Positions 1 to 64,000 of a stretch of DNA of 64,000 nt are shown in pieces (positions within the stretch are counted from its first letter, which is position 1; each line of letters begins with the position of its first letter). Both the position numbers and the translations under genes were made by a program. Under the pieces are notes generated by a model, which made no database searches, was not told where the DNA came from, and saw nothing but the letters and a program-made list of their open reading frames with translations. The stretch is from Phreatobacter stygius (GTDB taxonomy: Bacteria > Pseudomonadota > Alphaproteobacteria > Rhizobiales > Phreatobacteraceae), in assembly GCF_005144885.1 (NCBI RefSeq), contig NZ_CP039690.1, positions 4,353,001 to 4,417,000 of the forward strand, read 5' to 3'.

Positions 1-423
1 GTCGAATTCCTCGTTCATGTCCATGCCTTCGAGGACCTGGTGCCGAAACTGACGCGCCTGCCCGTCGACAGCGTCATCGGGCACATGGGCTACATGCCGA
101 CGCGCGAGGGGCTGGCCAATCCGGCCTGGCGGCGTTTCGTCGATCATGTCGCCGGCGGCCGCTGCTGGGTGAAACTGACCGGGCCCTATCGAATCACCGG
201 CGCGACGGAAACGCCCTATGCCGACGTCGTGCCCTTCGCCCGTGCGCTGGTGGCCGCCAGGCCCGATCGGATCCTCTGGGGCACGGACTGGCCCCATCCG
301 GCGGCCAAGATCGCCATGCCCAACGATACCGAACTGTTCGACGCCCTCATCGATTGGGTTCCGGACGTCAGCCAACGCCATGCCATTCTCGTCGACAATC
401 CGGCCAGGCTCTATGGCTTTTGA
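1..423 (+). CDS. Amidohydrolase family protein, C-terminal part (5' end outside window)
   Basis: The frame is open from base 1, so the N-terminus lies upstream of the window; about 140 residues remain. They match the C-terminal half of a TIM-barrel metal hydrolase of the amidohydrolase_2 type, related to 2-pyrone-4,6-dicarboxylate lactonase. Visible motifs are a His pair in HVHAF, the strand VIGHMGY and the closing ILWGTDWPHP motif, whose Asp is normally the last catalytic/metal residue. Such enzymes hydrolyse lactones or decarboxylate in aromatic catabolism. It is followed 33 bp later by a TAXI receptor gene on the same strand, so the two probably form an import-plus-hydrolysis pair. The exact substrate cannot be read from the fragment. 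Confidence 0.8.
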   Translation, partial: VEFLVHVHAFEDLVPKLTRLPVDSVIGHMGYMPTREGLANPAWRRFVDHVAGGRCWVKLTGPYRITGATETPYADVVPFARALVAARPDRILWGTDWPHPAAKIAMPNDTELFDALIDWVPDVSQRHAILVDNPARLYGF

Positions 424-456
424 GCCAAGACCGGGCTCAACCGAAGAGGCTTCGTC

Positions 457-1428
457 ATGCAGGACCGATCGACCTCCCGCCGGGCCTTCACTCTCGGCAC
501 GTTCGGGGCGGCCGTGATGGCCGCCGGCGCCGGCGCCCAGACGGCGCCGGTGAAACTGGTGCTCGGCACCGCGACGCCGGGCGGTGGCTTCCCGCTGTTC
601 GGGGCGGCGGTGCAGGCCTCCGTGGCCGAGGCGGACGCGGGTCTCGCCATCGAGACGATCAACACCAGGGGCAGCACCGAGAACGTGCCGCTGCTGGAAG
701 CCGGGCGCATCGATCTCGGCCTGGTCACCGGCGAAGTGGCCTATGAGGCCATGGCCGGAATCGGCCGGCCGGCGGCCGCCGTGAAGGTTGCCGCCGCCAT
801 GTATCCGACATCAGGCATGTTCATCGCGCGCGGCGATACGCCGGTCGCCGCGATCCGCGATCTCGTCGGCAAGCGTGTCGTCTTCGGCGCCCGTGGCTCA
901 GGCCTGGTCGTGCTGGCGCGTTATGTCCTGGACGGCCTCGGCCTCGATCCGGATCGGGATTTCGACCCGGTCTATCTCGATCGCGCCGGCGACGGACCGG
1001 CAATGGTGCTCGATGGCGCGGCCCAGGCGCTCTGGGGTGGCGGCATTGGCTGGCCCGGTTTCGAGGCGGTGGCCAAGGGGCCGAAAGCCGCGCGCTTCAT
1101 CGTGCCCGACGCGCAGGAGATCGACCGGATCGTCGCCAAACATGCTTTCCTGAAACGGCTTGCCATGCCGGCCGGCGCCTATCCTGGCATCGCCGCGGCC
1201 TTGCCGTCGGTCGGATCCTGGAGCGTCATCCTGGCGCGCGGCAATCTCGATGAGGCGCTCGCCTACCGTTTCGCCAAAGCGCTGCACGCGGCCGAGCGCG
1301 GGCTCGCCACGCGGCTCGCTCAGGCCAGGGAAACCCGCGCCGAGAACACCTTTGCCGCGGCGCCGCGGCCGGACATGATCCATCCTGGCGTTGCCCGCTA
1401 TCTCAGCGAGGCCGGCCTGCTGCGCTGA
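457..1428 (+). CDS. TAXI family TRAP-type solute receptor
   Basis: A 323-residue periplasmic binding protein of the TAXI family, which delivers a substrate to a TRAP-type permease. The N-terminus carries a twin-arginine-like motif (SRRAFTLG, residues 7-14), an Ala/Gly-rich hydrophobic stretch and a likely signal-peptidase site at GAQT. The start of the mature domain (VLGTATPGGGFPLFG) and the GSTENVPLLEAGRIDLGLV segment are typical of the family. The ATG at 457 follows a GAAGAGG ribosome site. No TRAP membrane subunit (DctQM or a fused 4TM/12TM protein) is present in the window, so the permease must be encoded elsewhere. The 24-bp tandem array begins 13 bp after its stop. Confidence 0.85.
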   Translation: MQDRSTSRRAFTLGTFGAAVMAAGAGAQTAPVKLVLGTATPGGGFPLFGAAVQASVAEADAGLAIETINTRGSTENVPLLEAGRIDLGLVTGEVAYEAMAGIGRPAAAVKVAAAMYPTSGMFIARGDTPVAAIRDLVGKRVVFGARGSGLVVLARYVLDGLGLDPDRDFDPVYLDRAGDGPAMVLDGAAQALWGGGIGWPGFEAVAKGPKAARFIVPDAQEIDRIVAKHAFLKRLAMPAGAYPGIAAALPSVGSWSVILARGNLDEALAYRFAKALHAAERGLATRLAQARETRAENTFAAAPRPDMIHPGVARYLSEAGLLR

Positions 1429-1441
1429 CGCCGGCACGGGC

Positions 1442-1873
1442 ATGCGCCTGCGGCGGGCTTGCCTCATGCGCCTGCGGCGGGCTTGCCTCATGCGCCTGCG
1501 GCGGGCTTGCCTCATGCGCCTGCGGCGGGCTTGCCTCATGCGCCTGCGGCGGGCTTGCCTCATGCGCCTGCGGCGGGCTTGCCTCATGCGCCTGCGGCGG
1601 GCTTGCCTCATGCGCCTGCGGCGGGCTTGCCTCATGCGCCTGCGGCGGGCTTGCCTCATGCGCCTGCGGCGGGCTTGCCTCATGCGCCTGCGGCGGGCTT
1701 GCCTCATGCGCCTGCGGCGGGCTTGCCTCATGCGCCTGCGGCGGGCTTGCCTCATGCGCCTGCGGCGGGCTTGCCTCATGCGCCTGCGGCGGGCTTGCCT
1801 CATGCGCCTGCGGCGGGCTTGCCTCATGCGCCTGCGGCGGGCTTGTCTCATGCGCCTGCGGCGGGCTTGTCGC
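1442..1873. repeat. Perfect 24-bp tandem repeat array, 18 copies
   Basis: Eighteen head-to-tail copies of a 24-bp unit start every 24 bases from 1442. The unit begins ATGCGCCTGCGGC and ends GGGCTTGCCTC. Copies 1-16 look identical; copy 17 has TGT for TGC near its end, and copy 18 ends TTGTCGC. The array fills most of the 500-bp gap between the TAXI receptor and hpaF. Because 24 is a multiple of three and the unit has no stop in several frames, long ORFs run through it on both strands. Their products are only octapeptide repeats (such as MRLRRACL or SPPQAHEA), so I treat them as artefacts. Near-perfect identity points to recent slippage or unequal recombination. Confidence 0.97.
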
Positions 1874-1880
1874 AAACAAT

Positions 1881-1892
1881 TTAACACGTTAA
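1881..1892. promoter_or_regulatory. Palindrome TTAAC-AC-GTTAA, candidate HpaR operator
   Basis: TTAACACGTTAA is an inverted repeat with 5-bp arms and a 2-bp centre. It lies 36 bp upstream of the hpaF start in an AT-rich pocket (1875-1905) between the tandem array and the ribosome site. The MarR-type regulator hpaR is encoded by the sixth gene of this operon, and MarR proteins bind short AT-rich palindromes of this kind near the promoters of their own operons. Assigning the site to HpaR is inference. Confidence 0.5.
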
Positions 1893-1928
1893 TGATATCG
1901 ACAAGGGATTGCTCTCGGGAGGAGCGCC

Positions 1929-2318
1929 ATGCCGCATGTCGTGATCGAATATTCGGCCAATCTCGACGGCCTCGTCGATTTCGAGGCACTGATCGAGGCG
2001 GTACGGGTGGCGGCGGTCGAAACCGGCGTCTTCCCGCTCGGCGGCATCCGGGTGCGCGCCCATCGGGCTGACCACGCCGTCATTGCCGACGGCAACCCGG
2101 CGCACGCCTTTCTCGATGCCACGCTGAAGATCGGCACCGGGCGCGATCTCGAGACCAGGAAGCGCGCCGGCGCGCATGTTTTCCAGGCGCTGTCCAGGGC
2201 ACTCGATCCGGCCTTCGAAAAGACCACCGTCGCCCTGTCCTGCGAGATCCGTGAAATCGATCCGGAGCTCAACTGGAAGCGCAATTCCATTCACGATGCG
2301 CTGAAGCAAAGCGCCTGA
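1929..2318 (+). CDS. hpaF: 5-carboxymethyl-2-hydroxymuconate delta-isomerase
   Basis: A 129-residue protein of the tautomerase superfamily. Met1 is followed by Pro2, which becomes the catalytic N-terminal proline after Met removal (MPHVVIEYSANL). The family's conserved core HAFLDATLKIGTGR is present. The enzyme isomerises 5-carboxymethyl-2-hydroxymuconate to 2-oxohept-3-ene-1,7-dioate in homoprotocatechuate (3,4-dihydroxyphenylacetate) meta-cleavage. Length matches the family (about 126 residues). The ATG at 1929 is preceded by GGGAGGA. It is the first gene of a co-directional operon; hpaE starts 28 bp after its stop. Confidence 0.92.
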   Translation: MPHVVIEYSANLDGLVDFEALIEAVRVAAVETGVFPLGGIRVRAHRADHAVIADGNPAHAFLDATLKIGTGRDLETRKRAGAHVFQALSRALDPAFEKTTVALSCEIREIDPELNWKRNSIHDALKQSA

Positions 2319-2346
2319 TCTCAGACATTTCAAGCGAGGAACGCGC

Positions 2347-3888
2347 ATGGCAGCTCCGGTCGCCGATCCCAAGGCCGCCTTCGCCGCGCACCGGGCGCGT
2401 GCCGAAACCCTGCTGGCCCGGCTGAAGGCCGAGGGCATCGGCCATCACATTGCCGGCAAGCGGGTCGCTTCCGACTCCGGCAAGACCTTCACCACGACCT
2501 CGCCGATCGACCGCTCCGTGCTGGCCGAAGTCGCCCGTGGCGATGCCGCCGATATCGACAAGGCGGCGCAGGCGGCCGCCAAGGCCTTCAAGTCCTGGCG
2601 CAACCTCGATCCCGACAAGCGCCGGGCCATCCTCCACAAGGTCGCCGATGTGATCGAGGCCCATGCCGACGACATCGCCCTGCTCGAATGTGTCGATACC
2701 GGCCAGGCGCATCGCTTCATGGCCAAGGCGGCGGTGCGCGGCGCCGAGAATTTCCGCTTCTTCGCCGACCGTGCGCCTCAGGCGCGCGACGGCCTGAGCC
2801 TGCCGACCAAGGACCACTGGAACGTCACGACCCGCGTGCCGATCGGACCGGTCGGTGTCATCACGCCATGGAACACGCCGTTCATGCTGTCGACCTGGAA
2901 GATCGCGCCGGCGCTCGCCGCCGGCTGCACGGTCGTCCACAAGCCGGCGGAATGGTCGCCGGTGACCGCCGACCTGCTGCCGCGCCTGCTGGCCGAGGCC
3001 GGTGTGCCCGAGGGCGTGCTCAACACCGTTCACGGATTTGGCGAGGATGCCGGCAAGGCGCTGACCCAGCACCCGGCGATCAAGGCGATCGGCTTCGTCG
3101 GCGAGAGCTCGACCGGCTCGGCGATCATGGCGCAGGGCTCGGCAACGCTGAAGCGGGTGCATTTCGAGCTCGGCGGCAAGAACCCGGTCATCGTCTTCGA
3201 CGATGCCGACCTGGACCGTGCGCTCGATGCCGCGATCTTCATGATCTATTCGCTGAACGGCGAGCGCTGCACCTCGTCGAGCCGTCTCCTGGTCCAGGAG
3301 GGCATCGCCGCCGAGTTCTCGGCCCGCATCGCCGAACGGGTCCGGGCGCTGAAGGTCGGCCATCCGCTCGACCCGTCGACCGAGATCGGCCCGTTGATCC
3401 ACGAGCGGCATTATTCCAAGGTCTGCTCCTATTTCGACATCGCCCGCGAGGACGGTGCCACCATTGCCGCCGGCGGCAAGCCGTTCGCCGGCCCGGGCGG
3501 CGGCTTCTATGTCGAGCCGACCCTGGTGACCGGCGCGACCAATGCCATGCGGGTTGCCCAGGAGGAGATCTTCGGACCCTATCTGACCGTCGTGCCGTTC
3601 AAGGACGAGCAGGAGGCGATCGCCATCGCCAACGACGTCAATTATGGCCTGACCGGTTATGTCTGGACCCGCGACATGGAACGCGCGCTGCGTGTCGCCG
3701 ACGAGCTGGAGGCTGGCATGATCTGGCTGAACTCGGAAAACGTCCGCCATCTGCCGACCCCGTTCGGCGGCATGAAGTCGTCGGGCATCGGCCGCGACGG
3801 CGGCGATTACTCCTTCGATTTCTACATGGAAACCAAGAACATCTGCCTTGCCAAGGGCAGCCACAAGGTGCCGCGCCTGGGGGCGTGA
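2347..3888 (+). CDS. hpaE: 5-carboxymethyl-2-hydroxymuconate semialdehyde dehydrogenase
   Basis: A 513-residue NAD-dependent aldehyde dehydrogenase. The general-base Glu274 (FELGGKNP), nucleophile Cys308 (GERCTSSS), Asn in ITPWNTPF (about 176) and cofactor segment GFVGESSTGS (249-258) are all present. In the homoprotocatechuate pathway it oxidises the ring-cleavage semialdehyde to 5-carboxymethyl-2-hydroxymuconate. The position between the isomerase and the extradiol dioxygenase supports HpaE rather than a generic betaine-aldehyde dehydrogenase. The start follows CGAGGA. The tail is slightly longer than a typical HpaE but looks ordinary. Confidence 0.92.
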   Translation: MAAPVADPKAAFAAHRARAETLLARLKAEGIGHHIAGKRVASDSGKTFTTTSPIDRSVLAEVARGDAADIDKAAQAAAKAFKSWRNLDPDKRRAILHKVADVIEAHADDIALLECVDTGQAHRFMAKAAVRGAENFRFFADRAPQARDGLSLPTKDHWNVTTRVPIGPVGVITPWNTPFMLSTWKIAPALAAGCTVVHKPAEWSPVTADLLPRLLAEAGVPEGVLNTVHGFGEDAGKALTQHPAIKAIGFVGESSTGSAIMAQGSATLKRVHFELGGKNPVIVFDDADLDRALDAAIFMIYSLNGERCTSSSRLLVQEGIAAEFSARIAERVRALKVGHPLDPSTEIGPLIHERHYSKVCSYFDIAREDGATIAAGGKPFAGPGGGFYVEPTLVTGATNAMRVAQEEIFGPYLTVVPFKDEQEAIAIANDVNYGLTGYVWTRDMERALRVADELEAGMIWLNSENVRHLPTPFGGMKSSGIGRDGGDYSFDFYMETKNICLAKGSHKVPRLGA

Positions 3889-3911
3889 GAAGACCTTTAA
3901 GAGGACACGTC

Positions 3912-4895
3912 ATGCCCGTGCCGACCCATATCTTTGATCCGCCCTTCAACATCGTCCGCGCCAGCCACGTGGCGCTCGACGTCACCGACCTGGCCAAGAG
4001 CCGCGCCTTCTATGAAGGTGCGATCGGCTTGCATGTCGAGGACGCGGACGGCAGCGCGGTCTATCTGCGTGGCGTCGAGGAACGCCAGCACCATTCGCTC
4101 GTGCTGCGCCAGGCCGACGGTGCGAGCTGCCGCCGCATGGGTTTCAAGCTCGGCACCGAAGCCGACCTCGACAAGGCCGCCGCCCATTTCGCCAAGCTCG
4201 GCCTGAAGCACGACTTCGTCACGGCGCCCTATCAGGGCCGCACGCTGCATGTGACCGATCCCGCCGGCATGCCGCTGGAATTCGTCGCGACCATGGAGAA
4301 GCGCGAGATCCTGCTGCAGCAATATGACCGCTATCGCGGCGTCCGGCCGCAGCGGCTCGACCATTTCAATGTCTTCGCGCCGGAGGTCCAGGCCTCGCTC
4401 GATTTTTATGCCTCACTTGGCTTCCGCCTGACCGAATATGCCGAGGAGGACGGGCCGAACGGCCGGATCGCCGCCGGCTGGATGCACCGCAAAGGCAATG
4501 TCCACGATCTCGCCTTCACCAATGGCGCGGGCCCCCGGCTGCACCATTTCTGCTACTGGACGCCGACCGCCCTCGACATCATCCATCTCTGCGACGTGAT
4601 GGCGACCACGGGCTACTTGCCCAATATGGAACGGGGTCCCGGCCGGCACGGCATCTCCAATGCCTTTTTCCTCTATGTCCGCGATCCCGACGGCCATCGG
4701 CTGGAGCTCTATACCAGCGACTATCACACCATGGATCCGGACCACGAGCCGATCCGCTGGTCGTTGCGCGATCCGCGCCGCCAGACGCTCTGGGGCTCGC
4801 CGGCACCGCGCTCATGGTTCGAGGAGGGCACGCCGTTCCACGGCACCACGCCGCGCGATGCCGCTTTCGCCGCCAATGTCGTGATCGCGAGCTGA
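3912..4895 (+). CDS. hpaD: 3,4-dihydroxyphenylacetate 2,3-dioxygenase (extradiol, VOC type)
   Basis: A 327-residue vicinal-oxygen-chelate enzyme with two glyoxalase-like modules: residues about 16-126, and about 147-270 carrying the metal. Predicted metal ligands are His151 (RLDHFN), His211 or His212 (LHHFCYW) and Glu265 (HRLELYTSDY). His198 is placed like the second-sphere acid-base His of homoprotocatechuate dioxygenases. It cleaves the catechol ring of 3,4-dihydroxyphenylacetate next to the hydroxyl groups, using Fe(II) or Mn(II). The frame is open far upstream inside hpaE, but the ATG at 3912, preceded by AAGAGGA, gives the normal length. It lies 23 bp after hpaE and 11 bp before hpaG. 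Confidence 0.92.
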   Translation: MPVPTHIFDPPFNIVRASHVALDVTDLAKSRAFYEGAIGLHVEDADGSAVYLRGVEERQHHSLVLRQADGASCRRMGFKLGTEADLDKAAAHFAKLGLKHDFVTAPYQGRTLHVTDPAGMPLEFVATMEKREILLQQYDRYRGVRPQRLDHFNVFAPEVQASLDFYASLGFRLTEYAEEDGPNGRIAAGWMHRKGNVHDLAFTNGAGPRLHHFCYWTPTALDIIHLCDVMATTGYLPNMERGPGRHGISNAFFLYVRDPDGHRLELYTSDYHTMDPDHEPIRWSLRDPRRQTLWGSPAPRSWFEEGTPFHGTTPRDAAFAANVVIAS

Positions 4896-4906
4896 AGGAG
4901 ACGATC

Positions 4907-5776
4907 ATGACCGAACGCGGGCAACTCGTCAGTTTCAGCATTGACGGCAGGGCCCGCTTCGGCGCGGTCACCGCCAAGGGGGTCGTCGATCTGACCGAGC
5001 GGGCGGGCGAATATCGCGACCTGCGCCACGCGATCGAGGCGGGCGCGCTTCGCCGCCTGGTCGATATCGCGCATCGCCACGTGGCCGACCATGCGCTGGA
5101 GGCGGTCACCCTGCTGCCGCCGGTCACCAACCCGGAAAAGATCATCTGCGTCGGGGTCAATTATCCCGACCGCAATGCCGAATACAAAGACGGCCAGGAG
5201 GCGCCGCCGTTTCCGAGCCTGTTTCCGCGTTTTGCCCGTTCGTTCACCGGTCACGGCCAGCCGCTGGTGCGCCCCAAGGCCTCCGACAAGCTCGATTACG
5301 AAGGCGAAGTGACCATCGTCATCGGCAAGGCGGGCCGGCACATCGCCGAGCGCGACGCGCTCTCCCACATCGCCGCCGTGACGCTCGCCAATGAGGGCAC
5401 GCTGCGCGACTGGGTGCGTCATGCCAAGTTCAACGTTACCCAGGGCAAGAATTTCGACAGCTCCGGCGCGATCGGCCCGTGGATCGTGCCTTTCGCCGAT
5501 CCGGCGCAGATCGCCGATATCGGCCTGACCACGCGGGTCAATGGCGAGCTGCGCCAGGACGACCGCACCAGCAGGATGATCTTCTCGTTCAGCTATCTCC
5601 TCGCCTATATCTCGACCTTCACGACGCTGGTGCCCGGCGACGTCATCCTGACCGGCACGCCGACCGGCGCCGGCGCGCGCTTCGATCCGCCGCGCTACCT
5701 GAAGCCCGGCGACGTCGTCGCGGTGACGGCCGAAGGCATCGGCACGCTCACCAACACCGTCATCGACGAGGCCTGA
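4907..5776 (+). CDS. hpaG: Fumarylacetoacetate hydrolase family isomerase/decarboxylase
   Basis: A 289-residue FAH-fold enzyme. It shows the family signatures VGVNYPDRNAEY, the metal-binding DYEGEVTIVIG with an acidic cluster, NEGTLRDW, GKNFDSSGAIGPWI and the closing PGDVILTGTPTGAG. In hpa operons this protein decarboxylates 5-oxo-pent-3-ene-1,2,5-tricarboxylate and isomerises the product. The enterobacterial HpaG has two FAH repeats, while this one has a single FAH domain, as often seen outside the enterics. The ATG at 4907 follows GAAGGAG. Its stop lies 2 bp before the next start, so translation is probably coupled. Confidence 0.85.
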   Translation: MTERGQLVSFSIDGRARFGAVTAKGVVDLTERAGEYRDLRHAIEAGALRRLVDIAHRHVADHALEAVTLLPPVTNPEKIICVGVNYPDRNAEYKDGQEAPPFPSLFPRFARSFTGHGQPLVRPKASDKLDYEGEVTIVIGKAGRHIAERDALSHIAAVTLANEGTLRDWVRHAKFNVTQGKNFDSSGAIGPWIVPFADPAQIADIGLTTRVNGELRQDDRTSRMIFSFSYLLAYISTFTTLVPGDVILTGTPTGAGARFDPPRYLKPGDVVAVTAEGIGTLTNTVIDEA

Positions 5777-5778
5777 TC

Positions 5779-6582
5779 ATGCTCGACGCCTTCCAGATCA
5801 AGTCGGCGGCCTCCAGTCTCGATGAAGCCGAACGTTCGCGCAGCCAGATCCGCCAGCTGTCGCAGCAATATCCCGACATCACCGTGGCCGACGCCTATGC
5901 CATCCAGGCGGCCTGGGTGGACAAGAAGATCAATGACGGCCGCTCGGTCATCGGCCACAAGATCGGCCTGACCTCCAAGGCCATGCAGGCGGCGCTCGCC
6001 ATCGACGAGCCGGATTCGGGTTTCCTGCTCGACGACATGCTGTTCGCCGATGGCGGCGAGGTGCCGACCGAGCGTTTCATCGCCACCCGCATCGAGGTGG
6101 AGCTGGCTTTCGTCATGAAGACCAGGCTCGCCGGGCCGAACTGCTCGCTGTTCGACGTGATGAACGCCACCGACTATGTTGTGCCATCCTTGGAAATTCT
6201 CGACACCCGGATCGAGCGCATCGATCCCGCCACCAAGGCCACCCGCAAGATCGCCGACACCATTGCCGACAACGCCGCCAATGCCGGCATCGTGGTCGGC
6301 GGCCGGCCGTTTCGCCCCAATGATGTCGATTTGCGCTGGGTTTCCGCGATCCTGACCAGGAATGCAGCGGTGGAGGAAACCGGCGTTGCCGCCGGCGTGC
6401 TCAATCATCCCGCTCATGGCGTGGCCTGGCTGGTCCGCAAGTTGCACCAGAACCAGGGATGTCTCGAACCGGGACAGATTGTCCTGTCCGGATCCTTCGT
6501 TCGCCCAGTCGAGGCGCGTAAGGGCGATACGTTCCAGGCCGATTTCGGGCCGTTCGGCACGGTCGGCTGCCATTTCGCATGA
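5779..6582 (+). CDS. hpaH: 2-oxo-hept-4-ene-1,7-dioate hydratase
   Basis: A 267-residue FAH-superfamily hydratase similar to 2-hydroxypent-2,4-dienoate hydratases (MhpD/HpcG). Characteristic segments are GHKIGLTSKAMQ, the metal-binding ATRIEVELAFVMK and the late segment LSGSFVRPVEARKGDTFQADFGPFGTV (shown in part by FVRPVEARKGD). The enzyme hydrates 2-oxohept-4-ene-1,7-dioate to the 4-hydroxy compound, which the aldolase HpaI normally splits to pyruvate and succinate semialdehyde. No aldolase gene is present in the window. It starts 2 bp after the hpaG stop and ends 7 bp before hpaR. Confidence 0.88.
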   Translation: MLDAFQIKSAASSLDEAERSRSQIRQLSQQYPDITVADAYAIQAAWVDKKINDGRSVIGHKIGLTSKAMQAALAIDEPDSGFLLDDMLFADGGEVPTERFIATRIEVELAFVMKTRLAGPNCSLFDVMNATDYVVPSLEILDTRIERIDPATKATRKIADTIADNAANAGIVVGGRPFRPNDVDLRWVSAILTRNAAVEETGVAAGVLNHPAHGVAWLVRKLHQNQGCLEPGQIVLSGSFVRPVEARKGDTFQADFGPFGTVGCHFA

Positions 6583-6589
6583 GGTCGCA

Positions 6590-7096
6590 GTGAACGCACG
6601 CACCATTCCGCCCGCAGCTTCCAAAGTGCGCCTGCGCGATTTCTCGCGCTCGCTTCCGATGTCGTTGTTGCGTTCGCGCGAGGCGGTCATGCGCCACTTC
6701 CGCGTGACCTTGCGCGGTCATGACATTACCGAGCAACAATGGCGCGTGCTGCGCGCGCTGTCCTCGGTCGGCGAGGTCGAGATCAACGATCTCGTGCGTT
6801 CCACCTTCCTGCTGGCGCCCAGCCTGTCGCGGATTCTCAGGGATCTCGAGGCGCGCCAATTGATCATCCGGCGCACGCCGGCGAGCGACCTCCGGCGCAG
6901 CCTGATCTCGATCGCACCGGCCGGTCTCGCGCTGATCGAGATCGTCGGCCCCCATTCGGAGGCGATCTATGCCGAGATCACCCGGCGCTACGGCGCCGAG
7001 AAACTGGCTTTGCTGCAGGACATGCTGCGCGACCTGGAGCGCGAGATGACCGCCTTTGCCCCGCTCGATTCGGCGCTGGATGACATCCAGCTCTGA
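6590..7096 (+). CDS. hpaR: MarR family regulator, HpaR-like
   Basis: A 168-residue protein read from the GTG at 6590, with a GAGG ribosome site at the hpaH stop. A winged-helix domain spans about residues 25-120: ITEQQWRVLRALSSVG, the recognition region LAPSLSRILRDLEARQLIIRR and the wing ASDLRRSLISI. This is the pattern of HpaR, the MarR-type repressor of homoprotocatechuate operons, which is relieved by pathway aromatics. It sits inside the operon it is expected to control; the candidate operator is at 1881-1892. The frame extends upstream into hpaH, but that extension has no MarR similarity. Confidence 0.85.
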   Translation: MNARTIPPAASKVRLRDFSRSLPMSLLRSREAVMRHFRVTLRGHDITEQQWRVLRALSSVGEVEINDLVRSTFLLAPSLSRILRDLEARQLIIRRTPASDLRRSLISIAPAGLALIEIVGPHSEAIYAEITRRYGAEKLALLQDMLRDLEREMTAFAPLDSALDDIQL

Positions 7097-7153
7097 CTGT
7101 CCGCTTTTGAGACGCCTGACGGCCATGTCGGACCGGCAGCCGAGGAGCATTGC

Positions 7154-8800
7154 ATGACACGCCGCATGACAGGGGGCGAAGCGATCGTCTCGGGCCTGAT
7201 CGCCAATGGTGTCGACACCGTCTTCGGACTGCCCGGCGCTCAGATGTATCCGCTGTTTGACGCTCTGACCCAGGCCGGCGACCGGATCCGCACCGTCGGT
7301 GCCCGCCACGAACAGGCCTGCGGCTACATGGCCTTCGGTTATGGCCGCTCGACCGGCAAGCCCGGGGTCTATTCGGTCGTGCCGGGGCCGGGGGTCCTGA
7401 ACACCACTGCTGCGCTCGCCACCGCCTGGGGCTGCTGTACGCCGGTCGTCTGCCTCACCGGCCAGATACCCTCGGCCTTCATCGGCAAGCGGCGCGGCCA
7501 TCTGCACGAGATCGCCGACCAGCTCGGCACGCTGCGGTCGGTGGTCAAATGGGCCGCGCGTATCGAGCGGGCGGCGGATGCGCCCGACATGGTCGCCGAG
7601 GCCTTCCGGCAGGCCCAGTCGGGCAGGCCCGGCCCGGTCGCTCTCGAAATGGCCTGGGACGTGATGGCCGGGGCCGAGGAAGTGCCGGCGGCAAGGCCGG
7701 CCGTCATCGACGCCAATCCGCCGCCCGCTGCCGACGAGATCGCACGGGCGGCCGCGCTGATCCGCGCCGCCAGGTTCCCGGTCATCATGACCGGCAGCGG
7801 TGCCCAGCATGCGGCTGCCGAGGTCGCCCGGCTCGCCCAGGCGATCGGTGCGCCGGTCGCCGCCTTCCGCGGTGGGCGCGGTGTCGTCGACGAAACCGGC
7901 GAGCACGGCATTTCGTCTTATGCCGCCTTCAAGCTCTACCCCGAATGCGACGTGCTGATCGGCATCGGTACGCGGCTGGAAATGCCGACCATGCGCTGGG
8001 CCAACATGATGCAGGTGATCGACCGGCCGGCGCCGCCGCCGCACATCATCCGCATCGACATCGACCCGGACGAGATGGCCCGCCTGGTGCCCCATGCCGG
8101 CATTGTCGCCGATGCGGCGGATGGCGCGGCGGCGCTGGTCGCGGCGCTTGCCGGCCATCGCGCCGCGGACAACCGCGAGCGGATCGCCAGGGCCCGGGCC
8201 GCGGCTGCGACCGAGACCGCCGTCGTACAGCCCCAGATGGACTATCTCGCCGTCATCCGTGATGTCCTGCCGGCCGATGGCCTGCTGGTCGAGGAGCTCT
8301 GCCAGGCCGGCTTCACCAGCTATTTCGGCTATCCGGTCCGGCACCCCCGCAGCTATGTCTCGACCGGGTTCCAGGGCACGCTCGGTTTCGGCTTCCAGAC
8401 CGCGCTCGGCGTCAAGGTGGCGCATCCCGACAAGCCGGTCGTGTCGATCACCGGCGACGGCGGCTTTCTGTTCGGCGTCCAGGAACTGGCGACCGCGGTG
8501 CAATATGGCATTGGCCTGGTCACCGTGCTGTTCAACAACGAGGCTTATGGCAATGTCCGGCGCGACCAGGAACAGCGCTTCGGCAACCGGCTGATCGGCG
8601 CCGACCTGGTCAATCCGGATTTCCTCGCGCTCGCCAGGGCGTTCCGGCTCGACGGCTACCGTGTCCATTCGCCGGCCGAACTGAGGCCGGTGCTTCAGGC
8701 CGCCATCGCCGCCGACCGGCCGAGCCTGATCGAGGTCGTGGTGCCGCGCGGCAGCGAGGTTTCGCCCTGGCCGTTCATCCACCCGGTCCGAGCCTATTAG
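7154..8800 (+). CDS. Thiamine-diphosphate enzyme, acetolactate synthase-like
   Basis: A 548-residue three-domain ThDP enzyme: PYR domain about 1-170, central domain about 190-330, PP domain about 360-530. The catalytic Glu53 lies in ARHEQACGYMA, and the ThDP/Mg motif GDGGFLFG...FNNEAYG is in the PP domain. Overall form is that of the acetolactate synthase/benzoylformate decarboxylase family, but I cannot assign carboligase or decarboxylase chemistry. It follows hpaR by 57 bp on the same strand, so it may share the hpa transcript; a role on an aryl 2-oxoacid feeding homoprotocatechuate is possible but unproven. The ATG at 7154 follows GAGGAG; a second in-frame ATG lies at 7166. Confidence 0.8.
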   Translation: MTRRMTGGEAIVSGLIANGVDTVFGLPGAQMYPLFDALTQAGDRIRTVGARHEQACGYMAFGYGRSTGKPGVYSVVPGPGVLNTTAALATAWGCCTPVVCLTGQIPSAFIGKRRGHLHEIADQLGTLRSVVKWAARIERAADAPDMVAEAFRQAQSGRPGPVALEMAWDVMAGAEEVPAARPAVIDANPPPAADEIARAAALIRAARFPVIMTGSGAQHAAAEVARLAQAIGAPVAAFRGGRGVVDETGEHGISSYAAFKLYPECDVLIGIGTRLEMPTMRWANMMQVIDRPAPPPHIIRIDIDPDEMARLVPHAGIVADAADGAAALVAALAGHRAADNRERIARARAAAATETAVVQPQMDYLAVIRDVLPADGLLVEELCQAGFTSYFGYPVRHPRSYVSTGFQGTLGFGFQTALGVKVAHPDKPVVSITGDGGFLFGVQELATAVQYGIGLVTVLFNNEAYGNVRRDQEQRFGNRLIGADLVNPDFLALARAFRLDGYRVHSPAELRPVLQAAIAADRPSLIEVVVPRGSEVSPWPFIHPVRAY

Positions 8801-8867
8801 GTCGCCGGCATAGGCCTTCGGCTGTCCATAGGCCGGCCGGCTTGATGCGGCGCAGCAGGGCGGGTCT

Positions 8868-9686
8868 TCACGGCCGACGCATCAGGGCCTGGCAGATGTG
8901 AACGACGCGGGGGCCGAGTTCCTGCTCCAGGCGCTCGATGCTGACCGAATAGGAGCCGCCGCTGCAGTTCAGGACATAGATCGCCTTGCGGTCGCGCGCC
9001 ACGATCGGCGCCGCGACCGAGCGGACGTTGCGGCGCCATTCGCCGTCGACCAGGCAGAAGCCACGGGTCTTCACCTGATCGACCGCATCCATGATCCGCG
9101 GCCGCAGGGCGCTCCACTCCGATCCGTAGTGGCGCTCCATCCGGTCGAGCAGGTGGCCACGCATGTCGTCGCTTAGCGCCGCGACATAGGCCCGGCCCGC
9201 GGAGGTCCGGGCAGTCTCGAAACGTGAACCGATGCCGAGGAAATAGGACGTCGCGTCGCCGGTGCAGCGGTCGACATAGATCATTTGGGTGTCGTCCGGG
9301 TAGGCGAGCGACACTGTGCAGCCGGAGAGCACGGCCAGGCGCCGCATCTGCTCGTGGGCCGCGGGCAGGATCGGGATATTGCTCAGCACCGCAAAGCCCA
9401 GGCCGAGGATCGTCGGCCTCAGCTCGTAGCGCGCCGTGCCGGCATCATATTGGAGATAGCCAGCCTCCCAGAGCGCCTTCGTCAGGCGTGACACCGTTGG
9501 CTTGGGCAAGCCCGTGGCGCGCGCAATATCGCCATTGCTGAGACTGCCCTGGCCCGGTTCGAAAGACCTCAGGATTTCCAGGCCGCGCAACAGCGTTCCG
9601 GACGAGCGCGGGCCGCTGTCGTCCGGGTCTGGCATGGCGTCCGCAGCGTCAGCGCGGGGCGTGGTCTCAGGACGCTTTTTCACCAT
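8868..9686 (-). CDS. IclR family transcriptional regulator
   Basis: A 272-residue regulator. After a charged, probably disordered N-terminus (about 30 residues) comes the IclR winged helix (LRGLEILRSFEPGQGSLSNGD, then GLPKPTVSRLTKALWEAGYLQ). The effector-binding domain follows (about 110-265: SGCTVSLAYPDDTQMIYVDR, TSAGRAYVAALS, VKTRGFCLVDGEWRRNVRSVAAPI). IclR proteins usually control the adjacent divergent catabolic operon, here the MaoC/CoA-transferase genes starting at 9830. The intergenic region holds a strong palindrome (9721-9747). Its 3' end converges with the ThDP enzyme gene. Confidence 0.9.
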   Translation of the reverse strand: MVKKRPETTPRADAADAMPDPDDSGPRSSGTLLRGLEILRSFEPGQGSLSNGDIARATGLPKPTVSRLTKALWEAGYLQYDAGTARYELRPTILGLGFAVLSNIPILPAAHEQMRRLAVLSGCTVSLAYPDDTQMIYVDRCTGDATSYFLGIGSRFETARTSAGRAYVAALSDDMRGHLLDRMERHYGSEWSALRPRIMDAVDQVKTRGFCLVDGEWRRNVRSVAAPIVARDRKAIYVLNCSGGSYSVSIERLEQELGPRVVHICQALMRRP

Positions 9687-9720
9687 CTGTTGGTTCCGAG
9701 CACTCTGTCGAATGGCTCAA

Positions 9721-9747
9721 TGCATATTCCGTATATCGAAATATGCA
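9721..9747. promoter_or_regulatory. 27-bp palindrome in the IclR/MaoC divergent region
   Basis: Outer arms TGCATATT (9721-9728) and AATATGCA (9740-9747) are perfect inverted repeats. Inside them, CG pairs (9730-9731 and 9737-9738) keep the symmetry, so only single mismatches and a TATAT centre break the dyad. It lies 34 bp upstream of the iclR start codon, in an unusually AT-rich stretch between divergent genes, as expected of an IclR operator that controls both promoters. No other copy is seen in the window. Confidence 0.6.
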
Positions 9748-9829
9748 ACTCATTTAGCGATTGATCCAGTTCATAAATGTCGGTCAGATCCCGATATGCC
9801 GCTTCAATGATCCTGGACACGTCCTCATC

Positions 9830-10318
9830 ATGTCTCACGTCGATCCGACCTTCGATGCTTCCGCCCATGTCGTCGCGCCCCAGCGCTGGTTCGAGGACTT
9901 TCAGATCGGCGAACGCTATCTGCTGCCCAGCCGCACCGTGACCGATGCGAATTTCGCGGCGTTCCAGACCGTCTCGGCGGACAACCATCCGATCCACTAC
10001 GACGTCGAGTTCTGCCGCGCCCATGGCTTGCCCGGGTTGCTGGCGCACGGTCTGCAGGTGGCTTGCTTCACGGCGGCCGGCGCCGGCCGCTTTCCGCACG
10101 AAGTGTCCGATGCCCTCATCGCCTTCCTCGAACAGTCCTCCAAGTTTCTCCGCATGGTGGTGATGGGCGACACGCTCTATCCCGCCCTGGAGATCGCCGA
10201 GCTGATCCCGCAGCGCACGACCGGCGTGATGGTCATGAACACGACCATTCACAACCAGAAGCGCGAGCTGGTGCTGACCGGCATGCATCGCTACCTGCTG
10301 CGCCGGCGGCCGTCGTGA
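9830..10318 (+). CDS. MaoC family dehydratase
   Basis: A 162-residue single hot-dog domain protein. The hydratase-2 motif appears as FQTVSADNHPIHYDVEFCRAHGLPGLLAHGL, in which the Asp and His of NHPIHYD form the catalytic pair that adds or removes water on an enoyl-CoA. A start at 9830 is chosen because sequence upstream of that ATG has no family similarity. The next gene starts 2 bp after its stop and encodes a CoA-transferase, so an acid is probably activated to a CoA thioester and then (de)hydrated. Similar pairs occur in mesaconate/citramalate-type pathways, but the substrate here is unknown. Confidence 0.85.
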   Translation: MSHVDPTFDASAHVVAPQRWFEDFQIGERYLLPSRTVTDANFAAFQTVSADNHPIHYDVEFCRAHGLPGLLAHGLQVACFTAAGAGRFPHEVSDALIAFLEQSSKFLRMVVMGDTLYPALEIAELIPQRTTGVMVMNTTIHNQKRELVLTGMHRYLLRRRPS

Positions 10319-10320
10319 CG

Positions 10321-11559
10321 ATGGTACCGGATCCGGGTGGAGCACAGGCTTCAGGGCCGCTCGCCGGCGAATTCGTGCTCGATCTCAGCAAGGTGCTGGC
10401 CGGGCCGCTATGCACCCAGAACCTTGGCGATCTCGGCGCCGAGGTGGTCAAGATCGAGACACCCGACGGGGGTGACGAGACGCGGCGCTGGCCACCGCAA
10501 CGCGACGGGCTCGGGACGGCGTTCCTGGCCGTCAACCGCAACAAGAGCAGCATTGTCGTCGACTTGAAGGCGCCGGCCGGCCGCGACATCGTGCTGAATC
10601 TCGCGGCCCGCGCCTCGGTGCTGGTCGAGAGTTTCGCGCCGGGCACGGCCGAGAAACTCGGCCTCGACTATCAGGCCATTCGGGCGATCAATCCGAAGAT
10701 CGTCTATTGCAGCATCTCCGGTTTCGGTCAGACCGGACCGCTGCGCAAAGCTCCTGGCTACGACGCGGTTCTGCAGGCCTTTACCGGGCTGATGGACATC
10801 AATGGCGAGCCTGGGGCCGGGCCGGTCAAGCTGCCGGCGTCGCCGGTCGACCAGAGCACCGGCCTGAACGCCACCCAAGGCATTCTCGCGGCGCTGCTGC
10901 AGCGTGAGAGAACCGGTTCCGGCGGCTATCTGGAAGTCTCCCTGTTCGAGACGGCCGTCGCCTATCTCGGCTATGTCGCCCAAAGTTACTGGCATGGCGG
11001 GCAATTGCCGCGGCGCGCCGGTTCGGCGCACGAGGCCCTGTGCCCCTATCAGGTGTTCGAGGCTGCCGACAAGCCGGTCTTCATCGGCATCGCCAATGAC
11101 CGGTTCTGGCGGATTTTCTGCACCGCGGCGGGACGGCCTGACCTCGGCCGGGATCCGCGTTTCGCCACCAATCCGGATCGGGTCGTCCATCGCGCCGACA
11201 CCGTCGCCGTGGTCCAGGACGTGATCGGTCGCGCATCGGCCGCGCACTGGATGGAACGGCTCGGACAAGCTGGCATCCCCTGTGCGCCGCTCAATACCTT
11301 GGCCGACATGCTGGCCCATCCGCACACGGCGGCACGCGGCATCGTCCTCGACTACGACCACCCGGCGCTCGGTCCCTGCAAGGCGGTGGCGCATCCGATC
11401 CAGTTCAACGGCATGGCGCGCCAGGTCGGCAAACCACCGCCGATGTTCGGCGCGGATACCGGCCGCATCCTCGGTGAACTCGGCTACCGCGCAAGCGAGA
11501 TCGCCGAGCTTGCCGGCGCCGGCGTCGTCGTCCTCGGCGACGATACGTCCAAACGATAG
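10321..11559 (+). CDS. CaiB/BaiF family (class III) CoA-transferase
   Basis: A 412-residue family III CoA-transferase. The N-terminus VLDLSKVLAGPLCTQNLGDLGAEVVKIE is typical, and Asp148 (KAPGYDAVLQA) is the nucleophile that forms aspartyl-CoA. The motif NRNKSSIVVDLK and the late GLG/PHTAARGIV segment also fit. It moves CoA between carboxylic acids without covalent phosphate intermediates. A GTG six bases upstream at 10315 could also start translation, overlapping the MaoC stop; the ATG at 10321 is preferred. It is in the same operon as the MaoC dehydratase and two Bug receptors. Confidence 0.88.
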   Translation: MVPDPGGAQASGPLAGEFVLDLSKVLAGPLCTQNLGDLGAEVVKIETPDGGDETRRWPPQRDGLGTAFLAVNRNKSSIVVDLKAPAGRDIVLNLAARASVLVESFAPGTAEKLGLDYQAIRAINPKIVYCSISGFGQTGPLRKAPGYDAVLQAFTGLMDINGEPGAGPVKLPASPVDQSTGLNATQGILAALLQRERTGSGGYLEVSLFETAVAYLGYVAQSYWHGGQLPRRAGSAHEALCPYQVFEAADKPVFIGIANDRFWRIFCTAAGRPDLGRDPRFATNPDRVVHRADTVAVVQDVIGRASAAHWMERLGQAGIPCAPLNTLADMLAHPHTAARGIVLDYDHPALGPCKAVAHPIQFNGMARQVGKPPPMFGADTGRILGELGYRASEIAELAGAGVVVLGDDTSKR

Positions 11560-11622
11560 GGCGGCTGGCATCGGGAAGGTGCCGGCAGGCCGACGACACA
11601 ACAAAAATCTGGGGAACGCCAC

Positions 11623-12594
11623 ATGACGAGCTCTCTTATCCGTGCCGCAACAGCCCTGTTCGCAATGCTGACGATCGTGACGACCGCTGCCTCGCAACCC
11701 TATCCGGCGGGGCCGGTGCGCCTCGTCGTGCCCTATGCGGCGGGAGGCCCGACCGATGCCTTCGCGCGCCTCCTTGTCGAAGCCTGGAACCCGTCGATGG
11801 ACGGGCGTGTCTATGTCGAGAACAAAGCCGGCGGCGGCACGGTGATCGGCACGGATGCGGTCGCGAAGGCGGCGCCGGACGGCCAGACGCTGTTGCTGAC
11901 GACCGTCGCCCATGCGGTCAATGTCGGGCTCTATGCTTCGCTGCCCTATGACACCACCCGCGATTTCATGCCGGTGGCGCTGCTGGCACGGGCGCCTCTG
12001 GTGCTGCTGGTCAACAACCGTTCGCCGGTGACCACGCCGGCCGAGTTCATCGCCTATGTCCGGGCCAACCGCGGCAAGCTGACCTATGGCTCGGCCGGCA
12101 ATGGCAGCGCGCCGCATGTCGCCCAGGAATTGCTCAACCACATGGCCGGGCTGCAACTGATCCACGTGCCCTACCGCGGCAACGGCCCCGCGCTGAGCGA
12201 CCTGCTCGGCGGCCATATCGACTTCTTGTTCGATAGCGCGGCGACCGGCCTTGCCGCGGCGCGCGGCGGCGGCCTGCGGCTGGTCGCGACGTCAATGGCG
12301 AACCGCCTGCCGCAGACACCGGACACGCCGGCTCTGGCCGAGGCCGTGCCGGGCTACGAGGCCTATACCTGGAACGCCTTGTTCGCGCCGGCCGGGACGC
12401 CGCAGCCGGTGATCGACAAACTGATCGCGACATTGTCCGTGGCGCTGGCCAACCCGTCGCTACAGGCCAAGGCGCTCGACATGGGGCTGCTGCTGGAGGC
12501 GCGGCCGACACCGCAGGACCTGGCGCGGCATCTCTCCGGCGAGATCGCCAAATGGGGCGCGCTGATCGTCGCGGCGAAGATCAAGGTCGAGTGA
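11623..12594 (+). CDS. Bug (TctC) family tripartite tricarboxylate receptor
   Basis: A 323-residue periplasmic receptor. A Sec signal peptide (about residues 1-24, ending in TTAASQ) precedes a mature start YPAGPVRLVVPYAAGGPTDAFARLL, the Bug-family ligand loop. GTVIGTDAVAKAAPDGQTLL and the central LTYGSAGNGSAPHVAQELL are also diagnostic. Bug proteins bind carboxylates and present them to TctAB permeases, or act as orphan receptors. No TctAB genes are adjacent. It lies 63 bp after the CoA-transferase gene, which suggests its ligand is the acid that is CoA-activated. Confidence 0.87.
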   Translation: MTSSLIRAATALFAMLTIVTTAASQPYPAGPVRLVVPYAAGGPTDAFARLLVEAWNPSMDGRVYVENKAGGGTVIGTDAVAKAAPDGQTLLLTTVAHAVNVGLYASLPYDTTRDFMPVALLARAPLVLLVNNRSPVTTPAEFIAYVRANRGKLTYGSAGNGSAPHVAQELLNHMAGLQLIHVPYRGNGPALSDLLGGHIDFLFDSAATGLAAARGGGLRLVATSMANRLPQTPDTPALAEAVPGYEAYTWNALFAPAGTPQPVIDKLIATLSVALANPSLQAKALDMGLLLEARPTPQDLARHLSGEIAKWGALIVAAKIKVE

Positions 12595-12606
12595 CCGCCG
12601 GGGCGT

Positions 12607-12639
12607 CCGACCATCGGCGGGACACCTCCTCATGGTCGG
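12607..12639 (+). terminator. Inverted repeat after the first Bug gene
   Basis: CCGACCAT (12607-12614) and ATGGTCGG (12632-12639) form a perfect 8-bp stem with a 17-nt loop, 12 bp after the stop. A second small hairpin (CTTGCC/GGCAAG, 12674-12691) follows. Neither has a T-run, so this may be a processing or pause site rather than a true terminator. Confidence 0.3.
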
Positions 12640-12743
12640 CGTCGTGGCCTGCCTGCCACGTCTCGGGGCCGGTCTTGCCTGCGGCGGCAAGGTGAGGGAG
12701 GCTGCCGGTCGTGACTGCGGTAAACCCCTTGGGATAGGCGTCG

Positions 12744-13718
12744 ATGACCGAACATGACCGTCCGACGCGCCGCGCGGCGCTTGCCGCCGCGGCCGGCGCC
12801 GCCGCGCTCGCCGCCGGCCCTGTCGGCGCGCAGTCGCCGATCCGGATCATCTCGGGTTTCGCCGCCGGCGGCTCGCAGGACGTGCTGGCGCGCATCCTGG
12901 CGGAGGAGTTTCAGCAGGCATTGGGTGTCGGTGTGGTGGTCGAGAACCGCACGGGCGCCGCCGGCACCATCGCCGGCGAGGTGGTCAAGGCGGCGGCGCC
13001 CGACGGCACCACCATTCTGGTTGCCAATATCGTCACCATGTCGCTCGCGCCGTTCTCCTTCCCCGGCCTGAAATACGATCCGGTGAAGGATTTCGTGGCG
13101 CTGGCCAAGACCACCGAATTTCCGATCGCCCTGGCGACCGGCGCGATGACCGCCAAGACCAGTTTCGCCGACCTGGTCACCTGGCTGCGCGCCAACCCCG
13201 AGCGCAGCAATATCGGTGTGCCGGCGGCCGGCAGCCTGCCGCATCTCTTTGCCATCAGGCTCGCCGAGACCACCGGCCTGAAGCTCACCGTGGTGCCCTA
13301 TCGCGGCGGCGCGCCGATCGCCCAGGACCTGATGGGCGGCCAGCTCGCCATGGGCTTCGGCGCCGCCGCCGACTTTTCCGAACTGCACCAGGCGAAACGG
13401 ATCACCATTGTCGCGGCTTCCGGCACGGCCCGGCATCCCTCGCTCGCCGACGTCCCGACCTTTGCCGAGAGCGGCGTCAGCGGGCTCGAGTCGAACGGCT
13501 GGAATGGCCTGTTCCTGCCGGCGGGAACCTCGCCGGCGCTGGTCGAGCGTTATGCCGGCATCGTTGCCGCGGCACTCGCCAAGCCCGCCGTGCGCGATCG
13601 CCTCGTCCGGCTCGGGTTTCTGGTGACCCCCTCGACGCCGCAGGCCATGGCGCGCCAGATGGCCGAGGAAATGCGTGTCTGGGGGCCGACCATGACCGAC
13701 CTGATGAAGCCGCGCTGA
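12744..13718 (+). CDS. Bug (TctC) family receptor with Tat-like leader
   Basis: A 324-residue paralogue-level second Bug receptor of this cluster. The leader has a twin-arginine motif (PTRRAAL, residues 7-13), an Ala-rich core and cleavage near VGAQ. Mature family motifs are IRIISGFAAGGSQDVLARIL, AGTIAGEVVKAAAPDGTTIL and SNIGVPAAGSLPHLF. It differs clearly from the receptor at 11623-12594, so it is not a recent duplicate and probably binds a different ligand. The stop is 4 bp upstream of the sulfatase-type gene, suggesting translational linkage to it. Confidence 0.87.
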   Translation: MTEHDRPTRRAALAAAAGAAALAAGPVGAQSPIRIISGFAAGGSQDVLARILAEEFQQALGVGVVVENRTGAAGTIAGEVVKAAAPDGTTILVANIVTMSLAPFSFPGLKYDPVKDFVALAKTTEFPIALATGAMTAKTSFADLVTWLRANPERSNIGVPAAGSLPHLFAIRLAETTGLKLTVVPYRGGAPIAQDLMGGQLAMGFGAAADFSELHQAKRITIVAASGTARHPSLADVPTFAESGVSGLESNGWNGLFLPAGTSPALVERYAGIVAAALAKPAVRDRLVRLGFLVTPSTPQAMARQMAEEMRVWGPTMTDLMKPR

Positions 13719-13722
13719 CCTG

Positions 13723-15381
13723 ATGACCCAATCTGATCCATCCAAAGCCCAGCCGCCGAAACCGAAAAACGTCCTGTTCATCATGTGCGACCAGCTCCGG
13801 TTCGATTACCTGAGCTGCGCGGGCCATCCGAGCCTGTCGACACCAAACATCGATGCCCTGGCCAGCCGCGGCGTCCGCTTCAACCGTGCCTATGTGCAAT
13901 CGCCGGTCTGCGGCCCGTCGCGGATGAGCTTCTATACCGGCCGCTACATGCGCTCGCACGGTTCCAACTGGAACAACTTCCCGCTGCGCGTCGGCGAACC
14001 GACGCTCGGCGAGCACCTGAAGCGCCTCGGCGTGCGCAATGTGCTGGTCGGCAAGACCCACATGAAGGCCGACGACGAGGGCATGGCCCGGCTCGGCATC
14101 GATCCGGACTCGGTCATCGGCGTCGAAGCGGCCCAGTGCGGTTTCGAGCCCTATGAGCGCGACGACGGCCTGCACCCGACGCGCCCGGGCGCCGAGCGGC
14201 CGCGTTATGACGGCTATCTCGAAGCCCAGGGCTATCCGGCGCGCAACCCCTGGGAGGATTGGGCCAATTCCGGCGAGGGCCCGGATGGCGAACAGCAGAA
14301 CGGCTGGCTGCTGGCCCATGGCGACAAGCCGGCGCGGGTGCCGGACGAGCACTCGGAGACGCCCTACATGACCCGCCGCGCCATCGACTTCATGCGCGAG
14401 GCAAAGGCCGATGGCCGGCCGTGGTGCCTGCATCTGTCCTATATCAAGCCGCACTGGCCTTACATCGCCCCGGCGCCCTATCACGACATGTATTCGGCAG
14501 ACGACGTTCAGCCGGCGATCCGGACCGACGGCGAGAAGCAGAACCCGCACCCGGTCTATGGCGCCTTCATGGACATGCGGGTGTCGCGCAACTTCTCGCG
14601 CGAGGACGTCCGGAGAAGGGTGATCCCGGCCTATATGGGTCTGATCAAGCAGATCGACGATCAACTGGGTCTGTTGTTCCGCTTTCTCGACGACGAGGGC
14701 TTGAGCGCGTCGACGATGATCGTCTTCACCGCCGATCATGGCGACTATCTCGGCGACCACTGGCTCGGCGAGAAGGACCTGTTCCATGAGATGAGCGTCA
14801 AGGTGCCGCTGATCGTGGTCGATCCGGCGCCGGCGGCCGACCCGACCCGTGGCACCGTGTCCGAGGTGCTGGTCGAGGCGATCGATCTCGCGGCGACCTT
14901 CATCGACTATTTCGGCGGCCAGGTGCCGCGCCACATCGTCGAGGGCCGCTCGCTGATGCCACATCTGCTTGGGCAACCGGTCGCCGGCTGGCGGCAATTC
15001 GTCATTTCCGAATATGACTATTCCATGCAGGACGTGCGCCGCACGCTCGGGCGGGAGCCTGCCGAATGCCGTCTGTTCATGCTGTTCGACGGCCGGTTCA
15101 AATATATCCACGCGCCGGGTTTCCGGCCGATGCTCTACGATCTCGCGAGCGATCCGGACGAGTTCCGCGATCTCGGCGACGATCCGGATTTCCAGGCGGA
15201 ACGTGCCAGGCTCAGGGACTGGCTGCTCGGCTGGGCGCTGACCGACCACAACCGCATCACCATGCCGGATAACCGGATCGAAGCCTATAGCCCGGCGGCG
15301 CAGCTCAAGTCGGGCATCCTGATCGGTTATTGGGACGAGGCCGAGCTGGCCGCGGCCAAGAAAGGTTTCGGCCTCGACTAG
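13723..15381 (+). CDS. Sulfatase / phosphonate monoester hydrolase-type enzyme
   Basis: A 552-residue alkaline phosphatase-superfamily hydrolase. The formylglycine signature C-x-P-S-R is present as C63-G-P-S-R67, inside SPVCGPSRMSFYTGRY, so Cys63 should be oxidised to formylglycine. Metal-site segments are NVLFIMCDQLRFDYL near the N-terminus and FTADHGDYLGDHWLGEKDLFHE in the second half. No signal peptide is visible, as in cytoplasmic phosphonate monoester hydrolases. It hydrolyses a sulfate, phosphate or phosphonate ester; which one cannot be decided. Neighbours (Bug receptors upstream, M20 amidohydrolase downstream) suggest a small imported ester. A formylglycine-generating enzyme is not encoded here. 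Confidence 0.85.
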   Translation: MTQSDPSKAQPPKPKNVLFIMCDQLRFDYLSCAGHPSLSTPNIDALASRGVRFNRAYVQSPVCGPSRMSFYTGRYMRSHGSNWNNFPLRVGEPTLGEHLKRLGVRNVLVGKTHMKADDEGMARLGIDPDSVIGVEAAQCGFEPYERDDGLHPTRPGAERPRYDGYLEAQGYPARNPWEDWANSGEGPDGEQQNGWLLAHGDKPARVPDEHSETPYMTRRAIDFMREAKADGRPWCLHLSYIKPHWPYIAPAPYHDMYSADDVQPAIRTDGEKQNPHPVYGAFMDMRVSRNFSREDVRRRVIPAYMGLIKQIDDQLGLLFRFLDDEGLSASTMIVFTADHGDYLGDHWLGEKDLFHEMSVKVPLIVVDPAPAADPTRGTVSEVLVEAIDLAATFIDYFGGQVPRHIVEGRSLMPHLLGQPVAGWRQFVISEYDYSMQDVRRTLGREPAECRLFMLFDGRFKYIHAPGFRPMLYDLASDPDEFRDLGDDPDFQAERARLRDWLLGWALTDHNRITMPDNRIEAYSPAAQLKSGILIGYWDEAELAAAKKGFGLD

Positions 15382-15485
15382 GGTAGAACCTTCTCTAAAT
15401 TCGCCGTTCTAGCGGAAAATCCGGATGCGCCGTGCCGCCGGCTGCGCGAGCCTTGCGTCCCGATCCGACAGCCCCGGAGGCCGCC

Positions 15486-16919
15486 ATGGCTCGTTTCTTC
15501 TGGAAGCAGACCCGCCCTCATCAGCGCTTCGTCTCGGAAGCGGTCGAACCCGGTGCCGAGCTCAGCCGCCGCGGCATCCTGGCCGGCGCCTGCGCCTGCT
15601 GCGCGGCCTTCGCCGCCGGCACCACGGGCAGCATTGGCCAGGCCCTGGCCCAGGCGCCAGGCCTGCAGCCAGCACCGGCGCGGCCGATCCACGCCCGGCT
15701 CGACCAGGCCGCCGCCGCGATCGAAGAACGGATGATCGCCTGGCGCCGCGACATTCATGCCAATCCGGAACTGGGCAATCAGGAGGTGCGCACCGCAGGC
15801 CTGGTCGCCAAGCATCTCAAGAGCCTCGGTTACGAGGTGCGCGAGGGCGTCGCCAAGACCGGCATCGTGGCGCTGTTGCGTGGCGGCGGCGACGGTCCGG
15901 TGGTGGCGCTGCGCGCCGACATGGATGCGCTGCCGGTGACCGAAGAGGTCGACCTGCCCTTCGCCTCCAAGGCGCGCGCCCAATCGGGCGGCGAGGAGGT
16001 CGGCGTCATGCATGCCTGCGGCCATGACTGCCACGTCGCCATCCTGATGGCCGTGGCGGAGGTCCTGGCCGGCATGAAGGGCGAGCTGCGCGGCTCGATC
16101 AAGCTGTTGTTCCAGCCGGCCGAGGAAGGTCTGACGAATTTCGAAGTGGGTGGCGCGCGTGTCATGGTCGAGCAGGGCGCCATGGCCAATCCGAAACCCG
16201 ACGTGGTGTTCGGCCTGCACGTCTCCAGCGCCGCGCCGGTCGGCGTGATCGGTTACCGGGCCGGCCCGACCATGGCGAGCTCTGACAGTTTCCGGATCCG
16301 GGTGTCGGGCCGGCAGACCCACGGCGCCATTCCCTGGGGCGGTGTCGACCCGATCGTCATCGGCGCGGCCATCGTGTCGAGCCTGCAGACCGTGGTCAGC
16401 CGCGAGACCAATATCTTCACCGACCCGGCCGTCCTCACCGTCGGCGTGTTCAAGGGTGGCGTCAGGCGCAACATCATATCCGACCGCGCCGAAATGGAGG
16501 GCACGTTGCGCACCTTCAACGCCGAGCAGCGGCTGACCATCATGCGCCGGGTCAAGGAGGTCGCCGAGCACACGGCCGAGGGCATGCGCGGCAAGGCCGA
16601 GGTGATCTGGGACCCGACCGGTTATCCGCCCCTGATCAACAATGTCGCGCTGACCCAGGCTTCGGCGCCGACGCTGGCGCGCGTCACCGGCGGCAAGGCG
16701 GTGCAGGTCGAGCGGGTCAGCGCCAGCGAGGATTTTCCGTTCTTCGCCGATGTTTCTCCGGGCTTTTTCTTCTTTGTCGGCGTCACCGGCCCGGGCGTGC
16801 CGCAAGGCCAGGCGCCGCCCAATCATTCGCCGCGGTTCCGGGTGGACGAGCGGGGGCTGATCATCGGCCTGCGCGCGATGCTGCATCTGGTCGCCGATTA
16901 CACCAAGATGGATGTCTGA
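15486..16919 (+). CDS. M20 family metallo-amidohydrolase with Tat-like leader
   Basis: A 477-residue M20D (hippurate hydrolase/IAA-amino acid hydrolase-like) enzyme. Metal motifs are VVALRADMDALPV, the Cys178/His180 pair in HACGHD, FQPAEEG and the C-terminal SEDF plus NHSPRF segments. It hydrolyses an N-acyl amide. Unlike typical cytosolic members it carries SRRGILAG (residues 27-34) followed by a hydrophobic run and ALAQA, which looks like a twin-arginine signal, so it is probably periplasmic. The ATG at 15486 follows GGAGG; the frame extends 54 bp further up without clear meaning. Confidence 0.87.
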   Translation: MARFFWKQTRPHQRFVSEAVEPGAELSRRGILAGACACCAAFAAGTTGSIGQALAQAPGLQPAPARPIHARLDQAAAAIEERMIAWRRDIHANPELGNQEVRTAGLVAKHLKSLGYEVREGVAKTGIVALLRGGGDGPVVALRADMDALPVTEEVDLPFASKARAQSGGEEVGVMHACGHDCHVAILMAVAEVLAGMKGELRGSIKLLFQPAEEGLTNFEVGGARVMVEQGAMANPKPDVVFGLHVSSAAPVGVIGYRAGPTMASSDSFRIRVSGRQTHGAIPWGGVDPIVIGAAIVSSLQTVVSRETNIFTDPAVLTVGVFKGGVRRNIISDRAEMEGTLRTFNAEQRLTIMRRVKEVAEHTAEGMRGKAEVIWDPTGYPPLINNVALTQASAPTLARVTGGKAVQVERVSASEDFPFFADVSPGFFFFVGVTGPGVPQGQAPPNHSPRFRVDERGLIIGLRAMLHLVADYTKMDV

Positions 16920-17013
16920 GGGGCCCCGGGATCCGTCACCCCTCCGCCATGCACCGGAAGGCCAATCGTCACGCTGGCGGGATAGTCCTGCCGGCTCGGA
17001 TCAAAGCCAACCC

Positions 17014-18342
17014 ATGATGGTGCGTGTGACCTTGGCATCGCCCGATATCGAAGCGCATCCGCTGCGCCATCAGGTTCTGGAGGAACTGCACGCCCGGCCG
17101 TTCCAGGGCATCGACACGCCGCGACGCTTGCTGCACCAGGCCTTTGCCACGCAGGCCTTGCCGGTCGCCGAGGAGCGGGCGAGGCTGGCGGCCTGGTGCT
17201 CCGCCGCCGGCGTCGCGGGGCCGGAGCCGGACGCCAATTTCCATCGGGCGAGCCTCCCCGCGGCGCGCCTGCGCTGGGAGCGCCACAGCGAGTTTTCGAC
17301 CTATGGCTGGGACATGGCGCAGACCGCGCCCGAACCGTTTTCCTGGCCGCTCGCCGAACCCTCTCCGCTCGGCGGCGCGCTCCGCGCGCCCGGTCCCTTG
17401 CTGGTCGCGATCGACCTTGCCGTGGTCAAGGGCGATGGTCTCGATCCCGAATGGACCGTCCTGTTCGATCCTGCCTCGCTCTGCGTCTCCGCCGTGCATG
17501 ACGGCGCGGCGCTGATCGCCACCGATTTCCGCCAGGATGCCCGTGGCGCCACCCGCATCCTGGTGATCGACCGGGCGCTCAATGCCTCGCTCGCCGGCGC
17601 TCTGGTCCAGCGGCTCCTGGAGGTCGAAACCTATCGCTGTTTCGCATTGCTCGGCTTGCCCGAGGCGCAGCGCGCGGCGCCGATCGTCGGGCGGATCGAA
17701 CAGGAACTGGTGCGCGTCGCCTTGCGCATGACCACCACGACCGGGCTCGACAGCAATGCGGCGCTGCTCGAGACCCTGGTCGCCCAGGCGGCCGAGCTCG
17801 AAGCCGAGGCGGCGGTATCGAGTTTCCGGTTCGGCGCGACTCGCGCCTATGACGCGCTGGTGCGCGCCCGGCTCGGCGTCATCGGCGAAATGCCGGTGGA
17901 CGGCTTTTCGACCTGGATCGGCTTTCTCGACCGCCGGCTCGCACCCGCGGTGCGCACCTGCCAGACCGTCGCCGAGCGCCAGGCCGAACTGTCCACCAAG
18001 CTCGCCCGCGCCTCCAATCTCCTGCGCACCCGTGTCGATATCGAGATGGAGCAGCAGAACAAGGCGCTGCTGCAATCGATGGCCGATCGTGGCCGCATGC
18101 AGCTGCGCCTGCAGCAGACGGTCGAAGGGCTCTCGGTCGCGGCCGTCTCCTATTATGTGCTGGGCCTGCTCGGTTATCTGTTCAAGGGCGCCAAGGATGC
18201 CGGCCTGACGTCGATCGACCCGACGGTCGCGACCGCGGCGGCACTTCCCGTGGTGATCCTGGCGGTGGCCTGGCTGGTCCGCCGCATCCGCCGCTCGCAT
18301 GCCGATCCTGACGGGGCAGGCCAGCCGGGGAAGCATCGCTGA
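17014..18342 (+). CDS. DUF3422 family membrane-anchored protein
   Basis: A 442-residue protein matching the DUF3422 family, known from many alphaproteobacteria but without a defined function. The N-terminus HPLRHQVLEELHARPFQ is the family hallmark. The middle holds a long helical, probably coiled-coil part (about 250-390: LETLVAQAAELEAEAAV, RASNLLRTRVDIEMEQQNKALL). Two C-terminal transmembrane segments follow (VSYYVLGLLGYLF and ATAAALPVVILAVAWLV), then a basic tail. The ATG at 17014 (or 17017) gives the usual length; the upstream extension looks non-coding. It is not obviously linked to its neighbours. Confidence 0.82.
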   Translation: MMVRVTLASPDIEAHPLRHQVLEELHARPFQGIDTPRRLLHQAFATQALPVAEERARLAAWCSAAGVAGPEPDANFHRASLPAARLRWERHSEFSTYGWDMAQTAPEPFSWPLAEPSPLGGALRAPGPLLVAIDLAVVKGDGLDPEWTVLFDPASLCVSAVHDGAALIATDFRQDARGATRILVIDRALNASLAGALVQRLLEVETYRCFALLGLPEAQRAAPIVGRIEQELVRVALRMTTTTGLDSNAALLETLVAQAAELEAEAAVSSFRFGATRAYDALVRARLGVIGEMPVDGFSTWIGFLDRRLAPAVRTCQTVAERQAELSTKLARASNLLRTRVDIEMEQQNKALLQSMADRGRMQLRLQQTVEGLSVAAVSYYVLGLLGYLFKGAKDAGLTSIDPTVATAAALPVVILAVAWLVRRIRRSHADPDGAGQPGKHR

Positions 18343-18416
18343 CCGACGTCTTGCGGCCATTCCCGCGCACCGCCACATCGGCTATTTCATGCGGGGCTGG
18401 GACCAGGAGCACTGCC

Positions 18417-19397
18417 ATGGATTACGTGAAACTCGGCCGGACCGGCCTTCAGGTGTCCCGTCTCTGCCTCGGCTGCATGAGCTATGGCGCACCCGAACGG
18501 GGCAACCATCCCTGGTCGATGAACGAGGCCGACAGCCGGCCGTTCATCAAGAAGGCGCTGGAGCTCGGCTTCAACTTCTTCGACACGGCCAATGTCTATT
18601 CCGACGGCTCGAGCGAGGAGGTCGTCGGCCGCGCACTGAAGGATTTTGCCAGGCGCGAGGACGTCGTCATCGCGACCAAGGTTTTCAACCGCATGCGCCC
18701 GGGCCCGAACGGCGCCGGGCTGTCGCGCAAGGCGATCATGACCGAGATCGACGCCAGCCTGCGCCGGCTCGGCACCGACCATGTCGACCTCTACCAGATC
18801 CACCGCTTCGACCACGCGACGCCGATCGAGGAGACGCTGGAAGCGCTGCACGACGTGGTGAAGGCCGGCAAGGCGCTCTATATCGGCGCCTCCTCGATGT
18901 ATGCGTGGCAATTCGCCAAGGCGCTCTATCTCGCCGACCGTCACGGCTGGACCCGTTTCGCCACCATGCAGAACTATGTGAACCTGCTCTATCGCGAGGA
19001 GGAGCGTGAAATGCTGCCGCTCTGCCGCGAGGAGGGCATTGGCGTCATTCCATGGAGCCCGCTCGCCCGCGGCCGGCTGACCCGCGATTGGGACGAGGGC
19101 AGCGCGCGCTCGGAGACCGACGAGTTCGGCAAGACGCTTTATGCCGCGACCGCCGAGGCCGACCGCAAGGTGGTCGAGGCGGTGACCAAGGTCGCCAGGG
19201 CGCGCGGCGTGCCACGTGCGCAGGTAGCCCTTGCCTGGGTGCTGCAGAAGCCCGGCATCACCGCGCCGATCGTCGGCGCCACCAAGCCGCATCATCTGGA
19301 TGACGCCGTGGCGGCGCTGGCGGTCAAGCTCAGCCCGGAAGAGGTCGCCGAGCTCGAAAGCGCCTATGTGCCGCATGCCGTGACCGGCTTCAAATGA
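18417..19397 (+). CDS. Aldo/keto reductase
   Basis: A 326-residue NADPH-dependent (alpha/beta)8-barrel oxidoreductase of the YajO/Tas-like type. The catalytic tetrad is complete: Asp56 (FFDTAN), Tyr61 (VYSDGS), Lys88 (IATKVF) and His129 (YQIHRFD). The cofactor part shows IPWSPLARGRLTRDW and the C-terminal PIVGATKPHHLDDAVAAL. It reduces aldehydes or ketones; the substrate is not evident. The start at 18417 follows CAGGAG. It stands alone between DUF3422 and a hairpin (19405-19444). Confidence 0.9.
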   Translation: MDYVKLGRTGLQVSRLCLGCMSYGAPERGNHPWSMNEADSRPFIKKALELGFNFFDTANVYSDGSSEEVVGRALKDFARREDVVIATKVFNRMRPGPNGAGLSRKAIMTEIDASLRRLGTDHVDLYQIHRFDHATPIEETLEALHDVVKAGKALYIGASSMYAWQFAKALYLADRHGWTRFATMQNYVNLLYREEEREMLPLCREEGIGVIPWSPLARGRLTRDWDEGSARSETDEFGKTLYAATAEADRKVVEAVTKVARARGVPRAQVALAWVLQKPGITAPIVGATKPHHLDDAVAALAVKLSPEEVAELESAYVPHAVTGFK

Positions 19398-19404
19398 GCC
19401 CTGC

Positions 19405-19444
19405 TGGCCGGCTTGCCGAAATGGACTGCACCTCAAGCCGGCCA
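19405..19444 (+). terminator. Hairpin after the aldo/keto reductase gene
   Basis: TGGCCGGCTTG (19405-19415) and CAAGCCGGCCA (19434-19444) form a perfect 11-bp GC-rich stem with an 18-nt loop, starting 8 bp after the stop. There is no T-run after it. It also marks the left edge of the AT-richer stretch containing the orphan gene at 19516-20220. Confidence 0.45.
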
Positions 19445-19515
19445 CTTTACGAGAAGTGTGTGGAGTGAGTTTCGATTGAAACGTCCAAGGGCGAGACAAG
19501 AAATCGTATACGGGC

Positions 19516-20220
19516 CTATCGAGGCGAGCTGACGATGTGCCATCCGATGTCGCGCAGCAAATCTACCGATAGTTTCTTGTTTCGATCTAACTCGTCCAAA
19601 TTTTCGTCCTTATCGCAGTTATAGAGACTGTGAAAATCTATATATGTTTCATTATATTGGCGCATGTCAGATAGAAGTTGCCCTGCATCATCTATCGTAT
19701 ACCAGGCGCTTTCGTCTGCGACGACCTTTATCCATTCGAAGCAATATAGAGTAATATACATAGCCACGGCCAGTGGTGTGTCTCGCATCCGGGCGCACAG
19801 ATTCTCGGAACCAAGCAATTCGGCTGCCATGACCGCAGCCGAACGGGACGGGAAATGAAGTGTGGGTGGCCACGGTTTCCGGTCGGCCACGAAGATCGCT
19901 TGATCTGCGGTCAGGGTGAGCGATCCTAAAACCCATTGAACATCGCCACCGCTCCATACGCGTGCCCAAGCCTGCGCTTGCTCGCCAACGGGCGTCCGCC
20001 ACGTCCCATCTATTGCGTATCCCGAAGCGGCGATAAGACGCCCGTCTGGCATCACCGCATTTTCCACAAAGGTCGGAGTGCCGGATGACCAATGCACAAT
20101 CGCCGGCCCGTGACGCGTTCCCCAAGCTGCTCTTTTCCACTGTCCGTCGACGCCCCTCTGCGGTGGCGCTTCGCCAGCCGAGAGGAAATAGCCGTCAGGG
20201 TGTTCTTTCCGCCAGTACAT
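19516..20220 (-). CDS. Hypothetical protein in an AT-richer patch
   Basis: A 234-residue protein I do not recognise. It has no signal peptide or clear membrane segment. The first two thirds are Trp-rich (RKEHPDGYFLSAGEAPPQ, GTWRTPVGEQAQAWARVW, RKPWPPTLHF). The last third is charged and helical (DKDENLDELDRNKKLSVDLL). Base composition is visibly AT-richer than all neighbours, especially 19516-19780, with codons such as ATA and AAT that are rare elsewhere in the window, so horizontal acquisition is likely. The start at 20220 has only a weak purine-rich site (GGGATGAG). No partner gene is adjacent. It could be an immunity or effector-type protein, but nothing shows this. Confidence 0.6.
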   Translation of the reverse strand: MYWRKEHPDGYFLSAGEAPPQRGVDGQWKRAAWGTRHGPAIVHWSSGTPTFVENAVMPDGRLIAASGYAIDGTWRTPVGEQAQAWARVWSGGDVQWVLGSLTLTADQAIFVADRKPWPPTLHFPSRSAAVMAAELLGSENLCARMRDTPLAVAMYITLYCFEWIKVVADESAWYTIDDAGQLLSDMRQYNETYIDFHSLYNCDKDENLDELDRNKKLSVDLLRDIGWHIVSSPR

Positions 20221-20304
20221 GGCTCATCCCAATGGACCACAAGTGGTTATTCGGAACGCAGTCCTGATCGCGCAAATTTAGCGAGCCAACTGTGCGATCG
20301 CCGG

Positions 20305-20634
20305 TCACCTGATCGGCGAGAAGCGTGTCGGCCTGAGAAAGCGGTTCTGCTGGGTTTCGATCAGGCCCTCGACGCGCTTCAGGTAATCCTTCCAGCGCGG
20401 GTCGGCCTGCATGCGGTCGCGCCGCGCCTGGCGGTCGTCCAGGCTCTGGTAGGACCAGAGCGCCACGACATGGTTGAGGTCGCCGACCTCGGAAATGAAA
20501 TAGCCGTGGAAGGTGCCGAGCAGCTCGAGCTGGATCGGCAGGCCGTGCTCTTCGTAGAGGCCGACGAATTCGGCGGTCTTGCCGGTCTTGATGCGATAGT
20601 CGCGTTCTTCAACAATCATGCCCTGGACAATCAT
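20305..20634 (-). CDS. NIPSNAP family protein
   Basis: A 109-residue small alpha+beta barrel protein of the NIPSNAP type: MIVEERDYRIKTGKTAEFVGLYEEHG, then GTFHGYFISEVGDLNHVVALWSYQSLDDR. Such proteins often accompany catabolic oxidoreductases, with unclear function. The ATG at 20634 overlaps the TGA of the upstream cupin gene (ATGA), which favours this start over the in-frame ATG 15 bp later. It is the last gene of the FAD oxidoreductase-cupin-NIPSNAP operon. Confidence 0.82.
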   Translation of the reverse strand: MIVQGMIVEERDYRIKTGKTAEFVGLYEEHGLPIQLELLGTFHGYFISEVGDLNHVVALWSYQSLDDRQARRDRMQADPRWKDYLKRVEGLIETQQNRFLRPTRFSPIR

Positions 20635-21155
20635 GGCTTGGCTCCGGGATTGTGCGACGGGTCGGTCCAGCCGAACACCGTGCGCCGCTCGATCTCGGCG
20701 ACATTGTCGGGGCGCGGGAAAGGGGCGGGCGCGTGTTCGCCCGGCGTCCGCGGCCGGCCGATCTGAGCGAAGAAATCTTCCAGGCCGCCCGGCATCATGA
20801 ACCAGACGAAGGTCAGCGGTGCGGCCTCCGGATTGACGAAGCCGTGCTTGCGGTCGAGGCCGATGAACACGGTCGAGCCCGGCTCGATCGGCTGGTCGAC
20901 GCCGTCGATGCGCGCGAAACCGCGGCCCGCGGTGACATGGATCACCTCCTCATGCCGGTCATGGGTATGCTCGCGGATATGGCTGTGGGGCGCCACCGTC
21001 TGCGTGCCCATGGCGAAGCGGGCTGCGCTCTCGATGGTCTGGGGGTTCAGGATGCATTGGACGAAGCCATTGGCCGGCACCGGCTGCCAATAGCTCGGCG
21101 CGGCATCCGGGCCGAACACCTTGACCTCGCCCTGCGGTTTGCTGATCTCGGTCAT
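20631..21155 (-). CDS. Cupin domain protein
   Basis: A 174-residue protein with one cupin_2 barrel (about residues 45-125). The metal-binding first motif appears as H-S-H with a trailing HTHDRHEEVIHVTAGRG, and the second as PGSTVFIGLDRKHGFVNPE. Small cupins of this kind are dioxygenases, isomerases or stabilising sugar/acid-binding proteins. The start follows AGGGGAGG, 12 bp after the FAD oxidoreductase stop. Operon context suggests it acts on the same unknown substrate. No signal peptide is visible. Confidence 0.82.
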   Translation of the reverse strand: MTEISKPQGEVKVFGPDAAPSYWQPVPANGFVQCILNPQTIESAARFAMGTQTVAPHSHIREHTHDRHEEVIHVTAGRGFARIDGVDQPIEPGSTVFIGLDRKHGFVNPEAAPLTFVWFMMPGGLEDFFAQIGRPRTPGEHAPAPFPRPDNVAEIERRTVFGWTDPSHNPGAKP

Positions 21156-21167
21156 GGCAGACCTCCC

Positions 21168-22508
21168 CTAGATCTCTTTGGCGTCGAGGTGACGATAGAG
21201 CGGCAGCGCGAAGGGCGCGATGCGCCGGATGATCGCCTGGAACGGCTGCGGCGTCGGCTCCGACAAGGGCAATCCGAGCTTGTCGATCGCGACCGCCTGG
21301 GTGGCGCGGGCGAGCTCCCGGCCAAGCGAGATCGACAGCGCAACCGCCCGGCCGTTGCAGCCGGCCCAGGCATAACCGTTCGGGCCGAGCCGGTGGACGC
21401 GCGGGAAGCCCGGCACCTGCGGCTGGAGCAGGTTGTCCGGGGTCATGCCGACATAACCGGACCAGACGAAATCGAATTCGACATCGCCGATCTGCGGCCA
21501 GAGCTTCTTCAGCCGCTCGGCCACCTGCGGGCGGAGATTGGTGCCGCCCGGGCCCGGCATCATGGAGGCCCCGCCGGTGACCAGCCGGTTGCGCGCGTCC
21601 CAGCGGGCGAAATAGAGCTCGCGATGGGTGTCCGACATGGCCTGGCGGTCGGGGATGATGGTCTTGGCGATATTGTCGCTGATCGGCCGGGTCGCCATTT
21701 GCCATGACAGCACCGGGATCACCTCCTGGGCGATCTCGGGTGCGAGGTTCGGCTCGAACTCACCGGTATAGGCATTGGTGGCCAGCACCAGGGCACGCGC
21801 CGTCACCGTGCCCTTGGCGGTCCTCACCGTCCAGCGGTCATTGGCATAGGCCATGGTGGCAACCGGCGAGCGGGCATAGATGGTGGCGCCGAGCCTGAGC
21901 GCCACCTCGGCAAGGCCGCGCGCCAGCGCCAGCGGATTGACATGGCCACCGGTGCGGTTCCAGAAGCCGCCGAACCAGGCCTCCGAGCCCAGCATCTTTG
22001 CGGTCGCGGCCCGGTCGAGCAGCTCCAACGGCGCGCCGATCTCGGACCATTCGCGCACCCGTTTTTCGGCGATCTTCATGCGGCCCGGCGAATGCACCGG
22101 CTGGACCCAGCCGGCCTGCTCGGCCTCGGCTGGAATCTCGTATTTGCGCACGACGTCGAACAGGTAATGGGCGCTGTCGCGCAGCACAGCGTTGAACCGC
22201 TCGCCGGCCTCGCCGTGGCGCTTCACCATGGCCGAGGGGTCATGGCCTGACAGCGTCGGGATCACCTGGCCATTATTGCGCCCCGAGGCGCCCCAGCCGG
22301 GTTCGGCGGCCTCGACCACCGTCACCTCGACACCCGTTTCCCGCAAGTGGATCGCCGTCGACAGGCCGGTGAAACCGGCGCCGATCACCACCACATCCGT
22401 CCTGACATCGCCTTCGAGCGCAGCCAGCACCGGCCCGGGAGGCGCGGTTGCCGCCCAGAGCGACGGCGGCCAACTGACGGAAGGTGCGACGGGCGAGGAT
22501 TGAGGCAT
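21168..22508 (-). CDS. FAD-dependent oxidoreductase (DAO family)
   Basis: About 446 residues from the ATG at 22508. An N-terminal Rossmann motif DVVVIGAGFTGLSTAIHLRE (G-x-G-x-x-G) binds FAD, followed by WGASGRNNGQVIPTLSGHDP, typical of the glycine/D-amino acid oxidase (DAO) and gamma-glutamylputrescine oxidase group. C-terminal FAD contacts are in WSGYVGMTPDNLLQ and GYAWAGCNGRAVALSISLG. It oxidises a C-N bond of an amine or amino acid. Alternative in-frame ATGs upstream (22541, 22583) are possible. It leads a three-gene operon and is divergent from the VOC gene across a palindromic region. Confidence 0.85.
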   Translation of the reverse strand: MPQSSPVAPSVSWPPSLWAATAPPGPVLAALEGDVRTDVVVIGAGFTGLSTAIHLRETGVEVTVVEAAEPGWGASGRNNGQVIPTLSGHDPSAMVKRHGEAGERFNAVLRDSAHYLFDVVRKYEIPAEAEQAGWVQPVHSPGRMKIAEKRVREWSEIGAPLELLDRAATAKMLGSEAWFGGFWNRTGGHVNPLALARGLAEVALRLGATIYARSPVATMAYANDRWTVRTAKGTVTARALVLATNAYTGEFEPNLAPEIAQEVIPVLSWQMATRPISDNIAKTIIPDRQAMSDTHRELYFARWDARNRLVTGGASMMPGPGGTNLRPQVAERLKKLWPQIGDVEFDFVWSGYVGMTPDNLLQPQVPGFPRVHRLGPNGYAWAGCNGRAVALSISLGRELARATQAVAIDKLGLPLSEPTPQPFQAIIRRIAPFALPLYRHLDAKEI

Positions 22509-22845
22509 GGAAGTTATTCCGCTCTTATGACTATGATGCATGAAAGCCGCAGGCAGGGCGGGCCACAAGGCCGCCGGCTGCATGGCCGGTTCCGGCAGGG
22601 CGCGCCGAGAGATGCTATTCCCAGGAAATGCGTTATCGGGATATATATTCTACAAATTCTTTATTTTGTAGAATTTTTTGGACTTTTTGTTCTATCTTTA
22701 TGACCACTATTGAAATAAAACACTCCCGCAAGCTATGTCTGTGGCGCGGTGGTGATCGCGCGGCTTTGCCGGGCGGGTTCCGTTGCGCATTGGGGCGGCT
22801 TCGGTTGAACTTGGCCCCGTCAGTTCATGGAAGAAGGGGCGAACC
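22509..22845. other. 337-bp divergent intergenic region
   Basis: There is no gene here. The left part (22540-22620) is ordinary GC-rich sequence. The middle (22640-22720) is strongly AT-rich and contains the palindrome at 22647-22674, a TTGGAC hexamer at 22678-22683 and a T-rich run, so promoters for both flanking operons are expected there. The right part (22740-22845) leads to the VOC start without further recognisable sites. Confidence 0.6.
22647..22674. promoter_or_regulatory. 10-bp-arm palindrome, candidate operator
   Basis: ATTCTACAAA (22647-22656) and TTTGTAGAAT (22665-22674) are perfect inverted repeats with an 8-bp spacer, a centre-to-centre distance of 18 bp. The position between divergent operons suggests a dimeric repressor site. 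No regulator gene is adjacent, so the protein is unknown. A T-run follows the right arm (TTTTTT), so an intrinsic terminator is an alternative reading, but an all-AT stem of this kind would be weak. Confidence 0.55.
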
Positions 22846-23694
22846 ATGCCGCTCAAGCATATTCTCGGCGCCGACCACGTGGTCATCACGGTCCGCGATC
22901 TCGACGCCTCGGCGGCGCAATGGAAGCGCCTCGGTTTCACCGTCTCACCGCGCGGCACGCATTCGCCGCAAATGGGCTCGGGCAATTACACCATCATGTT
23001 CGGCGACGACTATCTGGAGCTGCTCGGCATTCTCGCCGAGACCGATCAGAACAAGCCGACCCGCGATTTCCTGGCCAAGCGTGAGGGCATCGAGCGCACC
23101 GCCTTTACCACCGATGATGCGGCCGCTGGTGCCGCCGAGCTGAAGAGCCAGGGCCTCGAGCCGCTCGGGCCGGTGCATTTCGGCCGGCCGGTGGAACTGC
23201 CCGGTGGCGGCACTGGCGAAGCCCGGTTCAACGTGTTCCGCTGGCCGCTCGTCGAAGCACCGGGCGGCATGCGCATTTTCGCCTGCCAGCACCTGACCCG
23301 CGAGACGGTCTGGATTCCCGAACTGCAGAAGCACGCCAATGGTGCCACCCGTATTGCCCGGGTCGAGATCCTGAGCGCCGATCCGAAGGCTGCCGCCGCC
23401 CATCTCAGCCGGCTGATCGACGAGCCGGTGTCGGCCGAGGCCGACGGCATCTACCGGGTACCTTCGGGCGGCAAGCGCGCCGACTTCCTGTTCTACGACC
23501 AGGCGGTGCTGGCCAAGCGTTACCCCGAAGCGGTGCGCCAGGGCGCGACATCGGAGAGCGCCGTGGCGATCGTGCTCGGCACCGACGATCTCGCCAAGGC
23601 GAAGGCCGTGCCCGGCGCGGTTGCCCATGGCGACGCGGCCAGCATCCCGGCTGAGGCCGCCAACGGCGTGATCATCAGCTTCATCGCCGGCTGA
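22846..23694 (+). CDS. VOC family (glyoxalase-like) protein
   Basis: A 282-residue protein with an N-terminal vicinal-oxygen-chelate module (GADHVVITVRDLDASAAQWKRLGF, then DDYLELLGIL). A second, more divergent module follows (about 165-280: TRIARVEILSADPKAAAAHLSRL). It matches the glyoxalase_3-like group, in which the metal site is variable. It may act as an isomerase, lyase or dioxygenase. The ATG at 22846 is used because the 21 codons before it lack similarity. It is divergent from the FAD oxidoreductase operon and probably part of the same pathway; a dipeptide-type ABC importer follows. Confidence 0.8.
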   Translation: MPLKHILGADHVVITVRDLDASAAQWKRLGFTVSPRGTHSPQMGSGNYTIMFGDDYLELLGILAETDQNKPTRDFLAKREGIERTAFTTDDAAAGAAELKSQGLEPLGPVHFGRPVELPGGGTGEARFNVFRWPLVEAPGGMRIFACQHLTRETVWIPELQKHANGATRIARVEILSADPKAAAAHLSRLIDEPVSAEADGIYRVPSGGKRADFLFYDQAVLAKRYPEAVRQGATSESAVAIVLGTDDLAKAKAVPGAVAHGDAASIPAEAANGVIISFIAG

Positions 23695-23703
23695 CGCGCC
23701 GAC

Positions 23704-23741
23704 AAAAAAGGGCATCGTGCCGCTCATTGCGGCATGATGTC
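23704..23741 (-). terminator. Stem-loop with A/T tract between VOC and ABC genes
   Basis: GGCATCGTGCCGC (23711-23723) and GCGGCATGATGTC (23729-23741) pair at 11 of 13 positions (G-T wobbles possible) around a 5-nt loop. Six A residues (23704-23709) precede it on the plus strand. On the minus strand this reads as a stem followed by six T, a classic intrinsic terminator, although no minus-strand gene ends here. On the plus strand it lacks a T-run but may still end the VOC transcript. Confidence 0.45.
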
Positions 23742-23823
23742 GTCTTGAGCAAATCCTCGATTGACGGGCTCTTGCCCGTCTCGCATCGTTGACCCCGATA
23801 CCGCCGCTCCCAGGAGACCGTTC

Positions 23824-25425
23824 ATGGACTTCACCCGCCGCGCCGCGCTGATGACCAGCGCCGCCATTGCCTCCAGCGTCCTGTTTCCGGAGCGCTCCTT
23901 CGCGCAGGAGACGCCGCGCAAGGGTGGGGTCTTCTCGGTTCACTATGGCGCCGAGCAGCGCATGCTGAACCCGAGCCTTCAGGCCTCCACCGGCGTCTAT
24001 ATCGTCGGCGGCAAGATCCAGGAGCCGCTGGTCGATCTCGACGCCCGTGGCCAGACGGTCGGCGTGCTCGCCGAGAGCTGGGAATCGTCCCCTGACGGCA
24101 AGACCATCACCTTTAAGCTGCGCCAGGGCGTGACCTGGCACGACGGCAAGCCGTTCACCTCGGCCGACGTTCAGTTCACCGCCATGAACATGTGGAAGAA
24201 GATCCTCAATTATGGGTCGACGCTGCAGCTGTTCCTGACCGCGGTCGACACGCCGGATCCGCTGACCGCGGTGTTCCGTTACGAGCGCCCGATGCCGCTC
24301 AACCTGCTGCTGCGCGCGCTTCCCGATCTCGGTTATGTCTCGCCCAAGCACCTCTACGAGAATGGCGATATCAGGCAGAATCCGGTCAATCTCGCCCCGG
24401 TCGGCACCGGCCCGTTCAAATTTGTCCAGTACGAGCGCGGCCAGCACATCATTGCCGACCGCAATCCCAATTACTGGCGTCCGAACGCGCCCTATCTCGA
24501 CCGTATCGTCTGGCGCGTCATCACCGACCGGGCGGCGGCCGCCGCCCAGCTCGAAGCCGGCCAGCTGCACTACAGCCCGTTTTCCGGCCTGACGATCTCC
24601 GACATGGCCCGGCTCGGCAAGGACCCGCGCTTCATCGTCTCGACCAAGGGCAATGAGGGCAATGCCCGCACCAACACGCTGGAGTTCAACTTCCGCCGCA
24701 AGGAACTGGCCGACATCCGGGTGCGCAAGGCGATCGCCCACGCCATCAACGTGCCGTTCTTCATCGAGAATTTCCTTGGCGACTTCGCCAAGCTGGGCAC
24801 CGGCCCGATCCCCTCGGTCTCGACCGATTTCTATCCGGGCGCCGACACGCCGCAATATGCTTACGACAAGGCGCTGGCCGCAAAGCTCCTGGACGAGGCC
24901 GGCTTCAGGGCCGGCGCTGGCGGCGCTCGCTTCTCGCTGCGCCTGCTGCCGGCCCCCTGGGGCGAGGACGTCTCGCTCTGGGCCACCTTCATTCAGCAGT
25001 CGCTGTCGGAGATCGGCGTTCGCGTCGAGATCGTCCGCAATGACGGCGGCGGTTTCCTCAAGCAGGTCTATGACGACCACGCTTTCGATATCGCCACCGG
25101 CTGGCACCAGTATCGCAACGACCCGGCGGTCTCGACCACGGTCTGGTATCGCTCGGGCCAGCCCAAGGGCGCGCCCTGGACCAACCAGTGGGGCTGGACC
25201 GACGCGACCATCGACAAGATCATCGACGATGCGGCGACCGAGGTGGATCCGGTCAAGCGCAAGGCGCTCTATCGCGACTTCGTCACGCGCGCCAATGGCG
25301 AATTGCCGATCTGGATGCCGATCGAGCAGATCTTCGTCACCGTGATCAACGCCAAGGCGCGCAATCACTCCAACACGCCGCGCTGGGGATCCTCGACCTG
25401 GCACGATCTCTGGCTGGCCGAATGA
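23824..25425 (+). CDS. ABC transporter substrate-binding protein, family 5 (dipeptide type)
   Basis: A 533-residue SBP_bac_5 receptor. A Tat-like leader (FTRRAALMTSAAIAS, cleavage near SFAQE) precedes the mature protein. Family segments are GKIQEPLVDLDARGQTVGVLAESWE, the signature ITFKLRQGVTWHDGKPFTSADV (seen as LRQGVTWHDGKPF) and TGPFKFVQYERGQ. It captures peptides or other hydrophilic compounds for the permease and ATPase genes that follow at 25460, 26442 and 27269. The ATG at 23824 follows CAGGAGA. Confidence 0.9.
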   Translation: MDFTRRAALMTSAAIASSVLFPERSFAQETPRKGGVFSVHYGAEQRMLNPSLQASTGVYIVGGKIQEPLVDLDARGQTVGVLAESWESSPDGKTITFKLRQGVTWHDGKPFTSADVQFTAMNMWKKILNYGSTLQLFLTAVDTPDPLTAVFRYERPMPLNLLLRALPDLGYVSPKHLYENGDIRQNPVNLAPVGTGPFKFVQYERGQHIIADRNPNYWRPNAPYLDRIVWRVITDRAAAAAQLEAGQLHYSPFSGLTISDMARLGKDPRFIVSTKGNEGNARTNTLEFNFRRKELADIRVRKAIAHAINVPFFIENFLGDFAKLGTGPIPSVSTDFYPGADTPQYAYDKALAAKLLDEAGFRAGAGGARFSLRLLPAPWGEDVSLWATFIQQSLSEIGVRVEIVRNDGGGFLKQVYDDHAFDIATGWHQYRNDPAVSTTVWYRSGQPKGAPWTNQWGWTDATIDKIIDDAATEVDPVKRKALYRDFVTRANGELPIWMPIEQIFVTVINAKARNHSNTPRWGSSTWHDLWLAE

Positions 25426-25459
25426 TCCTGGGTGGCCCTGTGTCGAACGGCTTGATCTG

Positions 25460-26437
25460 ATGCGTATCCTTGGTCTCGCGGGGCGGCGGCTCGCCGCCTC
25501 GATCCCCACCCTGATCCTGATCCTGATCGGGGTCTTCTTGCTGCTGCAGTTCGCCCCCGGCGACACCGTCGATGCGATGATGGCGCAGATGGGCGGCGGC
25601 GACGCGGCCACCGCCAAGGAACTGCGCCGGTTCTACGGGCTCGACCTGTCGGTCACCGCCCAGCTCGGCAACTATCTCTGGCGGCTGGTGCGCTTCGACC
25701 TCGGCTTCTCCTCGATCTACGGCAAGCCGGTGGCGACCGTCATTGCCGAGCGCTTGCCGGCGACCATCCTCCTGATGACCGCCTCCTTGTCCTTCGCCTT
25801 CTTTTTCGGCCTCATTCTCGGTGTCGTCGCGGCCCGCGGCGTCAACAAATGGCCCGATACCATCATTTCCAGCCTTGGCCTGATCTTCTACGCCACACCA
25901 TCCTTCTGGTTCGGGCTGATGGCGATCGTGGTCTTTTCGGTCTATCTGCAATGGCTGCCGGCCGGCGGCCTCGAAGACATCACGGTCGCTCAGACCGGTA
26001 TCTGGCGGACCATCGATATCGCCAAGCACCTGGTGCTGCCGACGCTGACGCTGGGTCTGATCTTCCTCGCCATCTATCTGCGCATCATGCGCGCCTCGAT
26101 GCTCGAAGTGCTCAATCTCGATTTCGTCCGGACCGCGCGCGCCAAGGGACTGGATGAAACCAGCGTCGTGGTCCGCCACGTCCTGCGCAACGCGCTCCTG
26201 CCGATGGTCACGCTGATCGGCCTGCAGGCCGGCACCATGCTCGGCGGCTCGGTGGTGGTGGAGAGCGTCTTCTCGCTGCCCGGGCTCGGGCGCCTGGCTT
26301 ATGAATCGGTGATCCAGCGCGACCTCAACACCTTGCTCGGCATCATCTTCGTTTCCGCGCTGCTGGTGATCCTGGTCAATTTTTTCGTCGACATCCTCTA
26401 TGCCCGGCTCGATCCGCGCATCTCGACGGAGGGCTGA
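25460..26437 (+). CDS. ABC transporter permease, DppB/OppB type
   Basis: A 325-residue inner-membrane permease with about six helices. The first (IPTLILILIGVFLLLQFAP) is followed by the family periplasmic segment with RFYGLDLSVTAQL. The EAA loop that contacts the ATPase is in RTARAKGLDETSVVVRHVLRNALLP. C-terminal segments GLQAGTMLGGSVVVESVFSLPGLG are typical of DppB. It forms the channel with the DppC-type partner starting 4 bp after its stop. Confidence 0.92.
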   Translation: MRILGLAGRRLAASIPTLILILIGVFLLLQFAPGDTVDAMMAQMGGGDAATAKELRRFYGLDLSVTAQLGNYLWRLVRFDLGFSSIYGKPVATVIAERLPATILLMTASLSFAFFFGLILGVVAARGVNKWPDTIISSLGLIFYATPSFWFGLMAIVVFSVYLQWLPAGGLEDITVAQTGIWRTIDIAKHLVLPTLTLGLIFLAIYLRIMRASMLEVLNLDFVRTARAKGLDETSVVVRHVLRNALLPMVTLIGLQAGTMLGGSVVVESVFSLPGLGRLAYESVIQRDLNTLLGIIFVSALLVILVNFFVDILYARLDPRISTEG

Positions 26438-26441
26438 GCCG

Positions 26442-27272
26442 ATGGATTTCCTGAAGCACTATCTGCGCAGCCCGCCAGCCGTCATCGGGCTCTTGCTGCT
26501 CACCGTCATCCTGGTCATGGCGGCGACCGCCGGCTGGCTTTATCCACGCGATCCCCTGAGCCTTGCCGGCCGGCCCCTGGTCTGGCCGTTCGAAAACCCG
26601 CGCTTCCTGCTCGGCACCGACAATTCCGGGCGCGACATCGCCGCCCAGATCTTCCACGGCGCAAGGATTTCCCTGCTCATCGGCCTGGTCGCCACCAGTA
26701 TCGCGGTGGCCATCGGCGTCGTCATCGGGTCGGTCGCCGGCTATTATGGCGGCCATGTCGACAACATCCTGATGCGGGTGACGGAAGCCTTCCAGACGCT
26801 GCCGAATTTCCTGCTGCTGCTGGTCCTGGTGGCGGTGTTCGGCTCGACCATCACGACGGTCACCATTGCCATTGGCGTGGTGTCCTGGCCGGCCCCGGCG
26901 CGGCTGACGCGTGCCGAATTCCTGTCGTTGCGCAACCGCGAATTCGTCCAGGCCGGCCGGACGCTCGGCCTGAAGGACATCAAGCTGATCTTCGGCGAGA
27001 TCCTGCCCAACGCCCTGCCGCCGGTCATCGTTTATGCCAGCGTCGTCATGGCGGTCGCCATCCTGCTGGAGAGTTCGCTCGCCTTCCTGAAACTCTCCGA
27101 TCCCAATGTCGCCTCCTGGGGCAATCTGATCGGGCTCGGCCGCGACGTCCTGCGTGTGCAGTGGTACGTCTCGGCCATTCCCGGCGTCGCCATCCTGGTC
27201 ACCGTGCTTGCCGTGTCGCTGGTCGGCCAGGGCCTGAACGATGCGCTGAACCCGAGGCTCAAGAGCCGATGA
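26442..27272 (+). CDS. ABC transporter permease, DppC/OppC type
   Basis: A 276-residue permease. Family features are one N-terminal helix (AVIGLLLLTVILVMAATAGWL), the FLLGTDNSGRDIAAQIFHGARISL motif and the EAA loop QAGRTLGLKDIKLIFGEILPN. The C-terminus ends GQGLNDALNPRLKSR, as in DppC. The start at 26442 is 4 bp after the DppB-type stop. Its stop overlaps the ATPase start by ATGA (27269-27272), showing translational coupling. Confidence 0.92.
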   Translation: MDFLKHYLRSPPAVIGLLLLTVILVMAATAGWLYPRDPLSLAGRPLVWPFENPRFLLGTDNSGRDIAAQIFHGARISLLIGLVATSIAVAIGVVIGSVAGYYGGHVDNILMRVTEAFQTLPNFLLLLVLVAVFGSTITTVTIAIGVVSWPAPARLTRAEFLSLRNREFVQAGRTLGLKDIKLIFGEILPNALPPVIVYASVVMAVAILLESSLAFLKLSDPNVASWGNLIGLGRDVLRVQWYVSAIPGVAILVTVLAVSLVGQGLNDALNPRLKSR

Positions 27273-28891
27273 GCCCGATCCTCACTCTGGACAATGTCAG
27301 CGTCAGCCTGCCCGCCGGCGCCGACCGGTCGCATGCGCTGAAAGACGTGACGCTGACGGTCTCGGCCAATGAGATCCTCTGCGTCGTCGGCGAATCCGGG
27401 TCCGGCAAGTCGATGACCGCCAATGCGGTGATGCGGCTCCTGCCCGGCGGGGTCGCCATAGACGGCGGCCGCATCCTGTTCGAGGACCGCGACCTCGCCC
27501 ATGTCAGCGAGGCCGAGATGCGCCGGGTGCGCGGCGCCGGCATCGCCATGATCTTCCAGGAACCGATGACCGCGCTCAATCCCTTGCGCAATATCGGCGA
27601 CCAGATCGGCGAGATGTTCAAGGTCCATACCGAGCTGTCGAAAGCCGAGATCGCGGCACGCGTGCTCGACCTGCTCGACGAGGTGCGCATCCCCGATCCG
27701 AAACAGGCGGCACGCGCTTTTCCGCATGAACTGTCGGGCGGCCAGCGCCAGCGCGCCATGATCGCCATGGCCCTGGCGCTCGACCCGAAAGTGCTGATCG
27801 CCGACGAGCCGACCACTGCCCTCGACGTCACCACCCAGGCGCAGATCCTGCAGCTGATCCGCGACCTGCAGCGGCGCAAGGGCACGGCGGTGCTGTTCAT
27901 CACCCATGATTTCGGCGTGGTCGCCGAGATCGCCGACCGGGTCGCGGTGATGCAGCACGGCAAGCTGGTCGAGGAGGGGCCGACCGATGCCATCCTCAAC
28001 CAGCCGCAGCATGCCTATACCAAGCAACTGATCGCCGCCGTGCCGCCGCTCGCCGCCCCGCCGGCGCGCGCCTTTTCGGCCGAACCGATCATGACCATCG
28101 AGAATGTCTCGAAGACCTATCGCAATGGCGGTTTCTTCGGTCGCGGCGCCCGGGTCACCCATGCGGTCAAAGAGGTGTCGCTGACGCTGCCGCGTGGCGG
28201 CACGCTCGGCATCGTCGGCGAATCCGGCTCGGGCAAATCGACGCTGGCGCGCTGTCTGGTCCGGCTGATCGATCCCGACAGCGGCAAGATCGTGCTCAAC
28301 GGCCGCGACCTCGCCTGCCTCTCGCGCGAGGAAATGCGGGTCGAGACGCGCCATATCCAGATGGTGTTCCAGGACCCCTTCGCTTCGCTCAATCCGCGCC
28401 GCAAGGCCGGCGAACTGGTGGCTCAGGGGCCGATCGTCCATGGCACGCCGCGCGCCGAGGCGCTGGCCCGCGCCAAGGAACTGTTCGCGCTGGTCGGGCT
28501 CGATCCGTCATCGACCGACCGCTACCCGCATGAGTTTTCCGGCGGCCAGCGGCAACGCATCGGACTTGCCCGGGCGCTGGCATTGCGCCCGGACGTTCTG
28601 GTCGCCGACGAGCCGGTGTCGGCGCTCGACGTGTCGGTGCAGGCGCAGGTGCTGAAGCTTCTGGCGGAACTGCGCCAGAAGCTCGGGCTCTCGATCGTCT
28701 TCATCACCCATGACCTGCGCGTCGCGGCCCAGGTCTGCGATCTCGTCGCCGTCATGAAGAGCGGCGAGGTGGTCGAGGCCGGCCCGATCGGCAAAGTCTT
28801 CGGCGACCCGCAGCACCCCTATACCCAGGCGCTGCTCGCCTCGATCCCGGGCCGGGACTTCGGCCTCAAGCGTGAGGCGGTTGCCGTCTGA
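27269..28891 (+). CDS. Fused dipeptide-type ABC ATPase (DppD-DppF fusion)
   Basis: A 540-residue protein with two complete ABC domains. Domain 1 (about 1-260) has Walker A GESGSGKS, signature LSGGQRQR and Walker B VLIADEPTTALD. Domain 2 (about 275-535) has Walker A GESGSGKS, signature FSGGQRQR and Walker B VLVADEPVSALD. The NQPQHAYTKQLIAAVP and GDPQHPYTQALLASIPG segments are the oligopeptide-type C-terminal extensions. A single chain supplies both ATPases of the importer, a common arrangement. Its stop abuts the stop of the convergent gene at TGATCA (28889-28894). Confidence 0.92.
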   Translation: MSPILTLDNVSVSLPAGADRSHALKDVTLTVSANEILCVVGESGSGKSMTANAVMRLLPGGVAIDGGRILFEDRDLAHVSEAEMRRVRGAGIAMIFQEPMTALNPLRNIGDQIGEMFKVHTELSKAEIAARVLDLLDEVRIPDPKQAARAFPHELSGGQRQRAMIAMALALDPKVLIADEPTTALDVTTQAQILQLIRDLQRRKGTAVLFITHDFGVVAEIADRVAVMQHGKLVEEGPTDAILNQPQHAYTKQLIAAVPPLAAPPARAFSAEPIMTIENVSKTYRNGGFFGRGARVTHAVKEVSLTLPRGGTLGIVGESGSGKSTLARCLVRLIDPDSGKIVLNGRDLACLSREEMRVETRHIQMVFQDPFASLNPRRKAGELVAQGPIVHGTPRAEALARAKELFALVGLDPSSTDRYPHEFSGGQRQRIGLARALALRPDVLVADEPVSALDVSVQAQVLKLLAELRQKLGLSIVFITHDLRVAAQVCDLVAVMKSGEVVEAGPIGKVFGDPQHPYTQALLASIPGRDFGLKREAVAV

Positions 28892-29509
28892 TCAGCCGAG
28901 CCGGGCCAGCGCCCGGTCGACGAAATCGAGCCGGTCCTGGCCCCAGAACAGTTCGCCGTCGACCACGAAGGTCGGCGCGCCGAAGACGCCGAGTCGTTCG
29001 GCTTCATCGGAATAGTGCTGGTAAAGCGCCTGGACCTTGGCCGACTGTTCCTCGGCCACCAGGGCCTTGCCGTCGAAGCCGTTCTCCTCGGCGATGGCGA
29101 TGCGCACCGCCGCTTCCGAGGTATCGCGCTCCTCGGCCCACAGCGCCCGCAGCAGCGCATGCGACAGCAGGAAGGCGTCGAGGCCGCGTTCCTGCGCGGC
29201 GATGACCATCCAGCCGGTATGTTTGTTCCAGTTCGGCTTGGGATTGTCCTGCGGATAGAATTTCGGCTTGAGCACCAGGGGCATGCCGAGATAGGTCCGC
29301 CAGCGGTCGAGCTCGACCTGGTGATAGTCGCGCCGCGGTTGCGGGCGGGTGCGCAGCGGCACGCCGCCGGTCTTCGGCACTACGGCCTGGAAGTCATAGG
29401 GCTTCAGGATCAGACGAGCCTTGTGCCGGCGGACGATGTCCTGGAGTTTCGGACCTGCCAGATAGGCCCAGGGTGACGACAGTGAGTAGAAGCAGGACAG
29501 CTCGGCCAT
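28892..29509 (-). CDS. DsbA-family 2-hydroxychromene-2-carboxylate isomerase-like protein
   Basis: A 205-residue thioredoxin-fold protein of the DsbA/GST-kappa group. The N-terminus CFYSLSSPWAYLAG has Ser-Pro where DsbA has its CxxC, as in glutathione-dependent 2-hydroxychromene-2-carboxylate isomerases. The C-terminal LGVFGAPTFVVDGELFWGQDRLDFV is the cis-Pro region of the fold. It probably isomerises a polycyclic or bicyclic aromatic intermediate, but no other naphthalene-type genes are nearby. Its start codon overlaps the possible starts of the divergent flavoprotein gene. Confidence 0.85.
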   Translation of the reverse strand: MAELSCFYSLSSPWAYLAGPKLQDIVRRHKARLILKPYDFQAVVPKTGGVPLRTRPQPRRDYHQVELDRWRTYLGMPLVLKPKFYPQDNPKPNWNKHTGWMVIAAQERGLDAFLLSHALLRALWAEERDTSEAAVRIAIAEENGFDGKALVAEEQSAKVQALYQHYSDEAERLGVFGAPTFVVDGELFWGQDRLDFVDRALARLG

Positions 29510-29531
29510 GATGTCGGGTTCCGGAGTGCAG

Positions 29532-30998
29532 ATGGATCAGGATGTGGCGAAGGCTGCCGGCGCGATCGGCCTCGACGCGCTGACGCGCGAGGCGCGGCGC
29601 GATCTCGCGCGGCTCAATTTCCCGGCGGCGAACTGGGTCTTGCCGGTCGACGGACCGGACGGCAGGCCCGTGCTCGATGTGCTGGTGGTCGGTGGCGGCA
29701 TGGTCGGCCAGACGGCGGGCTTCGCGCTGATGCGCGACGGTATCCGTCATATCCGCATCGTCGACCGCGCGCCACGGGGCGGCGAGGGGCCTTGGGGCAC
29801 CTATGCGCGCATGCTGACCTTGCGCTCGCCGAAACATGTCAACGGCCCCGACCTCGGTGTGGCCAGCCTCACCTTTCGCGCCTGGTACGAGGCGCAGCAC
29901 GGCGAAGCGGCCTTCGAGGCCCTGCACAAGGCCGGCCGGCTCGACTGGCTGGCTTACCTCCTGTGGGTGCGCGAGACCGTCGGCATCCCCGTCGAGAACG
30001 GCGTCGCGGTGACCGCGATCGAACCCGTCGGCGGATTGGTCAGGGCAAGCTTGGCTGGCCCCGCGGGCGCCGAGACGGTCTGGGCCCGCAAGGTGGTGAT
30101 GGCCAGCGGCCGCGACGGTTCGGGCGCACCGCGCCTGCCGGCCTACCCGTCATTGCCGGACCGTGCGCTGGCCCATGGCCGGGTCTTCCACTCGATGGAT
30201 GACATCGACTTCCAGCGTTTCGCCGGCGGTTCGGTGGCGGTCCTCGGCGGCGGCGCTTCGGCCTTCGACAATGCCGGAACGGCGCTGGAGGCGGGCGCGA
30301 CCAAGGTGATGATGTTCCTGCGCCGGCCCATGCTGCCGCAGATCAACAAATCGAAATGGACCGGTTTCCCGGGCTTCCTGAACGGCTTTACCGCGCTCGA
30401 CGACGAACTGCGCTGGCGCTTCTACACCTATATTTTCGCCGAACAGGTGCCGCCGCCTTACGAATCGGTGCTGCGCTGCGAGCAGCATGCCGGCTTCACC
30501 ATTCGTTTCGACGAGACCTGGACCGACATTGAGGCCGACACAGCGGGGGTGACCATCGTCACGCCCAAGGGCCGGCATCGTTTCGATGCCGCGATCCTCG
30601 GCACGGGCTTCGACGTCGACCTGCTGCAGCGGCCGGAATGCGCGTCGTTTCGCGACGACGTTCTGCTCTGGCGCGATCGCGTCGGCACGGCCAAGGCGGC
30701 GGCCGATCCGGAACCCGCGCGCTTTCCCTATCTCGGCCCGGGTTTCGAGCTTTTGCCGCGCGATGCCGCGCCGGCCGGCATCGCGCATATCCACATGTTC
30801 AACTGGGGCGTGACCATGAGCCACGGGGCCCTTGCCGGCGACGTGCCGGGCATAGCGCCGGGTGCCAACCGGCTGGCCCAGGCGCTGGTCCGCGCGCTGT
30901 TCGTCGAAGATGCCGAGCCGCATTGGCAGCGGCTGCTGGTCCATGACGACGAGGAGTTGAAACCAACAGGCTATTTCGTCGCGCCGGAGGACCGGTGA
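29532..30998 (+). CDS. FAD/NAD(P)-dependent oxidoreductase (flavin monooxygenase-like)
   Basis: About 488 residues from the ATG at 29532, which has a CCGGAG site; in-frame ATGs at 29508 and 29511 would add 7-8 residues. The FAD Rossmann motif VLVVGGGMVGQTAGFALMRDG is near residue 48. A second NAD(P) motif, SVAVLGGGASAFDNAGTAL, lies near 238, as in flavin-containing monooxygenases. Between them is RGGEGPWGTYARMLTLRSPKH, resembling the FMO/BVMO cofactor region. It probably oxygenates or oxidises an organic nitrogen, sulfur or ketone compound. It faces the isomerase gene head-to-head with about 22 bp or less between starts. Confidence 0.8.
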   Translation: MDQDVAKAAGAIGLDALTREARRDLARLNFPAANWVLPVDGPDGRPVLDVLVVGGGMVGQTAGFALMRDGIRHIRIVDRAPRGGEGPWGTYARMLTLRSPKHVNGPDLGVASLTFRAWYEAQHGEAAFEALHKAGRLDWLAYLLWVRETVGIPVENGVAVTAIEPVGGLVRASLAGPAGAETVWARKVVMASGRDGSGAPRLPAYPSLPDRALAHGRVFHSMDDIDFQRFAGGSVAVLGGGASAFDNAGTALEAGATKVMMFLRRPMLPQINKSKWTGFPGFLNGFTALDDELRWRFYTYIFAEQVPPPYESVLRCEQHAGFTIRFDETWTDIEADTAGVTIVTPKGRHRFDAAILGTGFDVDLLQRPECASFRDDVLLWRDRVGTAKAAADPEPARFPYLGPGFELLPRDAAPAGIAHIHMFNWGVTMSHGALAGDVPGIAPGANRLAQALVRALFVEDAEPHWQRLLVHDDEELKPTGYFVAPEDR

Positions 30999-31007
30999 GC
31001 CGGCCGA

Positions 31008-32510
31008 TCACTCTTCCTGGAAGGCGACCTCGCGCGTCCGGCGGATCGCCGGCAGCAGCATCACCGTCACCAGCGCCAGGCTGGTGATCAGCAGCCCCGC
31101 CGAGATCGGCCGCTCGACGAACACCATCCAGTCGCCGCGCGACAGGATCAGCGAGCGGCGAAAATTCTCCTCCAGCATGGGCGCCAGGATGAAGCCGAGA
31201 ATGAGCGGCGCCGGCTCGCAGCCGATCTTCGGCAGCGCGTAACCGATCACCCCGAACACCGCCATGATGACGATATCGGTGGTCGAATTGGTCACCGAAT
31301 AGACGCCGATGCAGCAGAACACCAGGATGATGGCGTAGAGCCAGCGATAGGGAATGGTCAAGAGCTTCACCCACAGCCCGATCAGCGGCAGGTTGATGAT
31401 GACCAGCATGAGATTGCCGACCAGCATGGAGGCGATCATGCCCCAGAACAGGTCGGGCCGGTCGATCATCACCTTCGGTCCGGGCACGATGCCGTGGATG
31501 GTCATGGCGCCGAGCATCAGGGCCATCACGGCATTGGGCGGAATGCCGAGCGCCAGCAGCGGGATGAACGAGGTCTGCGCACCGGCATTGTTGGCACTCT
31601 CCGGTCCGGCGACGCCTTCGACCGCGCCCTTGCCGAAGCGCGAGGGATCTTTGGCGACCTTCTTTTCCAGCACATAGGAGGCGAAGGCCGCGACCAGCGC
31701 GCCGCCACCCGGCAGGATGCCGAGCAGCGAGCCGAGCGCCGTGCCGCGCAGCACGGCCGGGATCGAACGGCGGGTCTCCTCGGCCGTCGGCCACAGGCTG
31801 GTCAGCGGCTGGCGGTCGGGCCGGCCGGCATGCTTTTCGAGGTTGCGGACGATCTCGGCAATGCCGAACAGGCCCATGGCCACCGGCACGAAGCCAATGC
31901 CGTCGGCGAGCGCCGGAATGTCGAAGGTGAAGCGCGTCTGGCCGGAGGCATTGTCGGTGCCGACCGCGCCGAGGAACAGGCCGAGCCCGACCATGGCGAT
32001 GGCGCGGACCACCGAGCCTTGCGCCAGCACCACCGCCGCGACCAGCCCGAACACCATCAGGGCGAAATAATCGGGCGACCGGAAGGTGTCGGCGATCTTG
32101 ACGAGCGGGCCGGAAAAGGCCGCGATGACCAGGGTGGCGACACAGCCGGCGAAGAACGAGCCGAGCGCGGCAATGGTCAAGGCCGCGCCGGCGCGGCCCT
32201 GCTTGGCCATTTCATGGCCGTCGATACAGGTGACGACGGAGGAGCTCTCACCGGGGATGTTGACCAGGATCGCCGTGGTCGAGCCGCCATATTGGGCGCC
32301 GTAATAGAGGCCGGCCAGCATGATCAGGGCGGCGATCGGCGGCAGCGTGAAGGTGATCGGCAGCAGCATGGCGATGGTCGCCACCGGCCCGAGCCCGGGC
32401 AAGACGCCGACCAGGGTGCCGAGCAGCGTGCCGATCAGGCAGAACAGCAGGTTCTCCGGCGTGAGCGCGATGCCGAAACCGAATATCAGATTGGCGAAGA
32501 CATCGGTCAT
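31008..32510 (-). CDS. tctA: Tripartite tricarboxylate transporter, large permease TctA
   Basis: A 500-residue, roughly 12-helix membrane protein of the TctA family. Hallmarks are GTLLGTLVGVLPGLGPVATIAMLLP, YYGAQYGGSTTAILVNIPGE and the second half's GILPGGGALVAAFASY, followed by GPESANNAGAQTSFIPLL. It is the transport subunit of a sodium- or proton-driven system fed by a TctC receptor. The ATG at 32510 gives the normal length; the upstream extension is out of character. Gene order tctC-tctB-tctA on the minus strand is complete. Confidence 0.92.
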   Translation of the reverse strand: MTDVFANLIFGFGIALTPENLLFCLIGTLLGTLVGVLPGLGPVATIAMLLPITFTLPPIAALIMLAGLYYGAQYGGSTTAILVNIPGESSSVVTCIDGHEMAKQGRAGAALTIAALGSFFAGCVATLVIAAFSGPLVKIADTFRSPDYFALMVFGLVAAVVLAQGSVVRAIAMVGLGLFLGAVGTDNASGQTRFTFDIPALADGIGFVPVAMGLFGIAEIVRNLEKHAGRPDRQPLTSLWPTAEETRRSIPAVLRGTALGSLLGILPGGGALVAAFASYVLEKKVAKDPSRFGKGAVEGVAGPESANNAGAQTSFIPLLALGIPPNAVMALMLGAMTIHGIVPGPKVMIDRPDLFWGMIASMLVGNLMLVIINLPLIGLWVKLLTIPYRWLYAIILVFCCIGVYSVTNSTTDIVIMAVFGVIGYALPKIGCEPAPLILGFILAPMLEENFRRSLILSRGDWMVFVERPISAGLLITSLALVTVMLLPAIRRTREVAFQEE

Positions 32511-32541
32511 GGCGTCCGGCCGATCATGAGCTTTGGGCCGG

Positions 32542-32997
32542 TCATGGCATGAATACCGGGATCGGCAGGCCGAGCGCCCTGACGAACAGGGCCCAGGAAA
32601 AGGCCGACATGACCAGGCCGAGGACAAGCGCGGTGCGCCAGCCATTGTCGGGGGCGGCGAAATTGGCGACGCCGACGCTGGCGATGATCGCGACGATCAT
32701 GCCGGCGGTGTTCAATAGCGCCGCGAAGACCAGCACCGAGCCGACGATCAGGACCAACGGCCGCCAGGCCACCGTCGCCTCGGCCTCGTCATGGGTCCAG
32801 GGCGAGCGCAATGCCAGCAGCAGGCCAATGCCGCAGAGCAGAAAGCCGAGCAGGCGCGGCACATAACCCGGCCCGATGCGACCGGCGCGGCCGAGCGCAT
32901 AATCCGCGCCGACCAGCAGGACGAACAGGCCCCAGCCGATGAACATCAGGCCGGCCCAGAGGTCGGCCCGCCTGAGGAAGGGAGCAAGGCGCTGCAT
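32542..32997 (-). CDS. tctB: Tripartite tricarboxylate transporter, small permease TctB
   Basis: A 151-residue protein with four predicted helices (LWAGLMFIGWGLFVLLVG, YVPRLLGFLLCGIGLLLAL, PLVLIVGSVLVFAALLNTAGMIVAI, ALVLGLVMSAFSWALFVRALGL) and the family motif GPGYVPRLLG. TctB is the small membrane partner of TctA. It lies 31 bp upstream of tctA and 23 bp downstream of the receptor gene. Confidence 0.88.
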   Translation of the reverse strand: MQRLAPFLRRADLWAGLMFIGWGLFVLLVGADYALGRAGRIGPGYVPRLLGFLLCGIGLLLALRSPWTHDEAEATVAWRPLVLIVGSVLVFAALLNTAGMIVAIIASVGVANFAAPDNGWRTALVLGLVMSAFSWALFVRALGLPIPVFMP

Positions 32998-33020
32998 GGC
33001 GGGTCCGGCCGGAGCCCCCG

Positions 33021-33998
33021 TCAGTCGACCGAGGCGCCGGAGCGACGGACGACGTCGGCCCAGGCAGCCCGGTCGCGACGGACGGTATCGCGAAACTGGG
33101 CGAGGCTCTCCCAGCGTGGGGTATTGCCGAGTTCGGCGAGACGCGTGCGGATCTGCGGGAGCTCGAGCACCTTCTTCATCGCCGCATTGATCCGCTCGGC
33201 AATTGCCGGATCCAGCCCCTTGGGCCCGAACAGCCCGAACCAGATGAAACTCTCATAACCCTTCAGGCCGGCCTCATCGATGGTCGGAATGTCGGGCACG
33301 GCCTCGACCCGGGTCGGCGTGGTGACGCCGAGCAGGCGGACGCGGCCGGCACGGTACTGGCCGAGCACCGACTGGACCTGGTTGAAGATGCAGCAGGCTT
33401 CGCCGGTCACCACCGCCTGCAGGGCCTCCGGGCCGCCGCGATAGGCGACGTGGACCATGTCCAGGCCGGCGCGGGCATTAAATTCGGCAAAGGCGAGATG
33501 GGTGCCGGTGCCGTTGCCGGTGGAGGCGAAGTTGAACTTGCCCGGATTGGCCTTCACCTTGGCGATGAACTCCTCGATCGTCTTGGCGTCGATCACCTGC
33601 GGATTGATCGCCAGCACGTTCGAGACGTTGAGGATCGGCGTGATCGGGGTGAAGTCGGCCTCGACGTCGAAGGCGAGCCGCCGGTAGAGGGCGGCATTGA
33701 TGCCATGGGTGCCGGAGGTGCCGAGCAGCAGCGTATAGCCGTCCGGGCGGGCCTTGGCGACGAAGTCCGAGGCGATGTTGCCGGCGGCGCCGCCGCGCTG
33801 CTCCAAGACGAAGGTGGCGCCGAGTTCGCGCTCCAGCGGCTCCTGGACCAGGCGCAGCACGATATCGGGGCCGGAGCCGGCGGTGAAACCGGAGACGATC
33901 GTCACCGGCTTGGATGGCCATTGCTGCGCCGAGGCGGAGGTCGCGAGCGCCGTTGCGGCAACAAGCGCGGCGGCGCGGAGGACTGTCTTGATCATCAT
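33021..33998 (-). CDS. tctC: Tripartite tricarboxylate receptor TctC (Bug family)
   Basis: A 325-residue receptor with a Sec signal peptide (about residues 1-24, ending SASAQ). Mature start is WPSKPVTIVSGFTAGSGPDIVLRL. The Bug ligand loop AGNIASDFVAKARPDGYTLLLGTSG and FNFASTGNGTGTHLAFAEF are present. It delivers a carboxylate to TctAB encoded downstream. Two Met codons in a row start the gene. It is the only one of the window's three Bug genes with its permease next to it. Confidence 0.9.
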   Translation of the reverse strand: MMIKTVLRAAALVAATALATSASAQQWPSKPVTIVSGFTAGSGPDIVLRLVQEPLERELGATFVLEQRGGAAGNIASDFVAKARPDGYTLLLGTSGTHGINAALYRRLAFDVEADFTPITPILNVSNVLAINPQVIDAKTIEEFIAKVKANPGKFNFASTGNGTGTHLAFAEFNARAGLDMVHVAYRGGPEALQAVVTGEACCIFNQVQSVLGQYRAGRVRLLGVTTPTRVEAVPDIPTIDEAGLKGYESFIWFGLFGPKGLDPAIAERINAAMKKVLELPQIRTRLAELGNTPRWESLAQFRDTVRRDRAAWADVVRRSGASVD

Positions 33999-34094
33999 CA
34001 GGCAGGGGACCTTCTGGGGCGCGATATCGCGATCATGCCAAACTGGCTGAGGCGCGCAACGATTGTCTGGCGGGCGCGATGATTGTCCGGCGGG

Positions 34095-34871
34095 TTATTG
34101 CGCGACCCAGCCGCCATCGACCGGCAGCGCCACCCCGGTGATCGGATCGCCGGCCGGCGAGCACAGAAACACCACCAGCGCGCCGAGCGCTTCGACCTTG
34201 ATGAACTGCTTCGACGGCTGCTTCTCCACCAGCATCTGCTGCAGCGCCTGATCGGCGGAAATGCCGAGCTTGGCGCCGATCGTGGCGGCCTGGGCGCGGG
34301 TGCCCTCGGTGCCGGTCCAGCCGGGACAGAAGGCATTGGCGGTGACGCCCGAACCGGCGGTCTCCAGCGCCAGTGCCTTGGAGAAGCCGACGAGGCCGTG
34401 CTTTGCCGCGACATAGGCCGACTTGTCGACGGAAGCGACCAGTCCCTGCACCGACGACATGACGAGAAGCCGGCCCCAGCCGCGCGCCCGCATGCCCGGC
34501 AGGACCGCCTTGGCCAGGCGGAAATAGGAGGTCAGGCCGACATTCAGGATGTGCTCGAAGGCCGCGTCGGGAAACTCTTCGACCGGCGCCAGATGCTGCG
34601 GGCAGGAGGTGTGGACGAGAATGTCGACCGGCCGCTCCGCGGCGGCGACGGCGCTGGCGATCGAGCCGGCATCGGCGAGGTTCGCGCCAAGACCCTGGCC
34701 GAACACCCTGTGGCGGGTGGAGATCTCGGCCGCGGCCGCCTTGGCGCTCGCTGGATCGGTGCCCTGGATCAGCACATTGGCGCCGCTTGCCGCCAGCGCC
34801 TCGGCGATCGCCCTGCCGATGGTCTTGTCCGCGTCGGTGATCAGCGCCGTGCGCCCTTTGAGGACCGTCAT
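34095..34871 (-). CDS. SDR family oxidoreductase with atypical cofactor motifs
   Basis: A 258-residue short-chain dehydrogenase/reductase resembling 3-hydroxybutyrate dehydrogenases. Catalytic Asn110, Ser140, Tyr153 and Lys157 (YVAAK) are kept. The usual glycine-rich T-G-x-x-x-G-x-G is replaced by T-D-A-D-K-T-I-G (residues 12-19), and the normal NNAG motif by HTSCPQ (about 87-92). These changes may alter cofactor use or make it inactive. The ATG at 34871 is chosen by family length. It lies 96 bp upstream of tctC on the same strand and may share its transcript. Confidence 0.8.
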   Translation of the reverse strand: MTVLKGRTALITDADKTIGRAIAEALAASGANVLIQGTDPASAKAAAAEISTRHRVFGQGLGANLADAGSIASAVAAAERPVDILVHTSCPQHLAPVEEFPDAAFEHILNVGLTSYFRLAKAVLPGMRARGWGRLLVMSSVQGLVASVDKSAYVAAKHGLVGFSKALALETAGSGVTANAFCPGWTGTEGTRAQAATIGAKLGISADQALQQMLVEKQPSKQFIKVEALGALVVFLCSPAGDPITGVALPVDGGWVAQ

Positions 34872-35031
34872 GATGTGCTTCCGCTTGGTTGATCGCGCGA
34901 TGCTAGCCGTTTGTCGCGGCGGTTCAAAAGGCAAGCCGGCCCGGACGGCCGGCGTCCACAGCCCTGTCGGCGCTCTCGCAGCCGGGCGCTGCTGCGTCTA
35001 ACATGGACCGGACCAGCATGAGGCGCGTGAC

Positions 35032-35727
35032 ATGTTCGCATTGACGACCGAGGAATGGGTGGCGATCGAGCTGTCGCTGCGCGTCGCCTTCTGGGCCACG
35101 CTGGCGGCGCTGCCATTCGGGATCGCACTGGCGTGGCTGCTGGCGCGCAAGCAGTTCTGGGGCAAGGCGATCCTCGACGGCCTGATCCATCTGCCGCTGG
35201 TCCTGCCGCCGGTCGTCACCGGCTACATGCTGCTTCTGACCATGGGCCGGCGCGGGCCGGTCGGCGGGTTCCTCGCGGACAATTTCGGCATCGTCTTCTC
35301 GTTCCGCTGGACCGGCGCGGCGCTCGCTTGCGCGGTCATGGGGTTTCCCTTGCTGGTCCGGGCCATCCGGCTCTCTATCGAGGCCGCCGACGTCAAGCTC
35401 GAACAGGCCGCGTCGACCCTTGGCGCCGGACCGTTCAGCGTGTTCTTCACCGTGACCTTGCCCCTGGCCTTGCCCGGCATTCTCGCCGGCATCGTGCTGT
35501 GTTTTGCCAAGGCGCTCGGCGAGTTCGGCGCCACTATTACCTTCGTCTCCAACATTCCAGGCGAAACCCAGACGATCTCGGCGGCGATCTATACCTATAC
35601 CCAGGCGCCCGGCGGCGATGCCGCAGCGCTCCGGCTGACGGTGATCGCCGTCATCGTCGCGCTCGCGGCCCTCGTCGTCTCCGAATGGTTCGCCAGGCGC
35701 GCCGGCGCCCGTGTCCAGGGCATCTGA
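35032..35727 (+). CDS. modB: Molybdate ABC transporter permease
   Basis: A 231-residue permease. It has five or six helices and the ModB segments LPLVLPPVVTGYMLL, FAKALGEFGATITFVSNIPGETQT and LPLALPGILAGIVLCFAKALGEFGA, the last including the conserved EFGA loop. It imports molybdate together with ModA and ModC, but neither is adjacent: the gene stands alone between an SDR and pncB. Other ModB-like subunits serve tungstate or sulfate, so specificity rests on similarity only. Confidence 0.85.
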   Translation: MFALTTEEWVAIELSLRVAFWATLAALPFGIALAWLLARKQFWGKAILDGLIHLPLVLPPVVTGYMLLLTMGRRGPVGGFLADNFGIVFSFRWTGAALACAVMGFPLLVRAIRLSIEAADVKLEQAASTLGAGPFSVFFTVTLPLALPGILAGIVLCFAKALGEFGATITFVSNIPGETQTISAAIYTYTQAPGGDAAALRLTVIAVIVALAALVVSEWFARRAGARVQGI

Positions 35728-35916
35728 GCGGCGGCTTTCCTGCCTGCGAGGCTGGCCGGAGCGGGTTCCAGCCGCGCCGCGGCCTGAGCCGAAACCGCAC
35801 CAGCTGTCCGGCAGGAACGCGGCTGCCTTGCGATATCAGGCTCAACGGACCAGTGTTCATGGCGGACCCGGCCTTGCTATGGTCCCGGCCCTTTCGTCCT
35901 CGCGCCTGAGCATCCC

Positions 35917-37233
35917 ATGGTCGACATTGCCACCCGCGTCTACAATCACACGTGGAAACTCGACCCGATCATCCGGTCGCTGCTCGATTCCGATTATTAC
36001 AAGTTCTCGATGCAGCAGCTCATCCGGCGCTTCTATCCGGACGTGACCGCGACCTTTGCGCTGAACAACCGCACCAAGTCGGTCCGGCTCGCCGACGACA
36101 TCGACGAACGGGAACTGCGCGAGCAGCTCGACCATGCGCGCAATCTCAAGTTCACCCAGCGCGAGCTGATCTGGCTCGCCGGCAATACGTTCTACGGCCG
36201 TGAGCGCATTTTCGGGCCCGACTACCTCGCCTATCTCAAGGATTTCCGGTTGCCGGACTACGAGCTGACCAAGCGCGACGGCCAGTATGAATTGCGCTTC
36301 GCCGGCAATTGGGCCGCCACCACCATGTGGGAGGTGCAGTCGCTCGCCATCGTCAACGAGCTGCGCGCCCGCGCCATCATGCGCACGTTGTCGAAACTCG
36401 AACTCGACATTCTCTATGCCAATGCCAAGGCCAAGGCCTGGGACAAGATCAAGCGCCTGCGCGTGCTGAAGGACGAGGTTGGCAGTCTCAAGATCTCCGA
36501 TTTCGGCACCCGCCGCCGCCATGGCTATCTCTGGCAGCAATGGATGATGGAGGCGCTGGCCGATGCGCTCGGGCCGGAGGTCTTCACCGGCACCTCCAAC
36601 ATGAAACTCGCCATGGATCTCGGCCTCGAAGCGATCGGCACCAATGCTCATGAATTGCCGATGGTCTATGCAGCCCTTGCCCAGACCGATGCCGAGCTGC
36701 TCGCCGCACCCTACCGGGTGCTGGAGGACTGGGCGCGCATCTATGACCAGAACATGCGGATCATCCTGCCCGACTGCTTCGGCACCGAGCATTTCCTGGT
36801 CCATGCGCCCGATTGGGTCGCTGACTGGACCGGTGCGCGCCCCGATTCCAAGGATCCGACCGAAGGCACCGAAGAGCTGATCCGCTGGTGGTCATCCAAG
36901 GGCCGCGACCCCACGAAGAAGCTGGTCATCCTGTCCGACGGCATGGATATCGACTCGATCGAACAGACCGCCCGCCATTTCAAGGGCCGCGTGCGCATCG
37001 GTTACGGCTGGGGCACCAATCTGACCAACGACTTCAAGGGCTGCATGCCGAACGGCGATGCCGATGCGCTGGCGCCGATCTCGGTGGTCTGCAAGGTGGT
37101 CGAAGCCAATGGCCGGCCGGCGGTGAAACTGTCGGACAATCCCTTGAAGGCGACCGGCCCGAAGGACGAGATCGAGCGTTACCGGCGCATTTTCGGCATT
37201 GCCGGCATGAAGGCGCAGCCCGTGGTGGTGTGA
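35917..37233 (+). CDS. pncB: Nicotinate phosphoribosyltransferase
   Basis: A 438-residue enzyme of the NAD salvage pathway that joins nicotinate and PRPP, with ATP hydrolysis. Key motifs are [13 protein letters not shown] near the N-terminus, DFGTRRR (195-201), the regulatory His245 in NAHELPMVY that is phosphorylated in the family, and the PRPP-binding [14 protein letters not shown] late in the chain. Length and motifs match bacterial PncB. It is monocistronic. The 189 bp before it contain no recognisable regulator site. Confidence 0.95.
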
Positions 37234-37287
37234 CGCCGGGCGCGATCGGCGATGCAGTTTTCGCCGGCGGGTGCTAGAATTGGGCTC

Positions 37288-37297
37288 AAGGAGGTGA
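37288..37297 (+). promoter_or_regulatory. Full-consensus Shine-Dalgarno AAGGAGGTGA
   Basis: The ten bases AAGGAGGTGA match the anti-Shine-Dalgarno end of 16S rRNA over their whole length, which is rare among the other genes here. Spacing favours the ATG at 37302 over the GTG at 37299 for the Uma2 gene. Confidence 0.7.
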
Positions 37298-37301
37298 CGT
37301 G

Positions 37302-37874
37302 ATGAACGTGATGGTCACCCAGGGCGCCGAAGGCTTGCCGCGACGCGCATTCACGGTCGACGATGCCTTTCGCATGGTCGAAACCGGCATTATCAGCCCG
37401 GACGAGCGGCTCGAACTGATCGAGGGAGAGTTCGTCCCGATGAACGCGAAGAACAATCATCATCAGCGCGTTCAAAACCGGTTGACCAAGCTCCTGATCA
37501 GGTTGGTTCCGGACGATTTGGACGTCGGCATCGAGCCGACGCTGCAATTGTCGGAGACGACCTATGTCGAACCCGATTTCGTCATCTATCGCGACACCGA
37601 CGCCAAGCGGCTCGGCCCGGACCGGGCGCTTCTGGTCATCGAGGTGTCGGACTCAAGCCTCGGCTTCGACCTCGGCCGCAAAGCCGCCTTGATGGCCAAG
37701 GCCGGCATCACCGATTTCTGGGTGATCGACGCGCAGAAACTGGAGACGACGGTGCATCGCGATCCCGGTGTGGATCGCTATCGCAGCGTCGAGACGCTGA
37801 CCGCCGCGTCTCTGCTGGTACCTCTGGCGACCGAGCTGGCCGCCGTCCGGTTCAAGCTCGCCGATCTCGCCTGA
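37302..37874 (+). CDS. Uma2 family (DUF820) PD-(D/E)XK endonuclease-like protein
   Basis: A 190-residue protein of the Uma2 family. The fold's markers are the entry SPDERLELIEGEFVPMNAK, the Asp of VEPDFVIYRD and the Glu-containing strand ALLVIEVSDSSLGFDLGRK, which form the PD-(D/E)XK-like metal site. Members are putative restriction-type endonucleases with no settled role, abundant in cyanobacteria and scattered elsewhere. It stands alone, with no toxin-antitoxin partner. Its TGA abuts the convergent stop of the monooxygenase/reductase (TGATCA, 37872-37877). Confidence 0.8.
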   Translation: MNVMVTQGAEGLPRRAFTVDDAFRMVETGIISPDERLELIEGEFVPMNAKNNHHQRVQNRLTKLLIRLVPDDLDVGIEPTLQLSETTYVEPDFVIYRDTDAKRLGPDRALLVIEVSDSSLGFDLGRKAALMAKAGITDFWVIDAQKLETTVHRDPGVDRYRSVETLTAASLLVPLATELAAVRFKLADLA

Positions 37875-40208
37875 TCACTCGGCCGCCGCCTTTTGGTCGA
37901 AGCTGCCCTGGGCGTGACGCTTCGGTTTGGCCGCCACCTTCAGGGCCTCGAAGTCGGCGCGGTCTTTCACCGCATTGCGCATCGCCTGGTCCTTGCCCGG
38001 CTGATATTGCTCGGGCTGATGGACGTCGACGCCATACCAGGCCGCCGCCTTCAGCATGAAGGAGGGGTCGGCGAGGTGTGGCCGCCCGAGCGCCACGAGA
38101 TCGGCCCGGCCGGCTGCCAGGATGGTGTTCATCTGATCCGCTGTCGTGATGTTGCCGACGCACATCGTGGCGACATGCGCCTCGTTACGAATGGCGTCCG
38201 AGAAGGGGGTCTGGAACATCCGGCCATAGACCGGCCGGCAGGCCGGCGAGGTCTGACCGGTCGAGACGTCGACGAGATCGACGCCGGCCTCAGTGAAAGC
38301 CCGGGCGATGGCGATCGAATCGGCTTCCGAAATGCCGCCCTCGGCCCAGTCGGTCGCCGAGATGCGCACCGACATGGGCTTTTCGCGCGGCCAGAGATCA
38401 CGCATGGCGCGGAACACCCGGAGCGGGAACCTGAGGCGGTTCTCGACCGATCCGCCATGGTCGTCGGTGCGCCGGTTGGTCAGCGGCGACAGGAACGAGG
38501 CGAGGAGGTAGCCGTGGGCGGCATGCAGCTCGAGCATGTCGAAGCCGCAGCGGATGCCGCGCTCGGTCGCCGCGGCGAACTCCGCGACGATCCGGTCCAT
38601 GCCGGCTTGATCGAGTTCGGCCGGCACCTGGCTGTCCGGATAATAGGGCAGGGGTGACGCCGAAACGATCGGCCAGGCGCCGTCGGGCAGCGGCCGGTCC
38701 ATGCCGTCCCACATCAGCTTGGTGGCGCCCTTGCGGCCGGCATGGCCGAGCTGCAGGCAGATCTTCGCGCGGGAATGGGTGTGGGTGAAATCGACGATGC
38801 GGCTCCAGGCCGCCTCTTGCGCGTCGTTCCACAGGCCGGTGCAGCCGGGCGTGATGCGCGCATCCGGCGCGACGCAGGTCATCTCGGTATAGACAAGGCC
38901 GGCACCGCCGACCGCGCGGGCGCCGTAATGCACCATGTGCCAGTCGATCGGCAGGCCGTCGACCGCCGAATACATGCACATGGGCGAGACCACCGCGCGG
39001 TTCTCGACCGTCAGTTCGCGCAGCTTCAAGGGCTGGAACAGCGGCGGTCTCGGCGCCGCGAGATCGGCGCCCGCCACGCCCTCGGCGAACATCCGGTCGG
39101 TGGTCGCGATGAAGTCCGGGGCGCGCAGGCGCAGGTTGTCATAAGTGATCGCCTTGGCGCGGGTCATCAGCCCGAAGGCGAACTGGCGCGGATCCATGGT
39201 GGCGAAACGGTCGACATGTTCGAACCAGACCAGCGACACGTCCGCGGCGTGCTGGGTGCGCTCGACCTCCTCGCGCCGGTCGGTCTCGTAGGACGCCAGT
39301 GCTGCCTTGACCGTGCCCTTGGCGCGGAAGGCGTCGAACAGCGCGATCGAATCCTCCATGGCGAGTTTGGTGCCGGCGCCGATGGAGAAATGCGCGGTGC
39401 CCTTGGCGTCGCCGAGCAGCACCACATTGTCCTTCACCCAGCGCTGGGTGCGGATCATCGGGAACTGCCGCCAGAGCGAGCGGTTGGTGGTCAGGCCGTG
39501 ACCCGCCAGTTCCTCGGCGAACACGCCTTCCAGGAAACGCGCCGAAGCCTCTTCGTCGAGCTTGTCCAGGCCGGCGCGGACAAAGGTCTCGGGATCGGTC
39601 TCGATCACCCAGGTCGAACGCCCCGGCTCATATTGATAGGTATGGGCAATGAAGATGCCGTGGCTGGTCTCGCGGAAGAAGAAGGTGAAGGCGTCGAGCG
39701 GCCGGGTCGAGCCCATCCAGGTGAACTTGTTGGGGCGCAGGTCGACGTCCGGCTTGAAATGGTCGCGGTTCGCCTCGCGGATGCGCGAATTGATGCCGTC
39801 GGCGGCAACGACCAGGTCGTAATCCCTGAAGGCCCGCAGATCCGGATCCACCTCGGTCTCGAACCGGAGCTCGACACCCAGGGCGCGCGCGCGGTTCTGC
39901 AGCAGGATCAACAGGGTCTGTCGCGAGCAGCCGCAGAAGCCGTTGCCGCCGACCCGGTGGACCGTGTCCTTGAAGTGGATTGCGATGTCGTCCCAATAGG
40001 CGAAATGTTCGGTGATCGCCCGGTAGCTGTCGGCGTCGTAGCGTTCGAAAATGTCGAGGGTGGCGTCGGAGAACACCACGCCGAAGCCGAAGGTGTCGTC
40101 GGCCTTGTTGCGCTCGAACACTGTGATGTCGACCGAGGGGCGCCATTTCTTCATCAGGCAGGCGAAATAGAGCCCGCCGGGTCCGCCGCCGATCACCGCG
40201 ATCCGCAT
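37875..40208 (-). CDS. Bifunctional 2-aminobenzoyl-CoA (or salicylyl-CoA) monooxygenase/reductase
   Basis: A 777-residue fusion. The N-terminal flavin hydroxylase (about 1-380) has [23 protein letters not shown] (about 131-141) and [18 protein letters not shown] (about 262-279). The C-terminal old-yellow-enzyme domain (about 388-765) has [36 protein letters not shown] and [15 protein letters not shown]. This architecture belongs to 2-aminobenzoyl-CoA monooxygenase/reductase and salicylyl-CoA 5-hydroxylase. It hydroxylates and then reduces the aromatic ring of the CoA ester. Neighbouring kynureninase and aryl-CoA ligase genes favour the aminobenzoyl-CoA role. It is divergent from the SDR operon, with a paired promoter region at 40284-40354. 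Confidence 0.9.
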
Positions 40209-40283
40209 GGGGTGCCTCCTCGATCCCGTTGCCTGCAGGCGCGCCGAACGCGGGAGCCGACGGTCATCCGCAAGGTGCAAATT

Positions 40284-40311
40284 ACTTTAAGCCTAAAATA
40301 AATTCGGACAA
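40284..40311 (-). promoter_or_regulatory. Promoter with embedded operator element for the monooxygenase/reductase gene
   Basis: On the minus strand, TTGTCC (40311-40306), a 16-bp spacer and TAAAGT (40289-40284) form a plausible sigma-70 promoter 76 bp before the start codon. The spacer and -10 region contain the motif TTTAAGCCTAAA (40286-40297, plus-strand reading). The 24 bases 40286-40309 are an inverted partner of 40329-40352, with 19 of 24 identical. The same promoter architecture in both directions suggests joint control by one regulator. Confidence 0.6.
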
Positions 40312-40326
40312 GCCGCCGCATGCCTC

Positions 40327-40354
40327 TTGCTCAAATTTATTTGAAGCTTAAAAC
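40327..40354 (+). promoter_or_regulatory. Promoter with embedded operator element for the SDR-ligase operon
   Basis: TTGCTC (40327-40332), a 16-bp spacer and TAAAAC (40349-40354) end 19 bp before the SDR start codon. The spacer carries AATTTATTTGAAGCTTAAA, which matches the divergent promoter's element in inverted orientation. An operator lying across spacer and -10 would let a bound repressor block RNA polymerase. The MarR-type protein encoded at 49939-50448 is the best candidate regulator in the window. Confidence 0.6.
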
Positions 40355-40373
40355 ATTCAGGCGGGAGGTCGCG

Positions 40374-41171
40374 ATGGTCGTTCCAAGCTCCGCTGGTCAC
40401 TCGTCCCAAGGTCGTCCGATGGCCGGCAAGCGTGCGCTGGTCACCGGCGGCGGCCGCGGCATCGGCCGCGCGGTCGCACGAGGCCTGTCGATGGCGGGCG
40501 TCCATGTCATCGTGCTCGGCCGGACCGAGGCGAGCCTCGCCGAGGCCGTCGCGGCGGGCGATGCGGCTGAATTCATCATTGCCGACGTCACCGATCCGGA
40601 GGCGCTCGAACGTGCTGTCCGCGCGGCCGAGGCCACCGGTCCGATCGACATCCTCGTCAACAATGCCGGCCATGCCGAGACGGTTCCCGCCAAGCGCCTG
40701 GAGCGCGGCCATTTCGACCGCATGATAGCGCTGAACCTGACCTCCGTCTTCGACGGCATCCGGCTGGTCCTGCCGGCCATGCTGGCGCGCGGCCAGGGCC
40801 GGATCATCACGATCGCGTCGACCGCCGGCCTGACCGGCTATCCCTATGTCTCGGCCTATTGCGCGGCCAAGCACGGCGTCGTCGGGCTGACCCGCGCGCT
40901 CGCCAAGGAAGTTGCGACCTCGGGTGTCACCATCAACGCGGTCTGCCCGGGCTTCACCGAGACCGATCTCGTCGCCGGCTCGATCGAGACCATCGTCGCC
41001 AAGACCGGTCGCACGCCGGACGCGGCGCTCGCCGATCTGACCCGCTCCATGCCCATAGGCCGCCTGATCAAGCCGGAAGAGGTGGCCCATGCCGTCCTCT
41101 GGCTTGCCTCCGACGAAGCGGCCGCCGTCACCGGCCTCGCCCTGCCGGTCGCCGGCGGCGAAATTGCTTGA
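40374..41171 (+). CDS. SDR family 3-hydroxyacyl-CoA dehydrogenase-like oxidoreductase
   Basis: A 265-residue short-chain dehydrogenase. All motifs are standard: TGGGRGIG (24-31), NNAG (96-99), Ser149, Tyr162 and Lys166 (YCAAK), and the PGFTETDLV segment. In this cluster it most likely oxidises a 3-hydroxyacyl-CoA in the beta-oxidation-like steps after ring reduction. The ATG at 40374 is taken because GGGAGG precedes it; an upstream ATG at 40320 lies inside the promoter element. It is the first gene of a five-gene operon that includes hydratase, dehydrogenase, ligase and RidA. Confidence 0.87.
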
Positions 41172-41181
41172 GGAAACCTCC

Positions 41182-42012
41182 ATGCACACCATCCCGCATC
41201 GCCAGCGCCTGACCGACTGGAAAGCCACACATTTCCTCTGGGAGGTGAAGGGTAAGGTTGCGACCATCACGCTGAACCGGCCGGACCGGAAGAACCCGCT
41301 GACTTTCGAGAGCTATGCCGAACTCGGCGACCTGTTCCGGGCACTGGCCTTCGACACCGAGATCAAGACCGTGGTGGTGACCGGCGCCGGTGGCAATTTC
41401 TGCGCCGGTGGCGACGTGTTCGAGATCATCGGCCCGCTGACCGAGCGCGACATGCCGGGGCTCCTGCAGTTCACCCGCATGACCGGCGAACTGGTCAAGG
41501 CGATGCGTGCCTGTCCGCAGCCGATCATCGCGGCGATCGACGGCATCTGCGTCGGCGCCGGCGCCATCATGGCCATGGCCTCCGACCTGCGGATCGGCAC
41601 AGCGAAAGCCAAGGTGGCCTTCCTGTTCAACAAGGTCGGGCTTGCCGGCTGCGACATGGGCGCCTGTGCCATCCTGCCGCGCCTGATCGGCCAGGGGCGG
41701 GCTTCCGAACTGCTCTATACCGGGCGCATGATGGGCGGCGAGGAAGGGCTTGCCTGGGGTTTCTTCAACCGGCTCGCCGCGCCCGAGGCCGTGCTGGCCG
41801 AGGCGACCGCGCTGGCCGACGAGATTTCGGCCGGCCCGACCTTTGCCAATGGCATCACCAAGCGCATGCTGCACATGGAATGGACCATGTCGGTGGACGA
41901 GGCGATCGAGGCCGAGGCCATGGCCCAGGCGATCTGCATGGACACGCAGGATTTCCGCCGCGCCTTCGATGCCTTCGCGGCCAAGCAGAAGCCGGTCTTC
42001 GAGGGGAATTGA
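41182..42012 (+). CDS. Enoyl-CoA hydratase/isomerase family protein
   Basis: A 276-residue crotonase-fold protein. [15 protein letters not shown] provides the first oxyanion-hole region, and the second is in [21 protein letters not shown]. The catalytic region reads [21 protein letters not shown], with Asp where classical hydratases have Glu, so hydrolase or ring-opening chemistry is possible. The start follows GAGGAAA. In the aminobenzoyl-CoA pathway such enzymes hydrate or cleave the alicyclic CoA intermediate. It is 10 bp after the SDR gene and 3 bp before the acyl-CoA dehydrogenase gene. Confidence 0.87.
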
Positions 42013-42015
42013 GCC

Positions 42016-43212
42016 ATGCTGGCCCCTGATCTTCTCGCGCTGCCGTTCTTCGACGATGAGCACCGGGCCTATGCCGCCCGCCTCGGCGCATGGGCCGAGA
42101 CGGCCATTCCGCCACTGGTCGACCACCACGATGTCGACGGCTCCTGCCGCCGGCTCGTCGCAGCCATGGGCGAGGCCGGCTTTCTGAAGGCTTGCGTGCC
42201 GGGTGACCAGGGCGGCCTGCGCGAGGCGCTCGATGTCCGCACGCTGTGCATCACCCGGGCAACGCTCGGTTATGTCGACGGGCTCGCTGATTTCGCCTTC
42301 GCCATGCAGGGATTGGGTACCGGGCCGATCTCGCTGTTCGGCACGCCGGAACAGAAGGCCGCGTGCTGTGCCTCGGTGCGCGACGGCCGGGCGATCGCCG
42401 CCTTCGCCCTGTCCGAGCCGGACGCCGGATCCGACGTCGCGGCGCTCTCGACCACGGCGACCAGGGTTCCCGAGGGCTACCGGCTCGATGGCCTGAAGAC
42501 CTGGATTTCCAACGGCGGCATTGCCGATCGTTATGTCGTCTTCGCCCGCACCGGCGAGGCGCCGGGCGCGCGCGGACTGTCCGCCTTCATCGTGCCGGCG
42601 GATACGCCTGGCCTGACCATTGCGGAACGTATCGAGGTGATCGCACCGCATCCGCTGGCGACGCTGAAATTCGACAATTGCCTGGTGCCGGCCGGTGCCC
42701 TGCTCGGCAAGCCCGGCGACGGTTTTCGCATCGCCATGGCAACCCTCGACGTGTTCCGCTCGACCGTCGCTGCCGCCGCGCTCGGCATGGGCAACCGGGC
42801 GCTGTTCGAGGCGACCGAACGGGCGGTGAAGCGGCAGATCTTCGGCGCGCCGCTCGCCGGTCTCCAGCTCACCCAGGCGGCGCTCGCCGATTCCGTCGCC
42901 GAGCTCGAAGCCTCGGCCCTGCTGATCTTCCGCGCGGCCTGGGCCAAGGACCAGGGCAAGGCGCGGATCACCAAGGAGGCGGCCATCGCCAAGATGGTGG
43001 CGACCGAAAACGCCCAGAAGGTGATCGACCGGGCGATCCAGGTGTTCGGCGGCCTCGGCGTCAAGAAGGGCGAGAAGGTCGAGGAGCTCTATCGCGATAT
43101 CCGGGCGCTGCGCATCTACGAGGGCGCGACCGAAGTCCAGAAGATCGTCATCGCCCGTGCTCATCTGGCCGAGCGCGAAGCCCGCGCGCATCTGGCCAAA
43201 GCTGCCGAATAG
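42016..43212 (+). CDS. Acyl-CoA dehydrogenase
   Basis: A 398-residue FAD enzyme. Family motifs are [18 protein letters not shown] (flavin and substrate contact), the middle beta domain [18 protein letters not shown] and the C-terminal helical domain ending [35 protein letters not shown]. The last stretch contains the usual Glu of the YEGATE motif as possible catalytic base. It introduces a double bond into an acyl-CoA and needs electron-transfer flavoprotein, which is not encoded here. It fits beta-oxidation of the ring-reduced intermediate. Confidence 0.9.
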
Positions 43213-43220
43213 GGAGATCG

Positions 43221-44864
43221 ATGATGTCCGCAGTTTCAGCGCATATCGACGATTTCGCCGCCCGCGGCCTGCCGCCGGCCGCGCTTCAACCGGTTTTCCT
43301 GTTCGACCGGCCGGAGTTGAAATATCCCGGCCGGATCAACTGCGTGGCGGATTTCGTCGACAGCCATGTGGCGGCGGGCAAGGGCAACCGCATCGCCATC
43401 CTGGCGCCCGGCGGCCTCGCCTGGACCTATGCCGACCTGCAGGTCGAGGTGAACCGCATCGCCAATGTCCTGGTGCAGGATTTGGGCCTGATCGCGGGAA
43501 ACCGCGTGCTGCTGCGCGCGCCGAACAATCCGATGATGGTCGCGGCCTATCTGGCCGTCATCAAGGCCGGCGGCATCGTGGTCGCAACCATGCCGTTGCT
43601 GCGCGCCAAGGAGCTCAGCGTCATCATCGACAAGGCCGAGGTCGGCCTGGCGCTGTGCGACGACCGGCTGACCGATGAGCTGGCCAAGGCTGCCGCGCAG
43701 GCGGCTCCGCTCGAGCGCATCGTCACCTTTGGCGAGCTCTCGAGCCGCGCGGCCGGCGCATCGCCCGTCTTCACCCCGGTCGACACGGCGGCGACCGACA
43801 TTTGCCTGTTCGGTTTCACCTCGGGCACCACCGGCACGCCGAAATGCACCATGCATGGCCATCGCGATCTCCTCGCGATCTGCGATGCTTATGGCCGGAA
43901 TGTCCTGAAGCCCAGTGCCGATGATCGCTTCATCGGATCGCCGCCACTGGCCTTCACCTTCGGGCTCGGCGGCCTCGTGCTGTTCCCGTTCCGGGTCGGC
44001 GCCTCGACCGTGCTCCTGGAAAGAGCCCCGCCCGGCGAACTCCTGCCGGCCATTGCCGCCTTCAAGCCGACCATTTGCTTCACCGCTCCAACAGCCTATC
44101 GGGCGATGATCCCGGCTCTCGGCGATCACGACTGGCACTCGCTCAGGAAATGCGTCTCGGCTGGCGAAGCCCTGCCGAAAGCGACCTTCGACGCCTGGAA
44201 ACAGGCGACCGGCCTTGAACTGATGGACGGCATCGGCGCCACCGAAATGCTGCACATCTTCATATCCGCGCCCGAGGGCAAGATCCGTCCCGGAGCCACC
44301 GGCCTGCCGGTGCCGGGCTACGAGGCCAAGGTGATCGGCATGGACGGCGAGGAACTGGGGCCGGGCCAGCCGGGCCGGCTTGCGGTGCGCGGCCCGACCG
44401 GCTGCCGCTATCTTTCCGACGAGCGCCAGAGCCGCTATGTCATCGACGGCTGGAACGTGACCGGCGACACCTATGTCGTCGATGCCGACGGCTATTTCTG
44501 GTACCAGGCGCGCAGCGACGACATGATCGTCTCGGCCGGCTACAATATTGCCGGCCCTGAAGTGGAATCCTGCCTGCTGAGCCATCCCGCCATTGCCGAA
44601 TGCGGCGTCGTCGGCCAGCCGGACGAGGAACGCGGTACCATCGTCAAGGCCTATGTGGTGCTGAAGCCCGGCTTTGCTGCGGACAAGGTCTTGGCCGAGG
44701 AACTGCAGGCTTTCGTCAAGGCCGAGATCGCGCCTTACAAATACCCGCGCGTGATCGCTTTCGTGGACCAATTGCCACGTACCGAAACCGGCAAGCTGCA
44801 GCGCTTTGCGCTGCGCGAGATCGCCGCGCGCGATGCTGCCTCAAGCCGCACGGCGGCGGAGTAA
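43221..44864 (+). CDS. Benzoate-CoA ligase family protein, likely 2-aminobenzoate-CoA ligase
   Basis: A 547-residue acyl-adenylate-forming ligase. The P-loop FGFTSGTTGTPKCTMHGHRD (198-217), the motif GIGATEMLHIFISA, the hinge YFWYQARSDDMIVSAGYNIAGPEVE and the catalytic Lys in PRTETGKLQRF (about 530) are present. GATEMLHIFISA is the form seen in benzoate- and 2-aminobenzoate-CoA ligases. It activates anthranilate with ATP and CoA; benzoate or salicylate cannot be excluded by sequence alone. The ATG at 43221 follows AGGGAGA. Kynureninase in the convergent operon supplies anthranilate. Confidence 0.88.
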   Translation: MMSAVSAHIDDFAARGLPPAALQPVFLFDRPELKYPGRINCVADFVDSHVAAGKGNRIAILAPGGLAWTYADLQVEVNRIANVLVQDLGLIAGNRVLLRAPNNPMMVAAYLAVIKAGGIVVATMPLLRAKELSVIIDKAEVGLALCDDRLTDELAKAAAQAAPLERIVTFGELSSRAAGASPVFTPVDTAATDICLFGFTSGTTGTPKCTMHGHRDLLAICDAYGRNVLKPSADDRFIGSPPLAFTFGLGGLVLFPFRVGASTVLLERAPPGELLPAIAAFKPTICFTAPTAYRAMIPALGDHDWHSLRKCVSAGEALPKATFDAWKQATGLELMDGIGATEMLHIFISAPEGKIRPGATGLPVPGYEAKVIGMDGEELGPGQPGRLAVRGPTGCRYLSDERQSRYVIDGWNVTGDTYVVDADGYFWYQARSDDMIVSAGYNIAGPEVESCLLSHPAIAECGVVGQPDEERGTIVKAYVVLKPGFAADKVLAEELQAFVKAEIAPYKYPRVIAFVDQLPRTETGKLQRFALREIAARDAASSRTAAE

Positions 44865-44868
44865 AGAC

Positions 44869-45315
44869 ATGACCAAACCGACGACCCCCGTGATCCCGTT
44901 TCCGCTTGCCGACGAGGACGAGCGCCCGGTGACGCTCAATCCCAAGGGCTGGCCGGAGCCGCGCGGTTATGCCAACGGCATGAGCGCCAAGGGCCGCCTC
45001 ATCGTCACCGGCGGCGTGGTCGGCTGGGATGTCATGGGCAATTTCAAACCGGATTTCGCCGCCCAGGCGCGCCAGTGCTTCGAGAACATCCGGGCGATCC
45101 TCGCCGAGGGCGGCGCCAGCCCGCACCACGTCGTGCGGCTGACCTGGTATGTCACCGATGTCGAGGAATACCTCGCCCATCTCAGACCGCTCGGCCAGGC
45201 CTATCGCGAGATCTTCGGCCAGCATTATCCGGCCATGGCGGTGGTGCAGGTCGTCAGGCTGGTCGAAAAGGCCGCCAAGATCGAGATCGAGGCGACCGCG
45301 GTGGTTGCCGAATAA
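44869..45315 (+). CDS. RidA family protein (enamine/imine deaminase), first copy
   Basis: A 148-residue RidA/YjgF-type protein: LIVTGGVVGWDVMGNFKPDFAAQARQCFENIRAILAEGG, then VVRLTWYVTDVEEYLAHLRPLGQAYREIFGQHYPAMAVV. The Arg that binds carboxylates in RidA deaminases is not obvious here, so substrate handling may differ. RidA proteins hydrolyse reactive enamines/imines, and one subgroup is 2-aminomuconate deaminase. As last gene of the aminobenzoyl-CoA operon it could remove the amino group from an alicyclic enamine. It ends 3 bp before the convergent kynureninase stop. Confidence 0.82.
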   Translation: MTKPTTPVIPFPLADEDERPVTLNPKGWPEPRGYANGMSAKGRLIVTGGVVGWDVMGNFKPDFAAQARQCFENIRAILAEGGASPHHVVRLTWYVTDVEEYLAHLRPLGQAYREIFGQHYPAMAVVQVVRLVEKAAKIEIEATAVVAE

Positions 45316-45318
45316 TCC

Positions 45319-46500
45319 TCAGGCGAAAGCCCGGCCGATCCGTTCGATCGCCCGGTCGACATCGTCAGCGCTGGTGCAGATGCCGAAGCCGAAGCGCAGG
45401 CGGTCGCCGCGATGGTCGCTATGCACCTGTAGGGCCGCCAGCCGCTGTTCGATCTCGCCGGCGCGTTCGGTGCGGAAGGTGAGGAAATTGCCGTGCTCGG
45501 CCTGCGGGCCGAAGGGCGTGATCAGGTCGCCACGCGTCAGGCCGGCGACGCCCATGGCTTCGACCGCGTCGAGGAAACGCGCCATCAGCGCGCGCGCGTG
45601 ATCGTGCACCATGCTGGCCGTCAGGCCGGTCGCCGCCAGCCAGTCGAACACCGCATCGAGCCGGTAGAGGCCACTCGGATCGAAGGTCGCGCCGAGGAAC
45701 CGGCCGCCATCTTCCGGGTAGCCGACCGATTTGCCGGGCGGCGCGGCCAGCGCGCCGAAATCGGCGAACCAGCCGGTGTCGCGCGGCCGCAGTCCATAAC
45801 CCGGCGGGCAATGCAGGAAACAGCAGCCTTCGCCGGCCATGGCATATTTATAACCGCCGGCGAGATAAAAGACGCGGCCGGCGACATCGGAGAGATCGGT
45901 CGGGCGGGCCATGAAGCCGTGATAACCGTCGATCACGACGAGCGTCGCGGCGGAGCGCACCGTCGCCGCGAGGCGGGCGATATCGCCCGAGGTGGCGCCC
46001 GAGGTGAAGAACACCTGGCTGACGAAGACGAGGTCGTGCGCACCGCTCGCGAGCCGATTGCCGAGACGTTCGGCGAAGCTGTCGAAGGGCTCGGCCGGTA
46101 CACGCTCGACCGCGATCAGCTGGTCCTCTTCGAGCCGCGCCATTTGCCGGCGCGCCGTGTGGAATTCAGCATCGCTGGTCAGGATCCGGACGGGGCGGTC
46201 GGCCGGGAAACAGGACAGGATGCGGCGCAGGAACTCATGGGTGTTCGGCGCAACGGCAATGGTGGCCGGGTCGGGCAAATGCAGCGTCCGGGCGAGCGCT
46301 GCCTGCACCGCCGGGATCAGTTCGCCGAACACCTTGCCCCATTTGTCGCCGGCAAGCCGCGCTGCGTCCTGCCAGCAGGCTTCCTGCGCCGCGAAGGTCA
46401 CATCCGGCCAGTCGTGATGGCTGTGGGCCGCCAGGTTGACGCGTTCGGGCGCGGCCGCGCGGAACCGCGAGAAATGGGCGGTGAGGTCGAGCGCACTCAT
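45319..46500 (-). CDS. kynU: Kynureninase-type PLP enzyme (class V aminotransferase fold)
   Basis: A 393-residue fold-type I PLP enzyme. Lys218 in AGGYKYAMAGEG should form the Schiff base, and Asp191 (VVIDGYHG) contacts the pyridine nitrogen. APNTHEFLRRIL and SQVFFTSGA contribute phosphate and ring contacts. The upstream gene encodes tryptophan 2,3-dioxygenase and overlaps it by ATGA (46497-46500), so cleavage of kynurenine to anthranilate and alanine is the likely role. Several classical KynU signatures are absent, so it belongs to a divergent branch; a cysteine desulfurase-like function is the alternative. Confidence 0.75.
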   Translation of the reverse strand: MSALDLTAHFSRFRAAAPERVNLAAHSHHDWPDVTFAAQEACWQDAARLAGDKWGKVFGELIPAVQAALARTLHLPDPATIAVAPNTHEFLRRILSCFPADRPVRILTSDAEFHTARRQMARLEEDQLIAVERVPAEPFDSFAERLGNRLASGAHDLVFVSQVFFTSGATSGDIARLAATVRSAATLVVIDGYHGFMARPTDLSDVAGRVFYLAGGYKYAMAGEGCCFLHCPPGYGLRPRDTGWFADFGALAAPPGKSVGYPEDGGRFLGATFDPSGLYRLDAVFDWLAATGLTASMVHDHARALMARFLDAVEAMGVAGLTRGDLITPFGPQAEHGNFLTFRTERAGEIEQRLAALQVHSDHRGDRLRFGFGICTSADDVDRAIERIGRAFA

Positions 46501-47567
46501 GTCGAATAGACGAAGCCGAGGCGCGCCTGGACACTGGCCGGCAGGTCCGGCACGGCGGCGCGCGGGATCAGGAAGGTGGAGAGCCGGAACAGGTCGGCAA
46601 AGACGCGATGCCGTTCGGCCGTGGTGCGCAGATAGGCGTGACCAGATGAGCCGCCGGTGCCGATCTTGACCCCGATCATCCGTTCGACCATCAGCGCGTG
46701 GCGGTAGCGCCAGAGCGTCATGGTCTCGTCGATATCCATGAGCGTGGCGAGCAGCCGGAAGGCCGGTTGCACTGCCGGCTTGTCGCGGTAGAGCGTGATG
46801 AACAGGGCGGCCTGGACGGCGGGCCCCGACAGGCGCCAGCCGCCGCCGTCGCCCTCGGGCGCGAAGATGGCGGCAAAGGAGGCGATCGCCTTGTCGATCG
46901 CCTTCAGTTCGCGTTCGCGCTTTTCCTCGGGCATCGCCCTATCGGCGCGTATGAAGTCGGCGTCGCGGGCCAGGTGTTTCTCGACCGCCTGGCGATAGGC
47001 GTCGCGAAAGCTTGCGCCGCCCCAGTCGAGGAACGGCGTGCGGGCGAGCCACTGGTCGAGCATGACGAAGACGGTCGGCCGCTCGCGCGCCTCCGACAGC
47101 GCCGTTCGGTCTGCCGGTGACAGCCGCTCCTCGATCGCCTTGTCGTCGAGCGGCACGCGGGTTTCGGCGGCCAGCCCCAGCCTGGTCTCGATGGCGCGGA
47201 ACTGCAGCGACTGGAAACCCGAGGCCGGCATCAGGAGGTCACGGAAGTCCAGGAAGTCGAACGGCGTCATGGTCTCCAGCACGTCGAGCTGGGCGACCGT
47301 CAGCTTGAGGATCTCGTGGATGCGCTCGAGGTCGTGGACGATCCGCGCCATGGCGTCGTCGGAGACCGGCACGGCGCCGAAATCCCGCTCGACCCGGTCG
47401 AGCTCATGCAGGATCTGCTTGAACCAGAGTTCGTAGGCCTGGTGGACGATGATGAACAGCATCTCGTCATGGGCATCGACGCCCTCTTTCAGGCTTTCCG
47501 GCTGCTGCGATGTCAGCAGCCGGTCAAGCTTCAGATAGTCGGCGTAATAGACCGGTGCGCGCGCCAT
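46497..47567 (-). CDS. kynA: Tryptophan 2,3-dioxygenase
   Basis: A 356-residue heme dioxygenase that opens the indole ring of L-tryptophan to N-formylkynurenine. The first signature, HDEMLFIIVHQAYELWFKQ, contains active-site His42. The second, LWRYRHALMVERMIGVKIG, contains the axial heme ligand His290. GTGGSSG (303-309) binds substrate. Length lies between the short bacterial and longer eukaryotic forms, with an extra segment around 130-240. The start follows GGAGGA. N-formylkynurenine formamidase is not found in the window, so that step must be done elsewhere or by an unrecognised enzyme. Confidence 0.93.
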   Translation of the reverse strand: MARAPVYYADYLKLDRLLTSQQPESLKEGVDAHDEMLFIIVHQAYELWFKQILHELDRVERDFGAVPVSDDAMARIVHDLERIHEILKLTVAQLDVLETMTPFDFLDFRDLLMPASGFQSLQFRAIETRLGLAAETRVPLDDKAIEERLSPADRTALSEARERPTVFVMLDQWLARTPFLDWGGASFRDAYRQAVEKHLARDADFIRADRAMPEEKRERELKAIDKAIASFAAIFAPEGDGGGWRLSGPAVQAALFITLYRDKPAVQPAFRLLATLMDIDETMTLWRYRHALMVERMIGVKIGTGGSSGHAYLRTTAERHRVFADLFRLSTFLIPRAAVPDLPASVQARLGFVYST

Positions 47568-47621
47568 GGCCGGATCCTCCGCAATGGACGGCTGGCGGTG
47601 AGGCCGGCCGTCACGACCATT

Positions 47622-48083
47622 TCAGCCGTGGATCTTGATGATCGCCTCGACCTCGACTGTGATCCCCATCGGCAGCGAGCCCATGCCGACCGCAGAGCGG
47701 GCGTGCCGGCCGCGATCGCCGAGGACGGCGACGATCAGGTCGGAAAAGCCGTTGATGACGCGCGGATGATCGCCGAAGTCGGATACGGCATTGACCATGC
47801 CGAGCACCTTGACGAATTCGACCTTGGCGAGATCACCGCCCGCCGCCGCCTTGGCGGAAGCGAGGATCTGCAGGCCGACCATCTTGGCATGTTCATAAGC
47901 GGTCTCGACGGTGACGTCGGCGCCGACCTTGCCGGTGGCGAAGGCGCCATCGGCCTTGCGCGGGCCCTGGCCAGCCAGATAGGCGATGTCGCCGACCCGT
48001 TTCCACGGCACGTAATTGCCCGCTGGCGCTGGCACCGCCGGCAGTTCGAGGCCCATCTTGGCAAGCTTGTCTTCGGGGGTCAT
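47622..48083 (-). CDS. RidA family protein, second copy
   Basis: A 153-residue RidA-fold protein of the longer type: ELPAVPAPAGNYVPWKRVGDIAYLAGQGPRKADG, then TAYEHAKMVGLQILASAKAAAGGDLAKVEFVKVLGMVNA and VGMGSLPMGITVEVEAIIKI. It belongs to a different RidA subgroup from the copy at 44869-45315. The start follows CAGGAG. It sits between tryptophan 2,3-dioxygenase and the D-threonine-aldolase-like gene on the minus strand, whose PLP chemistry would produce 2-aminoacrylate-like enamines, the classic RidA substrate. Confidence 0.85.
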   Translation of the reverse strand: MTPEDKLAKMGLELPAVPAPAGNYVPWKRVGDIAYLAGQGPRKADGAFATGKVGADVTVETAYEHAKMVGLQILASAKAAAGGDLAKVEFVKVLGMVNAVSDFGDHPRVINGFSDLIVAVLGDRGRHARSAVGMGSLPMGITVEVEAIIKIHG

Positions 48084-48129
48084 TGGCGGCTCCTGAATGG
48101 TGGGAACGGACTGTGGCGCGAAGCGCTGG

Positions 48130-49212
48130 TCATCTCAATTTGCCGCGGGCGGCGACCGGCAGGATGCCGACGATCTCGTCGCCGCGCACCATCACCACTT
48201 CGTCGACCATGTTGACCACGACGCAGACATGGTTGGGCACGATACGCACGACGTCGCCGACCTTCGGCCGCTCGTTGCAGCGGGTCAGGTCCAGCATGCC
48301 ATGTTCTTCGGCGAAGCGCGCGATCTTGGCTTCCGGATGGTCCAGGATCAGGCCGAAGCCTTCGAGCCCGCCGCCCGGGTCCGCCGTCAGCGTCTTGGAG
48401 CCGGCATCCAGGATGCCACGATCGGCGGCGGCCCTGCTCACCACGGTCGAATAGACCTGCAACGCGCAGTCGTCCCAGGTGGCAACGCCCGCCGCCACCT
48501 GCATGCGGTCGTTGTAGATATAGGTGCCCGGGCGGTGCTCGGTCGCGCCCTTCAGCTTGCCGACATTCGGCATGTTGGGCGAGCCGCCGGTCGAGACGAT
48601 GGTCGGTTCCAGGCCGGCGGCGCGGACACCGGCCAGCGCCTCGTCGAAAAAGCGCTGCGCCACCGCCCAGCCGTCTTCGGTCGGGTAGAACATGAAGCCC
48701 TTGAAGGCGATGCCGGGCGAGGCTGCGATCAACTTGGCGAGTTCGATCGCCTCGCCAGGCGTCTCGACGCCGGCGCGCTTGCGCCCGGTGTCGCACTCGA
48801 TCACCACGCCGAGGTCGCGGCCGGCAATGGCACCGGCCTGTGGCAGGCCGGCGATGACAACCGGATTGTCGGCGGCAACCGTCACCTCGGCCTTGCCGAG
48901 CAGTGCGCCGAGGCGCGCCATCTTCTCGTCACCGATCAGGTTGTAGCTGATCAGAATGTCGTCGATGCCGGCCGCCGCCATCACCTCGGCCTCGCCGATC
49001 TTCTGGCAGGTAATGCCCTTGGCGCCGGCGGCGACCTGCAGCCTCGCGAGTTCCGGGCTCTTATGCGTCTTGATATGGGGCCGGTTGCGGACACCGGCTG
49101 CATCGCAGGCCGCCTGGACACGCGCGATGTTGCGCTCCACCCGGTCCATGTCGATGACCACGGCCGGCGTTCCGTAGTCGCGGGCGATCTTGGCGGCGAG
49201 CGGTGTGGTCAT
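48130..49212 (-). CDS. D-threonine aldolase/D-serine dehydratase-like PLP enzyme
   Basis: A 360-residue fold-type III PLP protein. The N-terminal alanine-racemase barrel has the motif RPHIKTHKSPELA, with Lys48 as Schiff-base residue. The C-terminal domain closes with VPNHVCVVVNM, whose His-x-Cys pair binds the divalent metal in D-serine dehydratases and D-threonine aldolases. It cleaves or dehydrates a D-hydroxy-amino acid. Its place inside a tryptophan/kynurenine operon is unusual and suggests either D-amino acid uptake by the neighbouring importer or a new substrate. The start follows GAGGA. Confidence 0.85.
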   Translation of the reverse strand: MTTPLAAKIARDYGTPAVVIDMDRVERNIARVQAACDAAGVRNRPHIKTHKSPELARLQVAAGAKGITCQKIGEAEVMAAAGIDDILISYNLIGDEKMARLGALLGKAEVTVAADNPVVIAGLPQAGAIAGRDLGVVIECDTGRKRAGVETPGEAIELAKLIAASPGIAFKGFMFYPTEDGWAVAQRFFDEALAGVRAAGLEPTIVSTGGSPNMPNVGKLKGATEHRPGTYIYNDRMQVAAGVATWDDCALQVYSTVVSRAAADRGILDAGSKTLTADPGGGLEGFGLILDHPEAKIARFAEEHGMLDLTRCNERPKVGDVVRIVPNHVCVVVNMVDEVVMVRGDEIVGILPVAARGKLR

Positions 49213-49233
49213 GACAGGTCCTCGATGCGGCGT

Positions 49234-49935
49234 TCAGACGTGCAGGTAGCGGTCCTTCAGGTCGGGGCTCGCGATGAAGGCGGCGCTCGACCCTTCCCAG
49301 ACGATCCGGCCCTTTTCAAGGATCAGGTGCCGGTCGGCCAGTTTGACCAGAGCATCGACATTCTTGTCGATCACCAGGATCGATTGGCCGTCCTGCTTCA
49401 AACGCTTGAGGCAGGACCAGATCTCGGCGCGGATGACCGGCGCCAGGCCCTCGGTCGCCTCGTCCAGCACCAGAAGTTTCGGATTGGTCATCAGCGCCCG
49501 GCCGATGGCGAGCATCTGCTGTTCGCCGCCGGACAGCTGATTGCCCATGTTGCGGCGGCGCTCCTTCAGGCGCGGGAAGAACTCATAGACCCGCTCGAGC
49601 GTCCAGGCTGCGGCCTTGCTCTCACGATTGGCCGATGTGGCGACCAGGTTTTCCTCGACATTGAGGTTCGGAAAGATCTGCCGGCCCTCGGGTACCAGGC
49701 CGAGACCGGCCTGCGCCACCCGGTAGGGCGGCCGCCCGGCCAGCGCCAGGCCGTCGACATCGATGGCGCCGCCGCGCGGCTTCAACAGGCCGAAGATCGA
49801 GCGGATCGTGGTGGTCTTGCCCATGCCGTTGCGGCCGAGCAGTGTCACCACCTCGCCATTGGCGACGCTGAGCGACACACCGAACAGCACCTGCACGTCG
49901 CCATAACCGGCTTCCAGATTGGTGACGCTGAGCAT
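49234..49935 (-). CDS. livF: Branched-chain-type ABC transporter ATPase LivF
   Basis: A 233-residue ATPase. Walker A is GRNGMGKTT (about 36-44), signature is LSGGEQQML, Walker B is LLVLDEATEGLAP, and the C-terminus ends SPDLKDRYLHV as in LivF. It energises a HAAT-family importer with livG, livM and livH. It is separated from livG by the MarR gene, an unusual order. It starts 3 bp after the MarR stop. Confidence 0.92.
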   Translation of the reverse strand: MLSVTNLEAGYGDVQVLFGVSLSVANGEVVTLLGRNGMGKTTTIRSIFGLLKPRGGAIDVDGLALAGRPPYRVAQAGLGLVPEGRQIFPNLNVEENLVATSANRESKAAAWTLERVYEFFPRLKERRRNMGNQLSGGEQQMLAIGRALMTNPKLLVLDEATEGLAPVIRAEIWSCLKRLKQDGQSILVIDKNVDALVKLADRHLILEKGRIVWEGSSAAFIASPDLKDRYLHV

Positions 49936-49938
49936 GGC

Positions 49939-50448
49939 CTACTCCGCCGCTTCGACGCGTTGCGCCAGGGCGCGGGCGACCGAGGCCTTGGTGCGGCCGA
50001 GCAGGCTCATCAGCACCTCGCGTTCGCCCGGTTGCAGGTCGCCCAGAAGTTCGGTCATCCAGACGCCGTGCTCGCGCGCCATGCGCGAGAAGTCGGCATG
50101 ACCCTTGTCGGTCATGACGATGCGCTGGGCGCGCCGGTCGGTGGCGTCGCGGCGGCGCTCGACATGGCCCTGCTCGACGATCCGGTCGACCAGGCCCGTG
50201 ACGTTGCCGTTGGTCACCATCATGCGCCGCGAAATCTCGCCGAGCGTCAGGCCCTCCGGCGACTTGTCGAGCTGAGCGAGCAGGTCGAAGCGCGGCAGCG
50301 TGATGGCGAAACGGTCCATCAGCCGGCGGCGGATCTCCCGTTCGATCAGATTGGTGCAGGTGAGCAGCCGGAGCCAGAGCCGGAGCTCCGGGCGGGCATC
50401 GCGCGGCTGATGGGCGAGCCGGCTTTCGGCGTCGAGAGGCTCGTTCAT
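49939..50448 (-). CDS. MarR family transcriptional regulator of the tryptophan/anthranilate island
   Basis: A 169-residue regulator with a MarR winged helix: ITLPRFDLLAQLDKSPEGLTLGEISRRMMVTNGNVTGLVDRIVEQGHVER, then the wing DATDRRAQRIVMTDKG. Helices before and after form the dimer interface. Its ATG overlaps the livG stop (ATGA, 50445-50448), so it is co-translated with the importer. MarR proteins in aromatic-CoA pathways often respond to the CoA-thioester. The TTTAAG-CTAAA elements at 40286, 40329 and 54664 are its likely operators; this is inference from position. Confidence 0.88.
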   Translation of the reverse strand: MNEPLDAESRLAHQPRDARPELRLWLRLLTCTNLIEREIRRRLMDRFAITLPRFDLLAQLDKSPEGLTLGEISRRMMVTNGNVTGLVDRIVEQGHVERRRDATDRRAQRIVMTDKGHADFSRMAREHGVWMTELLGDLQPGEREVLMSLLGRTKASVARALAQRVEAAE

Positions 50449-51200
50449 GCGAACTCCTCCTCGCCGAGATAGGCTTCGCGCACCGCCGGGTCGGCCCTGA
50501 CGGTTTCGGGCGTGCCCGAGGCGATGAGACGGCCATAGACCAGCACCGAGATGCGGTCGGCCAGACGGAACACCGCATGCATGTCGTGCTCGACCAGCAC
50601 GATCGGATAGCGGGCCTTGAGTGCCAGCAGCACCTCGACCATGCGTTCGGTCTCCTCGCGCCCCATGCCGGCCATCGGCTCGTCGAGCAGCAACAGTTTC
50701 GGCCGCGAGACCAGCGCCATGGCCAGTTCCAGCTGGCGCTTCTCGCCATGCGACAGGCTGGCTGCCGGCGCCCCGGCCCTGGCGCCGATGCCAACCTGCT
50801 CGAGCGCCGCCATGGCCTGGTCGTTCAGGGCGCGTTCGGCCGAAACCCGGCCGAAGAAACGGAACGACGAGCCGGCATGGGCCTGCGCCGCGGTCGCGAC
50901 ATTGTCGAGCACCGAGAAGCCCGGCAGCACCTGGGTGATCTGGAACGAGCGGGTGAGGCCCTTGAGCGCCCGGGCATGGATCGGCAGCCGGGTGATGTCC
51001 TCGCCGGCAAAGGTGACGCTGCCGGCGTCCAGCGACAATTCACCGGTGATCTCGCCGATCAGCGTGGTCTTGCCGGCGCCGTTCGGGCCGATGATCGCAT
51101 GGAGCTCGTTGGCGCCGATATCGAGCGTCACGTCGTCGGTGACGACGAGCGCCCCGAACGCCTTGCGCAGGCCCTTGAGCGACAGGATCGGGCTGCTCAT
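50445..51200 (-). CDS. livG: Branched-chain-type ABC transporter ATPase LivG
   Basis: A 251-residue ATPase. Walker A is GPNGAGKTT, the switch is LTRSFQITQVLPGFSVLDN, signature LSHGEKRQLE, Walker B LLLLDEPMAGMG, and the C-terminus DPAVREAYLGEEEFA as in LivG. The frame is open far upstream antisense to nothing meaningful, and the ATG at 51200 overlaps livM by 4 bp, so this start is secure. It ends within the MarR start codon. Confidence 0.92.
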   Translation of the reverse strand: MSSPILSLKGLRKAFGALVVTDDVTLDIGANELHAIIGPNGAGKTTLIGEITGELSLDAGSVTFAGEDITRLPIHARALKGLTRSFQITQVLPGFSVLDNVATAAQAHAGSSFRFFGRVSAERALNDQAMAALEQVGIGARAGAPAASLSHGEKRQLELAMALVSRPKLLLLDEPMAGMGREETERMVEVLLALKARYPIVLVEHDMHAVFRLADRISVLVYGRLIASGTPETVRADPAVREAYLGEEEFA

Positions 51201-52180
51201 CGGCCGGTCCCCCTGTCGATCAACCGGATAATGCCGCCGCGCGCGAAGATCGCGACCAGCACCACCAGCGGCCCGAAGATCGCCTTCCAGTGCTGGGTGA
51301 TCTCGGCCAGCCATTCCTCGACGATGATGATGCCGATGGCCCCGATGATCGCGCCATGCAGCGTGCCTGTGCCACCCAAGACCACCATGGCGATGAGCTC
51401 GCCGGAGCGCGGCCAGGTCATGTAGGCGGGCGCCACGAACAGGCCGAGATTGGCGAACAGGGCGCCGGACAGCGCGCAGATGCCACCGGCGATGACATAG
51501 GCGGTCAGCCGGTAGCGGAACGGATCGAAGCCGAGCGCCCGCATGCGCCGCTCGTTTTCCTTGGCGCCTTTCAGGATGCGGCCGAAACGCGAGCCGACAA
51601 TGGTCCGGAGCAGCAGGTAGCAGGCGATCAGCAGGCCAAGCACGACGAAATAGAAGTTGGTGTCGTTCTGCAGCAGGCGCGCGCCGGCAACGACATTGCG
51701 CTGGGCCATGCGCAGGCCGTCGTCGCCGCCATAGGCCGACAGCGAGGTGGCGGTGAAGAAGGCCATCTGGGCGAAGGCCAGCGTGATCATGATGAAATAG
51801 ACGCCGCGGGTCTTCAGCGAGATGGCGCCGGTGACCAGGGCGAACAGGGCGCCGGTGGCGATCGCCACGGGAAAGGCGACCAGCGCTTCGCCGGTGCCGT
51901 GGAACATCAGGATCGCCGCGGCATAACCGCCGAGCCCCATGAAGGCGGCATGGCCGAACGAGATCAGAGCGCCGTAGCCGAGGATCAGGTCCAGAGACAG
52001 GGCGGCGATGCCGAAGATCATGGCGCGGGTGATCAGCGACAGGGTGTAGCGGTCGCCCGGAAAGATCAGCGGCATGACCGCGAGGCCGGCGAACAGGACG
52101 AGCGGGATCGCCAGGCGCTTCCAATCCCAGCCGAGTGCCGGAGCGGGTGTGGACGAGGCGAGGGGCGAAACATCGGTCAT
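51197..52180 (-). CDS. livM: Branched-chain-type ABC transporter permease LivM
   Basis: A 327-residue permease with about ten helices. Family segments are LSLDLILGYGALISFGHAAFMGLGGYAAAIL, GAISLKTRGVYFIMITLAFAQM, KENERRMRALGFDPFRYRL and VVLGGTGTLHGAIIGA. It forms the membrane channel with LivH. Starts and stops are tightly packed: livH stops 3 bp upstream, and livG overlaps by 4 bp. Confidence 0.92.
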   Translation of the reverse strand: MTDVSPLASSTPAPALGWDWKRLAIPLVLFAGLAVMPLIFPGDRYTLSLITRAMIFGIAALSLDLILGYGALISFGHAAFMGLGGYAAAILMFHGTGEALVAFPVAIATGALFALVTGAISLKTRGVYFIMITLAFAQMAFFTATSLSAYGGDDGLRMAQRNVVAGARLLQNDTNFYFVVLGLLIACYLLLRTIVGSRFGRILKGAKENERRMRALGFDPFRYRLTAYVIAGGICALSGALFANLGLFVAPAYMTWPRSGELIAMVVLGGTGTLHGAIIGAIGIIIVEEWLAEITQHWKAIFGPLVVLVAIFARGGIIRLIDRGTGR

Positions 52181-52183
52181 GGC

Positions 52184-53107
52184 TCAGCCCTTCGCCGGGA
52201 ACAGGCCGGTCGGCCGGAAGAACAGCACGGCAGCCATCAGGATGTAGATCGACATGGACGCGATCGCCGGCCCGATGGTGCGGGCGTCCGACGGTGACAG
52301 CCCGGTCATGCGCAGGAGATCGACCGAGAACGAGCGCAGCAGCGTATCGGTCAGGCCGACGATCAGTGCGCCGATGAACGCGCCGCGGATCGAGCCGATG
52401 CCGCCGATGACGATGACCACGAAGGCCAGGATCAGGAGGTTGTCGCCCATGCCGGGCTCGACCGACAGGACCGGCGCGGCCATGCAGCCGGCAAAGCCCG
52501 CCAGCATGGCGCCGAAGCCGAACACGATCATGAACAGGCGGCGGATGTCGACACCGAGCGCCGAGACCATGGGCGCATTGGTGGCGCCGGCGCGGATCAG
52601 CATGCCGACACGGGTCTTGGTCACCACCAGGTAGAGCCCGAGCGCGACCGCAAGGCCGGACAGGATGATGGCGAGCCGCCAGATCGGATAGAGCACGCCG
52701 TCGGCAATGGCGACCGCGCCCGACAGCATGTCCGGCACCGGCACCTGCAGCGGGGCCGCCCCCCAGACGATCTTGACGCCTTCGTTGAGGAACAGGATGA
52801 CCCCGAAGGTGGCGAGCACCTGTTCCAGGTGGTCGCGGTCATAGAGGTGGCGCATGACCAGCACTTCGAGCAGCAGCCCGAAGGCCAGCGCCGAGATCAG
52901 CGCCAGCACCAGGCCAATGAAGAAGTTGCCGGTCCAGGCGACGAACATGGCCGCGAGATAGGCGCCCAGCATGTATTGGACGCCGTGCGCGAGGTTGATG
53001 AAGTCCATCACGCCGAACACCAGGGTCAGGCCGGCGGCGATCAGGAACAGCAGCACGCCGAGCTGCAGCCCGTTCAATGTCTGGATGATGAGAAGCGTCG
53101 AGGACAT
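52184..53107 (-). CDS. livH: Branched-chain-type ABC transporter permease LivH
   Basis: A 307-residue permease: LNGLQLGVLLFLIAAGLTLVFGVMDFINLAHG is the N-terminal hallmark, and AFVVIVIGGIGSIRGAFIGALIVG is the second. The substrate could be branched-chain amino acids, aromatic amino acids or aromatic acids; the catabolic context favours tryptophan, kynurenine or anthranilate. A 274-bp gap with a palindromic element separates it from the binding-protein gene upstream. Confidence 0.92.
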   Translation of the reverse strand: MSSTLLIIQTLNGLQLGVLLFLIAAGLTLVFGVMDFINLAHGVQYMLGAYLAAMFVAWTGNFFIGLVLALISALAFGLLLEVLVMRHLYDRDHLEQVLATFGVILFLNEGVKIVWGAAPLQVPVPDMLSGAVAIADGVLYPIWRLAIILSGLAVALGLYLVVTKTRVGMLIRAGATNAPMVSALGVDIRRLFMIVFGFGAMLAGFAGCMAAPVLSVEPGMGDNLLILAFVVIVIGGIGSIRGAFIGALIVGLTDTLLRSFSVDLLRMTGLSPSDARTIGPAIASMSIYILMAAVLFFRPTGLFPAKG

Positions 53108-53190
53108 AGGCTAGGTCGGGCTCATTGGCTGTTTCGGGCTGGTCCCCATGTGATGCCAAGCACTCAGGCCACCTCTCGGCGATGCACCGA

Positions 53191-53311
53191 CGTCACCCCC
53201 GGCCGAGGCGAAGCCGAGGGGAGGGGGTCCAGGAGCCAACGCATTGCCCTGCAACCCCTGGATCCCCTTCCCCTCACTCGCCCTGTCGGGCTCGCTCGGC
53301 CGGGGATGACG
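53191..53311. repeat. REP-like palindromic element between binding-protein and permease genes
   Basis: Outer arms CGTCACCCCCGGCCGAG (53191-53207) and CTCGGCCGGGGATGACG (53295-53311) are inverted repeats with one mismatch in 17. Between them further complementary tracts occur (GGGGAGGGGGTCC at 53218-53230 against GGATCCCCTTCCCC at 53260-53273), so the whole 121 bp folds into a long imperfect hairpin. It resembles the mosaic intergenic palindromes common in Rhizobiales and related genomes. Placed after the receptor gene and before livH, it could stabilise receptor mRNA and lower permease expression. Confidence 0.75.
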
Positions 53312-53381
53312 TAAGCGCCCTCAAACGATGCAGGTCCCAAACCGAACGCGGCCCCACCAAGAAGGCGGCGCCGCGATTTCC

Positions 53382-54557
53382 TCACCACCGCATCGGGCAG
53401 TCCTGGGCGTAGACGTCGGTGTAGTTGGTGAACACCCGCTCGACGATCTCGGTCTGGAACTTGCCGTCCGGCCGCTTGGCGGCGCGCACGGTGTAGAAGT
53501 CCTGGATCGGGTAGTGGTTGTTGGCGAAGCGGAAATTGCCGCGCAGCGAGACGAAATCGGCCTTGCGCAGCGCGGTGCGGACCGCGTCGCGATTGGTCAG
53601 GTTGCCGTTGACCGCACGCACCGCGCTGTCGATCAGCATGGCCGAGTCATAGGCCTGCATGGCATAGGAGCCCGGCACATAACCGAAGGCCGCTTCGAAA
53701 TCCGCGACGAATTTCTTGTTCTGCGGATTGTCCATGTTCGGCGCCCAGGTCATGCCGCCGATCATGCCGATGGCCGAATCCTGCTGGGCCGGCAGCGTCG
53801 ATTCATCGACCGTGAAAGCCGACAGGAACGGCGTCCGGTCGACCAGGCCGGCCTGGCGGTACTGGCGGACCAGGTTCACGCCCATGCCGCCCGGCATGAA
53901 GGTGAACAGGCCGTCGGGCCTGGACGAGCCGATGCGTGCGAGTTCGGCGGCGAAGTCGAGATGGCCGAGCGGGGTGAACGCCTCGTCGACGATCTCGCCG
54001 CGGAAATGCCGCTTGAAGCCAGCCATGGCGTCGCGGCCGGCCTGGTAGTTCGGCGCCAGCAGGAACACCCGGCGCATGTTGCGGGCCTGGGCATAGGCGC
54101 CGAGCACCTCATGCACCTGGTCGTTCTGATAGGAGGTGACGAACATGTTCTCGTGGCAGGCCTTGCCGGCATAGCTCGACGGGCCGGCATTGGCGCTGAT
54201 CAGGAAGGCGCGCGAATTGACCACCGGCGCCTGGATCGCCTGGAGCACGTTGGAGAAGATCGGGCCGACGACGAAGTCGACCTTGTCGCGGTCGATCAGG
54301 CCCTGGACACGCTGGATCGCGACATCCGGCTTCTGTTCGTCGTCGACCACGATGACCTGGACCTCGCGGCCGCCCATCTTGCCGCCGAGCTGGCGGATCG
54401 CCAGCTGGAAGCCGTCGCGGGCATGCTGGCCGAGCACGGCGGAGGGGCCGGACAGGGTCTCGATGACGCCGATGCGGATCGGCTCCTGGGCTTGGGACGC
54501 GGTGGCGGCCAGGGCGAAGGCCAGGCCGGCAGCCAGCGTCGACAGAACGCGCTTCAT
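53382..54557 (-). CDS. Branched-chain-type ABC transporter substrate-binding protein
   Basis: A 391-residue periplasmic receptor from the ATG at 54557. A Sec signal peptide (KRVLSTLAAGLAFALAATASQAQ) precedes IRIGVIETLSGPSAVLGQHARDGFQLAI, the type I fold start. VVDDEQKPDVAIQRVQGLIDRDKVDFVVGPIFSNV and KACHENMFVTSYQNDQ are also typical. It resembles receptors for aromatic acids as much as for amino acids. It is the first gene of the long minus-strand transcript reaching kynU, and an operator-like element lies about 107 bp before its start. The 21 codons upstream of the chosen ATG are unlikely to be translated. Confidence 0.9.
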   Translation of the reverse strand: MKRVLSTLAAGLAFALAATASQAQEPIRIGVIETLSGPSAVLGQHARDGFQLAIRQLGGKMGGREVQVIVVDDEQKPDVAIQRVQGLIDRDKVDFVVGPIFSNVLQAIQAPVVNSRAFLISANAGPSSYAGKACHENMFVTSYQNDQVHEVLGAYAQARNMRRVFLLAPNYQAGRDAMAGFKRHFRGEIVDEAFTPLGHLDFAAELARIGSSRPDGLFTFMPGGMGVNLVRQYRQAGLVDRTPFLSAFTVDESTLPAQQDSAIGMIGGMTWAPNMDNPQNKKFVADFEAAFGYVPGSYAMQAYDSAMLIDSAVRAVNGNLTNRDAVRTALRKADFVSLRGNFRFANNHYPIQDFYTVRAAKRPDGKFQTEIVERVFTNYTDVYAQDCPMRW

Positions 54558-54663
54558 GAAAATCTCCCCACCCGTACGCCGCCCCGGGCTTGTCCGTGGT
54601 CGCGGCCGATGCGAAGGCATTATTACGCCGGAATTTCCACGAACAACCCCGGTGGCGAAAAAT

Positions 54664-54685
54664 ATTTTAAGTCTAAAGCAATTCG
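54664..54685 (-). promoter_or_regulatory. Third copy of the TTTAAG-CTAAA operator element
   Basis: TTTAAGTCTAAA (54666-54677) differs at one base from TTTAAGCCTAAA at 40286-40297. The match continues, with a one-base gap, into the ATTCG on its right (54681-54685). Read on the minus strand it contains TAAAAT as a possible -10 (54669-54664). It lies about 107 bp upstream of the receptor gene and 13-34 bp before tag, so control of the importer operon is the more likely purpose. Confidence 0.6.
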
Positions 54686-54697
54686 CTGAGAGGCCCG

Positions 54698-55294
54698 ATG
54701 CTCATCACCGATCACGCCGATGGCAAGCCGCGCTGCTGGTGGCCGGGTTACGACCCGTTTTATGTCGCCTATCACGACACCGACTGGGGCGTGCCCGAGC
54801 GCGATGACCGCGCGCTGTTCGAGAAGCTGATCCTCGACGGCTTCCAGGCCGGCCTGTCCTGGATCACCATCCTCAGGAAGCGCGAGCATTTCCGTAAGGT
54901 GTTCGACGGCTTCCGGCCAGAGCTGATCGTGCATTACGGGCCGGAGAAAATCGAGGCGTTGATGGCCGACACCGGCATCATCCGCAACCGCGCCAAGATC
55001 GTCGGCACGGTCAAGTCGGCCGGCATCTATCTCGACATGCTCGACAAGGGGCAGGGCTTCTCCGACTATCTGTGGAATTTCGTCGACGGCCGGCCGGCGC
55101 AACCCCGCCTGACCGACCGGTCGCAGGTGCCGACCGAAAACGAGGTTGCCCGCAAGATCTCCAAGGACCTGAAGGCCAAGGGTTTCACCTTTGTCGGGCC
55201 AACCATCATCTATGCCTTCATGCAGGCCGTCGGCATGACCAATGACCATCTGGTTGGCTGTTTCCGCCACGAGGAGGTGGCGGCGATGGGCTGA
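54698..55294 (+). CDS. tag: DNA-3-methyladenine glycosylase I
   Basis: A 198-residue base-excision repair enzyme that removes 3-methyladenine from DNA. Signatures are RCWWPGYDPFYVAYHDTDWGVP near the N-terminus with its Tyr and zinc-linked Cys/His residues, LFEKLILDGFQAGLSWITIL, and the C-terminal FTFVGPTIIYAFMQAVGMTNDHLVGCFRH, whose His and Cys complete the zinc site. Length matches Tag. It has no functional link to the importer operon that diverges from it. Confidence 0.93.
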   Translation: MLITDHADGKPRCWWPGYDPFYVAYHDTDWGVPERDDRALFEKLILDGFQAGLSWITILRKREHFRKVFDGFRPELIVHYGPEKIEALMADTGIIRNRAKIVGTVKSAGIYLDMLDKGQGFSDYLWNFVDGRPAQPRLTDRSQVPTENEVARKISKDLKAKGFTFVGPTIIYAFMQAVGMTNDHLVGCFRHEEVAAMG

Positions 55295-55303
55295 ACGGCG
55301 AGA

Positions 55304-56878
55304 TCAGCCGGCCGCGCGGAGCCTGTCGGCCATTTTTTCGGCGATCATGACGGTGGTCAGGTGGGTGTTGGCACGCACCACCTCCGGCATGATCGAGGCG
55401 TCGATGACGCTGAGGCCGGAGCAGCCGATTACCCGGCAGTCCGGATCGACGACCGAGCGCGGATCGTCGGCGGCGCCCATGCGGCAGGTGCCGCTGGCGT
55501 GCTGGGCGTCCGAGCATTCGTCGAACATCCAGTCGTCGAGCTCTTGCGGATCGAGCTCAGCCTCGATCGAACGGCCGGTCGAGCCATATTCGACCCGCGA
55601 TGCAATGGCGCCGACGCTTGCGTGCAGCCCAAGCGCGCGCAGCCGGCGGACGCCGTCGCGCATCCGGATCAGGTCGCGTTCGTCCGACAGCATGCGCTCG
55701 TCGACGTCAGGGTCGACGGCCGGGTCGGTGGTGGTGATCCGCACGCGGCCCTGGCTGAAGGCCTGGTAGACCGAGACGACCAGGCGGCCGCGGGCGGTGT
55801 CGCCGCCGCCGAGCGAAACCAGGTTGCCGGCGATGACGATCATGTCGTTCTCGCCAGCCCCGCCGAGGCCCGAGGAATAGCGCAGGCAGCAATTGGTGTG
55901 GCGATGCATCAGCGTGCCGACGCGGGCATTCTCCTTCAGCTGCAGGAAGAGCGGCATCATCGGGTGGTCGAGCAGGTTCTCGCCGACCGGCAGGTCGGCG
56001 ATCACCGGCAGCCCGAGCGACGTCAGCAGGGCGGCCGGGCCAATGCCGGAGCGCTGGAGAATGGCCGGCGAATGGATCGCGCCGGCCGAGAGGATCACGC
56101 CGCGTGTCGCGCGCGGGCTGAAATCCTGGTTGTCGACGCGCATATGGACGCCGCTGGCATGCGGCCGGTTACCCTCGACCTGGAGCCTGGAGACCAGGGC
56201 ATTGCCGACAATGGTCAGATTGGCGCGGCCGCGGGCCGGTTCCAGATAGCCGTCATTGGTCGAGACGCGGACGCCCGCCCGGCTGTTGATCGCATAGGGC
56301 GATACGCCGGTTCCCTCCGGCGCGTTGTGATCCTCGCACCAGCCGTAGCCCAGGCCTTCGGCGGCCTGTTTCAGCGCGACATCGACGGTGCCCCAATCGG
56401 CGACCGGTGCGCGATAGACCGGGATCGGGCCACTGCTGCCGTGATAGGGCGCGTCGCCGAAATTGACGTCGGTTTCCAGCTTGTTGAAATAGGAGAGCAC
56501 ATCCGGCCAGCCCCATCCGGCGCAACCGGCCAGGCGCCAGCGTTCGAAATCGTCGGGAACGCCGCGAATGGCGATCTGGCCGTTGATGGTCGAGCTGCCG
56601 CCCATGGCGCGCCCGCGCCAGAGCAGTTTCGGCTCCTGCCGCTCGGTCCGGCGGGCCATCAGATGGGGCCACCGGTAGTCGTCGTCGCCGATCGCCCGCA
56701 TCGGGTTCGGGATCCGGATATGCTCGGGCGTGTCGGCGGAGCGGAAATCGCGCCCGGCCTCGACCAGCAGCACCCGGATGGCGGGATCTTCGCTCAGCCG
56801 CGCCGCCAGCACCGCGCCGGCCGAGCCCGCGCCGACGACGATATAGTCATAGTCCCGATCGATCATGCGCTGCCCCAT
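55304..56878 (-). CDS. GMC family FAD oxidoreductase (choline dehydrogenase-like)
   Basis: A 524-residue glucose-methanol-choline oxidoreductase. It has the FAD motif YIVVGAGSAGAVLAARLSE, the signature RGRAMGGSSTINGQIAIRG, the PS00624 type ATRGVILSAGAIHSPAILQRSGIG, and C-terminal QHASGTCRMGAADDPRSVVDPDCRVIG with the active-site His pair near HAS and NTH. It oxidises an alcohol. An in-frame ATG at 56866 is an alternative start. It lies 9 bp downstream of and convergent with tag; no aldehyde dehydrogenase or transporter is adjacent, so the substrate is open. Confidence 0.9.
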   Translation of the reverse strand: MGQRMIDRDYDYIVVGAGSAGAVLAARLSEDPAIRVLLVEAGRDFRSADTPEHIRIPNPMRAIGDDDYRWPHLMARRTERQEPKLLWRGRAMGGSSTINGQIAIRGVPDDFERWRLAGCAGWGWPDVLSYFNKLETDVNFGDAPYHGSSGPIPVYRAPVADWGTVDVALKQAAEGLGYGWCEDHNAPEGTGVSPYAINSRAGVRVSTNDGYLEPARGRANLTIVGNALVSRLQVEGNRPHASGVHMRVDNQDFSPRATRGVILSAGAIHSPAILQRSGIGPAALLTSLGLPVIADLPVGENLLDHPMMPLFLQLKENARVGTLMHRHTNCCLRYSSGLGGAGENDMIVIAGNLVSLGGGDTARGRLVVSVYQAFSQGRVRITTTDPAVDPDVDERMLSDERDLIRMRDGVRRLRALGLHASVGAIASRVEYGSTGRSIEAELDPQELDDWMFDECSDAQHASGTCRMGAADDPRSVVDPDCRVIGCSGLSVIDASIMPEVVRANTHLTTVMIAEKMADRLRAAG

Positions 56879-56983
56879 TTGTCCGGCGCGTTTGGCTGGT
56901 CGATGTCGCGCCGACCCGACTGACCGGGAAACCTAGCGGCTCGGCGAATTCGGGAGCTATGCAATTTGGCCGGGACCGACCCC

Positions 56984-57958
56984 TTAGGGCCGGCCGTAAC
57001 AGGCCTGCGCGATATCGCTCATCTGGTCGCGTTCGTCCTCGGTCAGCGTGTCGGCCAGGACCTTGGCCCAGAGCTGGTCGCGTTTCAGACCCTGCACCGT
57101 GCAGGCGCAGGCGCGCCGGCAAAGATCGGCGGATTGACCGGAGCCCGTGCAACTGCGCTCGCAGGCCGCGACGAACGGCCGGGCGTCGGCGGCAGGCAAG
57201 GTCGCGATCCGGGCCGCCACCAGCAGGATGGCGAAGAAAATCGGCTGGTGCAGCAGATAGATCGGTAAGCTGTGGCGGCCGCCCCAGGCGATGAGGCGGG
57301 CCGGCACGGAAACGGCGCGCCAGCGGGACAGGCTGTCGGCAAGCCCGGTGGCGAGCGCCAGGCGCGCCGCCAGCACGCCGGCCAGCACACAGCCGAACCA
57401 GGGCAATACCGGCACGTAGTCGGCGGTCTGTAGCGGCAGCCGGCCAAGGCCGAGCCAGCCGAGCCAGCGCGCGTCCAGGATCGGGCTGGTCAGGAGCTCG
57501 GGCAGGGCGAAGCAGGTGATGATCGCGCCGGCGATCGCCAGCGGCGGCAGGCGCAGGAACGGCAAGGCGAGCACGCTGGCGAGCGCGATATGGTGCAGGA
57601 TGCCGAAGAAGACGAAGGAGTCCGGCAAGGCGAACCAGGTGCCGAGCGTGACGAGCGCGGCGGCGCCCGCGACCATGGCGAGCCGGCGCAGGAAGGCCTT
57701 GCCGTTGATGCCGTCGCGGGTGGCGAGCACCAGGCTGATACCGACAAGGACAAGAAACGAGCCTGCAATGCAGCGTGCGAACCAGCGCCAGCCCGGTTCC
57801 ATTGCGATATCGACATCGATCAAACGGAACAGCGACAGGTCCCAGGCGAAGTGAAACACGAACATGGCGAGCAGGGTGACGCCACGCGCCAGGTCAATGA
57901 GGTCGATCCGCCGGGACGGCGCGGGCTTCTCGTTCGGCTCGGTCACGGCGCTGCTCAT
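56984..57958 (-). CDS. DUF1624/HGSNAT-type membrane acyltransferase-like protein with Cys-rich tail
   Basis: A 324-residue protein. About seven transmembrane segments cover residues 20-255, starting with RIDLIDLARGVTLLAMFVFHFAWDL, the heparan-alpha-glucosaminide acetyltransferase-like start. HH (FFGILHHIALASVLALP) and the motif SLPIYLLHQPIFF follow. After the last helix comes an unusual soluble tail of about 60 residues with several Cys (ERSCTGSGQSADLCRRACAC ... AQACYG). The membrane part may transfer acyl groups; the Cys tail could bind metal or form disulfides. Gene context gives no further clue. Confidence 0.8.
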   Translation of the reverse strand: MSSAVTEPNEKPAPSRRIDLIDLARGVTLLAMFVFHFAWDLSLFRLIDVDIAMEPGWRWFARCIAGSFLVLVGISLVLATRDGINGKAFLRRLAMVAGAAALVTLGTWFALPDSFVFFGILHHIALASVLALPFLRLPPLAIAGAIITCFALPELLTSPILDARWLGWLGLGRLPLQTADYVPVLPWFGCVLAGVLAARLALATGLADSLSRWRAVSVPARLIAWGGRHSLPIYLLHQPIFFAILLVAARIATLPAADARPFVAACERSCTGSGQSADLCRRACACTVQGLKRDQLWAKVLADTLTEDERDQMSDIAQACYGRP

Positions 57959-57984
57959 CGATGGCCTGTTTTTGGGCTCGGACC

Positions 57985-58743
57985 CTAGGCGACCGGCAGG
58001 AAGCGCGCAAAGCCTTGCCGCGTGATGCGCTCCAGACGTTCGCGGCAGGCTGGATAAGCCGCGTCGCCCGGCTGGATTCGTCCGGGCGCCACGGCAGGGG
58101 CGTGGCGCATCGGAATGAGCGCCAGCGGCAGGCTGGCGGGGGTCAAGTGGCCGCCCAGCCCGACCTGCAAGGTGGTCAAAAGGCCGTAGAGTTCGCCCTC
58201 GATCGTCGGCCGGTTCAGGATTGCCAGGCGAAACTGGCCGGATTCATTGGTGATCAGATAGATCTGGCCGGATTGGTTGGGCAGCGACACCGATCCCTTC
58301 TGGGTGAAGGCGGCATCGAGCCGCGCCTTCTCGCGGAAGACGAGATGTGAGGCCGCCTCGTCCCAGGCAATGTCGGTGCGGTAGGCGAAGATCGCCTGGG
58401 GATATTCGAGCGATGGCCGGACCGTCAGATATTCGCCGGTCAGCCAGGCGGCCGCGGCGCGCGAATAGGCGCCAAGCGATTCGGGTGCGAGCGCCGTTGG
58501 CGGCGGCCCGGCCGGCGCGCTGTCGCTGCCGAGCGAGCGGCCCAGCGCCTCCTCCAGCCGGATGGTGGTGGCGAGCGTGAACGGGCGCCGTCCGGCCAGC
58601 GCCTTTTCCAGCGTCGAGATGCTGATGCGCGCCTTGTCGGCCAGCGCCTGCCGCGACATGCGCCGGCGCGCCAGTTCGCCGCGCACGATGGTCGCGACGC
58701 TCTGGCTATGCTCGCGCGTCAGCTCGCTCTCGATCGCCGGCAT
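57985..58743 (-). CDS. Helix-turn-helix regulator with a large C-terminal domain
   Basis: A 252-residue protein from the ATG at 58743. The XRE-type HTH lies at about 20-70: RGELARRRMSRQALADKARISISTLEKALAGRRPFTLATTIRLEEALG. The remaining 170 residues (PESLGAYSRAAAAWLTGEYLTVRPSLEYPQAIFAYRTDI onward) form an unrecognised, probably ligand-sensing domain. It is divergent from the sortase operon; direct repeats CC-CACATT-CC just upstream of its start are possible binding sites. Autoregulation and control of the sortase genes are plausible but unproven. Confidence 0.75.
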   Translation of the reverse strand: MPAIESELTREHSQSVATIVRGELARRRMSRQALADKARISISTLEKALAGRRPFTLATTIRLEEALGRSLGSDSAPAGPPPTALAPESLGAYSRAAAAWLTGEYLTVRPSLEYPQAIFAYRTDIAWDEAASHLVFREKARLDAAFTQKGSVSLPNQSGQIYLITNESGQFRLAILNRPTIEGELYGLLTTLQVGLGGHLTPASLPLALIPMRHAPAVAPGRIQPGDAAYPACRERLERITRQGFARFLPVA

Positions 58744-58755
58744 GGGTTCCACTTT

Positions 58756-58787
58756 CCGCACATTCCCGCACAGATCCTCACATTGCC
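58756..58787. promoter_or_regulatory. Two direct repeats upstream of the HTH regulator
   Basis: CCGCACATTCCC (58756-58767) and CCTCACATTGCC (58776-58787) are identical at 10 of 12 positions and spaced exactly 20 bp apart, about two helical turns. They start 13 bp before the regulator's start codon (minus strand), where an autoregulatory site would be expected. Confidence 0.4.
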
Positions 58788-58883
58788 ACACGCGTCGGTG
58801 GCGGGCAAGGCGAGCTGTGCGGCCGCCGGCCGGAAAGGCTGAATCTAGACGCTAACCGTGCGGAGGCCCATGCGCACAAAAGG

Positions 58884-58918
58884 AAGGTCGCCTGTCCTTG
58901 TGGACTACAGGAGACCTT
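58884..58918 (+). promoter_or_regulatory. 5' leader hairpin covering the Shine-Dalgarno of the sortase target gene
   Basis: AAGGTCGCCTGT (58884-58895) pairs with ACAGGAGACCTT (58907-58918) with one mismatch in 12. The loop contains GTCC/GGAC, which can extend or replace part of the stem. The ribosome site AGGAG (58909-58913) lies inside the right arm, 11 bp before the ATG at 58925. When folded, it would hide the site, suggesting translational control. Confidence 0.5.
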
Positions 58919-58924
58919 GAGATC

Positions 58925-61117
58925 ATGAGCCGCTCCATCCGCCGGCCGCCATCCGCCGGGGCTATCTGTCCCTCTCCACTCGCCGCGCGCCTCGAACAGC
59001 TTTCGAAGCTTGTACTGAGGACATTGCTGGCCCTGTTCGGCCTGCTGGCCCTGGTCGGGCTCGGCCGGGCTGGCGAGACACCGACGCCGTCCGCGATGCA
59101 GTCGGGCGGCCTGCTCATGCGCAACGCCCAGGCCCCGGGCTTTACCGAGGCGCTGCGGCTCGGCACGGATGTCCATCTGGCCGTCAGCGGCCCGACCGTG
59201 CGCGGGCGCATTACCCAGGTGTTCCGCAATCCCACCGACCGCTGGGTCGAAGCGGTCTATGTCTTTCCGCTGCCCGAGGATGGTGCCGTCGACTACCTGA
59301 AGATGATCGTCGGCGACCGCGTCATCATTGGCGAGATCAAGCCGCGGGCCGAGGCGCGCGCCGTCTACGAGGCCGCCAGGAGCCAGGGCCGCCGGGCCGG
59401 ACTGGTCGAACAGCAGCGCCCCAATCTCTTCACCAACGCGGTCGCCAATATCGGCCCCGGCGAGACCGTCCTGGTCCAGATCGAATATCAGGCGCCGGTG
59501 CGCCAGAGCACGGGCGTCTATTCGCTGCGGGTGCCGCTGGTGATGGGCGCGCGCTACAATCCCGCTGGTGGTGCCGATGGCGTCGACCCGGTGCCGAACC
59601 AGGCCGCCATGGCGGCGCCCGTGCTCGACCCGCGGCGCTACGACCGCGTCAATCCGGTCTCGATCAGGGTCAACCTGCAGCCCGGCTTCCAGCTCGGCGA
59701 GGTCAAGAGCGCCTATCATGCCGTGGTCGACCGGCCGGACGGCGCCGGTCGCTTCGTCATGCTGACCGACGGGGAGGTGCCGGCCGATCGCGACTTCGAG
59801 CTGACCTGGACAGCCGCGCCTTTCGACGCGCCGCAGGCCCGGTTGTTCCGCGAGCGCATCGGCGGCGAAGACTACCTGCTGGCTTTCCTGACGCCACCCT
59901 CGCAAAACGCCGCCACGCCGGAACTTTCGCGCGAGATCGTCTTCGTCATCGACAATTCCGGATCGATGAGCGGCGCCTCGATGCGCCAGGCCAAGGAGAG
60001 CCTGCTCTACGCCCTGGCGCGGCTGAAGGCCGGCGACCGGTTCAATGTGATCCGGTTCGACGACACCTTGACCAAGCTGTTCCCCGACACAGTGGCCGCC
60101 GATGCCGAGCATGTCGGCATCGCGCGAAATTTCGTCTCGGGTCTGCAGGCGCGTGGCGGCACCGAGATGGTTCCGGCCCTGCGCGCGGCACTGGAGGATC
60201 CGCGCCCCGATGATGCGAGCCGCGTCCGCCAGGTCGTGTTCCTGACCGACGGGGCGATCGGCAACGATCAGCAACTGATCGACACCATCGCCCGGGAGCG
60301 CGGCCGCTCGCGCCTGTTCATGGTCGGCATCGGTTCGGCGCCGAACAATTTCCTGATGACCCGCGGCGCCGAAATGGGGCGTGGCACCTACACCCATATC
60401 GGCTCCGTCAACGAGGTCGAGACCCGCATGCGCGAGCTGTTCGGCAAGCTGGAGCGTCCTGTCGTCACCGACCTGACGGCGCGGATCGAGGCAACCACGG
60501 CCGACATGACGCCGGGCTCGATGCCGGACCTCTATTCCGGCGAACCGGTGGTGCTGGCGATGAAGGTCGCGGCGCTCGGCGGCACCGTCCATATCGAGGG
60601 CCGGATCGGCGGGCAGCCCTGGCGCGTCGCGCTGCCGGTCGACCAGGCGATCGAGGGCCGGGGCCTGTCCAAGCTCTGGGCGCGGCGCAAGATCTCCGAT
60701 GTCGAGGCCGAGCGTTCCTTGCGCCGCATCACCGGAGAGACCGCCGACGCGCGCATCCTGCAGCTTGCCCTGGCCCACAGCCTGGTCAGCAGCCAGACCA
60801 GCCTGGTGGCCGTCGACCGGACCCCGGCGCGCCCGATCGGCGCCCCGCTGACCCGCCACGACCTGCCCTTGAACCTGCCGGCTGGCTGGGACTTCAACCG
60901 GCTGTTCGGTGCGACCGCGCGGGCGACCGGCGTCGGGTCGACCAGCATGCCGGCCGAGACCGCCGGGAGCGTGGGGACGAGCCAGGCGTCCGGGCATTCC
61001 GTCACCTTGCCGCGCACGGCCACGGATGCCGGAGTGAGGCTGATCGCCGGGGCCGGCTGTCTGATGCTGGGCGCCATGGAGTTGCTCCTGCCCCGCCGCC
61101 GCAGGGTGACGGCATGA
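58925..61117 (+). CDS. VIT/vWA sortase target protein (marine proteobacterial type)
   Basis: A 730-residue exported protein. An N-terminal hydrophobic leader (about 28-50, VLRTLLALFGLLALVGLGRA) is followed by a VIT domain (about 75-200; QVFRNPTDRWVEAVYVFPLPEDG) and a von Willebrand A domain with MIDAS DxSxS at Asp343 (FVIDNSGSMSG, about 338-510). The C-terminus carries a sortase-like signal: LPRTA at 695-699, a hydrophobic helix (about 704-722) and the basic tail RRRR. It should be cleaved and anchored by the sortase encoded next, whose start overlaps its stop. The likely cargo role is adhesion or surface display. Confidence 0.88.
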   Translation: MSRSIRRPPSAGAICPSPLAARLEQLSKLVLRTLLALFGLLALVGLGRAGETPTPSAMQSGGLLMRNAQAPGFTEALRLGTDVHLAVSGPTVRGRITQVFRNPTDRWVEAVYVFPLPEDGAVDYLKMIVGDRVIIGEIKPRAEARAVYEAARSQGRRAGLVEQQRPNLFTNAVANIGPGETVLVQIEYQAPVRQSTGVYSLRVPLVMGARYNPAGGADGVDPVPNQAAMAAPVLDPRRYDRVNPVSIRVNLQPGFQLGEVKSAYHAVVDRPDGAGRFVMLTDGEVPADRDFELTWTAAPFDAPQARLFRERIGGEDYLLAFLTPPSQNAATPELSREIVFVIDNSGSMSGASMRQAKESLLYALARLKAGDRFNVIRFDDTLTKLFPDTVAADAEHVGIARNFVSGLQARGGTEMVPALRAALEDPRPDDASRVRQVVFLTDGAIGNDQQLIDTIARERGRSRLFMVGIGSAPNNFLMTRGAEMGRGTYTHIGSVNEVETRMRELFGKLERPVVTDLTARIEATTADMTPGSMPDLYSGEPVVLAMKVAALGGTVHIEGRIGGQPWRVALPVDQAIEGRGLSKLWARRKISDVEAERSLRRITGETADARILQLALAHSLVSSQTSLVAVDRTPARPIGAPLTRHDLPLNLPAGWDFNRLFGATARATGVGSTSMPAETAGSVGTSQASGHSVTLPRTATDAGVRLIAGAGCLMLGAMELLLPRRRRVTA

Positions 61118-61722
61118 GGGCGCGCTCTCTCTCGTTCGATGGAGGCGCCTTATGGCGCCTCCTGCGCGTCGGCCCGGCATTCGCCTGTCTGGCCCTCGGC
61201 CTCGTCTTGTGCGGCCAGGCGGCCTGGATCCACATCAAGGCGGCGACCGCCCAGGTCCTGCTGGATCACGCCTTCGTCCGGTCGATCCGCGAAGGCCAGC
61301 CGGTCAAGCCCTGGCCCTGGCTCGACACCTGGCCGGTCGCCCGGATCAGTGTGCCGCGTCTTGGCCAGGATGCCATCGTGCTTGCCGGCGACAGCGGCCA
61401 GGCGCTCGCTTTCGGGCCGGGTCACGTGCCCGGAACGCCGCCGGCGGGCGAGGCGGGAACGGCGGTCTATGCGGCCCATCGCGATACCCATTTCGCCTTT
61501 CTCGGCGATGTGCGGGTGGGTGACGAGATCGCTGTCCTGCGCGCCGACGGCGGGCGTTTCCGTTTCGTCGTCGACGGTGCGCGTGTGGTCCGTTGGGACG
61601 CATCGGGCATCGATGCCGGCGCTGCCGGCCGATGGTTGGTTCTTGCCACCTGCTGGCCGCTCGACGGCAAGATCGACGGTCCGCTGCGTTACGTCGTGTC
61701 GGCCCGCGCGATCGAGGACTAA
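61114..61722 (+). CDS. Class GN (Gram-negative) sortase
   Basis: A 202-residue membrane-bound transpeptidase. One N-terminal helix (AFACLALGLVLCGQAAWI, about 22-40) anchors it with the catalytic domain outside the cytoplasm. The catalytic triad is visible as His122 (AAHRDTHFAFL), Cys180 (LATCWPLDG) and Arg192 (GPLRYVV). It cuts the LPRTA-type signal of the partner protein and transfers it to an acceptor, which is unknown in Gram-negatives. The start overlaps the stop of the target gene (ATGA, 61114-61117). A perfect hairpin lies 27 bases into the gene. Confidence 0.9.
   Translation: MRARSLSFDGGALWRLLRVGPAFACLALGLVLCGQAAWIHIKAATAQVLLDHAFVRSIREGQPVKPWPWLDTWPVARISVPRLGQDAIVLAGDSGQALAFGPGHVPGTPPAGEAGTAVYAAHRDTHFAFLGDVRVGDEIAVLRADGGRFRFVVDGARVVRWDASGIDAGAAGRWLVLATCWPLDGKIDGPLRYVVSARAIED
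61141..61162 (+). promoter_or_regulatory. GC-rich hairpin in the first codons of the sortase gene
   Basis: GGAGGCGCC (61141-61149) and GGCGCCTCC (61154-61162) form a perfect 9-bp stem closed by the tetraloop TTAT. It begins 27 bp after the start codon, where a stable RNA structure can slow ribosomes or define an RNA-processing end. It may lower sortase output relative to its more abundant substrate. Confidence 0.5.
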
Positions 61723-61801
61723 GTGAGGTCCGTTGTTTCGGCGGCTGAGCTGCCCCACGTACCCGCTTTCCTTTTTTCAGCGAAGCAGCCAAAACCCTGT
61801 C

Positions 61802-62431
61802 ATGGCGCCCCGCTCAGTCGCTCCGAAACCCGCAAAGCCTCGTGCCTGGCAGCGCATGCTGTCCGGCCGCCGGCTCGATCTGCTCGATCCCTCGCCTTTC
61901 GATGTCGAGATCGAGGACATCGCCCATGGCCTGGCGCGCATCGCCCGCTGGAACGGCCAGACCACCGGTCACCACATCTTCTCGGTGGCGCAACATTCCG
62001 TGCTGGTGGCCGATATTGCCGGCCGCCTCGAGCCCGATCTCGCGCCACGCTGGCATCTGGCGGTGCTGCTGCACGATGCCCCGGAATATGTCATCGGCGA
62101 CATGATCTCGCCGTTCAAGGGCGTCATCGGCGGTGATTACAAGGCCGTCGAGGCGCGGCTGATGGCGGCGATCCATATTCGTTTCGGGCTGCCGCCCGAA
62201 GCACCGGCGGAGATTGTCGCCTTGACCAAGCGGGCCGACAAGGTGTCGGCCTTTCTGGAGGCGACCCAGCTGGCCGGCTTCGGGCTGGAAGAGGCGTCGG
62301 CGATCTTCGGCGCGCCGGTGGGTGTCTTCGGTGGCGAGCGCGGCATCCCGCCGGTGCTGGTGCCCGAGGATGCCGACAAGGCCAAGGAAGCTTTTCTTGC
62401 GCGTTTCGCCATGCTGGAGGCACGAAGCTGA
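61802..62431 (+). CDS. HD domain phosphohydrolase (YfbR-like)
   Basis: A 209-residue HD-superfamily protein. The metal motif H...HD...D is visible: GHHIFSVAQHSVLVADI, then HLAVLLHDAPEYVIGDM with the central His-Asp pair. This resembles the 5'-deoxynucleotidase YfbR group that dephosphorylates dNMPs. KADKVSAFLEATQLAGFG late in the chain provides the last Asp. The ATG at 61802 is used; the frame continues 69 bp upstream with no similarity. It follows the sortase gene by 79 bp and is probably separately transcribed. Confidence 0.85.
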   Translation: MAPRSVAPKPAKPRAWQRMLSGRRLDLLDPSPFDVEIEDIAHGLARIARWNGQTTGHHIFSVAQHSVLVADIAGRLEPDLAPRWHLAVLLHDAPEYVIGDMISPFKGVIGGDYKAVEARLMAAIHIRFGLPPEAPAEIVALTKRADKVSAFLEATQLAGFGLEEASAIFGAPVGVFGGERGIPPVLVPEDADKAKEAFLARFAMLEARS

Positions 62432-62520
62432 AACCTGCTTGCGGGAAAACCTTATCCGCGCTGTCGCAGAATCGCTGCGAATGCGTGATCTAAGGCAGTC
62501 ATTGCCGAGGGCCGGATCCC

Positions 62521-63045
62521 GTGAACGTTCATGTCTGTTCGCTTGCGCGCATCGCCGACACGGTCGCCGCCACCGGTGCGCGGCATCTGATCACCCTGAT
62601 CAACGAGGGCACGGCGGTCGCCCGGCCCGTGACGATCCGGCCGGAAGATCACCTGTTCCTCGGCATGAACGACATCGTTTCGCCAATGGACGGTTATGTC
62701 GTGCCCGGCGAAGCGCATGTGGTCCGCCTGCTGGGCTTTGTCGACAACTGGTGGGGCAAGACCGGCGCGGCGAGCCCGCTGGTCATCCATTGCTGGGCCG
62801 GCATCAGCCGGTCGACGGCCGCCGCCTTCATCACCAGCTGCGCTATCAATCCTGACCGGGACGAGGTCGAGATCGCCGCCGACCTGCGCCTGAAAAGCCC
62901 GAGTGCGACCCCCAACGCCCGGCTGGTGGCCATTGCCGACGGCCTGCTGCGGCGCGACGGCCGGATGATCGACGCCATCGCGCGCATTGGCCGCGGCCGC
63001 GACGCCTTCGAGGGCGAGCCGTTCTGGCTGCCACTCGGCCGCTAA
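62521..63045 (+). CDS. Protein tyrosine phosphatase-like protein
   Basis: A 174-residue protein. The phosphatase signature H-C-x5-R is H90-C91-WAGIS-R97 followed by Ser-Thr, the cysteine-based phosphatase P-loop. The N-terminal part lacks the long tyrosine-specific loop, so it is probably a dual-specificity or phosphoinositide-type enzyme. The start is GTG at 62521, with no in-frame ATG near. It follows the HD protein by 89 bp on the same strand, so the two may be co-transcribed. Confidence 0.8.
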   Translation: MNVHVCSLARIADTVAATGARHLITLINEGTAVARPVTIRPEDHLFLGMNDIVSPMDGYVVPGEAHVVRLLGFVDNWWGKTGAASPLVIHCWAGISRSTAAAFITSCAINPDRDEVEIAADLRLKSPSATPNARLVAIADGLLRRDGRMIDAIARIGRGRDAFEGEPFWLPLGR

Positions 63046-63177
63046 CTCCAGGTCGCTCCGAAACATCCGATTGCCGCGCGCCATCGGGCTGAAACCTTGG
63101 CGGCGCTTCTACCGGGCCGAACCTGCCGCATCGGGCGGTGCTAGGATTGCGAATCGGCTGCCGGAGACCCTGTCGCG

Positions 63178-64000
63178 ATGGAAATCGTCTTTGCTGTGCT
63201 GGCGGGCCTTGGCCTCGTCCTGGTCATTCCGATCCTGGCGATCATCGGGTTCGTCCGTTCGGGCGACCTGCAGCGGCGTTTCCAGAATGCCGAGACGCGG
63301 CTGGCCCAGGCTGAAACCGAGTTGCGCCTGATCCGTCAGGCCATGGCTGCGCCGATCGTGCTGCCGGAGAAAACCGCGATGTCGCCGGCTCCGATCCGGC
63401 CGGCTGTCGACGTGGCGGAGGTCGATGCGGCTGCGGCCGAACCGGCGCCCGAGCCGGTCGCCGCTGCCGAGCCTGCCGGCCCGGCGCGCGCCGCGCGCGG
63501 CACCGTGCCGGTGCTCACCAGTGCCGAGCCGCTCGAAGCGATCGACCCGGTCACCGCTCCGCCGGCGCCGCCGGCACCACCGTCCCCGCCCGGCAATCTG
63601 GGCAATTTCGAAGAAAGCATCGGATCGCGCTGGGCGGTCTGGGTCGGCGCGCTGGCGCTCGGTCTCGGCGGCATTTTCCTGGTGCGCTATTCGATCGAAC
63701 AGGGGCTGGTTGGCCCCGGCATGCGCATCACCCTCGGTGCGCTGTTCTCGGCGGCGCTGCTCGCCGGCGGCGAATGGCTGCGCCGCAGCGACAGGGGCTT
63801 GCCGACCTTGCCCGTCGCCGACATCCCCTCGGCCATCACCGGAGCCGGTGCGGTCGCGGCTTTCGGCACCATCTATGCCGCTCACGCGCTCTACGATTTC
63901 ATCGGGCCGGCGACCGCCTTTTTCATGCTCGGCGCGGTCGGCGTCGGCACGCTGGTGCTGGCCGGCCTGCATGGCCCGCTGCTTGGCGGCATTGGCCTGG
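63178..64000 (+). CDS. DUF2339 family multi-spanning membrane protein, N-terminal part
   Basis: The frame opens at the ATG at 63178 and continues past the window end, giving 274 residues so far. An N-terminal helix (VLAGLGLVLVIPILAIIGFV) is followed by a short coiled-coil-like stretch (LQRRFQNAETRLAQAETELRL) and a Pro/Ala-rich linker (about 68-140). Membrane spans then follow, starting with SRWAVWVGALALGLGGIFLVRYSIEQG, the DUF2339 hallmark. Family members are large polytopic proteins of unknown function. The 3' end is outside the window. Confidence 0.85.
   Translation, partial: MEIVFAVLAGLGLVLVIPILAIIGFVRSGDLQRRFQNAETRLAQAETELRLIRQAMAAPIVLPEKTAMSPAPIRPAVDVAEVDAAAAEPAPEPVAAAEPAGPARAARGTVPVLTSAEPLEAIDPVTAPPAPPAPPSPPGNLGNFEESIGSRWAVWVGALALGLGGIFLVRYSIEQGLVGPGMRITLGALFSAALLAGGEWLRRSDRGLPTLPVADIPSAITGAGAVAAFGTIYAAHALYDFIGPATAFFMLGAVGVGTLVLAGLHGPLLGGIGL

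Follow-up and report, generated by a model that had tools for sequence, protein, structure and literature searches.

A likely anthranilate-CoA degradation regulon with a joined tryptophan front end in Phreatobacter stygius

Results

Gene content and order

Within the window, that is, the whole 64,000-nucleotide stretch of Phreatobacter stygius DNA analysed, positions 37875-54557 carry the gene of a fused, ABM-type enzyme and two gene strings that face each other (Table 1). The plus-strand string reads SDR-ECH-ACAD-ligase-RidA1, and the minus-strand string LivK-H-M-G-MarR-LivF-PLP enzyme-RidA2-TDO-KynU, with TDO and KynU in last place. All genes named in an earlier note on this DNA were found there as intact open reading frames with family matches; RidA1, RidA2, MarR and a D-ser-dehydratase/BhcC-like PLP enzyme, absent from that list, are encoded in the interval as well. 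LivK and LivH are separated by 274 bp, so that it is uncertain whether one transcript extends as far as KynU. The entire gene order is repeated in a congener (G101) and also occurs in loci L087 and L089, the latter on the same contig as G101, while a short contig (L088) holds part of it. This recurrence indicates that the order is not due to chance.

Table 1. Features of the locus, with positions in the window; neighbourhood counts refer to 30 ABM neighbourhoods, which are a chosen set and not a random draw.
Feature	Position	Strand	Basis
ABM-type fused enzyme, 777 aa, proposed 2-aminobenzoyl-CoA monooxygenase/reductase	37875..40208	-	NF006101; PF01494 + PF00724
Operator-like palindrome copy 1, 2 mismatches to TTTTAAGCTTAAAA	40285..40298	.	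Conserved in congeners
Operator-like palindrome copy 2, 1 mismatch to TTTTAAGCTTAAAA	40340..40353	.	ABM/SDR gap
SDR dehydrogenase	40374..41171	+	PF00106; 28/30 neighbourhoods
Enoyl-CoA hydratase family protein (ECH)	41182..42012	+	NF006107, 484.7 bits (cut-off 330); 25/30 neighbourhoods
Acyl-CoA dehydrogenase (ACAD)	42016..43212	+	Pfam; 23/30 neighbourhoods
Benzoate-CoA-ligase-like, proposed 2-aminobenzoate-CoA ligase	43221..44864	+	TIGR02262; 4wv3; 27/30 neighbourhoods
RidA1, Rid-family, proposed pathway enamine deaminase	44869..45315	+	PF01042; alignment to 1qu9 and others
Divergent kynureninase-like PLP enzyme (KynU)	45319..46500	-	AlphaFold model, nearest PDB fold 1qz9
Tryptophan 2,3-dioxygenase (TDO), long form	46497..47567	-	PF03301, 317.6 bits; 4hka, E 7.5e-81
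RidA2 (YjgF_endoribonc family)	47622..48083	-	PF14588; 6/30 neighbourhoods, only Phreatobacter loci
D-ser-dehydratase/BhcC-like fold-type III PLP enzyme	48130..49212	-	PF14031, PF01168; 6/30 neighbourhoods, only Phreatobacter loci
LivF-like importer ATPase	49234..49935	-	Family match
MarR-family regulator, proposed palindrome binder	49939..50448	-	Below all curated cut-offs; MarR in 25/30 neighbourhoods
LivG-like importer ATPase	50445..51200	-	Family match
LivM-like importer permease	51197..52180	-	Family match
LivH-like importer permease	52184..53107	-	Family match
LivK-like substrate-binding protein, proposed cargo anthranilate	53382..54557	-	PDB relatives 4zpj, 4evq, 4ey3
Operator-like palindrome copy 3, 3 mismatches, 108 bp before LivK	54665..54678	.	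2-mismatch copies in congeners, same place

The fused enzyme and its ligase

The ABM-type protein unites an FAD monooxygenase domain (PF01494) and an old-yellow-enzyme domain (PF00724) in one chain, as is typical of ABM, with the motifs GGGPGG at residue 7, GDAKG at 266 and HAAHGY at 562. It scores 1115.7 bits against NF006101 (cut-off 1078). Both in the window and among the 30 neighbourhoods, a cognate ligase, a hydratase and dehydrogenases adjoin the ABM gene, which is the gene complement of the aerobic 2-aminobenzoyl-CoA pathway. The ligase falls slightly below the cut-off of TIGR02262 (372.9 versus 375.25 bits), and its closest solved relative is the anthranilate-CoA ligase 4wv3 (E 8e-98). 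Taken literally, the name of NF006101, salicylyl-CoA 5-hydroxylase, would have the fused enzyme and the ligase act on salicylate and yield gentisyl-CoA. This is very improbable in our view, since the fused old-yellow-enzyme domain suits a dearomatising reduction, the best PDB relative of the ligase acts on anthranilate, co-occurrence with TDO (see below) indicates anthranilate too, and no gentisate-pathway gene was noticed among the annotated genes of the cluster. The database name 'salicylyl-CoA 5-hydroxylase/oxidoreductase' would mislead for these genes, if our reading is right.

Tryptophan dioxygenase and the kynureninase-like enzyme

Against the NCBIfam model TIGR03036, TDO reaches only 174 bits (cut-off 390.7). 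Aligned to 4hka, it has the stretches HQAYELWFKQ, SLQFR, WRYRH and GTGGSSG, which we take to be the conserved haem and substrate residues of the family. The downstream PLP enzyme reached only 31 bits with Aminotran_5 and, with KYNU_C, 23.6 bits (cut-off 27); no PDB sequence matched it at E<=0.001, and no kynureninase NCBIfam model was among its matches. Because of these weak scores and the missing PDB match, the name kynureninase called for further tests. A fold search with the AlphaFold model returned kynureninase 1qz9 first (TM 0.81, rmsd 3.7 A, 22% identity), with cysteine desulfurases and C-DES close behind. The PLP-lysine stretch GGYKYA and the motif DGYHGF are invariant or nearly so across 29 sequences, and TDO lies within 3 kb of a kynureninase-like gene in 70 of the 80 loci compared.

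The earlier note had described a complete island that bypasses both catechol and 3-hydroxyanthranilate. Completeness was not confirmed, because the interval 37875-54557 encodes no formamidase; nor was a canonical kynB found in the genome, where, of the three PF04199 proteins, two scored 39 and 32 bits with TIGR03035 (cut-off 223) and the third did not match this model. A cyclase-type kynB was rejected as the formamidase on account of these low scores. An alpha/beta-hydrolase candidate (39% identity) is located about 160 kb from the cluster. As far as this gene set is concerned, the bypass stands; elsewhere, however, the genome does have a 3-hydroxyanthranilate dioxygenase-family gene. The model for the anthranilate dioxygenase AntA had no match in the genome, nor did any control genome score above its cut-off.

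Cargo of the importer

TDO and KynU close the importer gene string, and in Microvirga pudoricolor (L132) the genes run LivKHMGF-formamidase-TDO-KynU, which would fit the earlier suggestion that the importer serves tryptophan or kynurenine. Such a cargo now appears unlikely: four congeners that have neither TDO nor the kynureninase-like gene retain the importer in place, and no TDO is present in the fetched stretch of 9 of the 15 LivK-bearing ABM neighbourhoods, including those of Paracoccus denitrificans PD1222 and Phyllobacterium. Judging from gene content, its retention by these congeners makes anthranilate the likelier cargo. The PDB relatives of LivK presumably bind aromatic acids.

Co-occurrence and a common palindrome

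Among 199 genomes of the order, ABM was detected in 62, that is, in 44 of the 47 genomes with TDO versus 18 of the 152 others (OR 109, Fisher p 6.7e-26, uncorrected for phylogeny). ABM was also held by 7/7 KynU genomes (p 2.2e-4), and 18 of the 48 KynU genomes searched, some of them MAGs, were without it. TDO and ABM are at most 15 kb apart in 11 of the 44 genomes that have both, some of these clusters including a canonical KynU and an alpha/beta-hydrolase formamidase, and the linkage recurs with two non-orthologous TDO/KynU types. An arrangement unique to this genome was rejected in view of these 11 genomes and of an annotated Roseivivax record.

Genome-wide, only two sites fit the palindrome TTTTAAGCTTAAAA with at most two mismatches, and both lie in the gap that holds copies 1 and 2; with up to three mismatches there are 10 sites versus 32 for the reversed control, that is, no enrichment. 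At up to two mismatches the palindrome precedes ABM in 24 of the 30 promoters (0.005 expected) and KynU-type genes in 8 of 79 (0.04 expected; 71 without it), and in 6 of the 7 genomes with such a kyn operator it stands before ABM as well. At the same threshold it occurs at 5 of 30 TDO loci (25 without it), three of the five being formamidase-TDO-canonical-KynU operons unlinked to ABM. In L203, a copy with one mismatch separates a divergent formamidase from a ligase-KynU-TDO operon. This common palindrome suggests that the tryptophan half and the anthranilate-CoA half form a single functional unit across several related bacteria. The MarR-family protein would be its binder.

These data also bear on whether the cluster could be an anthranilate-only unit, with TDO and KynU at its end by chance and feeding, for example, the 3-hydroxyanthranilate route. 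Congeners that have neither TDO nor KynU do retain the entire unit, KynU-TDO is apart from ABM in Bradyrhizobium (L090, L093), and the 3-hydroxyanthranilate dioxygenase-family gene mentioned above could take part in such a route. We nevertheless consider chance placement improbable, given the recurrence of the linkage with two non-orthologous TDO/KynU types, the co-occurrence of TDO with ABM in 44/47 genomes and the presence of the common palindrome before unlinked kyn genes. A route from tryptophan via anthranilate to 2-aminobenzoyl-CoA, with TDO and the kynureninase-like enzyme feeding it as first proposed, is thus well supported by co-occurrence and the shared operator.

Rid proteins

RidA1 belongs to the Rid family (PF01042) but is not of the Arg type, since in alignments with 1qu9 and others it has Met at the position of the conserved Arg, as do 22 of its 23 relatives. 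Its gene is found in 23 of the 27 ligase-bearing ABM neighbourhoods. In RidA, the conserved Arg binds the substrate carboxylate. From the sequence, we propose that RidA1 would deaminate the CoA-bound enamine product of ABM, and that Arg may have been replaced by Met because the substrate has a CoA thioester in place of a free carboxylate. Alternatively, RidA1 could stand outside the pathway, as a general housekeeping Rid protein for the protection of PLP enzymes. Rid proteins have a broad range of enamine and imine substrates, and genes of PLP enzymes (KynU and the D-ser-dehydratase-like enzyme) are close by. That role is conceivable but somewhat doubtful, as RidA1 follows the ligase even in clusters whose core has no PLP enzyme gene, and as both its frequency next to the ligase and its Met are so regular. 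The D-ser-dehydratase/BhcC-like enzyme scored 195 bits against NF045642, below the cut-off.

Discussion

We think it likely that the locus is a regulon for the aerobic degradation of 2-aminobenzoyl-CoA (anthranilate-CoA), extended by a tryptophan front end. The conserved gene set probably serves to take up anthranilate and to break it down as the coenzyme-A ester. TDO, encoded with KynU at the end of the importer operon, would convert tryptophan to N-formylkynurenine, from which a formamidase encoded elsewhere would release kynurenine, to be cleaved by KynU into anthranilate and alanine. Free anthranilate may enter through the importer. The ligase would form 2-aminobenzoyl-CoA, and after the action of ABM the amino group could be released as ammonia by RidA1, with SDR, ECH and ACAD beginning a beta-oxidation-like breakdown. 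Through a MarR-type operator common to ABM and the two facing transcripts, MarR may keep the genes repressed until the putative ligand, anthranilate or its CoA ester, is present.

Like Azoarcus (Aromatoleum) evansii, whose aerobic 2-aminobenzoyl-CoA chemistry is described in passages of PMC4539516, P. stygius has the ligase, the fused monooxygenase/reductase and beta-oxidation-type genes, but with a TDO/KynU pair added next to the importer genes. Arthrobacter sp. Rue61a shares the anthranilate-CoA ligase and ABM; anthraniloyl-CoA and a C7H8O4 CoA ester were seen there, and the ester may be the deaminated product. In that strain, however, anthranilate comes from quinaldine, and the searched passages mention neither kynurenine nor tryptophan (PMC3534580). 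On a plasmid of Roseivivax sp. THAF197b, ABM, SDR, a Liv importer, MarR, ECH, ACAD, kynA, ligase and RidA genes stand in one stretch, but TDO is short, the gene order differs and the fetched stretch has no KynU. Antimycin biosynthesis likewise uses TDO, kynureninase and an anthranilate-activating ligase (AntN/AntP/AntF) and then an oxygenase whose substrate is anthranilate bound as a thioester, although according to the passages concerned that pathway is biosynthetic and proceeds on a carrier protein, as opposed to degradation here (PMC3869250). The iad loci, as far as outlined in parts of PMC9613470, resemble the cluster as MarR-regulated aromatic catabolism ending in anthranilate, but start from indoleacetate via isatin and may be a second feeder of the same downstream route. 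The open-licence literature yielded no paper combining kynurenine, kynureninase and 2-aminobenzoyl-CoA, and none combining RidA and 2-aminobenzoyl-CoA, which does not prove absence from print.

A broader proposal has two parts that we put forward together and only tentatively, at slightly under an even chance for both to hold: that a dedicated Rid protein, RidA1, performs the otherwise unassigned deamination of the anthranilate-CoA pathway, with Met for Arg reflecting the masked carboxylate, and that the MarR/TTTTAAGCTTAAAA regulon repeatedly captured non-orthologous TDO/kynureninase pairs, either by physical linkage or via the operator alone, which would make this the standard way for much of the order to degrade tryptophan. 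If the reading is right, the deamination step has a candidate enzyme in RidA1, and the palindrome defines a testable regulon in which to look for more feeder genes. Tryptophan would then drain into anthranilate-CoA, and not into catechol, in many alphaproteobacteria, and auxin perhaps too, via iad.

Organization of the cluster

The host genome is a single contig of 7.35 Mb, and the genes and their arrangement proved to be as the earlier note described them. The fused FAD monooxygenase/old-yellow-enzyme gene (ABM, proposed 2-aminobenzoyl-CoA monooxygenase/reductase) and the SDR gene are divergent, and the Rid-family gene RidA1 converges with that of the kynureninase-like PLP enzyme (KynU), their ends lying 4 bp apart. 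The exception to the tight spacing of the minus-strand genes is a LivK-LivH gap of 274 bp, which holds a GC-rich inverted repeat that could weaken read-through from LivK. A nicotinate phosphoribosyltransferase gene adjoins ABM in the window and six congeners, without an obvious connection to the pathway. A D-ser-dehydratase/BhcC-like PLP enzyme and the YjgF_endoribonc-family RidA2, located between the importer and the tryptophan 2,3-dioxygenase gene (TDO), are limited to six Phreatobacter loci among 30 ABM neighbourhoods fetched (selected for identity or for linkage, with three named plasmids added).

Features of the cluster and related genes in the same genome
Feature	Position	Strand	Spacing or remark
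Nicotinate phosphoribosyltransferase	35917-37233	+
SDR, ECH, ACAD, ligase, RidA1		+	gaps 3-10 bp
LivK, LivH, LivM, LivG, MarR, LivF, PLP enzyme, RidA2, TDO, KynU		-	gaps -4 to 54 bp, bar LivK-LivH
RidA2	47622-48083	-
PLP enzyme	48130-49212	-
Inverted repeat	53216-53275
Formamidase candidate (alpha/beta-hydrolase)	genome 4562415		39% identity
3-HAO-family gene	genome 4591183 (L198 9115-9681)		~174 kb past window end

Variable kyn genes and a constant importer

Congener G101 has the full gene set in the order of the window. Four others (G019, G132, G065 and G160) keep ABM, ligase, RidA1, RidA2, the PLP enzyme, MarR and the importer; KynU was not found in them, nor TDO anywhere in their genomes. 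Neither KynU nor TDO was found in a fifth, G184, whose contig begins at the ligase. Since those four keep the importer without TDO or KynU, its supposed dedication to tryptophan or kynurenine is wrong or unproven. LivK occurs in 15 of the 30 ABM neighbourhoods; TDO is absent from the fetched stretch in nine of these, and in a tenth (G194) lies 9.75 kb from ABM, beyond that stretch. Relatives of LivK in the PDB include 4zpj, 4evq and 4ey3, some of which we take to bind aromatic acids.

A FastTree tree of nine concatenated cluster proteins (ECH and ACAD missing for G065), pairs the window genome with MAG SCN18 (support 1.0), both bearing kyn genes, and places G101, which also has them, among kyn-less genomes, where one node has a support of 0.32. 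Two insertions at the same position are a poorer fit than repeated loss of the kyn genes or their exchange among congeners.

The proposed route from tryptophan

KynU is barely recognised by sequence models. Its AlphaFold model (29 sequences; mean pLDDT 89.7, pTM 0.90) gave kynureninase 1qz9 as the first Foldseek match (E 7.2e-20), with cysteine desulfurases and C-DES close behind, so that the predicted fold is supportive of a kynureninase identity and the TDO neighbourhood weighs more. KynU of this type occurs in 7 of 199 genomes of the order, always with TDO adjacent, and TDO lies within 3 kb of KynU in 70 of the best 80 of 458 relatives in named genomes. Relatives at 41% identity on Streptomyces plasmids (hits H31-H34) are annotated as kynureninase.

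In the same 199 genomes ABM was found in 62 (E<=1e-100), TDO in 47 and both in 44, each genome being counted as independent in the co-occurrence tests. The proposal that tryptophan genes lead into the 2-aminobenzoyl-CoA route stands. The completeness of the island, claimed in the earlier note, and the uniqueness of the linkage are wrong or unproven: in 11 of the 44 no more than 15 kb separates TDO from ABM, and formamidase was not found in the cluster, the PF04199 proteins of the genome being poor matches. The best alpha/beta-hydrolase candidate for this step lies elsewhere in the genome (table). AntA had no match in the genome, which has one 3-HAO-family gene, near a second Liv-type importer, and, in two places (L030 and L031, at 5.97 and 3.22 Mb), a similar pairing of a PF04199 cyclase with a gene judged by eye to be fumarylacetoacetase-like.

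A RidA1 relative is present in 23 of the 30 ABM neighbourhoods, all among the 27 with ligase; in two of the four ligase-bearing exceptions (G184, G194) the ligase lies at the edge of the fetched stretch. A Met aligns with the Arg of RidA proteins such as 1qu9, 3vcz and 2dyy, and is found in 22 of the 23 (21 by motif, G160 by alignment; G029 not read). The ABM product is an enamine CoA ester, and Arthrobacter cells on anthranilate contain a C7H8O4 CoA ester, which may be the deaminated product (PMC3534580). We infer that RidA1 would deaminate this enamine, the Arg being dispensable because the substrate has no free carboxylate.

An operator-like palindrome

The palindrome TTTTAAGCTTAAAA was read off the sequences upstream of ABM-SDR and of LivK, both in the window and in congeners; the window has three copies (0.07 expected). 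With up to three mismatches the genome has 10 sites versus 32 for the reversed control, and the bare genome-wide count is therefore no evidence for the palindrome; with up to two, the only two sites are both in the ABM-SDR gap. At that threshold it lies within 350 bp before ABM in 24 of the best 30 of 62 ABM loci (six perfect; 0.005 expected from dinucleotide shuffles); these loci take in the window and its relatives and do not count as independent. In Paracoccus and Phyllobacterium a variant, TTTCAAGCTTGAAA, lies ahead of ABM.

KynU-type promoter regions carry the palindrome in 8 of 79 cases versus 0.04 expected: L090 (Bradyrhizobium), L094 (Amorphus), L138 (Pseudolabrys MAG), L142, L154, L155 (Bosea), L149 (Rhodopseudomonas MAG) and L153 (Chelatococcus). 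The KynU loci, 1.41 Mb in all, contain 16 copies versus 0.22 expected from base composition, a single one (L156) outside a KynU-type promoter. Seven of the eight palindrome-bearing genomes were searched and all have ABM, versus 23 of 41 others (p 0.036); the palindrome precedes ABM in six of the seven, and in 18 of 30 ABM loci overall in the same search. Among 30 TDO loci taken from the 199-genome sample, 5 carry it.

Assembly of the front end

Among the best 80 of 458 KynU loci, the entire window arrangement occurs only in L087 and L089 (the G101 contig), part of it in L088, on a short contig, and ABM lies inside the KynU locus in L132 and L145. Elsewhere the parts differ. G029 has ABM-SDR-MarR-ECH-ACAD-ligase-canonical KynU-short TDO, with RidA farther along; G188 and G093 are similar, plus an alpha/beta-hydrolase formamidase homologue; and in Microvirga pudoricolor (L132) ligase and ABM adjoin LivKHMGF-formamidase homologue-short TDO-KynU, with KynU of the window's type. 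The front end is therefore joined using non-orthologous parts. ABM is present in 30 and absent in 18 of the 48 KynU genomes searched (from the 80 loci). In Bradyrhizobium L090, KynU-TDO adjoins an apparent meta-cleavage set, judged by eye (tautomerase, semialdehyde dehydrogenase), and there the same KynU type might supply another route.
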